From Siphonodentalium dalli (Eukaryota > Mollusca > Scaphopoda > Gadilida > Siphonodentaliidae), in the NCBI GenBank assembly GCA_032622095.1, contig CP136066.1, positions 199,726,978 to 199,790,977 of the forward strand: a DNA stretch of 64,000 nucleotides, written 5' to 3'. The position numbers were made by a program, and so were the translations under genes. The notes beneath the pieces are model-generated. The model saw only the letters and a list, made by a program, of their open reading frames with translations, ran no database searches and was not told the origin of the DNA. Of this stretch, positions 1-64,000 are shown in pieces; the stretch's first letter is position 1, and each line of letters begins with the position of its first letter.

Positions 1-1190
1 CCGGTAGGGTGATAAAATAGAAATGTAGATTAATCTTGTTCAAAGTATGTATTTTTACAAATATTATATCCAAATTAACAATAAACACAGTCATTCTTAT
101 ATATTAATTAAATGCAGTGACTCTCGATGGCGAAATCAATTTCATCAGTTAATCTCGATTGATGCGTCCCGAATCGAGTAGTAAATATTTACAATTGAGC
201 GTTGTTCAGACGATGTTTTATATGGAGTGGTACAGTCGATTTGCTTCAGATTTACGGCGATGTTAGTAGAATGCTAAATTCCTACAGTTGGCATAGCGCC
301 TGGATACTATCTTATCAGTTTCACGTACCCGAACAAGTACATAATATGTCTTTAAAGCTTCCTGCTATCCCACGGGGATAATGAACCTTTCTGTGCACAG
401 CTGTCAGTCAAGTAATCATTAGCACTTATTTTCTGCCAATCAGAGACTGCTGCAGTGGAAATGCTTTAAAAGTTCATCTTAAAGCCACATGGCGGTTTGC
501 ACTCCAAAATACACATAACGTTATTCGCTTTTGAATTTTTCTCAGTATCGAAATAGGTCGATAAATATATGAACTACCGTTCTACGAGCATTATGTAACC
601 CAAAAAGACGCATTGAAGTAATGAACAATAAAACTGTAAATACGGTGTTTGGGTCCCAAACACAAAACAACCATTTGTATGACATGGAACAGAAAAGAGC
701 GTTCCGTGGTAGTCAATTCCTGACATGGTGGCAATAAGTTGTGTTCTGTATTTATTCTACACCGTTCAGTCAGATAAGTTAAATCCATGAATGTCACAGT
801 CATTGTTACTATAGCTACCTTTATTGTGATTTAAGTCTGACAAATAACCAGTAATTATGGGGGGAATCACCGGAAGCGGATTTCTTGGCGACAACGTCAA
901 CAAGAATAGTTCCGGCTTGTATTCAACTAGAGGTATACACTAATATGTATTCAATGGCTGGGATTCCGTTGAATACATGTGACTCACGTCAATGGGTGTG
1001 GAATAAAGAGCGTTTATCTTATTTCTGACGAAACGTTGAAAACGGCTGAAAAATGGCTGTGACTTTGGCAGGTGTTTCTCAGAGCATACGAAGCCGGTAT
1101 ATCAATATTTCGTGTATTTATCGACCTATCGTATCCGTCGCTCCAAAATTACGTAGTAAAAATTTGGAGGTTCGAATAAGTCATGTCCGT
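1..1190 (+). repeat. Dispersed repeat R1, copy 1
   Basis: This stretch matches two other places in the window. Bases 1-350 match 22400-22790 and 30720-31110. Bases 485-800 match 31566-31800, and bases 1005-1190 match 31801-31985. A shorter inverted match lies at 33390-33640, and fragments sit at 23800-23858 and 26588-26700. No terminal inverted repeats or coding capacity were found; ORFs on either strand here are short and lack family signatures. The copies are interrupted by other elements, so R1 is probably an old non-autonomous repeat. Confidence 0.6.
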
Positions 1191-1422
1191 TTAATGTTGA
1201 TATCCGAGCATACGTTCAGTGTTTAGTTGTAAATATTCAAACAACTTGCATGTTGTCATTCAGTCATGAACTGCAGTTTTTATTTACGCCATAACATTGG
1301 AAATCCATCCGTGATTATAACACTGTTTTCCATTTTGCGTGACTGCACTTGTAATAATGTTCATAATTAAAGGCGAACAAAATGTATGCTCACCGGTGTA
1401 GTATTGCATCATAAGGACAAGC

Positions 1423-1951
1423 TGCAGTACTAGTCAGAAGAAGTGATATATTGAGGCGCTCCTTTATTGCGATATTGGGCGCTCTTAATTTCGAAAAAGG
1501 CGTGATTGTAGCGCAATACAAAAAGTATGTCGCCCTTATTGTTTTGATATTGAGCGCAGAATATTGCGATATTAAACGCGCATTGTCGCAATATTGAGCG
1601 CGACAAAATTTCATACAGACCCGATAGTTTTATATTAATATGAGATAACTACTGTGAATATAGTGTACATACACTGTATAGTGAACATATAAAATTTACA
1701 ACTACACTTATATAAAATTCTAAAACATTATGTCTATTTGTGCCTAACAGTATAGCAGAAGTAATAATTTGCTTTAAATGTCACAATTTTGAGCGCAGGA
1801 TGTCGCAATATTAAGTGCGCGATATCGCAATATTAAGCGCGAAATATTGCGATAATATCGCAAGCGGCGCGCGTTTCCACTTGCAATATTATTGCGATAT
1901 TGGGCGCGAAAATAGCGCGTTTAATATACCACTTCTTTTGACTGGTACTGT
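1423..1951. mobile_element. MITE with ~30-bp terminal inverted repeats and GCGATATT-rich interior
   Basis: The left end (TGCAGTACTAGTCAGAAGAA) and the reverse complement of the right end (TACAGTACCAGTCAAAAGAA) match over about 30 bp and continue into GATATATTGAG/GGTATATTAA. The interior is made of repeated short motifs such as GCGATATTGGGCGC and their complements (about 1440-1600 and 1785-1925), so it is strongly palindromic. It has no transposase. A clear target-site duplication could not be fixed. It is a non-autonomous DNA element of unassigned superfamily. Confidence 0.6.
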
Positions 1952-2052
1952 AGCACTGTTAAACTAATGAAAACTATTTATGCAGCCGTACTGTCAGTGA
2001 ATATGTGTGGAAAGCTCCATTGGATACGAAAACAAAAATACATAATACTTAC

Positions 2053-2355
2053 ATAAGGAGAACCAATTTGGTCTGCAGTCGAGTATATTTGTCGGGTCTA
2101 CCCAGAACTCCTCCTCGGTTGCCGGTCTATATCCGTCCGGACACGAGCATACACTCCCCTGACATATCCCGGGATAGTTACAGTTACTGGTATCCGTGCA
2201 CATTTCTCCGATTAAATGTTGAAACATCAGGCGACACCTACCATCACTGGTCGGTTCATAGAAAAAACCACACTTACAGCTACCCGATGTGCATGTCGCA
2301 TAACTCGACAGACACTTGGCACTCCCGGTACCACAGGGCTCGTCCGTCTTAGCAC
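2053..2355 (-). CDS. Gene 1 exon 3: two Cys-rich EB/EGF-like modules
   Basis: The exon is open for 101 codons between an acceptor ending TATATTGCAG and a strong donor GTAAGTATT. It is phase 1 at both ends. Module 1 has cysteines spaced 6-6-4-1-11 and includes KCGFFYEPTSDGRC. Module 2 has spacing 5-5-4-1-21 and ends CPDGYRPATEEEFWVDPTN. The GYRxAT...DP segment is shared with gene 2 exon 3 (GYREATSNELRMDP), which shows the two genes are paralogous. The spacing and the CxC-x2-GY pattern fit extracellular EB or EGF-like modules. The exon was bounded by splice sites, not by the internal Met at about 2227. It is the last exon of gene 1 in the window. Ligand and function are unknown. Confidence 0.72.
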
Positions 2356-2979
2356 CTGCAATATAGAAACACCCCTTACATCAGTTCAAGTCACGTGGCT
2401 ATATGAGCGCAAAAATACGCTTTTGACATTTTCCCGGCACCGAGATACATGTACATGTATGTCGATAAATACCATAATTACCTTTCTGCAAACATTATAT
2501 TTTCCAGAAAGACGCATTGAAGTCATAAAAAGTGCCTTTTCGAACACCATGTTCGGAATCCGAACACTTGTTACGCCCTTTATATTTATTGAAGTTCTGG
2601 AATCAGGAAACGGAATAATTAATTCGCGAATGTCCGGAAAATGCATATTGCGTTGTCAAGGTTTTCTTCCCCTGTCAAAAGGTGCTGGTCAACAACGTTT
2701 AATCGTCACAATCGGAACGATCTGAAAATTTCCGAAAAATATAAAGAAACACGTTTTTTTTTAGCGCGTTATCGGTTCGGAAATCTTCCGCGTATGTATA
2801 TATGTTTGAGATATCTTATACGTATGCATATTTGATTTTGTCGTTTGGGCGAACGATGTCTGTTTAATGATTTTTAATTTTTGAACACTACACACATGTA
2901 TACAACACTCCTAAAATGAGTTATCCCTCCTTTAACTGAATAATTTTTGCTGGATGGATGGATTTTACGGGATGATGTC

Positions 2980-3400
2980 TATGAAATTTACGGCTATACA
3001 TGTATATGGTTAAACTATGTACATAGAATCGTACACAGGTGAGAAGTAGCGTTGATTCGACACGAGTCTACAATTTCAACATATCCTCGAGCAGATAGGT
3101 TCATAATCGACCTATAATATTCTCCATAGGTTCATATTTGATTATTTGATTATGAAATAATCCGATAGTGGACGTATATCCGCTATTCCGTTTTATGGCG
3201 CGGGCCACAGTGAACACATATTTTAAAGTGTATACATCTGGTAAGTCGTGAGTTGGTTTACTCTTGTTATTGTCCGCCTATAGTAAACTTATATAATAAG
3301 CCATTATCAATCACTAATGGCGCTAAACACTCTCGTATTCAGCTCGTTATGGACTCAAAACGAGATGATACTACGCCGATTATGAACCTACCTAAACTTT
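2980..3400. repeat. Dispersed repeat R2 fragment
   Basis: It contains the R2 hallmarks seen many times in the window: palindromic AGGTTCATATGAACCT-like words, GGGCCACAGTGAACAC, and ACTTATACCCGTTATTCCG-type strings in degenerate form. Related copies lie at 10860-11850, 16990-17385, 19045-19440, 32150-32530, 34640-34780, 35310-35400 and 54380-54720. It has no coding potential. Confidence 0.45.
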
Positions 3401-3421
3401 AATTAATTTAATCCGTCATTT

Positions 3422-3846
3422 GTGACCCGCCATATCAAATCCAGTCGTAATTCGGGATTTTTTTTACCCTGTGCCAATGCATTCTCTTATATATGCGAGG
3501 CGACCTATTGGACTAACAATTTTTTATCATGTTTTTTAAATAAATGTTTCTTACAATTTTTAGGACATAAAATAAAAAACATCCATTACCCTGCAGGGAG
3601 CCCCACACATATATAGAAGCATATAGAAGAGTGTCGTCTGCTCATGTTTGTCTGGGGCTCTGTATGGGTGAAATTATAAAATTGTTAAAGAATACAAGAA
3701 AACATTAAAATTGTAAAAAATTGTTAGGCCAATGCATTCTCTTATATATGCGAGGCGACCTATGGCCGACTCGCATATATAAGAGAATGCATTGGCACAG
3801 GGTACAAAAATCCCGACTTACGACTGGATTTGATATGGCGGGTCAC
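3422..3846. mobile_element. Palindrome-core MITE, family V1, copy 1
   Basis: The terminal inverted repeats begin GTGACCCGCCATATCAAATC and extend about 45 bp. The flanks are ATTT on both sides (3418-3421 and 3847-3850), a likely 4-bp target duplication. Inside each terminal repeat is the shared core CCCTGTGCCAATGCATTCTC...; the right core (3727-3803) is a near-perfect palindrome and the left one (3464-3506) has lost its second arm. The centre contains a unique block (about 3587-3680) that recurs inverted in the V1 copy at 52270-52672. It encodes no protein. Confidence 0.7.
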
Positions 3847-3954
3847 ATTTGCATGAATGTAGAAGATAGAAGTAAAGCGAGCGATACACGATGTGATTGT
3901 TTCCGACCAGAACCACGATTTAAGTTGAAAATGACATGCGTTCAATAAGCCCTT

Positions 3955-4072
3955 CGTTATTGACTGGTTAGGTATAGCCACACCCATTTATCATTTGATT
4001 GGTTAGGTATAGCCACACCCATTCATCATTTGATTGGTTAGGTATAGCCACACCCATTCAGCATTTGATTGA
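3955..4072 (+). repeat. Short tandem repeat, ~35-bp unit, three copies
   Basis: The unit GATTGGTTAGGTATAGCCAC followed by ACCCATTCATCATTT is repeated three times with few changes. No gene overlaps it. Confidence 0.75.
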
Positions 4073-4587
4073 CTAGAGTCGAGCGATGACGCAATATGCT
4101 TTTCAAGTGGTCGTTGTACATGCATTGTACATATAGGTTACAGGACACCAATTATTGTCCATAGGCGACAGTGTTAACGTCCGGGGCTATGCTCGATTCC
4201 GTGTGAATTCAGGAACTTTCTAACGTAGTCAATTTTGAAGAATGGCTCTTCGGACCCAATTTGACCCAAACAAATTAATAGATACATGTGGGTTTTCCAC
4301 CTTTAAATTTACCGCTTTTGATACTGCCCTAATTTCGCAGAAAAATTCATCACCAAATTTTCAAACATACCCCCATTAACTGCCAGGTTAATTATTTCAC
4401 CCACTCTGTATCAATATTCATCTAGGTATAATATTTCCATGGTGGCTTTGATTTTTTCTTGTTTTTGCATTAATTTTATCCCAATCATAATCAACCATTC
4501 AGTAGCCAGATGTGATTTTATGCTGACTTGAGTGTGGGTGACAGCACACCAAAGTGGATATTTTTTTATAATTTGTGTACTATAAAG

Positions 4588-6516
4588 CCCCTGTCACACT
4601 CAGGCCGGCGCTCTCATTGCGCTGCAAAAGTATCAAAGCGCCCACCTAAACGCACTAAGGTCTCCAAGTACCGATTGGTGACGCAGTGGACACTGGCTAC
4701 AACGGCCGAGGATCTTCATGGTCCCCCATAGGTGCCAGAGCGCCGCGCTTGTTTTATGCATGCACAATACAAGCGCAGAGGCTCGGCGTTCTGACCAGGA
4801 CGTAGTACTGTCGCCGTGACGGCGCAAAGCAAAGCGCCAATCGAGCGACGTGAGCGTTATATGTACGTAGCAAGAGCGCATATTAGCTTCTCGTGGTCGC
4901 AGCAAGACATTAATCTTGTCTTTTGCGACTACAGTGAGCTTAATCAAATTATCCATACGTGCCTTTCCCGTCCTTAATACGCTCAATGAGGCTCTGTCCA
5001 AAACTTATTGCGCTCTTTCTGCGCTGTCATGGGGTGTTATGGACTGGTTCCCGCTCATAGAACGTCCACATTGTGCTGCCACTGCGACTCTGGCGCTCGC
5101 TCTACGCCCAATCGTTATACATGGCGTTCTTCCGGCGTTTACAGCAGGTTTACACTACGATCCCACTTTGAAATGCGGTCTGCTCATACCACTGTCACAC
5201 TCCGCTGCGATCAAGTTGGCATTTGCTTTGAGTTGAAAAAGTATCAAAATACGAGTAACGCACAGTGGAAGCGCGGAAAATTGTCAGAAATTTTTAATCT
5301 GTTAAAACAAGAGAACCAATGTCAGAAATGGTAACGCGCTCAAGATCATATATTATAAACCAAAGAATGTAATTGTAGAATATAAAATATATTGGTTTTG
5401 CGAATGACCAACTCAGAATTCCGTTAAATAACAATAACAACCAGCACCTAATTAACGAACCGGTGGTCGACTCGACCTCGCCGACCACAACCCCCCAGTG
5501 GGCTGCAGAAATTTCTTTCATTTGTAATACACATATAGTTTACCACAAACCAAAAATCAACGTTGATTAACACAATAAACGAAATTTAATTTCCCCAACT
5601 ACAAGCACCTTTTACGGGACTCGGCCTCCAGCTCGCAGTTTGACTTTTAAATATTCCCAAAAATTCCCATTCTATAAATAAAACTAATAAAACACCCATT
5701 GATAATGTCAGCCCGCACGCGAAACGAGAAACTCCCCACCAGTCATACATGCGGCGCGCGTGACAAGCTATGCCCCTATCCCGCTTATCACGGTTTCGCG
5801 CTCTTTTTACGACCCATTGCGTTCCTGCTTTGTCAAGTCTCACGCTCTCATACGCTCTCAATGCGTTTCATCCACGTCGTAAACGCTCTTAATGCGTTCA
5901 AGTCGTTGTCATTGCGTTGTTAGTACGCTTTGTGCTGTCATGGCGACGGTACTACGCCTGGTCAGAACGCCGAACCTCTGCGCTTGTTTTGTGCATGCAC
6001 AAAACAAGCGCGGCGCTCTGGCGCTCTGGGGCGATCACGGGGACCCTCTTCCGTCCTAGCCAGTGTCCACTGCGTCACCAATACGTTCTTGAATACCTTA
6101 CTGCGCTTTGCTTGGCGCTTTGATTATTCTTCAGCGCAATGCAAGCGCAGGTCTGATCGCAGAGGAGTGTGACAGTAGTTTAATCGGACAGCTAATCTAT
6201 TGCGGGGTGTTAGGTATTTTCCCCACAACTTAAAAACTGACTATGACTGGAGAACGCAGGAGGCGCTATCTATACTTTCCGCGCCCGCGCAGAGAACGTT
6301 TTGCGAACTTATTGAGAACGTACTAGCATCATGCATAATGACAGCGACTTGAACGCACTAAGAGCGCGAGACTTGACAAAGTAGGAACGCAATAGGAGCA
6401 TACTTTGTTTTAAAAGTTTGACAATTTTCGACAGTTTTCGGCGCTCCTCCTGCGTGTTACTCATATGTTGGTACTTTTGCAGCGCCGTGAGAGCGCCGGC
6501 CTGAGTGTGACAGGGG
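4588..6516. mobile_element. 1.9-kb fold-back DNA element with nested inner repeat
   Basis: The ends are inverted copies beginning CCCCTGTCACACTCAGGCCG and extending at least 50 bp, including the GCGCTCTCA and TGCAAAAGTA words. Left and right internal parts are also inverted copies of each other (for example 4731-4830 against 5925-6035). A second pair of ends, CACTGTCACACTCCGCTGCG at about 5190 and its inverted partner ending at about 6178, lies inside, so one related element probably inserted into another. The short ORFs here have no recognisable domain. The superfamily is uncertain; the right flank includes TTAA. Confidence 0.62.
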
Positions 6517-7388
6517 TTTAACATTTAAGCTAGCGTTAGTTTCATTTCTTTGCAATTGTTAGCCCGAGCCCGGTTGATTGATATTGGTACTTATGCACCG
6601 AAGGCTAACAGTGCTGTTATTTCAAGGGCAGTCATAACCAAAGGAATTCAGACGCAACATCGAAATCTAGGTTGAAAGCGTAGAAAGTCGCAGATACGTC
6701 TAGTTTCTGGAATTCGTTTGATGAATAAAGTTGAAAATATTGAGCACAAACACACCGGGTGAATAAAAAAGATATTGGTGGCTTTGGAATGCCTTGTGGA
6801 ATATATGAGCATGTATAGGTTACGACATCGTGTTTAAGAACACTTTCGCGACAAGTTTAAAGTAAAGGTAAAGAAATGCGCTCTGATTGTCTGTAGCCTC
6901 ATTGAATTATGCGTCGCAAAGTAGAGTTGTCTCTCCTGTCTTGCAATCGAGCGACCTGCCGTCGACGTTGCTCAAGACTATAATTGTGAGATTATCGGTA
7001 ATAATTTCGTCCGAAAAGCTCTGTTTCAGGATATTTTTGATTTGATGGATCTTGTCTGATCTATAAACGAATTTTCATCACTGTCGATTCCGATGAATAT
7101 GTGAGGGACTCATTAAGATGTACACGTAACTCGTATTGCTCGAAAATATTCGATCGATTTCGCCGACTTAAATGTCAAATGAAAGAGATTGTATTGCCAA
7201 TAAAACACACACCGGGGGATAATTTGGCTGCACTTGTCGATTTCTAGAATTTGTAGGGTTTTGAAAGTTGGTGTGGTTTTAGCTAAAATCGATCATTGGA
7301 ACCTTTACACTGGTATAATCTATATTTGTATTTTAGTAATTTTCCCCAGGGTCCTATGCAATCTACATGCATTAGTAGATTATCTCAC

Positions 7389-7532
7389 CTTTATCGCACC
7401 CTGATCTGTCTGCTCTGGAAATAAAACCGACGTCACATAAACATGTTAGACCTTCGCATGCGTTTGGCTTACATGTTGCGTTCTGTGGACACGAAGGGTC
7501 TGTTGCACAATCGTTGAACACGTTTGTCGCAC
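7389..7532 (-). CDS. Gene 1 exon 2: single EB-like Cys-rich module
   Basis: The 144-nt exon is phase 1-1 between an acceptor TCATTCCAG and a donor GTGAGATAAT. It encodes about 48 residues with seven cysteines spaced 5-5-4-4-1-12. Gene 2 exon 2 (40191-40349) has spacing 5-7-4-4-1-12, a close match. Upstream it joins the hydrophobic leader exon in frame, giving a small-residue AGA site typical of signal-peptide cleavage. The module is expected to be extracellular and disulphide-bonded. No catalytic residues are seen. Confidence 0.7.
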
Positions 7533-7639
7533 CTGGAATGATGAACATTGTTTTGTGAAAAATGTGGACAATATTGTTGTTCGTGGAAGTCGGGGTTTTC
7601 TCATCAGAACCCAAAAGGCCCGGTTCGTCATCGCGAGCT

Positions 7640-7800
7640 TAAAGGTACATAATCCGATTAGATCGTCTCCATATCATCAGATGGTAACAACAACAACAAC
7701 AACAACAACAACAATATTTCTTCAAAGACGCTTTAGTTATCAGAATAAAAAAATAATGCTAACCACGGTCCAACCTAGTAATATGACCATACGCTAGCGT
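7640..7800 (+). repeat. Dispersed repeat with (CAA)n tract
   Basis: A (CAA)n run at about 7687-7713 is followed by TTTCTTCAAAGACGCTTTAG and AATAATGCTAACCAC. The same order recurs at 9925-10060 after another CAA-rich tract. Part of the left flank (AATCCGATCAGA words) recurs inverted near 10315. It is a repeat family of unknown type. Confidence 0.5.
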
Positions 7801-8049
7801 AATTAACGAACCACAGCTAAAACACATGCATAAGCTAGGATATATCTGTGTCTTTTTAATCCTAAAACTAAATTCATATAGATGCGTATTGCCATCAAAT
7901 AAGATTGACTTAGGCCTTATATCGTGGTGTGATTATGATATTTCGTGTATATATTAGGTCAATCATATCATACATCAAGGCATGTGAGAAATCAGAGATT
8001 CACAATGCAAGCCGACTACGAAGTTCGTATTACACACTCCGTCTTTCAG

Positions 8050-8161
8050 GAAGGGTCGTACCAGTGAAAGTCAACTTGAGTCTAATAAATCGAAAGACAA
8101 CGACCTCGGCAATAGTGTGTCGCCAAACGTGATTGAGCCAAAATCCAATGCCTACGTGTAA
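8050..8161 (+). CDS. Orphan copy of the cytoplasmic-tail exon
   Basis: This plus-strand exon begins after a CTTTCAG acceptor in phase 2 and runs open for 36 codons to a TAA embedded in GTGTAAGTG. It closely matches tail exon A of gene 2 (61240-61372), sharing SESQLES and EPK-NAYV, but has a 21-nt in-frame deletion. The similarity continues into the 3' flank (8162-8395 against 61373-61505 plus 62005-62095). It lies inside intron 2 of gene 1, on the other strand, with no visible plus-strand membrane exon before it. It may be a relic of a duplicated gene or the last exon of a gene entering from the left. Confidence 0.5.
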
Positions 8162-8396
8162 GTGAAATTACACTCACCATGTTGTCTCTGTTCAGACTAT
8201 TACTGTTTATATTTCAACCAAACAACTTTGTTATCAGGGTACTTGGTACTCATTTATTAAACGTAACATACACCCGAATACTTAGCTGTAAGTAAATCAT
8301 GTTATATATTTGTTGTATTACTTAATATCACAAAGGGTAACTTACTAATAATTAAATTTTAGAGTGTGTAGCCTGGTCCTGGACCATGTCTGGACC

Positions 8397-8577
8397 AGGG
8401 TTGGGGCGATTACATACCATTGTAATCGATTACGATTACAATTACTTTTGATTTACATGATTACGATTACGATTACTGATTACATTTTTTCCAATGTAAT
8501 CGATTACGATTACAATTACTTTAGTAAATGTAATCGATTACTTTTTGATTACATCTGATTACAATTGTTGGTTTCCA
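8397..8577 (+). repeat. GATTAC-rich repeat with hAT-like end
   Basis: A CAGGGTTGGGG word, as found at the ends of many hAT-type elements, is followed by about 160 bp of degenerate TAATCGATTACGATTACAAT repeats. It sits exactly where similarity to the 62-kb tail-exon flank stops, so it looks like an insertion. No partner end was found, so it could be a truncated element or a simple repeat. Confidence 0.45.
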
Positions 8578-9924
8578 ACCATTTTGATGGCATAGGAATA
8601 AATAATGAAATAATTCAAATTAACATGTCTAATACGATTGAATAAAGACATCACTGCATAACATGGAAACAAGAAACGACTGAAACAATAGAAAGATGCA
8701 AGCAAAAAACATAAAAACATTTTTTTTACATTTACATGTATTGGAAAGGTTTCATCATGACGTTATACACCAACTTATTGGGAATACATTATGTTTTATT
8801 TGTATTTATTTGTGTAAATAATTTTTAATATATTTTTAATTTTCTTACATGCATTCAAACGAACGCATAATATTTATGAAAATATCACCAGAAACAATTA
8901 TAAAATATTTGCATGTTCTGTTATGATTCAATACCCAACACAATGAAGATAACATTAAGATTTATTTGATGATCATCCGTTGTTAATCCTGATGAGGATT
9001 CAATTAGGCTTAACTCCATGGGTGCAGTAAATGACAAACCAGCTAATTAGGTCTACCGATGTACTTCACACCTTCTTTGTTCAGTTAATTAGCCCTATTG
9101 TACCAGTGTGACTTTACAGCCATTGTCTGCAGCAATCCCAATTCAATTTAATCTCAATTGAAGTTGGCTACCCTATTTATTCATATTAGAACATTTCATG
9201 TGTCTGTATCACAAGTTTATTGCTATTCATGCTGTATTCAACAAGTGTGTTGTTATCTGTGTCCACTGCCAGAATGTACATACACACTGTACCACTAACA
9301 TAAGACATGACTCTAATATGGTGTATGTATCTTTGCACACTCCATAGTACCACAGTATGAGACTATGAGTATCCAATAGCCATCCATATGGATATTTTAG
9401 TAGTACGAACTCACCCACTCAGACTTAAAACCTAAATAAAACACTTTTAAAAGCTATTCATTTTGAACAAATTATTATAGAATATAAATTATCAAAATCA
9501 AACTGAAAGTATTCAAAAGTCAAGACTGTTTGTTGTTGCCTAGATGGGGGTATTTTACAGAAATTAACCATTATACTATTGACGCTGCATGTGTGCGCAA
9601 TCCGAGTGAGATGTGTACTATAATAAGAAGCTTGTCGATAACGTGTATTCTATGTAAATATAAATATTTTGCCCCTGTAAGCCAGAAGACTCGTTTCGAA
9701 TAATGGACAACTACCAGTCCGTGTGTGAGAAACCAGTAACGTTGCCACACACAGTAAGGTGGTATGGTTATGTTTGTCGTGATTAATTTGTACTTGGCTT
9801 CATTGCTGCTGTATTGACTTACTGCGGCCATAGTCTGTCCGTCGCCACGCTTAGCGCGTTGTCTTCCACAAGATCCTTGTGTTACACAGCGGCGAATGAT
9901 TGTATTGTCGCTAAGAGATGGAAA

Positions 9925-10070
9925 CTTGAAGGCACTCAATCCGATCAGATGGTCCTCATACCATCAAGATACAACAACAACAGCAACAACAACATTTCTT
10001 CAAAATACGATTTAGTTATCAGAATCGATTTATTGCAACAAAATAATGCTAACCACTGTCAACTATGATA
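9925..10070 (+). repeat. Second copy of the (CAA)n-associated repeat
   Basis: It shares the order CAATCCGATCAGATGG, CAACAACAACA, TTTCTTCAAAATACGATTTA, ATAATGCTAACCACTG with 7640-7800. It has no coding signal. Confidence 0.5.
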
Positions 10071-10859
10071 TCAAATTTCCCAAAACTTGTTATTTATCAA
10101 CATTTTGTTCAACAAAATATGGCCGTATTATCACCCGCAATTTTGCCCGAGGCCCTCAGTTTGACCACTTGTTTCTGGCCACATACTAATACACATCTCG
10201 AGAAATAACAAACTTCAAAAATCGATATCTGATCACGCTGAGCTTTGATGGTGGGTTCCTTGACTCAATATCAAATATTGTTTACCCCCGAAGCCAAAGA
10301 AATAGTAATTTAGGAGCGTCTGATCGGATTGAGTACCTTTAAGGACACATAATATCAGAGTGAACTCCCATATTGATGACCACAGAGATAATCTCGAACT
10401 TATTACTATATTATGTATTTGTGATCGTAAGTACAGATATGGCAAACGACAAATTATAAGAACCCAAATTCTAGTGACTATATAGTAAGTACCCTGTTCG
10501 TAATTCGTATCAGTACTTGTTCATTAGACGAAAGGTGTCTTATTATGCAAGGGTGTATGACAACAGAGACACCAAAATACAGTGCCTTTTTATTAATAAT
10601 GCTTGACAAAGCGCCTATATCCGCATTCTGTCGCCATATAGATAAGTTTTGCGGGTCATATTAAATTGAATACAATAGAGTTTTCCCGCTTGAATTAAGA
10701 TTGAATGATAACGATTTAGTAAAGACGTGCTCCGTTGTTTCAATAACAATATTTGAAATCAGTTGGACAACAAATGGTGAATATTTAAGTGATTTAAAGT
10801 CATGAAAATACACCCACCATCAAATGTGTTCCATCTCTTCTGAAAACAATGTATATGTA

Positions 10860-11850
10860 ACTTTTCGAGGGACCTTTTACATTATTATCAGCCTGTGCTC
10901 GTGTCAATAAGCACAATACGGGCATATTTTATAATTGCGCGAAGAAAGCTCATATTTATATTATTTGAAAACCCAAATACGCTCTGTGTGGGCTATATAC
11001 ACGCTGGTTATTTGAACAGCTCTATCTGGGACTATTTCAATATAAAATAAGCCCATATTGTGCTTATTTTCACGAGAATATGCTGGAAATAACACGAAGA
11101 AACGAACTCACGACTTACAAGATGTACGCTCTTTATAATGAGTTTTCACTGTAGCCCGCGCAATCGAACTAAATAACGGGTATAATTCCACTATTGGCTC
11201 ATCTCGGAATCAAATTACTCCAATACGAACCTATGAGAATACTTAGGTTCAATATGAACCTGTATTGTGCTTATTATCACGAGAAAATGGTGGGAAATAA
11301 CACGAATAAACCAACTCACGGCTTACAATATGTACGCTCTTTATACTGTTCACTGTATAACGGGTATAAGACCACCATGGGCTTATCTCAGAATCAAATG
11401 AGTCGAATATGAACCTTGTGAACATTTGAGTCCAATGTGAATCTATCTGCACAATGATATGTTGATTATTACAGAATGTTCTCGTAAAGATAAGCACATC
11501 GTGATTATTTTAATGAGTGAACTAAGCTCATATTTGCACACTTAGCCTCAATATAGACTATATGGACAAAACACGTGGTTTTTAAAAGAGTCCAATGTGG
11601 GACTAGTCCAAAACACGTGTCATTTAAAACAGTCCATATTTACATTATTTAATCCACCATTTTCGTCGGCACGACTTACCATATTCACGATCTTTAAACT
11701 GTTTTCACTGCGACCCGCGCCATTCAATGGAATAACAGGCATAAGCTCACTATGGACTTATATCAGAACCAAAAACTCCCATATGAACCTACATGTATGT
11801 GAATATTTAGGTTCGATATGAACCTATTTTCACGAGGATATATTGGTTAT
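10860..11850. repeat. R2 repeat cluster in gene 1 intron 1
   Basis: Blocks recur within this kilobase: ACTCACGACTTACAAGATGT at about 11106 and ACTCACGGCTTACAATATGT at about 11313 are 207 bp apart, each followed by TACGCTCTTTATA and a partial CACTGTAGCCCGCGC block. GTGCTTATTATCACGAGAA and AGGTTCAATATGAACCT occur repeatedly. It is a degenerate nested or tandem R2 array without ORFs of note. Confidence 0.45.
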
Positions 11851-12658
11851 TATCTATCATGTAACAATTAGGACCAGAATAAACTGGTTATTTCCAGATT
11901 ACAGGGCGCACTCAGTGTATAAAGCCTGTAGCAAACTTACAGAATTCACACTTAATGTGTCTACATTTGAAGGCGCTGTCCCAGTCAGGTCATTCAAAGT
12001 TGCATATAATATGCAAATACAAAATAATTCCGCATACAAAATGCACAAAATAGGCATATACTATACTGGTTCAAACTATGACTGATACCATTGCTCTAAT
12101 AAATTAGCAGCACAGGTCACCCGATCTAATTGAATGCATCTATAAATTCCGGGCTCAGAATAATCATTAAAGTGGCATGTAATATGCTGTATTATAAAAT
12201 TGGCACATATCGTGTACGACCATGGAAATGGTGCTACTGGCCTCGACATATCAGGCCATTCACATTTAAAATAGGCATATATTATGCCCATCTATGTATT
12301 ACGCCGTTCCCTGATGAAATTCCGCGTTATCACTATTATACTATAGTGAAAAAGTGAATCGAAACATATGATCAATCTATAGTATGACTATCCGAGCGAT
12401 GTAGGAACATGGAACACGGACCACTAATCTGTTGTTTGGTTGTTGGGTATATTTCACAATAAAAAAGTTCAAACATTTTGAAGGCGCTGTAACTGGCTCT
12501 AAAGTTAAAAAATATATGAAGTAACATCTCTTTCAAAATTCATGGAAAATATTAGGAACAATAGCTATTTTTTAGTGACCGAAGCTCCTGTTAACTCGTC
12601 TCTCTGTATCATTGTATCATTGTATTCATTTGAATCAACGGATAGTTCACGGCAGATA

Positions 12659-12873
12659 CAGTAATGCCCTAATTAATCGACTCCTTTAACCACAGCAGAA
12701 TTATGGGTAACTTTTCAGGATTTAGACGGAAATATGGCTTGTTGCCATTCATCGGAAAGCTCTCACCGAGAGCTTTCCAATGAATGGCAACAAGCCATAT
12801 TTCCGACTAAATCCTGAAAAGTTACCCATAATTCTGCTGTGGTCAAAGGAGTCGATTACTTAGGGCATTACTG
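12659..12873. mobile_element. Fold-back MITE H1, copy 1 (TA-flanked, mariner-like)
   Basis: It is an almost perfect hairpin of 215 bp: arms of about 105 bp beginning CAGTAATGCCCTAATTAATC and a loop near 12773-12781. It is flanked by TA on both sides. A sister copy is at 51692-51904. Terminal CAGTA...TACTG with TA duplication fits a Tc1/mariner-type MITE. A transcript would form a long double-stranded hairpin. Confidence 0.8.
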
Positions 12874-13357
12874 TATATGACATATTCGATTGCCGGACCT
12901 ATGGATGTCATTGTATTTAATGTTTATTATATGCGGTGACATTAGTGGACAAAACACCACAGCCAGATGGTAAGATAGGACGTTAATGCCTCAACGTGAA
13001 TTACACAACTAGTATGTAGTACACCAAACCACAGAATGAGGACGCTTCACTTAATAATTGAATGAATTTATAATTGTGACTAATTATCAGTGTGTATCCG
13101 TGTGAACTTTTGACAAAACTTGCTCAGCTTTGTAACAGGAAGTCGTTAGTTTTTTGGAGGAAATACAATGACATTTGAGTGTGTTTTCAGTTGCCATTTG
13201 TTCTAAATATAACTCCACGTATTTGGGTTGAAATTTACTGGAACAATTGCCCATATATAATTGAGATTTGACCATTGTTTTTCGTTGCACCGCATCCATT
13301 ATTTTTCTCAAGTGTTTCGGTCACGCGGTATATTAATATTAAGACCTGCGTACTCAC

Positions 13358-13424
13358 CCGCAATCCACAGGGCTGTCACCAGCACAAACACCACGCATGC
13401 ACTCAGTCTGGTTATCTGATGATT
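13358..13424 (-). CDS. Gene 1 leader exon: hydrophobic signal-peptide segment
   Basis: Reading leftwards from an acceptor ACTCTTTCAG, 22 codons give a hydrophobic stretch, SACVVFVLVTALWIAG, ending at a good donor GTGAGTACG in phase 1. This phase is the one needed for exon 7389-7532, and the join gives an AGA signal-peptidase-like site. No in-frame ATG lies in the exon, and an in-frame stop occurs shortly upstream, so the start codon must be in an earlier exon or this is not a coding exon. Gene 2 has its short leader exon at the matching place. Confidence 0.5.
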
Positions 13425-14059
13425 CTGAAAGAGTTTAAAGTTTGTTTTTATTATATATTCGGGTTAGAGAAGAAAATAGAAGACAGTTTCATATTCCCTT
13501 GCAAGCTATCGTAATGTTAAAAATCATCGCCGAAGATCCGATGGTAAGATCCGATGAACCGTTGTTGAGATATATTTATCAGGATGGAATGCCAAACTGA
13601 GTGTGTTCGTGTATTGGGATTTGTCCTTGTTTCACCTGCTATTCCCTGTATCACGGCGTTGTCTGTTTTGTTGGTGGGTGAAAGACAACACGAATGAGAA
13701 TTGACACTAGGAAATGACTTCGCGCCACGTAGAAACCACCGCTCCCGCTCGGCAACTGACGCATACCCTTCCTTTTCGTGAATCAATCGTGTCAATCTAA
13801 GTGCATACGTGTCATTCCGGACTCGAACCAGTGTTGCCATCGCTGGATGAATTATGGTGGCTTAATGCGCTATAAATTCAACGGAATTTCAATATCATCG
13901 AAGATCTACACTGTACAAAATAGGGGTTTCGAATCTCAACACATAATTAAACGCAATACCGTTGCAGTTTATACACGCGTCAATGCATTTATTTTTAAAT
14001 GGGATGTTTATTATCTAAACCTCACGTTTTTTGTTATTAAATTCCAAATGTTTAGAAAA

Positions 14060-15150
14060 TAAAATAATGCGTCTAAGGAATAACATAACATAACGGTAAC
14101 ATTGGATTTACGTTCTAAACATAATGACGTGTTTAATACCTAAACACCGCGTTTGTGTCATTAGAGCATTGACTGTTTAGAATATAAACACATTGCAATT
14201 AGGTTATAAACATGATAATGAATTCTGTTGATGTGTCGATTTGTTTAGGTTAAAACACATCCAGGCGTGTATTGCGTTGTTGTACTTTGTACACACATGG
14301 ACACGTTTATAAGGCAAAATATATTTATAAAACGAAATTTGTTTATTCATTTCAACATAGTATGACAACTAACATATGTGCAATGGCGATAGACATGAAA
14401 AATGAAAGGGAACATATGAAACTGTGCATAACGAATCTGATTAAAAAAAAAACATACTAAATGGATGGACTTACGCAATGTTATCCCATTTGGCAAAAAT
14501 AAAATAATCATCTTTCGGCGGAAAAAATGAATTAGGTTAACGAGATGACTTCTAATTTCCAACATGTTAATGTTTTATATATATGCTCTTTATCGCGAGA
14601 CGTACATGAATATACAAATATAGAATACACACATCATGTTTTGGGGTCATTGTACATGTATCTATAGCGTTCACTGCATATCACCTTAAATTCCACCTGT
14701 AGCTTTATTGCGTGTTTGCATGTATAATTGTATATATCAAATGTATCCGCGTGAACATGACAGAATGTAGCTTAAACGCATAGACTGAATTATTTACAAA
14801 CTGTCAGCAATATAGCAATTTTAATTGAACGCCGGTATGTCTCCACCAGGCGTATCATACCCCGGGTCATGCCATTTACAAACATCTAATATATCAGAGG
14901 TCTTTGATCAGTGATCGATGTGTCGAGGCTTAAGATTGGATAACGTGCACGTGAGCCATGGTTTCATCTTTAACAATGCATTTCCACTTCTTTCCCATTA
15001 ATAGCTCACATTGTTGAGGACAGTTAACTTCAGTTTGTTAACCAACGACAAATGGGAGAACATACAATTGGGGGAAATATAAAGCGTCCCTTGTTTTATG
15101 CTCGGACGATCGTTCTGTGTCAGTCATTTCCTAATATGATCAAATGAAGG
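14060..15150. other. No gene seen
   Basis: AT-rich sequence with several degenerate GTTTAGGTTATAAACA-like words. I see no splice-bounded coding exon, RNA gene or element boundary here. Confidence 0.4.
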
Positions 15151-15170
15151 GTGTTCATAGGGTATGCGGC

Positions 15171-15280
15171 TTATACGGACCCTGGCTCTTACGGACCCTG
15201 GCTCTTACGGACCCTGGCTTTTACGGACCACCGGCTGATACGGACCCTGGCTTATACGGACCCCGGCTCATACGGACCTC
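15171..15280 (+). repeat. Minisatellite, 16-bp unit
   Basis: TACGGACCCTGGCTCT and variants are repeated about six and a half times in direct order. It directly abuts the ~140-bp tandem repeat that follows. The ORF through it is a by-product of the repeat. Confidence 0.85.
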
Positions 15281-15287
15281 AATTAAA

Positions 15288-15665
15288 TATTCAATTTTCA
15301 AACTTATATTTATGAATTTAATATATAATTATGATTGTCTTTTTACACATATATCTCTATTAATTGAGAATTTCGGTGATTTGTTTGGTGATTTTCAAAC
15401 TTATATTTATGAATATAGCTGATTTTTTCAGTGATTTTCAAACTTATATTTATGAATTTAATATATAATTATGATTGTCATTTCACACATATATCTGTAT
15501 TAATTGAGAATTTTTGTGATTTTTTTGGTGATTTTCAAACTTATATTTAAGAATTTAACCGATTTTTTCGTTTTTTTTCAAACTTATATTTATGAATTTA
15601 ATATATAATTATGATTGTATTTTCACACATATATCTGTATTAATTGAGAATTTCGGTGATGTTCT
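15288..15665 (+). repeat. Tandem repeat, ~140-bp unit, three copies
   Basis: The block containing TTTTCAAACTTATATTTATG, ATAATTATGATTGT, CACATATATCT and ATTAATTGAGAATTT recurs with a period of about 140 bp. Shorter extra half units lie between copies. It is noncoding and AT-rich. Confidence 0.75.
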
Positions 15666-16194
15666 GGCTTGAAAAAGCATTTATTGAATTGCGTTAATTA
15701 ATCTCTTCAGCGTTGCATATTCATTTTGCCGTGCATATTCTGGTATGCAGTAATGTTTTTTTTCTGTGACGAATTCACGTGAAACATAGCAAGTAAACTT
15801 GGCAGTGTATGAGCGTACCCTAAAACTAAATATTGTTTAGAAATGAACACCGCCACGTCTCTGCTTATATATAGTGGTTGCAAATATACTGTGAATTCAA
15901 AGAAACCAAGCCGAACGCCATTGCAGACGCGATCATATGTTACCCAAGACTAGTGTATGGAGGGGGTCTACGTTAATAACACAGGATACTAGCGGGCGTT
16001 GCTCGTCGTATAACCATCGCATTGTACGGTTATATACCCAGTGTTTGCGATTTGGCGACGGTTTCACAGTTTACTTATTAATCTACTTATGACGAGTAAA
16101 CTCGACGCTCTGGAGATATATAATGACATGAACCAACAAACTTGCTTACATATTAAATCTTTGAATAAGCACACGTGTTACCACCAAACGTATC

Positions 16195-16670
16195 GTGTTC
16201 CGTGCCAAATATAATGCAAACATGGAAACATTTACATACGCGGGACTGTCAGGGCAGGAGTGTTTAAAACTCAACGTTCTGGGATATCATGACATCATTG
16301 ATATATTGGCGTTTATTTCGCCTTTGTTTCAAGTTTCAAGTTTATTTCTAACGTCTCTCCTTATCAAACTTGACATAAGAGACATTTCACATATAATACA
16401 AGTAATAGTATATGTGACGATATTCATTCATTCATTCGATTCAGAATTACTAAAGTTATCATCCGGAAAAGAATATTGAGTGCAAATTCCATCAAAAAAA
16501 GCAATAACTTGACCTGTATTTTGTGCTAGTAAACCCACATACCAAATTTAATTCCATTCAATGTGGACTATCTAAAGTTATCAGCCGGAAACAAAAAGCG
16601 GACGAATAGACGGACGGACATACCAGTAACACAATACGTCCCGTTTAAAAACAAAAACGGGCTATAAAAA
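16195..16670 (+). repeat. Interspersed repeat with GGACGGAC motif and CGGGCTATAAAAA end
   Basis: The right part has CCAAATTTAATTCCATTCAA, a CGGACGAATAGACGGACGGA stretch and an inverted CCCGTTTAAA/AAACGGGC stem followed by TATAAAAATAA. This arrangement resembles common interspersed repeats of molluscs. I infer a SINE or LINE tail; no Pol III boxes are clear. Confidence 0.35.
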
Positions 16671-16989
16671 TAATTAACTTTTGGCAAAACTATTTCCATT
16701 TGACACAAGTTTTGGCAATTCACTTTATAAATTTCTCAAGAAAATTGGATAATATTTGACAGTCAATGCTATTCATTTCACGAAACTTAATTAATTGTAT
16801 TATTATAAGGTTAGGAAAAGTTAACACTTCTATCAGTGTTCTCTTTGTTTCGATGTGCCCTTCTGGTGAAGCAACCCTTCTACAATTTCATTATTCGGTT
16901 GTTGGTTTATTGTTCTATGATATACCAAAGTATAGAGTCAAGACTTATTGATAATTAACTACTTTCCTATCGGTTCAACAGGCGTTTAA

Positions 16990-17385
16990 ACAGAGATTGT
17001 CCAAATATGCAACATATCCTCGTGAAAATAGGTTCACAGTGAACCTAATATGCACATAGGTTCACAGTGAACCTAATATGCACATAGGTTCATATTGGAC
17101 TTATTTGATTCTGACATTAGCCACATGTGCACTTATACCCGTTATTTCGTTGGATCGCGCGGGCCACAATGGAACTGCATTATAATTCCAGCCTGTTCTT
17201 GTGGAAATAAGCACAATGCGGGATTATTTCATATTGAAATTGTCCAATGTAGGGTTGTTTTGATAACCAGCGGTTATGCCCATATAGGGCCTATTCCACA
17301 TCTAACTAAAGCTTATTTATGTCACATGGATACGTTAACTATGAGCCTATTTCCATGAGAGCAGGCTGAAATATAAGACTCTTGT
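16990..17385. repeat. R2 repeat fragment
   Basis: It contains tandem CACATAGGTTCACAGTGAAC words, GGATCGCGCGGGCCACAATG and GGAAATAAGCACAATGCGGG, all R2 hallmarks. The repeat is broken at its right end by the element at 17400-19036 and resumes at about 19045. Confidence 0.5.
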
Positions 17386-17399
17386 TGCAGAAACGTTTT

Positions 17400-19036
17400 G
17401 GCCGGATTCGTCATCTCAGGTTTGAACCTGGTCTACGTAAACCTCTAGGTTTAAATAGCCGTGAGTCAGATAAATCCGTCGTTTAAACCCGAGACCGCAG
17501 GTCTAAGTGACGCATTCGTCATCTCTGGTTTAAACCTGGTCCAACCAGACCAGTGGTTAAGCAGTAGTGTCTTAATCGTACTTTTCTAATGCGGACCGCC
17601 TCGTTTTATTGATTGCGAAAATCAATAATTACGACAGCGAGCATATTTTGATTGGAAATTTATATGCGAGAAGCGCCCACACCTATAAATCGTGTGGGGA
17701 TACGTTTTTATTAATTTCGTTTTATAAGCTTAAACCGGCAACTAAACCATCTAATTCGGCGGTCCAGCTAAACCAGCTTTACCGAGCCTAAACTTGAGAT
17801 GACGAATCCGTCTTTTCTTCATCGCGGTTTAGAATTGTCAAACAATCAGTCGACGGATGGCGACTGTCGACTGGTGTTATCATGTCACACTTTATTCATT
17901 CGCACGCGAATTTTGCTCAGATATAATATACATGTTCCTTCAATTTGATTTTTACAACTATCTTGTGGGGTTTTTTGTTTTGGCTTCTGGCAATCACAAA
18001 TACTGGTGTTTTCTACAAATTTATTTGAAGGCTGCAACGTTTTAATTTTGACACCAAAAATGATGCTACTGCATGACAGATATGCTATACACACAGTTTG
18101 CAATCCTAAACTTATATTGCTACATTCGTCAAATTTTATAACTTAATTTGATGTAGATCAATCATGCTACAAAGAGCTCTACTCTGGCTACGCCCATATA
18201 TGCTCGCGTAATATTCCCCCAGTTCAAAACCTGGGATTTTCTGCATGACGGGAAATTGAAAAAATGCAACGCATGTAATATATTTCTTTATTAAAAGCTG
18301 TCCCTCTGCGTGGTTGCCCACTTCCAACAGTTCAGATCCCACTTATGTTATGCACTCATAAGCAAATTTCCTTTACTTGACTGACCTCTTGGTCCAGGAT
18401 TGACTCGATTATGGGGCCTTTATTCAGCGTCAGAGGGGCCTGCGGCCCCTTTGTGCGATAGGAGTCTGCGACACCTTTGCACACATATGGTCATTTGAAC
18501 ATTTTAATTACAAAAAAAAACAATTATATTTAAAACAAACAAAAATATAAATTTTAATTTAAAATTTTGTTTTCTTATTTTTAAATCAAATTGTTTTAAT
18601 CTAACGCCGTTATACCATCCGGGTCACCACACAACCAAATGTTGTCTTTGCGGGTATAGCATCATGCAGAAAATCTGTCACAAACAAAGTAATGAACAGC
18701 GCGTGAAACCCGTGTTGAGAGACATGCCCTTTGTCAGATTGATTTAAACCCAGAAAGATATCGGATTAATGGTCCATGAGCGATACTTATTTCTCAATGA
18801 ATAATAATGATAATTTATGACATGTCAATAACCATTATATGGCCTGTCTTTTGGTCCGATTGCCAAGAGGGCAGTTTTACTGCATGCTCATGTCACCGAA
18901 CCCCGAGCTGTCAATTAGCTGGCAACTGAACGACAAAAACGCCCCCCCCCCCTTAGACCCGGTTTGGCTGGGCCGCCAATGTAGGTCTAAGTCAGGTTTA
19001 AACTCGGAGGTTTAAACTGGAGATAACGAATCCGGC
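17400..19036. mobile_element. 1.6-kb DNA element with GGCCGGATTCGTCATCTC ends
   Basis: The left end GGCCGGATTCGTCATCTCAG and the right end (inverted GGCCGGATTCGTTATCTCCA) match for about 30 bp. The subterminal parts hold several inverted GGTTTAAACCTGG-type words, and an inner partner (ACTTGAGATGACGAATCCG) sits near 17790, suggesting nested copies. The interior includes a simple C9-C10 run (about 18942-18951). No transposase was recognised. It splits an R2 repeat. Confidence 0.6.
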
Positions 19037-20319
19037 CATAGCATTTGGCAACTATTTCACTGTTCTCCAGAAAATAAGCTCATATAGAACTTATTTCAAA
19101 CACATACATAGGCCCATATAGGTAGGCATTATTTGATCAGTAGTACCGTCTACATGAACCTAAGTGGGACACGACCAAAACAGTCGTATATTATCTTATT
19201 TCATTTAGAAATAAGCTCACATGGGCATTATTTAATCTACGTTTTTTATCGACACGACTCAACAAATGCACGCGCGTTATAATGTGTTCTCACTGCGGCC
19301 CGCGCTACTCAACGGAATAACTGGTATAAGTAATATATTGGCTTATTTCAAAATAAAATAAGTCCAATATGAACCCATGTGAGTATTTAGGTCCTATATG
19401 AACCTATTTGCACGAAGATGTGTTCAGTATTTTCACTTTGCAAAGGTAAAGTTCGGGCCTGTCCTATTTTTTGGCGTTCAACATACTGATTTACAAAGTA
19501 TCTCACCATTTTTGTTCCAATGATGTTTCCTTGTGAAATGGAACCAACACTCCACAAAACAAAATAATCCGCAGAGCAATGAAGTTCGTACTGAGGGAAA
19601 CTAACATATCCTCCTTATGGCTTATCACCGCACCCTCAGCAGGATATTATCCACAAAAGAAAGGAAAAATAATAAACCCGCAACATTTCATGCGCGTTTA
19701 CAGTAAAACAATATATACCATGCGCGGGGCGGCTTCTGACGAACTCTTTATCCCGAACGTAGCGATGATCAAACGAAAAATCGACCTCTTTTGTGACATT
19801 TAACCACAAATCGCCATAAAAAATGTACCGCGGTATGGTAAAATCGTAATAAAATAACCCAAGTGAATGTTGTGAATGTAATTTGTTGTCTTTATATTTG
19901 CGCAGATCTGGGTAAATATGTCACATGTACTATTATTTCGAACGTAAATTGGGAAAGGTCGTCAATTGTTCGATATTGGAGTGGAGCGGGTATGGGTGTA
20001 TATTGAAAAATCGACGAGACTCATGATATATTGGTGCAGTATTTTTTGACAGTGGGTGTGACGCCTCACTGATGGATCGCTGCATGACTTATTTGTTCAC
20101 ATAACAACATTGCGACATTTATTTTGATTTGGATCATTGCTCATCAGAATATATAAAGAACAAACTGTCGCCATGCACGATCTTGTATCAAGTCAGGTCA
20201 AAGTCCAACATGTTTATGCACACACCACAGTAGCACCACACCACCTAACGATTCACGGCTTCTCAGTTCATGATCAAATGGAATGTCTCTCAGCGCACCA
20301 CATGTACATAAGCATGTAA

Positions 20320-20757
20320 CCCTTTCGTGACGTGATCTGAGCTGGTGCAGCATTAAATATCCTGTGCCAGTTAATTATGGCATAGGGAGACTCGCATATA
20401 TAAGGGATTGCACTGGCCGACAAGGTCAATTTAAACATTATTAGACACTGCATTATGTAATTTACGCGAAGCTCGGTATGTGAGACTCACCTATATATAA
20501 CTATAAGAGAATGCATTGGTCGACAAGGTCAATTTAAATATTGTTAAACCAAGCATTATGGTATATACGAGATAATCCGTATGTGAGACACATATATGAG
20601 AGAATGCACTGGATTATAAGGTCAAAGTAAATAGTGTTAGGCCAGCGCATTATGTTATATATATGCGAGGCTCCGTAATTGAGACTCAGACATATAAGAG
20701 AATGCATTGGCACAGGGTTTTCGCAAATTTCAGGAAGCTCCAGTCATGGAAGTGTTC
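20320..20757. mobile_element. Palindrome-core MITE, family V4, copy 1 (decayed)
   Basis: The left end TAACCCTTTCGTGACG and a right end holding GGAAGCTCCAGTCATGG match the V4 copy at 52723-53256. Inside are three or four tandem units of about 100 bp, each with GAGACTC...ATATATAAGAGAATGCA, TTGGYCGACAAGGTCAATTT and GCATTATG. These carry half-copies of the shared palindromic core. Confidence 0.5.
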
Positions 20758-21377
20758 TAATGACTGCAGGATTCTACGCTAACTTCTTTAGCAAACCTAT
20801 TTTACTATCCAGTATATGTTTTGTTATATTATTATATATGGAACAAGAAACGCTCTATTTTCTTTGGTATGAAATTTTATTTAATTTCATTTCGATATTT
20901 TAGAGAGAAACAAAATATTTTGTTAATGTTTTAAAAAGAAAATAATATCCTTTGGTATGTATAGGTCTAGTGTATATGTAATATTTGGCGTTCAACACTT
21001 ATCTTAGAAAAACAAAGCAGAACACGATGATGAGTTAACGTACCGCCCCCCCCCCATATTTATAAGGATATATTATATTTCTCGATTACTATCAAACATC
21101 GTTTAGCGGTGAAAATTAGCCAGTCGATAATCAGAATTTCGATTCAATCTGATCCATTTTGGAGATTTAGTGTTATGTTAAACATGTTGTGAGCGCTGTT
21201 CATATGCTAGCGAACGTTTTGTTTCTTATTCTTAAAATGAAAGGCCCGATTCGTATTATATATATTGATCGAAATTAGTATTACTCGTAATTGAAAAGCT
21301 CACTTGAAATAATTGTATTTGGAATATAGCTGCAGTGTGTAGGTATGTGGTCAATTGTTCACTCATTTATGCATTAA

Positions 21378-21852
21378 CCCTTTCAGTGCCAGGTCCGATT
21401 TTTGTATCATCCCATATACCCTGTGCCAATGCATTCTCTGATATATGCGAGTCGACTATAGGTCGCCTCGCATATATAAGAAAATGCATTGGCCTAACAA
21501 TTTTTCATCATTTGTTATTATTTTTTTTACAATTTTTTACAATTTTAATATTTTTTTCTTATATTCTTTAACAGACTTATTTTGTAGGTTTAGTGCCAGG
21601 GAATCTTACGTTTTTCATGGGCATCAAAATTATGACTATGAATACTTGGTGATAGTTTTGAGTTACAACATGCCCCTAAGGTTTTATCCAGTTTGTTTTT
21701 AAATTCGATATAGCGTGCTTAAGCATACCCAACAAAAATTCAACCCCCAAAAAAAAAAAAAAAAAAAAAGAGGTTATTTTTTAATTTTTTTAGGGCCGAT
21801 TTTACAGATCGTAAATTAAGGCCGATGAGATCGGCCCCTGGCACTGAAAGAG
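21378..21852. mobile_element. TTAA-flanked MITE, family V2, copy 1
   Basis: It is flanked by TTAA at 21374-21377 and 21853-21856. The ends begin CCCTTTCAGTGCCAGGTCCG; the right end is slightly decayed. One full copy of the shared core palindrome lies at 21418-21493. An A-rich run follows at about 21750-21769. TTAA target sites and CCC ends are the hallmark of piggyBac-type elements. It encodes no transposase. Confidence 0.75.
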
Positions 21853-21963
21853 TTAAACTGTTTTTATTTAACTATTATAGATACAAACATGCATTAAACT
21901 GATCTCTTGTGAGTTTTTTTTAATTCAATGATTGTAATTGCCCTCTGGTTTTACTCTGCTTAA

Positions 21964-22294
21964 CCCTTTCAGTGCCAGGCGCCGATATCATCTAGATAAA
22001 ACCTTAGGGGCATGTTATAACTCAAAACTAATAATTAGTAATAATTTTGATGCCCATGAAAAACGTAAGATTCCCTGGGACTAAACCTACAAAATAAGTA
22101 TGTTAAAGAATATAAGAAAAAATTATTAAAATTGTAAATAATTGTAAAAAATAATAACAAATGATGAACAATTGTTAGGCCAATGCATTCTCTTATATAT
22201 GCGATGCGACCTATGGTCGACTCTCATATATAAGAGAATGCATTGGCACATGGTATATGGGTTGATACAAAAATCGGACCTGGCACTGAAAGGG
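21964..22294. mobile_element. TTAA-flanked MITE, family V2, copy 2
   Basis: It is flanked by TTAA at 21960-21963 and 22295-22298. Terminal repeats begin CCCTTTCAGTGCCAGG. The core palindrome is at about 22180-22252. Relative to copy 1, 107 bp away, it lies in the opposite orientation, and the two share the segment with CATGAAAAACGTAAGATTCC (inverted). Confidence 0.8.
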
Positions 22295-22399
22295 TTAATA
22301 GGTGACCCATCACTCAGCTTATGTGTGTATTCCTGCTGACAATTGTTACATATGTAAATGGGTGATTGGCTGCACTGCATGTTTGCCTCTGATTAAAGT

Positions 22400-22790
22400 G
22401 ATGTGAAACACTGCGGTATGGTGATCAAATAGAAATGGAGAATGATCTTTCTCAAAGTAGTTATTTTTACAAATATTATACCCAACGTACATCGTCATTG
22501 TTATATATTAGTTAATTGCAGTGATTCTCGAAGGTGAAATCGTTTTCGTTAGTTTATGGCAGATCGTTAGTTATGGCAGATAGTTGCGTCCAGAATCTAA
22601 AAGTAAATATTTACAATTGAGGGTATAGTTCAGACGATGATTTCTATGGAGTGGTACGGTCAATTTGCTTGACATTGTCGGCGATGTTATTAAAATGCTA
22701 CATTCCTCCAGCTGACATGGCGCCTGAATGCCAACTTATCAGTTTCACACCCGAACAAGTCCATAATATGTCTGTAATAGCATATTTGAA
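22400..22790 (+). repeat. Dispersed repeat R1, copy 2 (left part)
   Basis: It matches 1-350 and 30720-31110, including ATAGAAATGGAGAATGATCT and AAGTAAATATTTACAATTGA. Further R1 pieces at 23800-23858 and 26588-26700 flank a 2.7-kb insertion, so one old R1 copy seems to have been split several times. Confidence 0.6.
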
Positions 22791-23477
22791 GAGATGATTC
22801 AACAATGATCAAATACCAAGAATTACCAACCTGAATACTTATCATGTTTTAGTGAGCTTTTTGATGATGTGTAACCTCAGTTTGACCAATGTACAAAATT
22901 AATGCATGTGCAATTTTATTTCACGCCATTCTGTGTTTGTCAACGTAATACCACCGGTGTATGTGTTAAGTCTACGGTATAGGCAAATACAGTGTATTTT
23001 GTATATACTGTAGTGTGTTAGGTATGACCGTTAAATACACGGTGTAATGTTTATTTCACATGCAGCATATTACCTGTGCTGCCGGTATAATATACCGTAA
23101 AATGTATGGCCTATACCGATATTCTACAGTGTAGTCTAATATGTAAGTATTACACCTTACATGCGGTACAACTTAATAGTAAGAACATGCGAAGGCAACA
23201 CATTTATTTACAAATTTGTCGTAAAATAACGGATATTTTTAACAGTGTTGCAATTGTTGTCCGCTTTTGTCATGTTCCTATCGCCAGAATAGTTGGCGAA
23301 TACATGATATGTTTACGTAAGGATTATAGAGGCATTGGATTGGAAGACTTATAGAAGTTATCACGAATATTTCGCACCAGACGGTTAGCTTTCTGTTTAC
23401 TGTAAAGAGTAAGAACAATCACTTTTATGTTCTTCGCGATGCAGTAAAAAATGACCAGCGATCGAAAGAGTGAATGC

Positions 23478-23627
23478 AAGTCTTGAAATAGGGTGTCTGT
23501 CATTTGCATAATGAGGTCCCCAGAGGGTGAATTTGGTGATGCTACCCCGCTATGCGGGGTAGCATAACTAAATCGACCCTCTGGGGACCTCATTCTGCAA
23601 ATGACAGGCACACTATTTCAAAGCTTG
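23478..23627. mobile_element. Fold-back MITE H2
   Basis: Arms of about 70 bp (AAATAGGGTGTCTGTCATTT, ATGAGGTCCCCAGAGGGTGA) close on CTACCCCGCTATGCGGGGTA. Related, more diverged halves are at 44085-44165 and 44391-44470. It has no coding content. Confidence 0.7.
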
Positions 23628-23862
23628 AGTGAATGCAATTAATATATCTAGAATATCCACATTTAGGGTTCGTTCATAAATGACACGTTGGCTTGGTATG
23701 TTTTGAAGACATTTCGTAACAGAAAATCCTGGTGCTAGAATATGAACGACAACATGCGTCTATAATGAATCTTTACTTTCAGCAGGTTGTTTACAACAAA
23801 CAACAGTCATTTGCACTGCATGCGACAGAAAAGAGCGTTTCCTGTTAGTCTATTCCTGGTAC

Positions 23863-26587
23863 CCCATATAAAAATCCACCATGGTGCCAACATGGTAATA
23901 CCATGGTAATACCATGGTAATACCATGTTATACCATGGTAACACCATGGTCGTAGCATATTTACCATGGCACGAACATAGTAATAGAAATTTCACCATGG
24001 TATTTCACCATGGTGTTACAGTGATGGACAATTTCACCATGTTAACTTACCATGGTTGAGCCACGGTAACACCATATTTGTACCATATTTACCATGGTAC
24101 GAGCATGGTGATATAAATTTCCACATGGTTTTTCACCATGATAGTTTGACAATCATCATGTTGTTACTTTGGTAGTGCTGAATAATGTTTTCTTGTTCAA
24201 GTTACCAATTTTGACCGTTGGCCAAGTAGTTCCCCATATATCAGGTGTCGTTACCTAATGTTTAACTAAGCAAAGATAAATACAACTGTTTCGTGGTTAT
24301 ACTGTTACTAATTACTATGCTGAAGATAGTATGTACAGGTGCGAGTTCAACTATACAGTTTACCATGGTAGAATAGAATATAATATAATTTTATGAAATC
24401 TACGACCCCTCACGGGATATGAGATTACAAACATAACATGCATAATAAACATATATATATATATAAACACATATCATAACAGTATTAACCTGAACCATGA
24501 ATTATAATAACAACGATGATGTCATTAATTATTAACAATAATAATCTTTATCCTGTATTTAATATATTTATCGTACACCGAATTGTTTTGCAAATCACCG
24601 GTTTTACACGTGGATTTATGCTGAGATTTTTATTTCGATAAAATCATTCCAATCAGGCTGTATTAATCAGACATGGTATTGACGTCGAACGAACTAAAAG
24701 AGACGATACATTACATACATAACAACCATGGCGTATAGGGAGAGCGGATAAAATCAGGAGTAAAATAGAAGATCGAAATTTACATGTAATTAAAATAATC
24801 TGCGAAAGCATCATGGTGTATTGTTGAACTAATTCTTCAGCTGCTTTCAACAAGTGGACAATTTGTCAATGATAGCTTGAACCTTTATTCTACATGTGAA
24901 AGAACGGCGGCTGAAATATCTGCTGCCAAAATTAGATTTGTGCCTGATGACTCCTACAAGGCTACATACGGTGTGGTGAACGTTTTTCGCAGTGGCATTG
25001 TGGACGAGTACCCCAAGATCATTCCGGCCTTGGTTTGGTGATCGAGGACGTGGAAATCTTAAATCTGTATTAATCAGCAGAGTTTTCAGGATACATGTAT
25101 GGACGATTATCGCAGTTAACGGCGCCTTTGTGTTTAATAATATGTGTTTATACCAAAACATGGGACAAAATACGTGTATAACCACAAGTGATTTAGTGGC
25201 TGAAATCGACATTCCACTCCAGGTGATTACATCTCCATTTGCTTTTGATTCTGAATGGATACATCCAAATGTCCAATTCTGGCACAACAGGACGGGTTAT
25301 ATACAATTTTACACGATCTGATGAGGTTTTCTGAGATCAGAATTTGTGCGCTTAATAGACCTGGGTATAGTAACACAGGTCGACACATGTGACTACATTT
25401 CACGACACTCTGAGTTCGAAACACGCAACCGGATACAATGTTTATCTGTGGCAGTCCGACACCAACAAATTGCTACAATACTCAAATTTATTGTGAGTCG
25501 GTATTATGATACATTAAATATCAACTGAATTTTAGCTATTGCTGTTTTCTTTATGGTTCCTGCTTAACTAACGGCTTATTTAATGTGGTTCCCAAGACAC
25601 CATTGTAAATTAACTATGCCAGGTTTATTTCATTGTAGTGATTACCATAGTATTACCCCCCATTATTGCAAAAGGCCATTGTAATTCAAATTGGCTACCG
25701 GTATGGCTAAAAAATGTTTATTTCACTATGGTTATTACCATAGTGATAAAAAATAGCTAATTTGCAACAGTTATTTGTGTGGTGAAGCAATAGTAAAAAA
25801 ACAGAAGTAAATTTACAAAAGTAAAGTAAACAATAGTTAATTTACAACAGTCTTTTGAGTTGTAAAACTATGGTAATCATCACAATACCATTGTAATTAC
25901 AAGGAGGCATAGTGATTATCATGGAGGCATGGGTATAACCTTGGTAAATTAACTAGATTTTTTATTATAGTTTTACCACTCAAATAACCGTTGTAAAAGC
26001 ATGGTTTTACAACAACCGTTGTAAATTTACCACCCAAATCACCATTGTAAATTTACCATCCAAATCACCATTGTAAATTTACACTCAAATAACCGTTGTA
26101 AATTAACAATAGTTTCAGATAACCATTGTAAATTAACTATTGTTTTTTCTTATGGTAAACCATAATTTTACTATGGTAAAACAATAGTACATTTTTTATA
26201 AGGGGTTGTTCACCGTAAAACGCTCCATCGGTCACCTTGTCACCGTCTGATGATTACCATCTAATTCACCATGGTGGAAATACCATGTTATTGACCATGG
26301 TGGAATTACCATCTGATTTACCATGGTGGAATTACCATTTACTATGTGACGGAATCACCGTTTACCATATACTTCACCATGGTAATCAACTATGGTGTTA
26401 CCATGGTAAATTTACCACATGGTGTTTTCGCCCCACGGTAAATCCACCATGGTGTTACCATGGTAAATTTACCATGGTAATACCATGGTTGATTTTTTAT
26501 AAATTTACCATGGGGAGGATTTACCGTGCGGCGAAAACACCATGTGGTAATTTACCATGGTAACACCATGTTGGATTTTTATATGGG
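23863..26587. mobile_element. 2.7-kb element built of CCATGG repeats
   Basis: The ends are inverted: CCCATATAAAAATCCACCAT at left and the same sequence, one base changed, inverted at right. From each end, about 300 bp consist of TTACCATGGTAATACCATGG-type words, which are themselves palindromic. At 25560-26190 a second repeat, ACCATTGTAAATTAACTATT-like, fills the inner right part. The centre holds a decayed Tc1-like transposase on the minus strand. It interrupts an R1 copy. The target duplication is unclear (possibly GTA). Confidence 0.6.
24790..25420 (-). pseudogene. Decayed Tc1/mariner-like transposase
   Basis: The minus strand has a 146-codon ORF (25287-24847) that reads like the C-terminal half of a Tc1-type DDE transposase. 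CIHSESKANGDVITWSGMS sits where the family has its conserved Val-Met-Val-Trp-Gly block, followed by a LVVI strand. A RxPRPRSPN segment matches the place of the conserved SPDLNP block, and a terminal RRSFTCRIKVQAIID resembles the final helix. Upstream residues lie in another frame (25424-25227), so a frameshift is present, and the catalytic Asp residues are not recognisable. It is dead and old. The assignment rests on pattern memory only. Confidence 0.45.
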
Positions 26588-26734
26588 ACCGTATAAATAA
26601 AGAGCGTTTCTTTCACTTCTGTGCGAAACATTGAAAACAGCTGGAAAATTGGACGGCAAGTATTTTCCAGAGCATATGAAGCCGGTATACACGGAAGCGT
26701 GGAGCCGCCACATACACAAATAAATTCCACGCCT

Positions 26735-26862
26735 AGATCACGTATATACCGGCGTACATGTATATACATGTACACCGACCATCGGCGTATATACGCTGAT
26801 CATCGTCTTGGTTGGTTACGCCGACCATATGAGTATATATACGCCGATCATCGGCAAGGAGA
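26735..26862. repeat. Palindromic short repeat CGCCGATCATCGGCGTATAT
   Basis: ACCGACCATCGGCGTATATA, ACGCCGACCATATG and ATACGCCGATCATCGGCAAG recur within 130 bp with ATGTATATACATGTAC between. It is a local simple or palindromic repeat. Confidence 0.5.
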
Positions 26863-26929
26863 CCAAGTTTCCCTTGTCTTGCCACACACCTTTCCTACCT
26901 ATCTATGCAATAGGTAGAGCAGGTATGGT

Positions 26930-28210
26930 GAAATTAACTACATAAATGACTCTATATTATTCCCATATAGCTCTTAAATGCGCACTTAATTTTCGACCCC
27001 CCAGATCACACATAAAATATATGCTACATATACCATTTGAAAGAGGAAGCTCCAATACAGTGTATTATCAACTTATCCGGTGTAATAAACTGTGAACATT
27101 TTTGTTGAGGTACCAACGTGTTTTCTTGCATAAGTTTAATCTGGAATGTACTGCAAAGTATAATTTTCAATGAAAGGGGAATAACTCTATATCTTAATTG
27201 GAATGATGTTGCATTCTGGGATCGAGACGGCGGAAATGTTTATATGATGTCCGCTATTTTCTATTACTCTATGGGCATCTTATGAGACACAGATGTTCCA
27301 AATGTTGATGATTTATTGTATTTTAATAACATATTAGGTAATAGATTGTTATTAAAGTATATCAAGGCACTATACAAAAATAATCACTGACTCGCAAATT
27401 AAATGGGCCTATAATGTAAAAGGTACGGTAGGTCTCGACACCCAAATTTATAGCAATTCATGTATTTACCACCCCCTCGATACGAATCTATCAGTCTTCA
27501 AACCTGTTCCAGTGACAGTCAATGTTACCGTTTTGCAGATTAAACGTATATAGGTGTAACAGTATTGGGCATATTGGTGTAGCTGTCCTTTTAAGGATGC
27601 AGGTGCATGGAATTCCGACCGTTCCTGTGTTTACAATTAGGTGCGTTCAGTTGCATGGGGTAGATATTATACTGTTTACACGGAATCGGTCATCCGTGTG
27701 TGTGAGCTCATTGGGACATAATCAAAGCTACGCATGTCAATATTCTATGAAAGAGTCATTTCTGCAGTTGTTTGCATATAGATAATCTTGAATTGAACGC
27801 TTAGTAATTCAAATGTAATATTCGTTCAGGAGTTGGCTCTGACACTTCAAATCAAACGGTTCTCAATTACTATGGAAATGCGTCTCTTGTCGTTTGGCTC
27901 ATTTTATGATGAATTTCGAAAATATATATTGTGTTTGTGATCTGCTTAAACACTTAAATTGAGTCATTCCTGGTGTCGGACAGTTCTGTGTTCTCAGAAA
28001 GAGGGAAATATGTGCTGTCGATAAAGGATTTTCTGCGCATCTTGTAAGGTAATCATTTGTGAATCCCAACTGGCTAACAAAGATATTCATAAAAGAGCTA
28101 ACCATTGCCTTAAACTGTTCTTGGTTTTCAATGTTCAAAACAAACCTATTACGTTAGCCCTTTGGTCACGCATGTGGTATTGTACGTGAAACAGTAAAGA
28201 TCATTATCTG
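26930..28210. other. No gene seen
   Basis: This intergenic AT-rich stretch contains short ORFs on both strands without domain signatures, and no clear repeat boundaries were found. Confidence 0.4.
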
Positions 28211-28214
28211 TTAG

Positions 28215-28450
28215 TACTTTAATGTCCTTTCGATACTAAATGGATTCTCCCAGACAGGTAAATGGTGTACATCGGAATGGACTATTATTACATGTATATT
28301 GTTCGGGAGGGATGTTATGGCAATAAAAGCAGACGACAGATAAAAACAGTGCTGAAGGACTCTGGAGCCAGATTTATTGATGGAAATATTTATATCGTAA
28401 GTTCAACAAACGGTCATTTGTTGAATTTATTAAATTATTTGCTATAGGAA
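28215..28450 (+). repeat. Dispersed repeat R3, copy 1
   Basis: It shares TACTAAATGGATTCT, AGACGACAGATAAA, GATTGATGGAAAT-like and CAAACGGTCATTTGTTGAA words with 32745-32970 (same strand) and 43005-43205 (inverted). It encodes nothing obvious. Confidence 0.5.
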
Positions 28451-28559
28451 AACTATATATAAAGGGTTATTATATGATCATTAACATTCTTCTAAAAGTC
28501 CCATACCAAATTATTCGAATAAGGAGTTGATGAATCATGATATATACTGGATTGTCCTG

Positions 28560-28760
28560 TAGGACATATATGTTAATAACAAGATCACGTTACGTCATGA
28601 GTTGTTAATAGGAATTGTAATCCTGTTTAATAAATTTTGACTTCTTGAATCACTCTGTTGTGCATTTGATGGATACATGTACATATCTATACACGGGTCA
28701 GTAAGGTATTGCAGACGTAATGGGCTTTTTAACATTGGTAGGTCATATAATAAAACACTT
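28560..28760 (+). repeat. Segment duplicated at 36505-36700
   Basis: Both places share AGGAATTGTAATCCTGTTTA, GAATCACTCTGTTGTG, CACGGGTCAGTAAGGTAT and TAACATTGG in the same order. In this copy the sequence runs into the fold-back element at 28762; in the other the corresponding site is not interrupted by a hairpin. Confidence 0.65.
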
Positions 28761-28761
28761 A

Positions 28762-28892
28762 TTGCATTGTTTCGAGGTTGACATGAGGATTTATCAACCC
28801 TTGGAAGTTAATATTCACCTCAGCCTGCAGCCCCGGTGAATATTAACTTCCTCGGGTTGATAAATCCTCATGTCAACCTCGAAACAATGCAA
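28762..28892. mobile_element. Fold-back MITE H3
   Basis: Arms of about 60 bp begin TTGCATTGTTTCGAGGTTGA and close on CAGCCTGCAGCCCCGG. The other copy of the surrounding segment (near 36685) keeps related words (GTCAACCACGAAACAACGCA) in single form, so the hairpin may have arisen by inverted duplication of a resident sequence. Confidence 0.7.
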
Positions 28893-30109
28893 CAAATATA
28901 TATTACTGTGGTAAAATTAGAGAGCATTGGTGTCACTTTTTACGGAAAGTAGAAAGAAGACTATTGATAAATGTAGGGCCATGCGAATCGATTCGAATCT
29001 TTTTCCTGATTCGAATTGTAGCTACCAATGCAATACCGCGGAAGGGTTAAATGAAATCGATGACATGCATGCATTAATCACATGGGGATTATTTCAGTCA
29101 CATCATCATGAATTCCACGTTATCTTGAAGTGTGAAAAATTGAAGGGTTTGAGAGTAGATACATCAACCATACTATTTCAAAAGACCAAACACTTTGAAG
29201 TTGAACAATTATTAAATCAAAATAGTGAGCGCAAAAACAACAAAAAACCTTTCGATATTAATTAAAAAGATTTTGGAAAATTTTCAGAAACTCCTGAGGC
29301 TTACGCGTATGTGTGCGTGTTCACATTTGTAGATGCAGGAGTACACACATGTATAGAAGTAAATATAAATTCGTTGATACACACCACAGACCATATATTG
29401 GTAAATGTATTATCTGATTATGATGAGTAAATAAATATACATCTATTAAACGCGACATCAATGTATTATAGTATACCATGCATACTCTGCTTAATGATGT
29501 GTTATGTATGCATACATGTACATGTATTGATGATACGTAAGTGTGTCATATGTATTGTCTCTGTAATGTCTTTTATGATGACCAGAGTTACTATTAAATT
29601 GAATTGAATTGAATCATGACAATCTGTCGTGTTATATCATCCTTCGATCAATGTGAATAAAACAATGAATGTTGTAGATGAAACATGAGACACAATAAAT
29701 CTACCAGCTGTACGTGTTCTATACCTGACAATAATCAGATAAGATCCATTCGCCCATTAATATGAAGAAGTTGTGGTGGCCATAAATCAACTCTAGACAG
29801 AAGTTTTAACACGTTTTAATTGTGTTAGCCTAGACAAAAATCCAATGATCACCACTTATAAAGAGCGTCCATTCTTCCGACTAAAAAAAAAGCGGTGGCC
29901 GATAAATAGCGTACTCAAGTGTGAACTTTTGTGATCGTTCTGGACGTATTGCTAATGGATGAGCTTATTGTCGGAATGGTGGTTATATACCTTTGGCCAT
30001 GAAGGAAAGTGTAAAATTGGCGTAGGAAATGATTTGGCATCACATCAAACATGGCGTCTTTAATCGCCAAACAGATATGGATAGAATCACGTTTAGAATG
30101 AAGCTAACA

Positions 30110-30290
30110 TTGATTCAAAGATCGCGGATATGGATTTTGGAGAAATTTTCACGTGACTTCCGGTTAGCAACATTGTTGAGATTGCCAAAACGCTGAATCG
30201 GCAATGGAGCACGCGATGAAAATGAAAGAAGGTACTTCACAACTTATGAAGAATTCCCATGTGATTGAGGCCTATTAATTTCATTTAGAC
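30110..30290. repeat. Segment with inverted copy at 43574-43740
   Basis: GGAGAAATTTTCACGTGACT and GGAATTCCCATGTGATTGAG-like words recur as the reverse complement at 43574-43740 (AATCACATGGGAATTATTCG, GTCACGTGACAATTTCTCCA). Together with R3 this suggests an inverted duplication between 30-33 kb and 43-43.7 kb. Confidence 0.5.
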
Positions 30291-30719
30291 CAATTTCGTT
30301 GGTTATTTAATGAAAACGAACACGGTTTCTGACGTCATTTTGGATGCGTAGGCCAGAATCCAGACAAAATTGCACAATCCACGACACGTCTTTTCAAGTT
30401 GTCTCCGTCGTGACCACTCCATGATGTTACATACATTATTCTTCGCGTTATGTCGCCGATAAAAGTCGGTGGTTGCTCCACTACGTGTCACGTACGATTC
30501 ATATTAGATCACCACTCTCGTGTTCACCTTTAAATGCCGCCCTATTTTAAGACCCACATACTCTGCTACGTCAATAAGTTGGACGTATACATGTTTCTGT
30601 AATATCAAGGGACGAATGTAAATTAATAATGGCATAATACGTTCCATTGCAATATGTCTACAAGTGATTCCTTCATTTGTAATAGTCTGGAAATTCTCGA
30701 CAGTAATCTCTGTCTTACA

Positions 30720-31985
30720 GTGATGTGAAACACTGCGGTATGGTGATCAAATAGAAATGGAGAATAATCTTGCTCAAAGTAGTTATTTTTTACAAATAAT
30801 ATATCCAAATTGGCAACACACATGGTCATTCTCATATATTAACTAATTGCAGTGATTATCGAAGGTGAAGTCGTTTTCTTTAGTTTATCGCAGACAGCTG
30901 CGTCCCGAATCGAGAAGTAAATATTTACAATTGACGGTAGTTCAGACGATGAATTATATGGAGTGGTACGGTCGATTTGCTTGAAGTTTTTGGCGATGTT
31001 ACTAAAATTCTACATTCCTCCAGTTGACATAGCGCCTGCGTACTAACTCATCAGTTTCACATACCCGAACAAGTCCACAATATGTCTTTAAAGTTCCTCA
31101 ATGAGTTCCCTGGATGTGGGTACGTTTGTTAAATCGTTACCTAGAACAAATTGGGGGGGGGGGGTAGTTCATACAATCATTATCTATGATTATACAGTCA
31201 TGAAATATGTTGAAACCATTGGTTGTAATGAATTGTTGCAACAGAGCAGTTGGAATTATGTTTTCCGCAACGAACGATAACTCTAAAATACAGACACATT
31301 TGATTATGATCAGATACGGAGCGCTGCGTATTTCCTAAATAAATGATTACACACGTATTACAAACAAAATAAAACATTAATTATATAATTTTATATTAAT
31401 TTTCTACACGATGACATAATTAATACAATTTTTACACATAAAGCAAATATGTGCTTGAATCCTAACAATAACTACATCACATTGTCACTGGAAAATTCGG
31501 TGATTACTATTGAATGTAATATAGACATCAGAAGATATACTGCATTTTAATATATTTAAATATTAAAGCCACATGGCGGTTTGCGCTCCAAAATACACAT
31601 AACGATGAATTCGCTTTAGAATTTTTCTCAGTATCGAAATAGGTCGTTTCTACGAGCATTATGTAACCCAAAAAGACGCATGTAAGTAATGCAAAATACA
31701 ACTGTGAATATGGTGTTTGGGTCCCAAACACAAAACAGCCATTAGCATGACATAGAACAGAAAAGAGCGTTCCGTGTTAGTCTATTCCTGATAAGGTAGC
31801 AATAAAGAGCGTTTGTCTGACTTATGGTGAAAAGTTGAAAACGGCTGAAAAACGGCTGTGACGTTGGAAAGTGTTTTTCAGAGCATATGAAGCTGGTATA
31901 TCAATAGTTTATTTATCGACCTATCGTATCCGTCTCTCCAAATTACGTAGAAAAACATTTGGAGGTTCGAATGAGCCATGACACA
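30720..31985 (+). repeat. Dispersed repeat R1, copy 3
   Basis: Bases 30720-31110 match the start of R1 and 31566-31985 match its second half. The 455 bp between differ from copy 1 and include a G-run at 31154-31163. Words shared with copy 1 include CCACATGGCGGTTTGC, TTCTCAGTATCGAAATAGGT and GACCTATCGTATCCGTC. Confidence 0.6.
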
Positions 31986-32149
31986 TGCTGTTACCTTTAT
32001 GTATACCATTAGCTGGTAGAGCTTATATCGTATACTTACCTCGTATGCATGCAATTTATTATTTTGTGTACATGTTGTATTGATGTGAATGCTCCAATGT
32101 CACAATCGCGGCATGTGCGAATAAAATGTGTATCTCCAAAATAATAAAC

Positions 32150-32530
32150 AATAATTTCCAGCCTGTCTTCTCGAAAACCCGCACATTATCTGCTTATTCT
32201 AGAACTTGTTTTAGATAGATAATGCTCTTGAAATCGCCTCATTTTGAGTCGGCAATGTGCTGAAAATGGGACCATTTTAGTCACATTATCGACTCATAAT
32301 AAGGTGATTCTAAGCAGATTATGCGCGGACAATGACAAAAAGAAGCCAACTCACGACTATTCAGGTGTAGGCTCTTTAACACGTGTTTTACTGTGGCCCT
32401 CGCCATAAAACGAAATAACCGGCATGCGTCCGTTGTCTGCTTATTTCGGAATAAAATAATGTGAATAACCTATTTCACAGTATAGGTCGATCATGACCGT
32501 ATTTACGCGAGGATATATTGTTAATTTCAC
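32150..32530. repeat. R2 repeat copy, long form
   Basis: It contains AACCCGCACATTATCTGCTT, ATTTTAGTCACATTATCGAC, GTGTAGGCTCTTTAACACGT and ACTGTGGCCCTCGCCATAAA. The same order occurs at 54380-54660. Inverted CACATTATCGACTCA words suggest an internal stem. Confidence 0.5.
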
Positions 32531-32744
32531 AAGACAAGCAAATAACCAAGTCCTTTATTGGGTTGACTCTATGAGAGGAAGTCTCGTTTTTGTCACAATG
32601 ATAGGTTAATTTTGTAATTGCCTGATACATCATACCCCAATATGTTACAGTGAAAAATATAGCAACCATAACGTTTTCAGTCAATTTAAGTGTGTTGTCT
32701 GGTTGACGCAGGAGGGAGCTTTAAACTGAAAGTAGGTTTCAAAA

Positions 32745-32970
32745 TTAACCCTTATTATATACTGAATGGATTCTTCCATTCAATTATAAAAGTATAATTT
32801 GGGCGGATCTATTATGTATATGGATTGGTGTGCAGATAATAGAATCAGACGACAGATTTAAACATAGATAATGTAAGAGCAGAATGATTCATATTGATTG
32901 GTGGAAATTGTTCATATAATAAGTGTTATGGTCGTTTGTTGAACCTATTACCTGAACATTTCCTTAGGGA
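32745..32970 (+). repeat. Dispersed repeat R3, copy 2
   Basis: It includes TACTGAATGGATTCTTCC, ATCAGACGACAGATTTAAAC, GATTGGTGGAAATTGTTC and GGTCGTTTGTTGAACCTATT, in the same order as 28215-28450. Confidence 0.5.
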
Positions 32971-33389
32971 ACTACTCGCCGATACGTATTTAGTATAGAA
33001 ATGGTTAAATATGTGGTTGCCAGCTAGTATATGATTATGACTTGCAACACACTGATTTATGAGTTCGTTTCGTTCTAAATTATGTTTTAACGTGAACATT
33101 TTAATCAAGAATCATTACTCCCCATCTTGATCTGCATTAACTTATAACATCGTGGAAATGACATATACATCGCACTCGTTTAAGCTCAATTTTACAGTTG
33201 ATAATCTTACCTGGGGAAAATTATGTCATTAGCTATTATGGGATTATAATTTATCAATGCTTGATATTGCTTAATGTTTTAGTAACAGTAACCAAAATGA
33301 CAAAATTAACAAATAAACACAGGCAGAATAGGTGTATCCATTTTGAGATATCGGGAATGTTCAGCAAACCGTACGTCTTGGGTTTTTAG

Positions 33390-33645
33390 AAAGAACATGG
33401 AGATTCAAATTCATCGCCGAAAATGTCAAGCAGGTCGACCGTACCACTCCATATAAAACACCATCGGAACTACGCTCAATTGTAAATGTTTACTATCGGC
33501 GATAAAATAACGAAAACAATTTCGTCATCGGGAATCACTGAATTTAATTTATATATAATAATGGCGGTGTGTGTTGTCAGTTTAGATTTAAGATTTGTTA
33601 AAGCAAAATTATTCTCCATTTCTATTGGATCAGCCTACCGGAGAG
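33390..33645 (-). repeat. Dispersed repeat R1, inverted fragment
   Basis: As reverse complement it matches the first ~300 bp of R1: GACCGTACCACTCCATATAA, CTCAATTGTAAATGTTTACT and TTATTCTCCATTTCTATT are all R1 words. It is noncoding. Confidence 0.55.
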
Positions 33646-33649
33646 TTTA

Positions 33650-34630
33650 ACATTACTTTAAAATATTAATTTTGTCTGAAAGTTTTCAAATATATTCAAA
33701 ACGCAATCGGATACCTTTGATATGTTACTAGATCGCTATCAGTTTGCAGTTGCCATAACATAAGAACTGAATGCAAGAGCTTTAAATGTAGCCACCGACT
33801 TAGCAGACGAACTATTTGTATTTCATGATCCAAACAGTATATCGCAATCGTGTATGAGGAAGTACCTGACTATCCCTTGTACAAATTATACATTTAGCTA
33901 GAAATCTAATAAACTCCTATGCAATTCGGTATTTGCCCAGCTATCGTCACTGTAAAGCAATTATTTAGTACAGTGTGCGAGCAATATAATAGAAGCATGA
34001 ATGCTTTATATAACGCGCCACATGTCAAATGTCGCAATAAAATCGAGACATTTGTCGCTGATGATCTAGTATGCAAGCACTATGCGCCTGTCTATGCCCA
34101 GTATTCACACTGGGTCGATAAATCTTTTGGCCAATGTTTTAACCAATTCTGATTTTTGTTTGGCCAAATTAAAAAAACAACTTTGGTCAAATTAATTCCT
34201 GATTTTTTTTCTCACAATTAATGAATATGTTTACTTATTTTTTAACATTGAACACCTAACATTCCACATAATTATGTCCATACCTTCAAATACCGTGTCT
34301 AGACTTCTTTAATCATTTAATCCTTGTTACTTGACAATAGACCACAACCGGCCATCTACCATTCAGCATTATGTCAAATGATTATTTAGTGTTAATCCTC
34401 ATTACTGTGTTATTGCATTGCACTTCCATTAGTGCCGTTTGCCGACCCTTAAGCTATATCGCCTAATCAACTAGCGGCTGATCATATGATAAATGATACT
34501 CATTTAGCCCCCGTTACAATATAGATATGGGTTTTTGAATTAGATTTCCAGCTTTGGGGTAAAACAAACTTTGGCGAAACGTTTGGCTATTTTCGAAAAA
34601 GTAAAAGTGGCCATTGGCTAATATGACCTA
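33650..34630. other. No gene seen
   Basis: AT-rich sequence; the ORF at 33919-34152 has no recognised motif and no supporting splice sites were identified. Confidence 0.35.
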
Positions 34631-35568
34631 TGCTAGCCCGAGCCCTGACTATGCCTTTTGGGAGAACGTGGCAATCAACTATTATTCCAATTAACGTTCC
34701 AACCACACCAGGTGCACCATTTCATGTGTTTTCACTGCGCTCCGTTCCATTCAACGGAACAACTGGTATAAGCAAACTCCATGCATGGTTTACCTCCCTT
34801 GATGACTCGGTAAGACCGCTGCTATCGGCAACATTTTACCCACATTTGGTGGACTTCAGCGATATTAAAATATAATTATACTAAGCAAGCAGTGCAAAAT
34901 GCTGCCCTTATTAAGCACACAAAATATCGAACAAAATTTGTGTGGTTTCGTACCTTAAGTTTGGAAAGTCCCACTTGAATCAAAGAACTATATTTCGAAA
35001 CGGTGTGATTTGGTTCTCCGATTATTTTATCAACACAAAAGTCTGAACGCACATGGTCGACAATGTCCCGACAACACGCATGGCAAGTCATGCTGACACA
35101 AGAATTTTAATTTGCTCCAATTTTGACTAGTTGTTTGCGAAATCGTCAACAAAATCTCAATCCACATAGGAAATTTTACTTTGGGGCGATCGGTTTTCGC
35201 CATTTTGTTTGGAAAAACCCTCGCTAAATATAGTAACGGCAGACTGGTACCCATCCGGTGACAGAGTCAGAAAGGAAGTATGATTTGTGCGCTCTGGTAG
35301 AGATTGTGGTATAAGCTCAACTATGCGTTTATTTAAGAATCAGTTCAATATGAACCTATGTGCATATTTTGGTCCAATATGAAATTATGAACGGGAGAAT
35401 CACTTTAGTATAGAAATGGCTAATAATAAAACCAAATATTCCAACACCGAGAGTCGATGCATACACTCCATATGTAAATATATATATCGTGGATACACAT
35501 GTGTATAATACACAAAACTTCATTCGTCTGACCACGGATGTTAACATTTCCATATGATTGTGTTACAG

Positions 35569-35620
35569 ATGATAAAGATAAAAGTGTTGCTTGCAATGAC
35601 CATATTCTACACTAACAGAG
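35569..35620 (+). CDS. Gene 2 exon 1 (coding): signal peptide
   Basis: An ATG directly follows a splice-acceptor-like GATTGTGTTACAG, so a 5' noncoding exon probably lies upstream. Seventeen codons give MIKIKVLLAMTIFYTNR, with a basic start and hydrophobic core, and the exon ends in phase 1 at an excellent donor GTAAGTATAC. Joined to 40191 it continues VSAQTALL, giving a V-S-A signal-peptidase site just before the first Cys-rich module. The phase match and the complete signal-peptide logic support this start. It targets the product to the secretory pathway. Confidence 0.68.
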
Positions 35621-36504
35621 GTAAGTATACGTGTATATATATTTACACCATGATCACGTAATGAAATAACGGCACATTATGAGTATGAAGGTTTATCATG
35701 CGTTTCGAACGGGGAAGTGCAGATATATATATCAACAATAGGTACTACAATGTTCCGTCACCGTAACACCGGTATTAATCATTCCGTGGCAAAATATAGT
35801 CCAAGTTGACACGTTAATAAACAACAACACGTTAGTTATACTTTCATAAATATGTGATATTATGTGACATCTGTGATATTATGTGACCAAAATATTTTAT
35901 CATATATTTCAATAGCTTGTGTTTTCACTTTCACAATTTCCTGAGGTTTCATATCCCTTCGCCGGGTAACAGTACTAATTTACTGAGTTGCCGCGGGGTT
36001 CACGGAGGGTTGAAGTGTTCTAACTTTCTAATAAAATTCTTATCGGTAGTATCATGGTGTGTGGTCATGTGCATGTGCTGAATTACACCAGCGTAGAATA
36101 CCATGATCGTATTGAACACAAACGACACACACGCCAATTATCTTCAAACTATCCTGTTTATAACACAAAGGCTGCTATATGTGGAATTTCCAACATTCCA
36201 AAGAATACATTCGACATAATGCAGCACAGTGGGATATACAATGCTTCCATCGCCTAATCAATATTGGCGGGGTACATGCATATATTAAATAAAATAACAA
36301 ATTAGCCTCCTTTAATGTTTGTAGCGCTGAATTTTGCTCTGTAAATCCCGAGGATCTGAAAATGACCTTCTGTTTTGGTGTAGTTGATAATAATTGGTAT
36401 TATTATATCATCACAAACTTTCTACTCAAAGTCCCATACCAAATGATACGGAAATGTGTTGATAAATCATGATATCTACTGGATTCTCCTATAAATATGA
36501 CATA

Positions 36505-36700
36505 TGGGTTAAAAACAACATCACGCGAGTCATGAGTTATTAATAGGAAATGTAATCCTGTTTATTAAATTTTGAATTCTTGAATCACATTGTTGTGTAT
36601 TTGATGGATCCGTGTACATATATACACGGGTCAGTAAGGTATTTCGGGCCTAATGAGCTTCGTAACATTGGCAGATCATATAATACAACACAATGTCAAC
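36505..36700 (+). repeat. Duplicate of segment 28560-28760 in gene 2 intron 1
   Basis: It shares AATGTAATCCTGTTTATTAA, CACGGGTCAGTAAGGTAT and the following CTAATGAGCTT/AACATTGGC words. No coding content is seen. Confidence 0.65.
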
Positions 36701-37401
36701 CACGAAACAACGCAATAAATGTATAATATTGGTATATACTATAAATTCAGTTGTGGATAAAGAACTACAGCGAGCTGTTCGGTTATCATGTGTTGTACTA
36801 AATACAATATGGACCAGTATTCCCCAAATAATTGTTTATAATAAAATTAAAACCTATGTCATGTATACGATATTATCATTGATTTGCGTAGCAGTCACAC
36901 GTTTGATTTCACTAAGAATAACTGTAGGAACCCTTATACATCATGCTATTTAATTTTTCCAAAGTAAAATATCTACGAGCAAATACAAGTAGTCACGGGG
37001 CCAAATGAGGTATAACTTATGTGGAAGTGTGGTGAGAGAGCATGTCTCTATATTTTGGAACCTGGGATCTCATCAATGCTGTTTTCTTTGTCTCAACGTT
37101 AGTCGTCCTGATTGGTCAAGCTAGCAGACAATGGTTCCCTGACCATGTGTTCTGCTGATTCAGTCTGACCACGCCTTAGACACCATTTTCTAATTATCAA
37201 ATAAGCCTAAATAATTCCATGTTCCCCAAAATTTAAAATGATTATTACTATACGCGCGCCATAGAACAAAGAACCAAAGAAAAATGAACCAATGATATAA
37301 TCTCCGTTTGGACATTTTAATAACGATAAATGATGGTTCCTGAAATTACAAGATTAATGAAGCGTGTTTTACTCACGACTGTCAGATGTTATAGTAGTAT
37401 A

Positions 37402-37870
37402 GTTGAGACAGGCCATTGGTAGAACGTTGTATATGAAACGCAAATTTAGTATTGCAAAATACCCTCAACTATTGACAATGGCTAACTTTATTATACGTTG
37501 AATATATGGCCACTTGAAACATAGTCAACTACTTACACGTCCATGTGCTCTTCGTGATTAAATTGTGGCATCGACTTTTTTTTAGCATTTTTTTTAGTTT
37601 CTCGAATTGACATATACAATGTACATGTATACGACATGTATCCCTCAGTTGAGACAGGCCGTGCGTAGAACTTAGTGTATGGAACACCAATTTAGTACTG
37701 AACATTACCCTCCAGCTATTGACAATGGTTAACTGTATTATACATTGAATATGTGGCCATGTGGAGCTAACTAACTACTTACATGCTCATGTGATCTTCA
37801 TGATTACATTGAGGCTTCGACTTTTTCTTTTGCATTTGTTCAGTTCATCGAATAGAAATATAGACTGAAC
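37402..37870 (+). repeat. Tandem duplication, ~246-bp unit, two copies
   Basis: GTTGAGACAGGCCATTGGTA at 37402 recurs as GTTGAGACAGGCCGTGCGTA at about 37648. TATTGACAATGG, TTGAATATGTGGCCA and CGACTTTTT follow in the same order in both. The copies are diverged. It is noncoding and lies in gene 2 intron 1. Confidence 0.75.
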
Positions 37871-38489
37871 TATATACATAATGTTCCTACCCATCATTTG
37901 AAGTATTCTGAGTAGAAACATAAACTGCCGGAAGTGCTAGCAATGGAACCCATGTTTTGCATTTACGGAATATTTGCATAGTATATACGCAAGGCATATA
38001 TATTGTCACATTCTGTCCTTGTTTGGACCCTCGGGTAGAATGTGTTAAAAGAACCAATACGCGGTGTAAGAATATTATTATATGGTTTGATGCACTCGGG
38101 CGTGATACGCGTATGATCATAACTATATGATGGTCCTTAAACCTTATTTCACTCAATACTCATTTGCGAAATATTTCCAAAAGTACACGTTTTATTGCTT
38201 TATTACAAGTTAATGTGTAACATGCATAACACATATACAATACTTTATATACAGTATGTACACAATAAATATGGGACCTGTCCCCCGTGTTGTTTGTTTT
38301 TGGTTTTCTTACTGTTTCGTTGTGCTTTTTAACAGTGTGTATATACATTTATATTTGACATATATATATATTTGAATATGCATATGTATGTTATGTTCTT
38401 CATTGTGTTTTCAAATGTCCTTTTGAATATCAGTTTGAAATATGTTGACCATTCATTGAGCTAATTCAGCGGTGTTCCACAATATATAC

Positions 38490-39030
38490 AATTGATGGTA
38501 ATTAAGAGAATCTCCCCCGCGTGGTCCCGGTGTAGAATAGGCTTACCACCCCACTGTGAGGGGTAAGGATCCCTTAATGTGCCACCATGTTTGCTGTGTG
38601 GTGCATCCCGTGATGTGTGGTGTAGGAGTCATGTGTGTACTTGGGAGGCCACCTCATGATCCTCTTTGGTCCTACATCTCTTCAAGACGGTAGTTGAGTT
38701 GACCCGGCTCAATCAATCGGCTAGTCACGCCTCTCCACAGTACTTCAGATTACATTTCTGCCATCTGTCGTATAATGTTTCTGGTGTCTAGTTGTGTCTT
38801 CTGTATTTCATGTATGTTTCCTTCGCGTCATATCTGTTTGTATTTCGCCTTCATTACTGTTAAAATGTTTCAATTTTGTACTGTTCACCCCTGTCTCATT
38901 GTGACGAGGTGCCGGAAGGCTGCTATATGCAGTGGCTAAACCGATCGCCGCTTCAGCTATGGCCCGACCATAATTCGAAGGGTTGTCCAAGGCGGCTGCA
39001 GGGCTAGTTATCGATTAATTTGCTTTTCAT
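38490..39030 (+). mobile_element. Probable 5' region of Nimbus-like LINE
   Basis: A relatively GC-rich stretch starting near GTGGTCCCGGTGTAGAATAG directly precedes the LINE ORF1 fragment at 39031. GGTGTAGAATAGGCTTACCA and the run up to CAAGGCGGCTGCAGGGCTAG look like the leader of a non-LTR element. This is inference from position and composition; the promoter is not defined. Confidence 0.4.
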
Positions 39031-40062
39031 ATGGCAACTCATAACAAACAAAAATATAAGAATAACAAGCCGCTAAGTTTCACTGATGCTGGGGTCTATC
39101 CTCAGTACTTGGTACTTGGTTTTGATACGAATTTCAAGAGACCTTCTGTGTTTCTAATCGAATATTCACGAAAATTTCAAGCTGACGCTCTTGTGGAATT
39201 AACATATATTGCGCAAACACCAGCGTTAATTACTCCTCACAAGAGGTTGTGCAGTAGCAGAGCTGTATTGAGAATTCGCGATATAGCTGATTGTTCTGAG
39301 GCAGATGTTGGTTGAGTTCGCATCACAGAGAGTTACATAAGTCCGCAGATTTACAAAAACAGTTGATGGATAACAGGTTCCTGTGAATAGTTATCATCTG
39401 ACATTCAGTCTGAGCGAACATTCGCCGTCATTGAAGGTTGGGTATATTAACCCTTTACCCAACAGAACGGCCCTGTGCCAATGCATTATCTTATATATGC
39501 GAGTCGACCATAGGTCGCCTCGCATATATAAGATAATGCATTGGCTTAACACATTAAAAATTATAAACAATTTAAAGAATTTAAGAAAAAATGGTAAAAA
39601 GTGTTAAAAAAAGATTTTTTTTAGGCCAATATATTCTCTTATATATGCGAGGCGACCTATGGTCGACTCGCATATATAAGAGAATGCATTGGCACAGGGC
39701 ATAACTGTAACTATCACAATGTGGTCAAGGAGCCGGTTCCAATGATATCCATATTTGTATGGTTCTATTGAGACAGACCGAAGATATTTTAGGCTGTTGA
39801 AGCTTTATTTGGCCGGTTTTGGCCGGTTTGTTGGGTAAAGGGTTAATATATATGGGGATATGTTCCAACACATTGCGATGTTTTAAATGTCAGGGATATG
39901 GCCAAGGCCATGAACATTGTAAAAGTAAAGAAACCAGATGTGCACGATGTTCTATTTCTGATCATTATCATACGGATTGTACGAATCTTAAAATAACAAT
40001 TTCAAAATGTCAAGGTTCACATGCTGCAATAGATCGCTCATGTCCCATTTTGGGATTATGAT
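39031..40062 (+). pseudogene. LINE ORF1 fragment with zinc knuckles (Nimbus-like), split by MITE
   Basis: The left part (39031-39315) reads as the N-terminal region of a non-LTR ORF1: FLIEYSRKFQADALVELTYI and ITPHKRLCSSRAVLRIRDIA resemble the RNA-binding region of this family. Stops and a frameshift follow. At TTAA (39447) a 392-bp MITE interrupts it, and the reading resumes after 39847 with RCFKCQGYGQGHEHC, then CARCSISDHYH and a final CQGSHAAIDRSCPIL. These are CCHC-type zinc knuckles typical of LINE ORF1 proteins. No ORF2 follows. The copy is dead. Clade assignment (Nimb/I group) is tentative. Confidence 0.7.
39451..39842. mobile_element. TTAA-flanked MITE, family V3, copy 1
   Basis: It is flanked by TTAA (39447-39450 and 39843-39846). 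The ends begin CCCTTTACCCAACA. It is 392 bp. It has two core palindromes, at 39473-39545 and 39624-39697, in opposite orientation, separated by an AT-rich spacer. The right subterminal part holds GGCCGGTTTTGGCCGGTTTG. It inserted into the LINE ORF1 above, so it is younger than that LINE copy. CCC ends plus TTAA fit piggyBac-type mobilisation. Confidence 0.85.
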
Positions 40063-40190
40063 TCAAGATTCAAGATTCAACGATGTAAAGCTGAGAAGCA
40101 TCTGTCATATATAGATGCTAAGAAGAAAATAGTCGGTCCTCGACCACCCATTCCACATGTCACATACTGCATGAGTTATGTCTTTTTCAG

Positions 40191-40349
40191 TATCAGCGCA
40201 AACAGCCCTCCTCACAGAATCTTGCGTAACTGTTGCGGATTGTGCGGCTCCTCCCAACGTTGTGTGCGTTGACAACCCATGTGGAGTGCTCGTGTGCACC
40301 TGTGATTCCGCCTACGTGAAGAACAGTAATAACACGGCTTGTCGGCCGT
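40191..40349 (+). CDS. Gene 2 exon 2: single EB-like Cys-rich module
   Basis: The 159-nt exon lies between acceptor GTCTTTTTCAG and donor GTAAGTATAT, phase 1-1. It encodes 53 residues with seven cysteines spaced 5-7-4-4-1-12 (TESCVTVADC ... CTCDSAYVKNSNNTAC). This matches gene 1 exon 2. The spacing and single-residue CxC fit EB or EGF-like extracellular modules. NNT is a potential N-glycosylation site. The in-frame ATG upstream at 40178 lies in the intron and is not used as the start here. Confidence 0.75.
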
Positions 40350-41113
40350 GTAAGTATATTTATATAATTGCCTGTTATATTGTGTTTATAACACCCATTT
40401 TGTAAACTTCATCTTTACACCTACTGTGTGTATGCAGCTTCACAATGTGAGTGTAAATGTTCAAACGTAATTTCATGTGTTAAACGTGTATACCCAAAGT
40501 AGAACTACATCGTAGTTAGCAAAATAGTTCCTATATCACATTCATTTAAAATTGGAAGTTGTCATGATATCAATTAGATATGAAGAAAATTGCCTGAATT
40601 TCAATCAAATGTTGCTCGCTGGCGCTATATTAACTTGGACACATATGAATGATATTCCCAAGTGACTGATCGCTCAAGATGACGTCATGACGTTAACGTA
40701 AGCATCACTACGCGTGACGCACATTCCTTATAGCGTCGTGTTTGTGCCTCTGGGTGAGGATACACATTCAAAGTAAACAGAGGGGTAGCTGAATTCGTGA
40801 ATTCCATCGGCAAAGAAAACTGAGTCGACGGAAGATAAATTACAGTTGCTTTCGGATGAATTACGGTACGGACTGTCACTGATTTTGGGAGTATATATAT
40901 ACGTGGATGAACTACATGTATTCGTATCAATATCATTTCCAGTGGAAACAGACAGTACTGTGAAATCGCTGCATGTTCTTCACAAAGTACACAAGAATAA
41001 AAATTGCTGGAATAATTGTTAATTTATTAATGCACACAATGGTATATATCTATTTTAGTATATTCACCCAGTGAAACAACAATTGCCAGTGTTGCTAACT
41101 AGTACAATACGTA

Positions 41114-41245
41114 TTAATTGGTTGTTTCCACATTGACCGATTTATGAGGCCTCGGTCTGTCGTATTAGCCTTTCGTACTGCGGCATCAGACCAATACGAC
41201 AGACCTCGGCCCCATAACTCGGCCAATATGGAAACAACCAATTAA
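41114..41245. mobile_element. Fold-back MITE H4
   Basis: Arms of about 55 bp begin TTAATTGGTTGTTTCCACAT and include GAGGCCTCGGTCTGTCGTAT; the loop lies near 41172-41187. It is noncoding, in gene 2 intron 2. Confidence 0.7.
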
Positions 41246-42017
41246 CAACATAATATCAACCTTCTGATTTCACGCGGTTTAGCGACCAGGACGTGGCGAC
41301 GGGGTTGTCTCAACCCAAACGCAGTTCAAAATTAAAGACAGCCGTTTGTTCAAGGAAACAGCATGGCTGGAACAACACCATTTGAAAATTTCAGACAAAA
41401 TATGGGTTAAACTTATTGTGATAGTTTGATTGATTTTCTAATCAACAACGTGCAATTTGTTGACCATTTTGATACCTTGGGTCCATATGTTTTGACCTGA
41501 AATGGCCAACAGTTGGAGATCATCGAACCATATGTGTGCTATAGCTACATCCGTGTCTTGCGGCTGATACAATTAATTCAAATGAACCAAATTGTGACCA
41601 AATTAGTTACAAATCGTCTAATTGTACTGTAAAATCCTTTTTATTCCTGTGGGTTCATTATTCGTTGATTTCGTGGTTCGAACCAACCACGAAATCAAAA
41701 CCCAACAAAATAGTTTACTCAGAATAAACCAGAGAAAATCACAATACCAGATATCGGAATGAATATCGGCCATGAAGTTTGTTTTCGACATGTCGTTAAT
41801 TGGGTTGACAGAAAATGCGGAAGACCAGATGAAACGACATTAATTTTATTAAGATATTAGTCATGACCTTAAACAATATTTACATTCCGAGCATTTAACA
41901 TTTAACACATATTTGATGAATGATACCTGATCCACGAATTCACGTCCCAACGAAATAGCCTTTTGCATAAGAAACCACGAAAATTAAGGCCGACGAAAAG
42001 CCAACCACAGTAAGCCA

Positions 42018-42385
42018 ACATTCCACTTATCATCCACATTCACCTTATCATCCACATTCACCTTATCATCCACATTCACCTTATCATCCACATTCACCTT
42101 ATCATCCACATTCACCTTATCATCCACATTCATCTTATCATCCACATTCACCGTATCATCCACATTCACATTATCATCCACATTCACCTTATCATCCACA
42201 TTCACCTTATCATCCACATTCACCTTATCATTCACATTCACCTTATCATCCACATTCACCTTATCATCCACATTCACCTTATCATCCACATTCATCTTAT
42301 CATCCACATTCACCGTATCATCCACATTCACATTATCATCCACATTCACCTTATCATCCACATTCCACTCATCACCCACATTCAC
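42018..42385. repeat. 18-bp minisatellite with 9-unit higher-order pattern
   Basis: About twenty units of ATCCACATTCACCTTATC occur in direct order. Variant units (CATCTTATC, CACCGTATC, CACATTATC) recur in the same order 162 bp apart, which is nine units, so the array has a higher-order repeat. The minus strand is open through the array (repeating Val-Asn-Val-Asp-Asp-Lys), but that follows from an 18-bp unit without a stop and is not taken as a gene. Confidence 0.9.
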
Positions 42386-43004
42386 CTTGAACACATGCAC
42401 ATTAATTGCAATCAACTTCACTCATCTGATTATTCATAACAACATTCACAATAATACGGTACTAATTTGAATAAAGTCATATGTATCTGAACGCTGTTTA
42501 ACAGTAGTCAATAATTGGTAATAGTAACATCAAATATTGTTTATTATATGACTTTCGCCTTTTATTGAGCTTCAGCTATTTCAAAATCCACCTGTACTTG
42601 TTGAGACAGAAGCGACCATGATCAAAATTGGTCGTCCTGCCAAGTCTGCGCTATTCTAACAAGGCGGAACATTCGATGTTCACATGAAAGAAATTGGAAA
42701 TCAACCCAAATGAGCCACTAATTAAAAGCCTTCTAAAATCTACGTTCAAACACAGAATGATACACTCAAAATCTGACTCCGTTTGAATTGTAAATCCATG
42801 TTTTGTGCAACACGTTGTATCGAGTTAAAACGTTTTTATGCTGTTTCAACATTCATCCTCGATATCATTCCTGACACGTTGAAAATGTCCAGGGATTGTA
42901 CTTGGAAGATAACGAACTTGCCGGTTAGGAGAATTTGCTGACAGTTGTCATGGCGAGTGAGTAGTTGGGTCTGATATATTTAATTTCAGGAAGCCCCTGT
43001 CGTG

Positions 43005-43205
43005 AAATGGTTAAGAAATGTTCAGATAATAAGTTATTACCATAACTTTTCCCGCCAATCGATGTAATAATCCATCTGCGCTTGCATTATTTGTTTGTAT
43101 GTTTGTCGTCTGCTTGTATTGCCCGAGTATCCCTCCAAACTAATTAAATAGACCATTCCCATGTATACTTCTATAAGTGAGTGGCAAACTAAATTCAGTA
43201 TAGAA
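43005..43205 (-). repeat. Dispersed repeat R3, inverted copy
   Basis: The reverse complement carries GTCGTCTGC, CAATCGATG-type and GAACATTT words found at 28215-28450 and 32745-32970. Confidence 0.45.
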
Positions 43206-44084
43206 ATAATTGAATTATATATCATCTATATATCCATTAATGACTTGTAAAACTCCAATTAGGTACACATCAGCAGGCTGACCACGAATGAACACTTTGA
43301 CTTGCAATACACGTATCTGTTGATTGCATGTCACAGTGGATAGGTATAATCCTCTGGCGGTGTGTGTGTTCTACATACCCGTCGTTGTACTTTTAATTCA
43401 AGTCTGTAATTTTCGACAATTTGCACAAGGGAAATCCTGCATTATCCCACATTATGCATAACGTAATTAAGTTCCTAAGAGGACGTAACTATAAATTCAC
43501 GAGATTGTGATGCAGCAAGGATCTACAACGAGTCCCCAGTTTATATCGAAATTTACAAAACTTAAACTAATAGGCCTAAATCACATGGGAATTATTCGTA
43601 ACTTGTGAAGTAGATAATTTAATTTTCATCGCGATGGTCCATTTCCGATTCCGCTCTTTGGTAATATCCACACATTTGATAACCGGAAGTCACGTGACAA
43701 TTTCTCCAAAATCAATACACCCGATCTGAAAAATCACTGAAGGATATAGAAAACAATATATGACGTCATTCACCTGAACCTCAGGTATAAACAAATATGC
43801 GCGCCCAGTCACGTACAGTATTCTTCCCCCGGTTCCGAATCACGTTAATATAGTTGGGTACACCTGGCACTATTTACTGTTATACAATGACCGTTGTATA
43901 TCAATATATAATGGGTTTAATTAATGGAATAAGGGCAGATTCATGTAATAAATATAGAGCCTCACTAGTGATGGTTTGTGTTAGATGTTAACGCGCACTC
44001 GAGCGCATGGTGGTAGGACTTCACTGGATATATATTTTATATAGCTCATTTGCATTGCAGATGATAATCATATGGTGCCGGACA

Positions 44085-44475
44085 TTTGCATAGTGAGGTT
44101 CACAGAAGGTGAATTTAGTGACGCTACCTCGCACAGCGGGCTAGCATCACAAATGTCAACTTCTGCTTAGGTATAATCTTCTCTGTAAAGTATCTGTATT
44201 ATCAAATTAACAAGTCTTATTAGTTGCCTTAGAAAGTTTCATTTTATTTTTTATTTTAGATTATCTATGTCCCCACATTTGCAAACGACACAATGCATAA
44301 CCCAGGTGCCCAATGGGTGCACATCACCATATTCACCTTCCGGGAATTTAATCTGTCTAAGTCTCCCATAGCATATGAGGCCATACAATATGAGGTCCCC
44401 AGAGGGTGAATGTGTTGATGCTAGCTCGCCATGTGTAGTAGCGTCACTAAATTCACCCTCGGCGGACCTCATACA
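44085..44475. repeat. Pair of H2-like fold-back halves
   Basis: GTGAGGTTCACAGAAGGTGA at about 44093 and ATGAGGTCCCCAGAGGGTGA near 44393, with the inverted TAAATTCACCCTCGGCGGAC at about 44448, are relatives of the hairpin at 23478-23627. The intervening sequence also holds an inverted CACCATATTCACCTTCCGGG. Several insertions or one rearranged element are possible. Confidence 0.5.
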
Positions 44476-44619
44476 AATGTCCACCATATAATCAGGCCTG
44501 ATGGTGGGAGGACACCACTGGAGCCACTGGCTCCCGTGTCATCATTCCGCCACACACTGCCATGCATGCGATAACAACTAAACCACTAACTCTAACTATA
44601 TCACCCCTCATCAATTGAT

Positions 44620-45110
44620 CCTGATAATGTGCTATGATGCTATTGGGTCCTGGTGAATTTCTATGATGTTGTTAGGGCAAACTGATGCTGTTAACAAAAA
44701 GTACCGTTATATTTGTTTTAATTTGTCTCGGTGTTCCGATAATCGGAAGAAATCCAGGAAAGCCATTATGCGTATTAAACATTCAATAAGATGTATGGCG
44801 AAATATGTTTAATATACTCTTTGTATTAGTTGGTGAACATCGACCATAATCAATATAGTTACTCACTTCGTTTTATAAATATTAGCGCAGACATTATATT
44901 TAAAAATATATATATGTTGAATGTTTCATGCGCAATCTGTTTTCCCCCCAAATGGCTCGGATTAGCCAAACACCGCGAAGAAAATTACAACTTTAGGGAC
45001 AGTAGCGGTACTTTTTCGCAACGGAATCAGTTTGCCCCTACCCGCATCATAGCAATTCAGCAGGAACACCATCATCACAGCATATTAGCTGGACCACTTG
45101 CCCAGAGGTG
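44620..45110 (+). repeat. Intronic segment duplicated at 48930-49405
   Basis: Shared in the same order are GCTATGATGCT, GGCAAACTGATGC, ACCGTTATATTTG, AAAATTACAACTTTA and AGCTGGACCACTT. The first copy ends ~60 bp before exon 45173 of gene 2; the second begins ~40 bp after exon 48893. Confidence 0.6.
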
Positions 45111-45172
45111 TATATATATATATATATCAAAATGTATGATACATGGAAATGTTGACTTGCTTCGTGTTTCAG

Positions 45173-45460
45173 ATAAGCAATTGAGCGAGTCATGTGATGT
45201 CAATACAGTGTGCCCACCGGAAGCCACGTGCAAAAATTCCGTATGTACATGTGTCGAAGGATCGGGACCTATATGTGATGATAAGAATCGAGAGAAGTAC
45301 TTTAATAACACATGCAGCGCCTCAAGTATTTGCATAGCGACGTACCATCTGATATGTTCTGCGTCAACATGTACTTGTGCAACAGGGTACAGAGAAGCAA
45401 CGTCAAATGAACTGAGGATGGATCCACTGACTCCGTGTTATGTTGATGGAACGAGCGTAG
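45173..45460 (+). CDS. Gene 2 exon 3: two EB-like Cys-rich modules
   Basis: The exon of 288 nt lies between acceptor CTTCGTGTTTCAG and donor GTGAGTAGAT, phase 1-1. Module 1 (SESCDVNTVCPPEATC...) has cysteine spacing 5-5-4-1-7. Module 2 (NNTCSASSIC...) has spacing 5-7-4-1-19 and ends TGYREATSNELRMDPLTPC. Gene 1 exon 3 has the same two-module plan and the same GYRxAT...DP segment. NNT is a possible N-glycosylation site. The open frame extends upstream into the intron to 44830, but the acceptor at 45171-45172 and the phase fix the boundary. Extracellular, disulphide-rich. Confidence 0.75.
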
Positions 45461-45469
45461 GTGAGTAGA

Positions 45470-46725
45470 TTTTTTAAAACAAACATCATACAGTAATCTA
45501 TTTATTTATTGACCTCCACGTGTGGAGAGTGGCTTAGAATATTTATAAATGAGACAAAGTTAAAATATGACATTAAGCAAGGGTTACATCTAATAAGAAC
45601 TACATGCATCGACAATTGGAGAACAAATTAAAGAAAGAAATAATTTTTTTTTTTTTAAACATTGAAAAACAAAACGCACACAATAAATAAATATATAAAA
45701 TAACGATTAGTATATACATCAAGTCATTATGTCACATGCATGCGGATTATATATACGACATAATGGTGTTCTGTATTGTCCCAATCATATGTCACAAGCG
45801 TGTGGTCGTAGTTATATACAACAGAATAACGTCAGAATAACAGTTATGTGTTATTAATTTAGAGGGGAGAATGTATCGAAGTCCGTGATGGTGTCATAGC
45901 TTCCATGATGCATTAAAACATAGGCCGTGTACGAATGAGTCTACAAGCAATAAGCAGAAATGTGGCAGCGTCCAGAAGTAATTATCGGTGAGTGTTTAAA
46001 GAGCACAAACAAGCCACTCAAACATGAACTCAAGGGACACGTTGGGTCAGTATTGAAAGAGAAAAAAGAAATATAAGCAACACTTTGCTAAAAACAACTA
46101 AACATACATGAAATTTGGCAAATACCACATTACCTGCAGCAGAAATGAAATAATGTGATAACTTCTTCCCAACTGAATTCTAACTTTTGCAAAGTAAATC
46201 CCGACTTAAGATTCTCTGTCAAGAATGTTGTTGGCAAGGTGGTGTCATATATTCTTAAAATATGCCACCAATGTAGTAACCAAACTTATTTCTTAATGAT
46301 AAACGTGTGATTACTGATTAAACAGTTTATGATTGTACTACAAAGGACTGCTATATCAGCACATATCAGCACAGTTTCATATTGCGTGACTATTTTTACA
46401 TTACATTATTTCTCTTGTTAAATCGAAACCAAGTATCCTACCCATAATTGTGGGGTTCACATTTATTACCGCCCCTCCCCATATTCGCGCTCGCGATGTA
46501 TGGTTCTTGCCTCCCCCAACAGCCACAGACGTTAGCCGAGCTACACGAACACAGACGTCGATGCTGAAAGCTAGATATTTGTTTTGATCTGCCGTAAATA
46601 TGCGGATGATCGATATAAGTATAGGAAATATTGATTCCAAATTTAGATCGAAACCAGTTGCGTGATTACATTAGATATTTGATCCCACGGCATATGCCTA
46701 CACGAACACAGTTGTATCACAAAAT
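45470..46725. other. Intron, no gene seen
   Basis: AT-rich intron of gene 2. Short ORFs lack motifs. No clear element boundaries were found apart from the TTAA element that starts at 46733. Confidence 0.4.
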
Positions 46726-46732
46726 GTCTTAA

Positions 46733-47124
46733 CCCTTTACCCAACAAACCGGCCAAAAACGGCCAAATAAAGCTTCAACAGCCTAACATATCTTCGGTCT
46801 GTCTCAATAGAACCATACAAATATGGATATCATTGGAACCGGCTCCTTGACCACATTGTGATAGTTACAGTTATGCCCTGTGCCAATGCATTCTCTTATA
46901 TATGCGAGTCGACCATAGGTCGCCTCGCATATATAAGAGAATGCATTGGCATAAAACAAAATCTTTTTTTAACACTTTTTACCATTTTTTCTTATATTCT
47001 TTAACAATTTTATAATTATAATGTGTTAAGCCAATGCATTCTCTTATAGACGCGAGGCGACCTATGGTCGACTCGCATATATAAGAGAATGCATTGGCAC
47101 AGGGCCGTTCTGTTGTGTAAAGGG
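46733..47124. mobile_element. TTAA-flanked MITE, family V3, copy 2
   Basis: It is flanked by TTAA (46729-46732 and 47125-47128). It is 392 bp, exactly the length of copy 1, but in the opposite orientation. Core palindromes lie at 46878-46952 and 47031-47103. The ends begin CCCTTTACCCAACAAACCGG. The high similarity to copy 1 suggests recent mobility. Confidence 0.85.
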
Positions 47125-47765
47125 TTAATACAATTGTCCTTCATGCACAATATGTTATTTTCCTCCCTGGAGAGTATGCTAGTTCGTCACTCGTCTTTCC
47201 TGCTTACCATCCATCATCACCGCACCTTCATTACAATTGTTTACCTATAATTATTCCTGAATCTAAATCTGTCCAAATTTGAAAGGCTGATAGTATTATA
47301 TTACATAATAATGACAATCACTATTACATAATGCAATTCAAACATTAGTATACTGCAATATTTGTGAAAAACAATATTGTATTCCTTTATGTCATCGCCA
47401 TAGTGATATGTAACACCGATACGGCATTGTCAAAATAAATAAATCAGAGTTGTGTTGATCCATACGGGAATATATTAGTGTCTCATTCCTTAAGAGTTAG
47501 TTGTGGAGACATGTTCTCAAAGTCACGTTCAATAACATCGGATTTGTTGTGGTTTTCATATCGAAAACATTCCGCAACAGTTTTCTCGGAACGGACAGGT
47601 TTATATGATCTCAATTAAAAATATGTTTAAATGAAAAACCACGCAATAACAATGGTATCCTTTCAATTCAATTTATTATTGTAAACTCATCGTCTAATTT
47701 GACATTCATGACTACTATTGTCCTCATTTACAATTAAAGAATAATATATAGAGGATATGAAATGA

Positions 47766-47886
47766 GTGTTTCTCTCATATGATATTTATGAAACGAGTCT
47801 AAGAATTTTCAGTTTTCTCTCGCCGGAGGCTCGAGAAAACTGAAAATTCTTAGACTTCGTTCATAAATATAATATGAGAGAAACAC
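47766..47886. mobile_element. Fold-back MITE H5
   Basis: Arms of about 55 bp begin GTGTTTCTCTCATATGATAT and include GTCTAAGAATTTTCAGTTTT; the loop is CTCGCCGGAGGCTCGAG. It is in gene 2 intron 3. Confidence 0.75.
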
Positions 47887-48752
47887 GAATTACATATTAT
47901 ATTTATCATATGACACCTTTAAATTGATTGTGATGTCCAAAACGCACACAAATCACTAAATAGCTATATGACATCGGCAGCAAAAGGTTAATGTGACGTC
48001 ACTTCATTGCACCGGAAGCCCAATTACACCTGGTGAACTAGCAGAAATAAATTGCACGTGAAGATATAGTGCGCTATTCTGTTCTCAGTTTGTGACATTA
48101 TATCGTATGTTTATTAGATAAATACGAATTACATATTCTATTTATCGTATAACAATGTCCAAAACTATATATTTCAAGATTATAATCGCGTTGATTGACG
48201 CGCACGAATATGACCTGCATTTAGTTAGAGATGCGGCTCGACCCCGGCTGCCATTCACCCGATCAGAACACACTTTTTGTCAACAAACCAATCAAATTAT
48301 CGGAAGGTAATATGAACTAGTAATTGATATGAAATTGATTTATGATATACTTTCCAACCTAAATAATGATTGAGTCATATGATAAAAATACATATCAAAT
48401 ACATATCAAATATGGGGAATATTTTGACGAATGTGGGACGATTCCCTGTAGATATTGTGTATGAGGGTGGGCATTTTTCATTGAGCGTCAGGAGTGGATC
48501 ATTAGTGTTTTACTGTGATCTTTCTGTTATTTGTATCAAAGAGGTCATGCAATTTAATTGTGTTCGGTCGGTTGCGATAGTAGGCTTTCAAATATTTCGT
48601 TCTGAGGGCAGTTAACTGAGGTCAGTTCATAACAAGGTGGTATTCATCGCCGAGTTCCTCCATACAAAGAGTGTATCTTCGTTCTGAGTATGGGGTGTTT
48701 GTCCAAGAGCCAGTTTATATATACAATAATCCGTTTTTGTGTGTCATTGGAG

Positions 48753-48893
48753 TCTGTGCTACAAGTACTGCAACAGAATCAACTGCACCAACGACAACTA
48801 CACCAACGACAACAGGTTCCTCAGGAGCGACGAAAATAACCACCCCACCCCAGATAACGACGTCAGTTGCAACCGTCACAGATGAGAGATCGG
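48753..48893 (+). CDS. Gene 2 exon 4: Thr/Ser/Pro-rich stalk
   Basis: The 141-nt exon, phase 1-1, follows a pyrimidine-rich acceptor TTTTTGTGTGTCATTGGAG and ends at donor GTAAATACAC. It encodes 47 residues, about a third of them threonine (ATESTAPTTTTPTTTGSSGA). Such a segment is expected to be O-glycosylated and to act as an extended stalk between the EB modules and the membrane. It has one cysteine near its start. The donor is weaker than the others in this gene. The opposite-strand ORF here is a shadow. Confidence 0.65.
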
Positions 48894-48929
48894 GTAAATA
48901 CACTGTACCACTCCTGGTCAAGTGGTCCT

Positions 48930-49405
48930 GCTTGATAGTGTGTTTTGATGTTGTTGTGTCCTGCTGAATTGTTATGATGCTGGTAGGACAAACTGACGCC
49001 GTTACGACAAAATACCGTTATATTTGCTAAAGTTGCCATTTTCGCGCGGTGATTGGTTAATCCAAGGAATTTGAGAAAAAGCCAGTGTATGTATCAAACA
49101 TTCAAGAGCATATATATATATTTGAAACACAGTTAACAATGGCTTCGCTGTTATTTAGATAATATCATGAATAGCTATCTTGATTATAGTCTATGTGCAA
49201 CAACTAATACAAATCCTATTAAAATATTTCGCATTATATAATGGCCTTTCCTGCATGGATATGCCCAGATTATCCGAAAACCGCAAAAAATACCAACTTT
49301 ATATAAAATAATGGTACCTTTCTTAACAGCATCGCTTTGTCCTAACATCGTTAAAGCAATTAACCAGGACCCATGAACATAATAGGACATCAGCAGGACC
49401 ACTTA
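48930..49405 (+). repeat. Second copy of intronic segment 44620-45110
   Basis: It is collinear with the first copy but interrupted at its right end by the TTAA element at 49407. No partner of exon 45173 was found beyond the element. Confidence 0.6.
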
Positions 49406-49406
49406 A

Positions 49407-49866
49407 CACTTTACCCAACAGAACGGCCCTGTGCCAATGCATTCTCTTATATATGCGAGTCGACCATAGGTCGCCTCGCATATATAAGAGAATGCATTGG
49501 CTTAACACATTAAAAATTATAAAATTGTTAAAGAATGTAAGAAAAAATGGTAAAAAGTGTTAAAAAAATATTTTTTTTAACACTTTTTACCATTTTTTCT
49601 TACATTCTTTAACAATTTTATAATTTTTAATGTGTTAAGCCAATGCAACACAATACATTCTCTTATATATGCGAGGCGACCTATGGTCGACTCGCATATA
49701 TAAGAGAATGCATTGGCACAGGGCATAACTGTAACTATCACAATGTGGTCAAGGAGCCGGTTCCAATGATATCCATATTTGTATGGTTCTATTGAGACAG
49801 ACCGAAGATATTTTAGGCTGTTGAAGCTTTATTTGGCCGGTTTTGGCCGGTTTGTTGGGTAAAGGG
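49407..49866. mobile_element. TTAA-flanked MITE, family V3, copy 3
   Basis: It is flanked by TTAA (49403-49406 and 49867-49870). The left end is CACTTTACCCAACAGAACGG (one change from CCC). Core palindromes are at 49431-49502 and 49648-49723. The spacer between them (49505-49640) is itself a near-perfect palindrome built of TTAAAGAATGTAAGAAAAAA and its complement, making this copy longer (460 bp). Confidence 0.85.
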
Positions 49867-50257
49867 TTAACGATGAGTACATGAATGTGACATACACGTG
49901 AGACAAACAGTATAAATAGCAGGGGTGGGGTTAGTATATTGGTGCTTTTGGTGGGACTTGAATTAGTATACCGTGTATTATACTACTAATAAAATAATCA
50001 CACACACTTAATTTGTTTAGTTTGCCATTATTTCCAAAAAAGCCAAAGTATTTAAATAGGATAATTTCATTACGGCGGATGTGAACATTTATGTATTTTG
50101 TCACGGCAACACCTGATATCGCGGCAATACCACCATAACGTTCCTACGGTATGTAATTATAAGGACTAATCTTCATTCTTGATATAATTACTCAATATAA
50201 ATACATTTGTGCCGTTCACAAACTTTTATAAATCGTTATAAACATTCTTTATTTAAG

Positions 50258-50407
50258 AAATAGCTCTTGTTTCGATTAAGGTTATGCAGTTATAACCAAA
50301 AAGTTTGAAGATATATTCTATAACGCGCGTAGCGCCGTTATATAGTAAATATATCTTCAAACTTTTCGGTTATAGCGCGTGACCTTAATATAAACAAGAG
50401 TTACTTT
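50258..50407. mobile_element. Fold-back MITE H6
   Basis: Arms of about 65 bp (CTCTTGTTTCGATTAAGGTT, AAAAAGTTTGAAGATATATT) surround a loop with ATAACGCGCGTAGCGCCGTT. It is in gene 2 intron 4. Confidence 0.7.
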
Positions 50408-50419
50408 TTATAATTTAAA

Positions 50420-51680
50420 CTGTCATTTCACAAGAGAACCAACATAAGTAGAAGGTATAAGCGTAAAATTTTGAGATTATTGCCGCCGGAAAGACGCACA
50501 CCAAAGCTAACATTTATATGAAAACATCCAATTATCAGTGATCAAGTATTGTCATCAATTCGTCGCCTTTGATTGTCTTGTGAACAGTGTACACACGTTG
50601 ATCATCTGATCGGTCCACTGTCGCAGCAGGTTTTTCAGAAATCTTTCACACGAGTTGTTTGTTTCTGAAACTACATTTCTTTGCAAATTTTAGCTCGATC
50701 GAGTCTTTTTGATTTTGCTAGGTACGTATGCACCTAAGTACTTATGGATAATTAGCAGTAAATGTAAAGGCAGACCAATACTACATAAAGGATTTTTTAT
50801 GCATCATCGGAATCCACGTTTACATCGCAAAAAGTATGGAATAGTTTCCATGTACATTTTAGGCACGCTGTTATAGGCGTGGTCGTATGGCACGATGCTG
50901 CCATGAGTGCTGTCTTTTCAATAGCAGAAGTAATCAAGAAATTTAGGTATTCGAGAAATAAATTTAATGGCTAAATGTGTGACAACCAATGGTTGTATAG
51001 TATTCTGTGGACTGACAGCTTATGACTAAATTATACATGTATAATTGGTTCATGATATATTCTAACAATGCATTCATATATTGTTAACTTGTGTGCACAT
51101 ATATATATACCTTGTGTGTTATGCAAATGTCCATATTATTTTCTCATAGCTTGTCGCACAATCCTTGTATCTAATGTTTTCATTACCAATATGTCAGTTA
51201 AAGCTATGGTTAATTGACTAACATACTATTATACAGACTGCGGCACTCCCAGGTTTCTTTTTTCACTAAGAAAGAACTCTTAGATATGACGAAATTTATT
51301 TACAAGACTGCTGAATAACATTGCAATATCAGTGTTTGCAATTTATTTGAAAAACATTTAAGACAATTAAAGCATGATGGAACAACTTTCAAGCGCCAGA
51401 AAAATTGGAGTTTCTTGGTCCAGACCAATTATATTCATCGCATTTGTTAAGTTGGTGTTTTTATTGTATGTCACGTGAGACAACTGCGCATATTTCAGAT
51501 ACCTTTGAACATGATTTATACACATTGTGTTACGCGAAACTTCTCATTTTAAAGGGATACTGTATACTAAATACGGCCATTTATGAGACCATCTCCTTTT
51601 ATACCCAGCAGAATATATTCAACAAATGAATGAATTTTAGACACATATTAGTACAAAATACAAAATAACGACGCAGACAG
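50420..51680. other. Intron, no gene seen
   Basis: AT-rich. The block 51540-51640 (AATACGGCCATTTATGAGAC, CAGCAGAATATATTCAACAA) recurs in diverged form at 62840-62930, so it is repetitive. Confidence 0.4.
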
Positions 51681-51691
51681 CATGGTAGCTA

Positions 51692-51904
51692 CAGTAATGC
51701 CCTAATTAATCGACTCCATAACCACAACAGAATTATGGGTAATATTTCAGGATTTAGTCGGAAATATGGCTTGTTACCATTCATCGGAAAGCTCTCACTG
51801 AGAGCTTTCCGATGAATGGCAACAAGCCATATTTCCTTCTAAATCCTGAAAAATTACCCATAATTCTGCTGTGTTTATAGAGTCGATTAATTAGGGCATT
51901 ACTG
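51692..51904. mobile_element. Fold-back MITE H1, copy 2 (TA-flanked)
   Basis: It is the sister of 12659-12873: 213 bp, the same CAGTAATGCCCTAATTAATC end, the same loop region CTCTCACTGAGAG, flanked by TA. The arms differ by a few changes, so the copy is not brand new. Confidence 0.82.
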
Positions 51905-52269
51905 TATAACGAACATGAGTTTATGACTCGAGACTTGATGCTATTGCGCCACAACAAAAAATGCCATGGCTTCGAAACCAAAATCGCGAAAGTCTCCCCA
52001 ACATTTATACCCAGACTGATCGGTTCATGTTTGAACTATCACACTTGGCCAGATGCCTGATGAGAAACAATTAACACAAAAATACACCAAACGTACACCA
52101 AACATACACCAAACATACATGTCAGTTGGGTGAAATATGACATTCTTCTGTCTTACTCACCCGACCGTCAGCTTGATGCATTGATAAAGGTTCATGCGCG
52201 ATTCGTCAAATATTATGAATACCGTATCAATGCAAAATCTGAAGGTAAAACTACCTAACATACATGTAT

Positions 52270-52672
52270 GTGACCCGCCATATCAAATCCTGTCGGAAGT
52301 CGGGATTTTGTTTACCCTGTGCCAATGCATTCTCTTATATATGCTAGTCGACCATAGGTCGCCTCGCATATATAAGAGAATGCATTGCCCTAACAATGTT
52401 TTACAATTTTAATAATTTTTTCTTGTATTCTTTAACAATTTTAATAATTTTGTCTTGTATTCTTTAACAACTTTATAATTTCACCCATACAGAGCCCCAG
52501 ACAAACGTGAGCAGACGACACTCTTCTATATGCTTCTATATATGTGTGGGGCTCCCTGCAGGGTAATGGATGTTTGCGAGGCGACCTATGGTCGACTCGC
52601 ATATATAAGAGAATGCATTGGCACAGGGTAAAACAATCCCGACTTCCGACTGGATTTGATATGGCGGGTCAC
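52270..52672. mobile_element. Palindrome-core MITE, family V1, copy 2
   Basis: The terminal repeats begin GTGACCCGCCATATCAAATC and match the copy at 3422-3846. The unique middle block is inverted relative to that copy. It carries one complete core palindrome (52315-52390) and one truncated core (52578-52627). Confidence 0.75.
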
Positions 52673-52722
52673 ATATGTCGAAGTGAAGCCTTGGTAACTT
52701 CATGTTATATATTTACTACTAA

Positions 52723-53256
52723 CCCTGTCATGACTGGAGCTGCGCGGGCGCAACATTAAAATAACTGTTTCAATGCACTATCTAATATATGCGAGTCGAC
52801 CGTAACTCGCTTTGCCTTTAAAGGAGAATGCTTTGGCCTATCAATTTTGTATCATTATTTTAACAAATTTTATCATTTTGTATTATTTTTTATCATTTTT
52901 TTCTTACATTCTTTAATAATTGTTATCCTTTTTTCTTATATCTTATAATATTAAACAATTTTTTATCATTTTTCTTACATTCTTTAACAATTTTGTATCA
53001 TTTTTTTTCATTTTTTCTTAACAATCTTTAACAATTTTTATCATTATTTCTTACATTTTTTAATAATCTTTTTTATCATATTTTTTTCATTTTTTCTTAC
53101 ATTCGTTAACAATTATAAAAATAATAATATATATCATTTGTTAGGCCAATGCATGCTCTAATATATGCTAAGCGACTTATGGTCGACTCGCATATATAAG
53201 CCATTGCATGGACACAGGGTTTTCGCAAAAATTCAGGAAGCTTCCGTCAAGAAGGG
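52723..53256. mobile_element. Palindrome-core MITE, family V4, copy 2
   Basis: The left end CCCTGTCATGACTGGAGC and the inverted right end CCCTTCTTGACGGAAGC are flanked by CTAA and TTAA. It has degenerate core palindromes near 52775-52835 and 53146-53218. The spacer is a long run of repeated TTTTTATCATTTTTTCTTAC words. It starts 50 bp after the V1 element. Confidence 0.6.
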
Positions 53257-53714
53257 TTAATTATGATGTAGTGTACTGCTTGTATACGACTGCCTGTATG
53301 CTGACTCGGTCGAAATATTTCCACTTGACTTTATACATAGCTCATTGTTTTAATTAAATTCACTGTCTGACCTATCTACACAGTTTCTTCGGTACAATGT
53401 TTTCTATACCTGATTCTGTTTTTTGGTCGTGAAATGGACTAGCGGCTAAAACATCGTTAACCACTCAATCAATGGCTTTAGTGACAAGTTTAGTCTCATT
53501 CGGATGGTCGAAATAACTCGTGAAGTACTCGAACACTAGTATACACAGTTTACGTGTCTCAGAACAAAATTAATTCATAGAATTTATCACCTCAGAAGAT
53601 GGAATAACTCAATAAAACATTGTTTTTACATAACTAATGTATACAAACAATGAGTTTTTTTTTTGTTTTTTTTGTAAATGTTTTTATTCAGACAATATAT
53701 CATAAGTTCATAAC

Positions 53715-53717
<3 letters not shown>

Positions 53718-53800
<83 letters not shown>

Positions 53801-53806
53801 TATAGA
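53718..53806. repeat. (TA)n microsatellite
   Basis: About 80 bp of alternating TA with a single interruption. It lies next to a T-rich stretch (53650-53690). Confidence 0.95.
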
Positions 53807-54379
53807 TAACATGTTACAATTAGTACAACAAATTTAATATATATATACCTTACATTACAAAGAAATTTGTCTGTTTTTATGTTTTTTTTCTGGGGCTGGG
53901 GTGGGGATATGAGTTATTAGGGACGGCATAACCAAAATAGGATGTCTTCATGCTGTCCCCAGAACCGCAAGATATAAAGAAATCATAGAATTATTTTAAT
54001 TAATTAAATACATACAGAATGTGTACATTTGTTTCGAAAAGAAGAATATAATAGTAATATTCATCAATCTCTCAGCTAATAACATAGCATGCATATTATT
54101 TTTGGAGAAAATGAGGTCAGAGGTCGCTCTTGATTCAGGTTCAAAATGAGATGAAATGGAATAAAAATGTAGGGAGTGGGGGTGGTAATCAGTTTTAAAA
54201 GAAATTAATATTCAATTATTACAATTTTTTAAAATATAATTATGACTGATCATTCACTGAGAAGTCCGTACGGATTACCCACTGAGCAGTCAGGACGGAT
54301 TAATCACTGAACAGTCAGGACATCTATTGTATTATTGGATTACCCCATTCAATTATAAAGTAATCATTGGATCAGCCTG

Positions 54380-54720
54380 TTCTTTCAAAAACCCGCACAT
54401 TATCTGCTTATAATATACCTTTTTTTTTTCTTCTTTTTTTTTTTAGTCGATAATGTGCTCAAAAAGGGAGAATTTTAGTCACATTATCGACTCACAATGT
54501 GTCGATTGTAAGCAGTTTATGTACACAAATAAGCCAACACGACTTGTCAGGTGTACGCTCTTTAACATGTGTTTTCACTGTGGCCCGCGCTACAAAACGA
54601 ATTGACGGATATGATCCATCATCTGTATATTTCACAATCAGACAATCATTTTATGTTCCTATGTCACAGTATAGGTGGCTTATTTGTATATTTGTGCGAG
54701 GATATGGTGATTAGAACGGG
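54380..54720. repeat. R2 repeat copy, long form
   Basis: It shares AACCCGCACATTATCTGCTT, TTTTAGTCACATTATCGACT and GTGTACGCTCTTTAACATGT with 32150-32530. R3-like words flank it on both sides. Confidence 0.5.
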
Positions 54721-54849
54721 TGTTCAAGACATTTTGGAAGATGATAGATAACACAAGTGCAGAGATTCCTATGTATTGGATGGAAACATCAAGATAATAG
54801 GTTCAACAAAGTTAAACTGCCTGTGTGGACAATTGCTGCGGACGATTTC

Positions 54850-55935
54850 GATAGTAGTAGTTTATTGTTAACCTCCTCAATTTAGGAGAGCATATATACA
54901 GATGACAAATATATACATGTTATATACATATGCATGCAAATGTTATACTAATCACAATAGTAATCACAATATTAATCTTACAATATTTTAAGAGTTTTTA
55001 GAATTTGTATATCAGAATCTGTCATGTACTTGGCAATTTATTTTGATAACCGCGGCTTGACAGAAGTCAGACATATCTTAATTCGAATCTCTGTAATGGA
55101 ATGGCATTCCAATGGCATTGGCTGCGGACACACGTAGCACAGTAGTGATGGCATAGTAGGTGTGAAAATTTATAATGGTGGAAGTTGGTGACAATGTATC
55201 AATTGGACAATTGCAATAGCTAGCCATGTCGCCCACTTCGTATTCACCCAACAATTATACCAAGGTCTACCAGCGTCGCGGTCGATATATCAAGGATGTA
55301 TTTACCTGAGTGTCTTGTCGCTGTTGATATTTACTCAACACGCACACGTCGCCAAAAAAAACGCAATGGGGGAACTATCTTAATATAAGTAGATGAATTT
55401 GCATTGAGATCATATCAATAAAACGTACTACGTGCATGATATGTTAGTGAATGAGGGATTGCCACAGTCAAACACAATTATGGACGATCAATCGTGCAAT
55501 TATATATATCGTATATGTACAATGTAGCAAAACGTAATGAGTAGAGATCAACCTTGCTGAAAAGCAATGGGTTAATTGGTCCAGTCGACTCATTGTGCGG
55601 AAACTCACCGGGCAACATGGCTAGCTATGGTATAGTAATTATGACGACCACTTGTCACCAAACTCAACCATAATAAATTGTCACACCTACTATGCCATCG
55701 TTATTGTGGTACGTCTGTCCGCAGCCATTATTTGGACTGAACTACGTTCGTCAATGTTAACAAACTACGTTCGTCAATGTTAAAAAACTACGTTCGTCAA
55801 TGTTAACAAGCTAAGATAACATCGTCCCTTTCTCCATCAGCTTGTATGGTTTGACATTATCCTGTCACACATTTTGTTTGGATACATTGACATATAATCG
55901 TCTGCCTCTCAGGAAGTTCCTTAATCATTCTGTTT
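54850..55935. other. Intron, no gene seen
   Basis: It includes a threefold tandem ACTACGTTCGTCAATGTTAA (about 55741-55805) and an inverted pair around TGGCATAGTAGGTGTGA (55149) and TCACACCTACTATGCCA (55681). Otherwise it is unremarkable AT-rich intron. Confidence 0.45.
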
Positions 55936-55944
55936 TTTTTGCAG

Positions 55945-56050
55945 ACTTATTGGTTATTATTGTAACAACTGTGGTTGCCGCAGGGATTCTTGCATCGACA
56001 ATATGTATTATAATTGTCTGCAAAAAGAAAAATAGAGCAGCGTCAATGAA
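55945..56050 (+). CDS. Gene 2 exon 5: transmembrane helix
   Basis: The exon starts after CTGTTTTTTTTGCAG in phase 1 and ends at donor GTAAGTGTAT in phase 2. It encodes LLVIIVTTVVAAGILASTIC and on to IIIVC, a membrane helix of about 25 residues, followed by the basic stop-transfer KKKNR. With the N-terminal signal peptide this gives type I topology. The phase 2 end is the phase required by tail exons A and B. A cysteine at the cytoplasmic edge could be acylated (speculative). Confidence 0.72.
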
Positions 56051-56318
56051 GTAAGTGTATTATTTTACTGGCAGGCCGATCTGCAAAAACACTCCGTACA
56101 CGGTGCGCTGAATATTAAATTACGCCCAATCAGGAGACCCACACCCCACGTGCAAAAAATGTGTGTTTCATCCAACAAAATAGTGACCCACCCCTGTTCC
56201 CGTGATTTTTATTAACTTTTACTGTCTTTTTGCTTAAATGTTACAATTATGTAATGCCACCCAGTGTGGTCACACTTGTTCTTGCTCCTGCCTTTTCTTA
56301 TGTTTATGACTGTTATCC

Positions 56319-59300
56319 TTGATCTACAGTGTACATTTTTGGCTTAATGAAGGAGTTACTTGCGATGATTCTGGAAATGTGATTTTTGTGCAGAAATTCA
56401 TAAATATATTGGAACTATTGGACATTTTTCTGTGTAAAATACTGGTTATTTTCCTGTTTCTTCTGCTAAGTCATGGCTTGACACTAAGCTCTAATGACAT
56501 AACCCATTACTTGTTAACACCAGAAACAAAGTGCCTCTTAATCAGGATTAATGACGTGAGACATCTGACCTGTGAATCAACATGTCTAATAGCTTGTAGT
56601 AGACATCATTTTTCTCAGCCCACTGAAACAATGGGCTTGATTACATATACTCCTGAGGAGCTTCACACCTTCAATGAGACAATGGACCACCTATTACATC
56701 GACCAAAAGCTTCCATTTTCAAAACTATGAAGAAAAATCATATTCTGGACCCCGTGTTCTGTAACAGAAAGTCTAATTCATCTAAAGTATACAGGATTCC
56801 TCAGATTATTGGACATATACCTCGCGGTCCTAGATATTCAAGAAACAGAACCATAAATCATGACAATTTGATCTATCCAAAACTACAAACGACATTGTCA
56901 GTGATTATGGTGAATGCACGCTCTGTGAGAAACAAAACCAGCAAAGTCTTCAACTTGGTCACAGACAACCGCCCACATCTAGTTATCATAACTGAAACCT
57001 GGTTGTCTCTCTCAGGGGATGAACCCACCATTCAAGAGATAACTCCGCCAGGCTACAAGCTCCTCAACTCACCTCGCCGTACTTGAAAAGGTGGTGGTAT
57101 TGCCGTCATTGTCCGTGATGATATCCGTGCGTCGGAATCACAGTCACGGATTTCAAATCTTTCGAACTATTCGATGTCACAATTACTCTTTCTGGCCGTC
57201 CTGCATGTTTCCTCTGTGTGTATCGCCCCCCACCAAACAAAAAGAACAAGTTGACAGATGCACAATTCATTTCGGACTTTACTGAACTTCTAGACAGGTA
57301 TGTTTCCTACCATCGCCAGCTCGTTCTACTAGGAGACTTCAATTTCCATTATGACTCTAACACTGACAAGAATGTTGCAACCATAAAACATATACTTGGA
57401 GACTCGGGAATGGAACAGGTAATTTCTTCACCAACCCACCGCGACAAACACATTCTCGACTGGGTCATTACCAGAGACACTGATCCATCAATCGTGGAGC
57501 CAAAGGTCAGCGAGTTTCTTTTCTCTGATCACCATGTTATATCGTTCAAGATTAACGTTTCAAAAATGACATGCCCCATCAGGACAGTTACCTCGAGGAA
57601 CTTGAAAGCCATCAACCAGCTGAAACTCGCCGGTGAGATAATTTCAAGTTACTACGCTAGTCCAATGAGAACTCCCCTCGACTGGTACATGAACCTAACG
57701 ACTGTCCTCGATGCTCACACTCCTTTTAAGTCGCGTAAAATTCCGAACCGACCTTCGATTCCTTGGTTTACGGACGAAATTCGGGAGGCCAAAGCAGAAC
57801 GTCGCCAGGCTGAACGAATGTGGCGCAAGTCCCGCCTGGTAGTACATCGATAAATCTTCACCAGCAAGAGAAAAACTGTTGACAACATGACATCTAAAGC
57901 AAGAAAATCACACTATCAGGAGAAAATATCAAAATGCAAATCTTCAAAGATGTTGTATGCCATCACAAACGAACTGAGCGGCAAGAAATCCGAAGCTTTA
58001 CTTCCGACAAATATAAAGCAGCACAACCTACCAGATTCATTCGGTGAGTTCTTCTCCAAGAAAATCAAAGATATACACTCTGAATTAGATTCATCCAACC
58101 TTGAATCAGATTACGACACCTTCATGGGAGAAACTTTCTGTGAATTTCAACCTGTCACCAGCGATCAACTGAGAAGAATAATTCTTTCATCACCACCCAA
58201 GTCATGCCAGTTAGATCCACTCCCAACTAGTCTTATTATCAAACACATTGATGTCATGATCGAACCACTGACAAAACTGATAAATTCATCTCTTAAGGAA
58301 GGACAAGTGCTACCAAGTTTTAAAGAAGCGTTAGTCATTCCACTGATAAAAAAGAAGTCTTTGGATCCTAACGTACTCAAGAACTTCCGCCCAGTTTCAA
58401 ACCTGCAATTCATGTCAAAGATTTTGGAGAAGGCTGTTCTATTCCAACTGAAAAAGCACATTGACAACAATAACATGTGGGAGCCGTGTCAGTCCGCTTA
58501 TCGTGTTGGACACAGCACCGAGACAGCTCTGATTCAAATTACATCAGATCTACTGACAGCCAGCGATAAGGGTCAATTGTCTATTCTTTGTTTATTAGAT
58601 CTGAGTGCAGCTTTCGACACTTTGGGCCAACCACAGGATTCTCCTGCAACGACTCGAAAATTTCTTACAGCATCTCTGGCAATGTTTTGAAGTGGTTCGA
58701 GTCATATCTCACAAATCGTCAACAGACAATTCTCATCGGTAGTGAAAGTTCTGAACCCTACCCAATTGATTATGGTGTTCCACAGGGATATGTTCTTGGA
58801 CCTATTCTATATCTACTGTATACTAGGCCCATCGGTTCTCTTATTCGCTCCCAAGGAATTAATGTTCACGTGTATGCAGATGACACTCAATTATACCTCT
58901 CTGGTGATCCGAACGATGAAAGCAGTCTGGTTAGCAGAATCAGAAATTGTATTCTAATAGTCAAAGACTGGATGACTTTGAACCGCCTCAAGCTAAATGA
59001 CGACAAGACTGAAATCATCTGGATAGCACAACCATCAATAGTAAACAACGTGCGTACCACCAAGCTAGAACTGGGTGATAGTTCCATCGTCTTCTCGAAT
59101 AATGTGAAAAATCTGGGCGTCCATCTTGACCAGACTCTCTCCATGACGAAACAAATAGACTCTCTCTGTCCGTCCATATTTATTTAACTCCGCCGACTAG
59201 GACGAATTAGACAATACCTCACCACCGAAGCAGCGAAAAGACTGACAGTATCTTTTGTTCTATTGCAATGCACTGTTGTTCCGAGCCCCAGACTACCAGC

Positions 59301-59868
59301 TTCGGCGAATACAGCGTCTGCAAGACTGTGCTGCAAGAATCGTGTTTAGGTTGAAGAAAGGCAATAGTCCAACCACCATGAGATCACAACTACATTGGCT
59401 GCCTATTCAGGGTAGAATTTCTTTCAAAATTGCAACATTCGGATATAAACGTTTACAAAATTCAGAAACCGCCCCTACTTACATGAAAGAGCTCATTTCT
59501 CCTTATGTGCAAACAAGAAATGTTCGATCGAAGGATGCAGGCCTACTAACACCAAAAGGCGCCAACCTGAGAACTGTTGGAGATCGCGCATTTTGTGTTT
59601 CATGTCCGTTCACATGGAATTCCTTACCACAACCCATCAGAGAATCGCCATCATTCGGATAATTCAAATCAACACTGAAAACATATTTGTTCGAGCGGAG
59701 GTATCGAGACATTTTGAACCTTCAACGATGACATTCTGTACATTCTGTATATATCACTGCATTTTCTCTCTATATATTTGAACCAAATCATGTGAAGCGC
59801 CTACGGCCCATCATCACGGGGATAGGCGCTATACAAGAACAATTATTATTATTATTATTATAAACGCG
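56319..59868 (+). pseudogene. Decayed L2/CR1-like LINE: endonuclease and reverse transcriptase
   Basis: The apurinic-type endonuclease domain shows VNARSVRNK, ITETWL, YRPPPN, LLGDFNFH and SDHHVI in order (56900-57545). The RT follows: FRPVSNLQFMSKILEK, QSAYRVGHSTETAL, motif A LCLLDLSAAFDT, motif B YGVPQGYVLGPILY, catalytic YADDTQLY (about 58876), LKLNDDKTE and NLGVHLD. A conserved C-terminal region runs to about 59690. In-frame stops at 57084 and 57851 and frameshifts near 57150, 58620 and 59190 make it non-functional. The N-terminus carries a hydrophobic stretch (FLCKILVIFLFLLLS). The 3' end is GGGATAGGCGCTATACAAGA followed by (ATT)n. It lies in sense orientation between gene 2 exons 5 and 6. 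Confidence 0.9.
59849..59868 (+). repeat. (ATT)n tail of the LINE
   Basis: ATTATTATTATTATTATT directly follows the LINE 3' stem-like sequence. Short 3' repeats of this type are usual for L2/CR1-like elements and mark the insertion boundary. Confidence 0.8.
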
Positions 59869-60634
59869 TTCTAATTTGAGTATACTGTCTTATTGAAACC
59901 TTAAGTACTCATCATTGATGCCGTGAATACAAATATCTCAGTGATAGACTATTTGATAAAAATAAAGTTATTTTATCGTGAACTGTGTATATTATGGTGG
60001 AATGTACGTGTTTTATACGTATATAACCAAAGAAGTATTCGGTAAGCTATCTTGCTAATATTTAAAGATTTATTATCATTCCATGTCAAAGAAAGACAAC
60101 AGTTTTGGTCATTATGGTGGTGATGCACTTTCAGCACTCATTCCATTGATCTACTGACTGCATTTTTAGTTATTATGTGTACTTTCTCGAGTACAGGTTA
60201 TTGGACAACCTTTCTTGTGTTACTTATATATTCCAGACCCTTTATTAAGCAAAAGGGGCTTATTCATACCTGATAACGAAAACTAGTGATATGGTGATTG
60301 CTTCATTTGGAGTGAATGAAACGAAATGTTGTCTTCCAAACTCCTCACAAATAGTTTAAATCCGTGGTGAGGCCAACAAAACAAATATTGTCTTTTTCTG
60401 CACATCGACCAAGCCTAACTAAAGGAGCTCTTTTTCGCAAACAAGCCAACAGAAAAATAGATCGGCCCTACTAGTACTTCAGATACTTTTTCAAATATTA
60501 TACAAAGTAATATTTGTCGATATATTGGGCCAACAAATCGTGTTGCTTTCAAATGAATACCGAAACAGGTCATGTTGTGAAGCGTCCAACATTATTTTCC
60601 GAACGCTATGGGTGAGTGGTTGATATAATATTAT

Positions 60635-60774
60635 ATAGAGAGTAATCAATTGGTTCCGAGAATTTCGTTAAATAATTCACGAGAGGCGAGAGACGGCGGT
60701 GTCTTACCCAAAACGTCTCTCGCTTCGAGTGAATTATTTAACGTAATTCTCGGAACTAATTTATTACTCTATTT
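60635..60774. mobile_element. Fold-back MITE H7
   Basis: Arms of about 60 bp begin TAGAGAGTAATCAATTGGTT and include CGTTAAATAATTCACGAGAG; the loop is near 60697-60712. It is in the intron before tail exon A. Confidence 0.7.
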
Positions 60775-61239
60775 ATTACACTTCTGCATCAATTTGGTTC
60801 GGCAAATATGATTAAAACACACATAATTAATGTAAGAAAGTCCCGATGTGGAGAAAGACCAACCATCGAATATTCAGTCTAGATCATCACGGTAAGCGGC
60901 GTAACGCCAATGACGTCACGGGAAATGACATAATTTTAAATTTTTAATTAACCGCGTTTTCGATGGAAATCGCGCATAGGATTGTAATAAACTACAATAG
61001 TTGTGGCCTAGTGTATATTTCCCTGTGGCCATTTTTAGCTCAACTTGACGAAGCTAATTATCACTATGGCTGGTGACCAGTGCGTCCATCAACAATTTCC
61101 GTTATCACACCATACAGGTCACATCTCGTATCCGATTGTCACCAAACCGCATGCACTTTCGTGGTGACCTCTAATTTGTAATTAACCCGGTACACTCGGT
61201 ATAGAGCTACACATTACATATACATCCTCCGTTTTTCAG

Positions 61240-61372
61240 GAAGGGTCGTACCAGTGAAAGTCAACTTGAGTCTGATAAATCGAAAGACAACGATCTCGGC
61301 AATAGCGTGTCGCCATCAGCACGGATCGTGCAGCCAAACGTGATTGAACCAAAAACCAATGCCTACGTGTAA
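61240..61372 (+). CDS. Gene 2 exon 6: cytoplasmic tail A
   Basis: After acceptor CCGTTTTTCAG it starts in phase 2, matching exon 5, and reads 43 codons to a TAA: KGRTSESQLES, SPSARIVQPN and a C-terminal EPKTNAYV. The stop lies in GTGTAAGTG, so the same bases form a good splice donor (exon end 61368). If spliced there, the frame stays phase 2 and joins exon B perfectly. The tail is hydrophilic, rich in Ser, Asp and Lys. It is homologous to exon B and to the orphan copy at 8050. Confidence 0.68.
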
Positions 61373-61467
61373 GTGCAATTACACTCGCCATGTTGTCGCA
61401 GTTCAGACTATTACTGTTTATATTTCAACCAAACAACTTTGTTATCAGGGCCCCTTGGTACTCATTT

Positions 61468-61473
61468 ATTAAA
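61468..61473 (+). promoter_or_regulatory. Possible poly(A) signal ATTAAA after tail A
   Basis: ATTAAA lies 96 bp after the tail-A stop in a stretch conserved with the orphan exon flank (8256-8261). It could end the short transcript. Position and conservation only. Confidence 0.3.
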
Positions 61474-61847
61474 CGTAACATACAACCAAATACTTAGCTG
61501 TAAGCAATAGTAGTATTTTTGCATCAGATAAAAACCGTTATCCGTCTACACTCGTATCCATCCGCGCTAAAATTAAATGTGATTCGGTTTCTTGGAGGAA
61601 GACTGTGCTAAAAGTCCCTGAGTGTTCATGTTGAAAAAATTGTAATATGTGGTCAATTAAATGTTTCTGTTAAACATAATGATGTTAGCCTCTTTATCCC
61701 TCAACCAATCTGTCTGAAAATTGAACTATTTTATATGCACAAGCTCACTACCATGGCTGTGATTGGGTATACAATTTGTAAATTTTACTCTTCTTTCCAG
61801 CTGATCCATGGGTAAACTGAGCGGAGCATATAATAAACAGAACAATT

Positions 61848-61994
61848 ACACTTTTTGGTTGGATATGGTAATTATCTCATTCGTGATGACAAAAACAAAA
61901 TGAATTTCCACTCGTGGCAGAGCCACTAGTGGAAATTCATTTTTTGTTTGGTCATCACTCATGAGATAATTCCCATATCCAACAAAAAAGTGTA
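61848..61994. mobile_element. Fold-back MITE H8
   Basis: Arms of about 65 bp begin TACACTTTTTGGTTGGATAT; they close on CTCGTGGCAGAGCCACTAG. It lies in the ~500-bp stretch absent from the paralogous flank at 8300, between tail exons A and B. Confidence 0.75.
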
Positions 61995-62384
61995 GATATT
62001 CTCTATATATTTGTTGTATTAATTAATATCACAAAGTGTAACTTACTAATAATTAGATTTTAGAGTGTGTAGCTGATCCTGAACCATGTCTATACTAAAT
62101 ACGCATTGAAGAGCAGTTATCCCGTAGCAAATTGTCAACTAGGTCGTTTGTTTAAGTTATTATATGAACATTCCCCACCGATGAATATGATTACTTCTCC
62201 ATTTTATATTGTCTGTCTTCTGCGTATATTTTTTAAAACCCCCAATATGAATAACTTACTATTCCAGTGTATAGTTGTATTACTAGATAGGATAATCCAT
62301 TTAGTATATGAAGGGATAAATAGCCTGCACACACTCGTCACAGAGCGCTACATATCAGAACTAAACACTCCGTTTGTTTTTCAG

Positions 62385-62703
62385 GAAGGATCGTACCATT
62401 CAAAGTCAACTTGAGTCGAACAAATCGGAAAACATCGACCTCAGCAACAGTGTGTCTGCGTCAGCAAGGATTGTGCAGCCAAACTTAATTGCACATAAAT
62501 CGACTGCCTTCATTGTTTCCGGCCCAAACCGTGTAGGAATTTTGTATTCTGGTGATGACAGGAGTCATGGTCTCCTACCCGTGACAAGGTCCTCGGATTT
62601 AATTTGGAATCCTTATAAACTTAAAGGCGTCGACGGAACGTTATTCTACGAACAGAAACGTTGGCGAAGTGATTCCGTTCTTCACACTCAGAGGAATGGA
62701 TGA
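62385..62703 (+). CDS. Gene 2 exon 7: cytoplasmic tail B (terminal)
   Basis: After acceptor GTTTGTTTTTCAG it starts in phase 2 and reads 105 codons to TGA. The first ~40 residues (KDRTIQSQLES, SASARIVQPN) are homologous to tail A. Where A has its stop, B has GTT and continues for ~65 residues unlike A, ending SDSVLHTQRNG. It can replace A (both accept phase 2 from exon 5) or follow it through the overlapping donor. The extension contains GILYSGDD, with a possible Tyr phosphorylation site, but no known motif. The true acceptor is preferred over the ORF's upstream ATG at 62374. Confidence 0.62.
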
Positions 62704-62709
62704 TTCTAC

Positions 62710-63640
62710 GACCAGTTTCAGTGGGCGGGGCGTAGCTGTTGCTAGGAGACATTCGTCTGCTCAAATACATTGATTTGTGTTACAGTCTGTGCTTATACTG
62801 GTTTACATGCACAACAACTTACCCTCTTATCTTCTTTAAAAGGTTATAGTACACTAAATCCGATCATTTATGGGTCCATCTACTTTTATACTCAGCAGAA
62901 TATATGCACCAAATGAATTAATTTGAGCCATGGATTAGTGCAAAATACACTCGTGTGCTCCATAATAACATGGTAATTATAATGAAAATGAATTTATGAC
63001 TCCAGCCATGTATTCATGTTCGTTATAAATACCGTGTTCGCATCGTTCATAGAGCATAATCCATGACTCATGTTCGTTCATTTGTTGCATATATTTTGTT
63101 GCGTATAAAAGGAGATGGTCCCAAAATTAATATCCGGATTTAGAGTACCATACAGTGTATGCAAATTAACAAATGTCACCCAAAATGAAAGATACTACAT
63201 GTTATAGTCATGGATAAATTCTCAACGTCAGTACAAAAATCGCGAGTTCGGTACAAAATGATATGACAAAAAGAACATTGTTTGAAAATAAACAATTTTG
63301 CAACTGACTGTATATATGTACGGTACCTTTTAGTAATCCATCATTCTGAGGCACTTTGAACCACTCGACCATTTTGGCGTCCGCATGGAAATAACCTCTT
63401 CCAGATATAGACACCATACCTGCCGAACTATTTCGATCACGTGATTGCTCATGTATATACTTCCGATGAAACCCGTCTGTTGAACTTTAACTGAGTATTA
63501 CTAATTATTATTACTGTTCTATTTATTGACTTATTATTTTATTTATCTGCTGTAAATTTCTGCCGTCTCCTAGATTTCACTTTATAATAATAAAAAGTCA
63601 TGGTCACCGCCTTATTACAATGGCCGTGTCTTTAAGCCTT
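62710..63640. other. 3' flank of gene 2, repeats
   Basis: 62840-62930 matches 51540-51640, and an inverted relative (GTTGCGTATAAAAGGAGATG) is at about 63100-63125. A possible AATAAA lies at 63589-63594. No gene was recognised. Confidence 0.4.
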
Positions 63641-63664
63641 CCGCGAATATGGTGTCTATAAGAG

Positions 63665-64000
63665 ATGTTATTTCCATGCGATATGGGTATTACGTTGGTC
63701 AGTTGTGTTGGAAAACTTATCACTGGCGTCATCAATAAACGACTCACTGATTTCATCGACCAAACAGGTAAATTGAACGATAATCAATCAGGCTTCAGAA
63801 AAGGTCGATCGACTATTGATTATATTTTTACATGTTTTGCATCATACACATTTATTTGAAAGCTAAAAGAAAGCTATTTTGCTGTTTTGTCGACTTTCGA
63901 AAAGCTTTTGACACTATATGGCGACAAGGACTTTGGATGAAATTACTAAGAACTGACAAAATGGAAAGGTCCTCAATCATCCGTAGCATGTACGATGCTT
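63665..64000 (+). pseudogene. LINE reverse-transcriptase fragment, cut by window edge
   Basis: The sequence reads GITLVSCVGKLITGVINKRL, then NQSGFRKGRSTIDYIF, a stop and frameshift at about 63857, then FCCFVDFRKAFDTIWRQGLW. These are the early RT motifs up to motif A (FVDFRKAFD) of a second kind of non-LTR element, different from the L2/CR1-like one at 56-60 kb. It begins within the RT, so it is 5' truncated, and it continues beyond the window. Confidence 0.8.

Follow-up and report, generated by a model that had tools for sequence, protein, structure and literature searches.

A probable head-to-head pair of EB/EGF-like surface-protein genes with a repeated tail exon in Siphonodentalium dalli

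Introduction

When two sets of cysteine-rich exons lie on opposite strands of one stretch of DNA, it may be asked whether they belong to two related genes, what kind of protein these genes encode, and whether the family to which they belong is expanding. This question is raised here by 64,000 nt of the Siphonodentalium dalli genome (the window, that is, the whole stretch analyzed), which looks eukaryotic in that G+C stays mostly at 32–44% (2-kb steps) and genes are spliced. The window holds one nearly complete gene on the plus strand (gene 2) and a related, partial gene on the minus strand (gene 1), both cysteine-rich. We consider it quite likely, from sequence, that the two are paralogous animal genes arranged head to head, each encoding a surface protein of type I that crosses the membrane once. 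Although the pair is real, genes of this kind are ordinary; the oddest detail lies in the cytoplasmic part, where an exon is repeated. The window further includes numerous short dispersed repeats and the remains of a non-LTR retrotransposon; together with the kind of gene, the repeats would suggest an animal, perhaps a lophotrochozoan. Over the whole window, ARAGORN found no tRNA and no Rfam family matched at its gathering cut-off.

Results

Gene 2 as a nearly complete model

A first-pass annotation, made from the sequence alone, had described two exon sets facing away from each other some 22 kb apart, in the common order of a leader, one module, and two modules. Every exon that it named could be located, this order was recovered in both genes, and the distance from leader to leader (13424 to 35569) is 22.1 kb. 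On the plus strand, the seven exons of gene 2 (35569–62703) join into an open frame of 397 codons, with no stop before its end, six mutually compatible junctions (phases 1, 1, 1, 1, 2, and 2) and introns of 1.0 to 7.1 kb; the predicted protein consists of a leader, three EGF/EB-like modules, a Thr-rich stalk, one helix, and a tail of 159 residues. Ranked with simple home-made matrices, which provide a rough guide, every donor ranks within the best 1.6% of the strand's GTs (the best at 0.03%) and every acceptor within the best 1.8% (the best at 0.2%), except for those of the leader (6.8%) and of the stalk, the latter being poor since 27.9% of the strand's AGs score at least as well.

The leader exon (35569..35620), one of 20 candidate rows obtained at loose thresholds and picked for its donor, the strongest among these rows (phase 1, top 0.03% of the strand's GTs), has an ATG, is hydrophobic by hydropathy, and offers by eye a plausible cut between VSA and Q. 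It is followed by a one-module exon with seven cysteines (40191..40349), a two-module exon (45173..45460), and a Thr-rich stalk exon with one cysteine (48753..48893; donor top 1.49%, acceptor weak), all three being of phase 1-1. The stalk counts 18 Thr, 6 Ser, and 4 Pro among the 48 residues leading up to the helix, and the predicted ectodomain has 20 cysteines, an even count that includes the one in the stalk. The membrane-helix exon (55945..56050), entered in phase 1 and left in phase 2, was picked by its splice sites (acceptor top 0.18%, donor top 0.42%) and phase among the 12 hydrophobic plus-strand ORFs listed for 48.9–62.4 kb, three of which outscore it. Its helix reaches a hydropathy of 2.54 over 19 residues and is followed by the basic CKKKNR, a succession of helix and basic residues expected of a type I single-pass protein. 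The stalk, helix, and tail that had been proposed as additions of gene 2 are thus found, and join in phase with the module exons; the phase 1 junctions claimed for both genes hold up to the helix exon, while the passage from helix to tail is in phase 2. A resemblance to TMEM154 (20.3 bits, cut-off 30.3) was set aside as a likeness generic to a stalk followed by a helix.

Two tandem tail exons

The tail exon, overlooked in the first reading, occurs three times on the plus strand of the window, twice within gene 2. Exon a (61240..61368, phase 2-2) and exon b (62385..62703), the last coding exon, which ends in a stop at 62701–62703, form a tandem duplicate: exon b opens with 129 nt copied from exon a at 78% identity (101/129 nt), and both exons are entered in phase 2. 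The donor of exon a overlaps an in-frame stop (GTG TAA GTG). Using both exons would give a protein of 397 aa, using exon b alone one of 354 aa, and reading exon a into its stop one of 292 aa ending in NAYV, with tails of 159, 116, and 54 residues, respectively (the latter two by subtraction). Tail isoforms from these tandem phase-2 exons are therefore possible as far as the sequence goes. A competing reading, to which we give a real though smaller chance, is that gene 2 uses a single tail exon, a or b, and that the other is a dead duplicate; 15 of the 42 codons differ between a and b in the encoded residue and 7 silently, and the changes are spread across codon positions (9, 7, and 11), so that no clear constraint between the two exons appears. 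Against this, both exons are open and phase-compatible, and their acceptors both rank within the top 1% (0.79% for exon a, 0.54% for exon b).

EB-like modules cut in the register of EGF

A loose six-cysteine pattern was found six times in the window, always within the four module exons of the two genes, against a mean of 0.05 and a maximum of 1 in 60 first-order Markov control sequences. A profile built from the six modules returned only the four module ORFs at E below 0.1, the next best hit having an E of 0.16; this profile is circular for its own four exons and informative on the absence of a fifth. The assignment to EB modules made from the sequence alone was borne out by the Pfam EB family (PF01683, cut-off 24.3 bits), which the joined proteins match with 39.2 bits for gene 2 and 31.6 bits for gene 1. 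Taken alone, the two-module exons score 34.6 bits (gene 2) and 29.8 bits (gene 1); the one-module exon of gene 1 remains under the cut-off with 14.6 bits, and that of gene 2 has no Pfam match.

The Pfam EB family has eight conserved cysteines per unit. Here, each exon unit has six in the two-module exons and seven in module 1. The units of Pfam and of the exons are shifted against each other, so that the counts do not translate one to one; in gene 2, the best EB stretch (residues 55–101) spans the junction between the one-module and the two-module exons. The units that the exons carry are therefore in the register of EGF (C1 to C6), and the name EB suits the series of modules better than any single exon. 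No EGF family exceeded its cut-off when the module exons and joined proteins were compared with Pfam: module 1 of gene 1 gave subthreshold matches to hEGF (16.9 of 29.3 bits) and EGF_Mua-3 (17.1 of 27), and cEGF reached 13.9 bits (cut-off 26.6) in the joined-protein search. Up to an E of 1, Pfam listed no Kunitz domain for the joined protein of gene 1 or of gene 2. Modelling the structure of the two-module exon gave a weak result (pLDDT 72.3, pTM 0.45, two sequences), and the comparison of this model with the PDB gave 105 matches at E up to 10, none of them at E up to 0.001, the best, among the 50 best listed of the 105, having an E of 0.40. For two of the four module exons (P0003 and P0004), a comparison with solved structures gave one match each (E 0.63 and 0.34), which we take as chance.

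An old duplication rather than a recent one

The cysteine spacing that had been described as common to the two genes is alike without being identical: it reads 5-5-4-4-1-12 versus 5-7-4-4-1-12 in module 1, 6-6-4-1-11 versus 5-5-4-1-7 in module 2, and 5-5-4-1-21 versus 5-7-4-1-19 in module 3. The seventh cysteine of the first module occupies the same place in both genes (4-4-1 before the last loop), and the last module of both contains the segment GYR.AT..E...DP...C. The proposed paralogy was further sustained by a likeness that goes beyond the cysteines: with these held fixed and the other residues shuffled 2,000 times, the two-module exons of genes 1 and 2 had a z of 6.31 (0/2000 shuffles scoring as well) and the one-module exons, less clearly, a z of 3.48 (4/2000). 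Unlike exons (one-module against two-module) also beat most shuffles, with z of 2.34 and 2.39 (49/2000 and 45/2000), which indicates that all modules have some background likeness; the scores of like exons exceed it.

At 32% identity, the two-module exons are the best common exon of the two genes, a value that points to an old duplication. A recent inverted duplication was considered as the origin of the pair and rejected: at the thresholds of the comparison, the intergenic halves have in common only presumed dispersed repeats, and the gene spans only presumed dispersed repeats and the segment of the tail exon. The module exons had no DNA-level match.

Gene 1, a partial model

On the minus strand, gene 1 comprises a hydrophobic leader exon with a phase-1 donor (13358..13424; acceptor ending in ctctttcag, top 3.38% of AGs; donor gtgagt after a G, top 0.30% of GTs), a one-module exon with seven cysteines (7389..7532), and a two-module exon (2053..2355), the last two of phase 1-1. 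Joined as 13424–13358, 7532–7389, and 2355–2053, they give 171 codons without a stop; the donors rank in the top 0.20 to 1.24% and the acceptors, weaker, in the top 3.4 to 12.8%. The leader exon holds no ATG, and an upstream exon would be required; the window shows neither a start codon nor the 3' half of the gene. In a search of the window, neither leader matched the other.

It may be asked on this basis whether gene 1 could be a pseudogene, incomplete or in decay, in which three exons were retained by chance with no working start or anchor. The missing ATG would fit such a copy, as would the finding that, on the minus strand between 13.43 and 30 kb, only one exon with an ATG has a phase-0 donor scoring above 5 (24095–24051) and is otherwise unsupported, and the remainder of the gene would have to lie past the edge of the window. 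However, stops would be expected in a dead copy at the divergence that separates gene 1 from gene 2, and yet the three exons remain open on joining, with good donors. We therefore consider a pseudogene unlikely and keep to gene 1 as the probable partial view of a paralogous gene.

A third copy of the tail exon within gene 1

The third copy of the tail exon lies at 8050..8157 on the plus strand, in the intron of gene 1 between the leader and the one-module exon and antisense to this gene. It is identical to exon a over 103/108 nt, with a 21-nt gap that preserves the frame, and it includes the downstream intron (129/138 and 83/88 nt identical). The whole match extends over 8031–8391 and 61221–62091; some 500 bases, a palindromic stretch among them, are additional in the second of these. 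For the palindromic repeat, a 26-base core found no exact match in collections of viral, bacterial, and archaeal contigs. Exon and intron diverge similarly (5/108, 9/138, and 5/88 nt), which resembles an unconstrained copy. The five codons that differ from exon a (three silently, two not) are too few for a selection test. We take 8050–8157 to be, most probably, a stray copy of exon a. That it would instead be the end of a third gene of the family, which would enter the window at its left edge and overlap gene 1, we find improbable: the copy retains its frame as well as its acceptor (top 1.36%) and its donor (top 1.57%), but the plus strand of 1–8050 has no match to the helix, stalk, or modules of gene 2 with E below 0.1, although five hydrophobic plus-strand ORFs are listed there; no second tail part follows (outside gene 2, the end of exon b is matched at best with an E of 0.30), and exon and intron differ to the like degree expected of an unconstrained copy.

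Discussion

Taken together, the first interpretation of this locus stands for the paralogy, the EB-like modules, the modular phase-1 exons, and the membrane anchor of gene 2. Its suggestion that the family may be expanding finds no support as regards the ectodomain within the window, where the best common exon of genes 1 and 2 shows 32% identity and module exons beyond the four are absent at E below 0.1; the more recent copying in the window concerns the tail exon instead. The pair probably arose by an old duplication with inversion, after which a piece carrying tail exon a would have been copied into the intron of gene 1.

If the models are correct, disulphide-rich modules would be held off the membrane by an O-glycosylated stalk and would bind an extracellular partner, and the tail would carry signalling or sorting information. 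In module 1, the seventh cysteine could form a bond with the single stalk cysteine or else connect two chains, and gene 1 would follow the same plan past the edge of the window. That such proteins would be receptors we infer from the order of their domains alone. MEGF10, Draper, and CED-1 are phagocytic receptors with EGF-like repeats, in which a signal peptide precedes small modules rich in cysteine, a single helix, and a tail containing NPxY and YxxPhi motifs. Gene 2 resembles them in its leader, small cysteine-rich modules, single helix, and tail, and differs from them in having only three modules, in the absence, as in gene 1, of any EGF family above its cut-off, and in a 159-residue tail with neither NPxY nor YxxPhi, which therefore suggests no named signalling route.

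As to EB-module proteins (PF01683), the likeness lies in serial cysteine-rich modules, both joined proteins scoring above the Pfam cut-off; gene 2 additionally has a membrane anchor, a Thr-rich stalk, and a long tail, and the exons of both genes cut the chain from C1 to C6 of the EGF register. Our literature search for EB-module papers on molluscs or bivalves returned none, except for a nematode study; as it covered subscription literature thinly, the family may already be published. Of the 13 papers with the phrase "EB module(s)", several use it in unrelated senses. Putative Anisakis proteins are reported to string together three to five EB modules, and EB modules are described as frequent companions of Kunitz domains (PMC5763927), an association for which neither gene here has a counterpart. 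A protein pattern scan of viral contigs with a gene 1 exon gave 5 pattern matches and no relative, and an alignment of both two-module exons gave 84 pattern matches and no relative in bacterial and archaeal genome contigs; the scanned collections being viral, bacterial, and archaeal, these misses are uninformative on the spread of the family among animals.

A more speculative view, which we hold to be a long shot, is that small EB/EGF-like surface receptors would diversify by their tail. A symmetrical phase-2 exon of the cytoplasmic part would have undergone tandem duplication, and a further copy, splice sites included, would have entered the intron of a paralogue, so that one ectodomain could be provided with several intracellular ends, including a short form produced when the stop-overlapping donor is left unspliced. 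Among animals, receptor genes are commonly designed from phase-1 modules. The pair described here would be an additional example, to which no name can be assigned and for which the model of gene 2 is full, and its duplicated tail exon shows concretely how tails might diversify.

Repeats and probable mobile elements in the window

The intron that separates the helix exon from the tail exons of gene 2, the plus-strand gene for a predicted EB-module membrane protein, holds a broken non-LTR retrotransposon on the plus strand, at about 56310-59662, the outer boundaries being our own approximate reading. A Pfam scan covered four of its ORF pieces: the first had no match, one matched Exo_endo_phos_2 (32.9 bits), and two matched RVT_1 (41.1 and 57.8 bits). 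A plus-strand ORF at 39801-40061 carries zinc-knuckle-like CX2C...H...C motifs, which are typical of retrotransposon ORF1, and had no Pfam match over the cut-off.

Another gene 2 intron contains a tandem repeat (42018-42388; 20.6 copies of an 18-bp unit, 93% matches) that is free of stops in all three plus frames and in one minus frame. Two near-perfect palindromes, at 12653-12879 (arms 96% complementary, 3-nt spacer) and 51690-51906 (94%, 1-nt spacer), are copies of each other at 91-93% identity. Finally, a short palindromic repeat with the core CCAATGCATTCTCTTATATATGCGAG..., which makes up two families in the window repeat listing, one with 12 copies and the other with 13, occurs at 3720, 20659, 21417, 22171, 39469, 39617 and 46874, and further at 47022, 49425, 49641, 52313, 52570, 52761 and 53137; it looks like a MITE.
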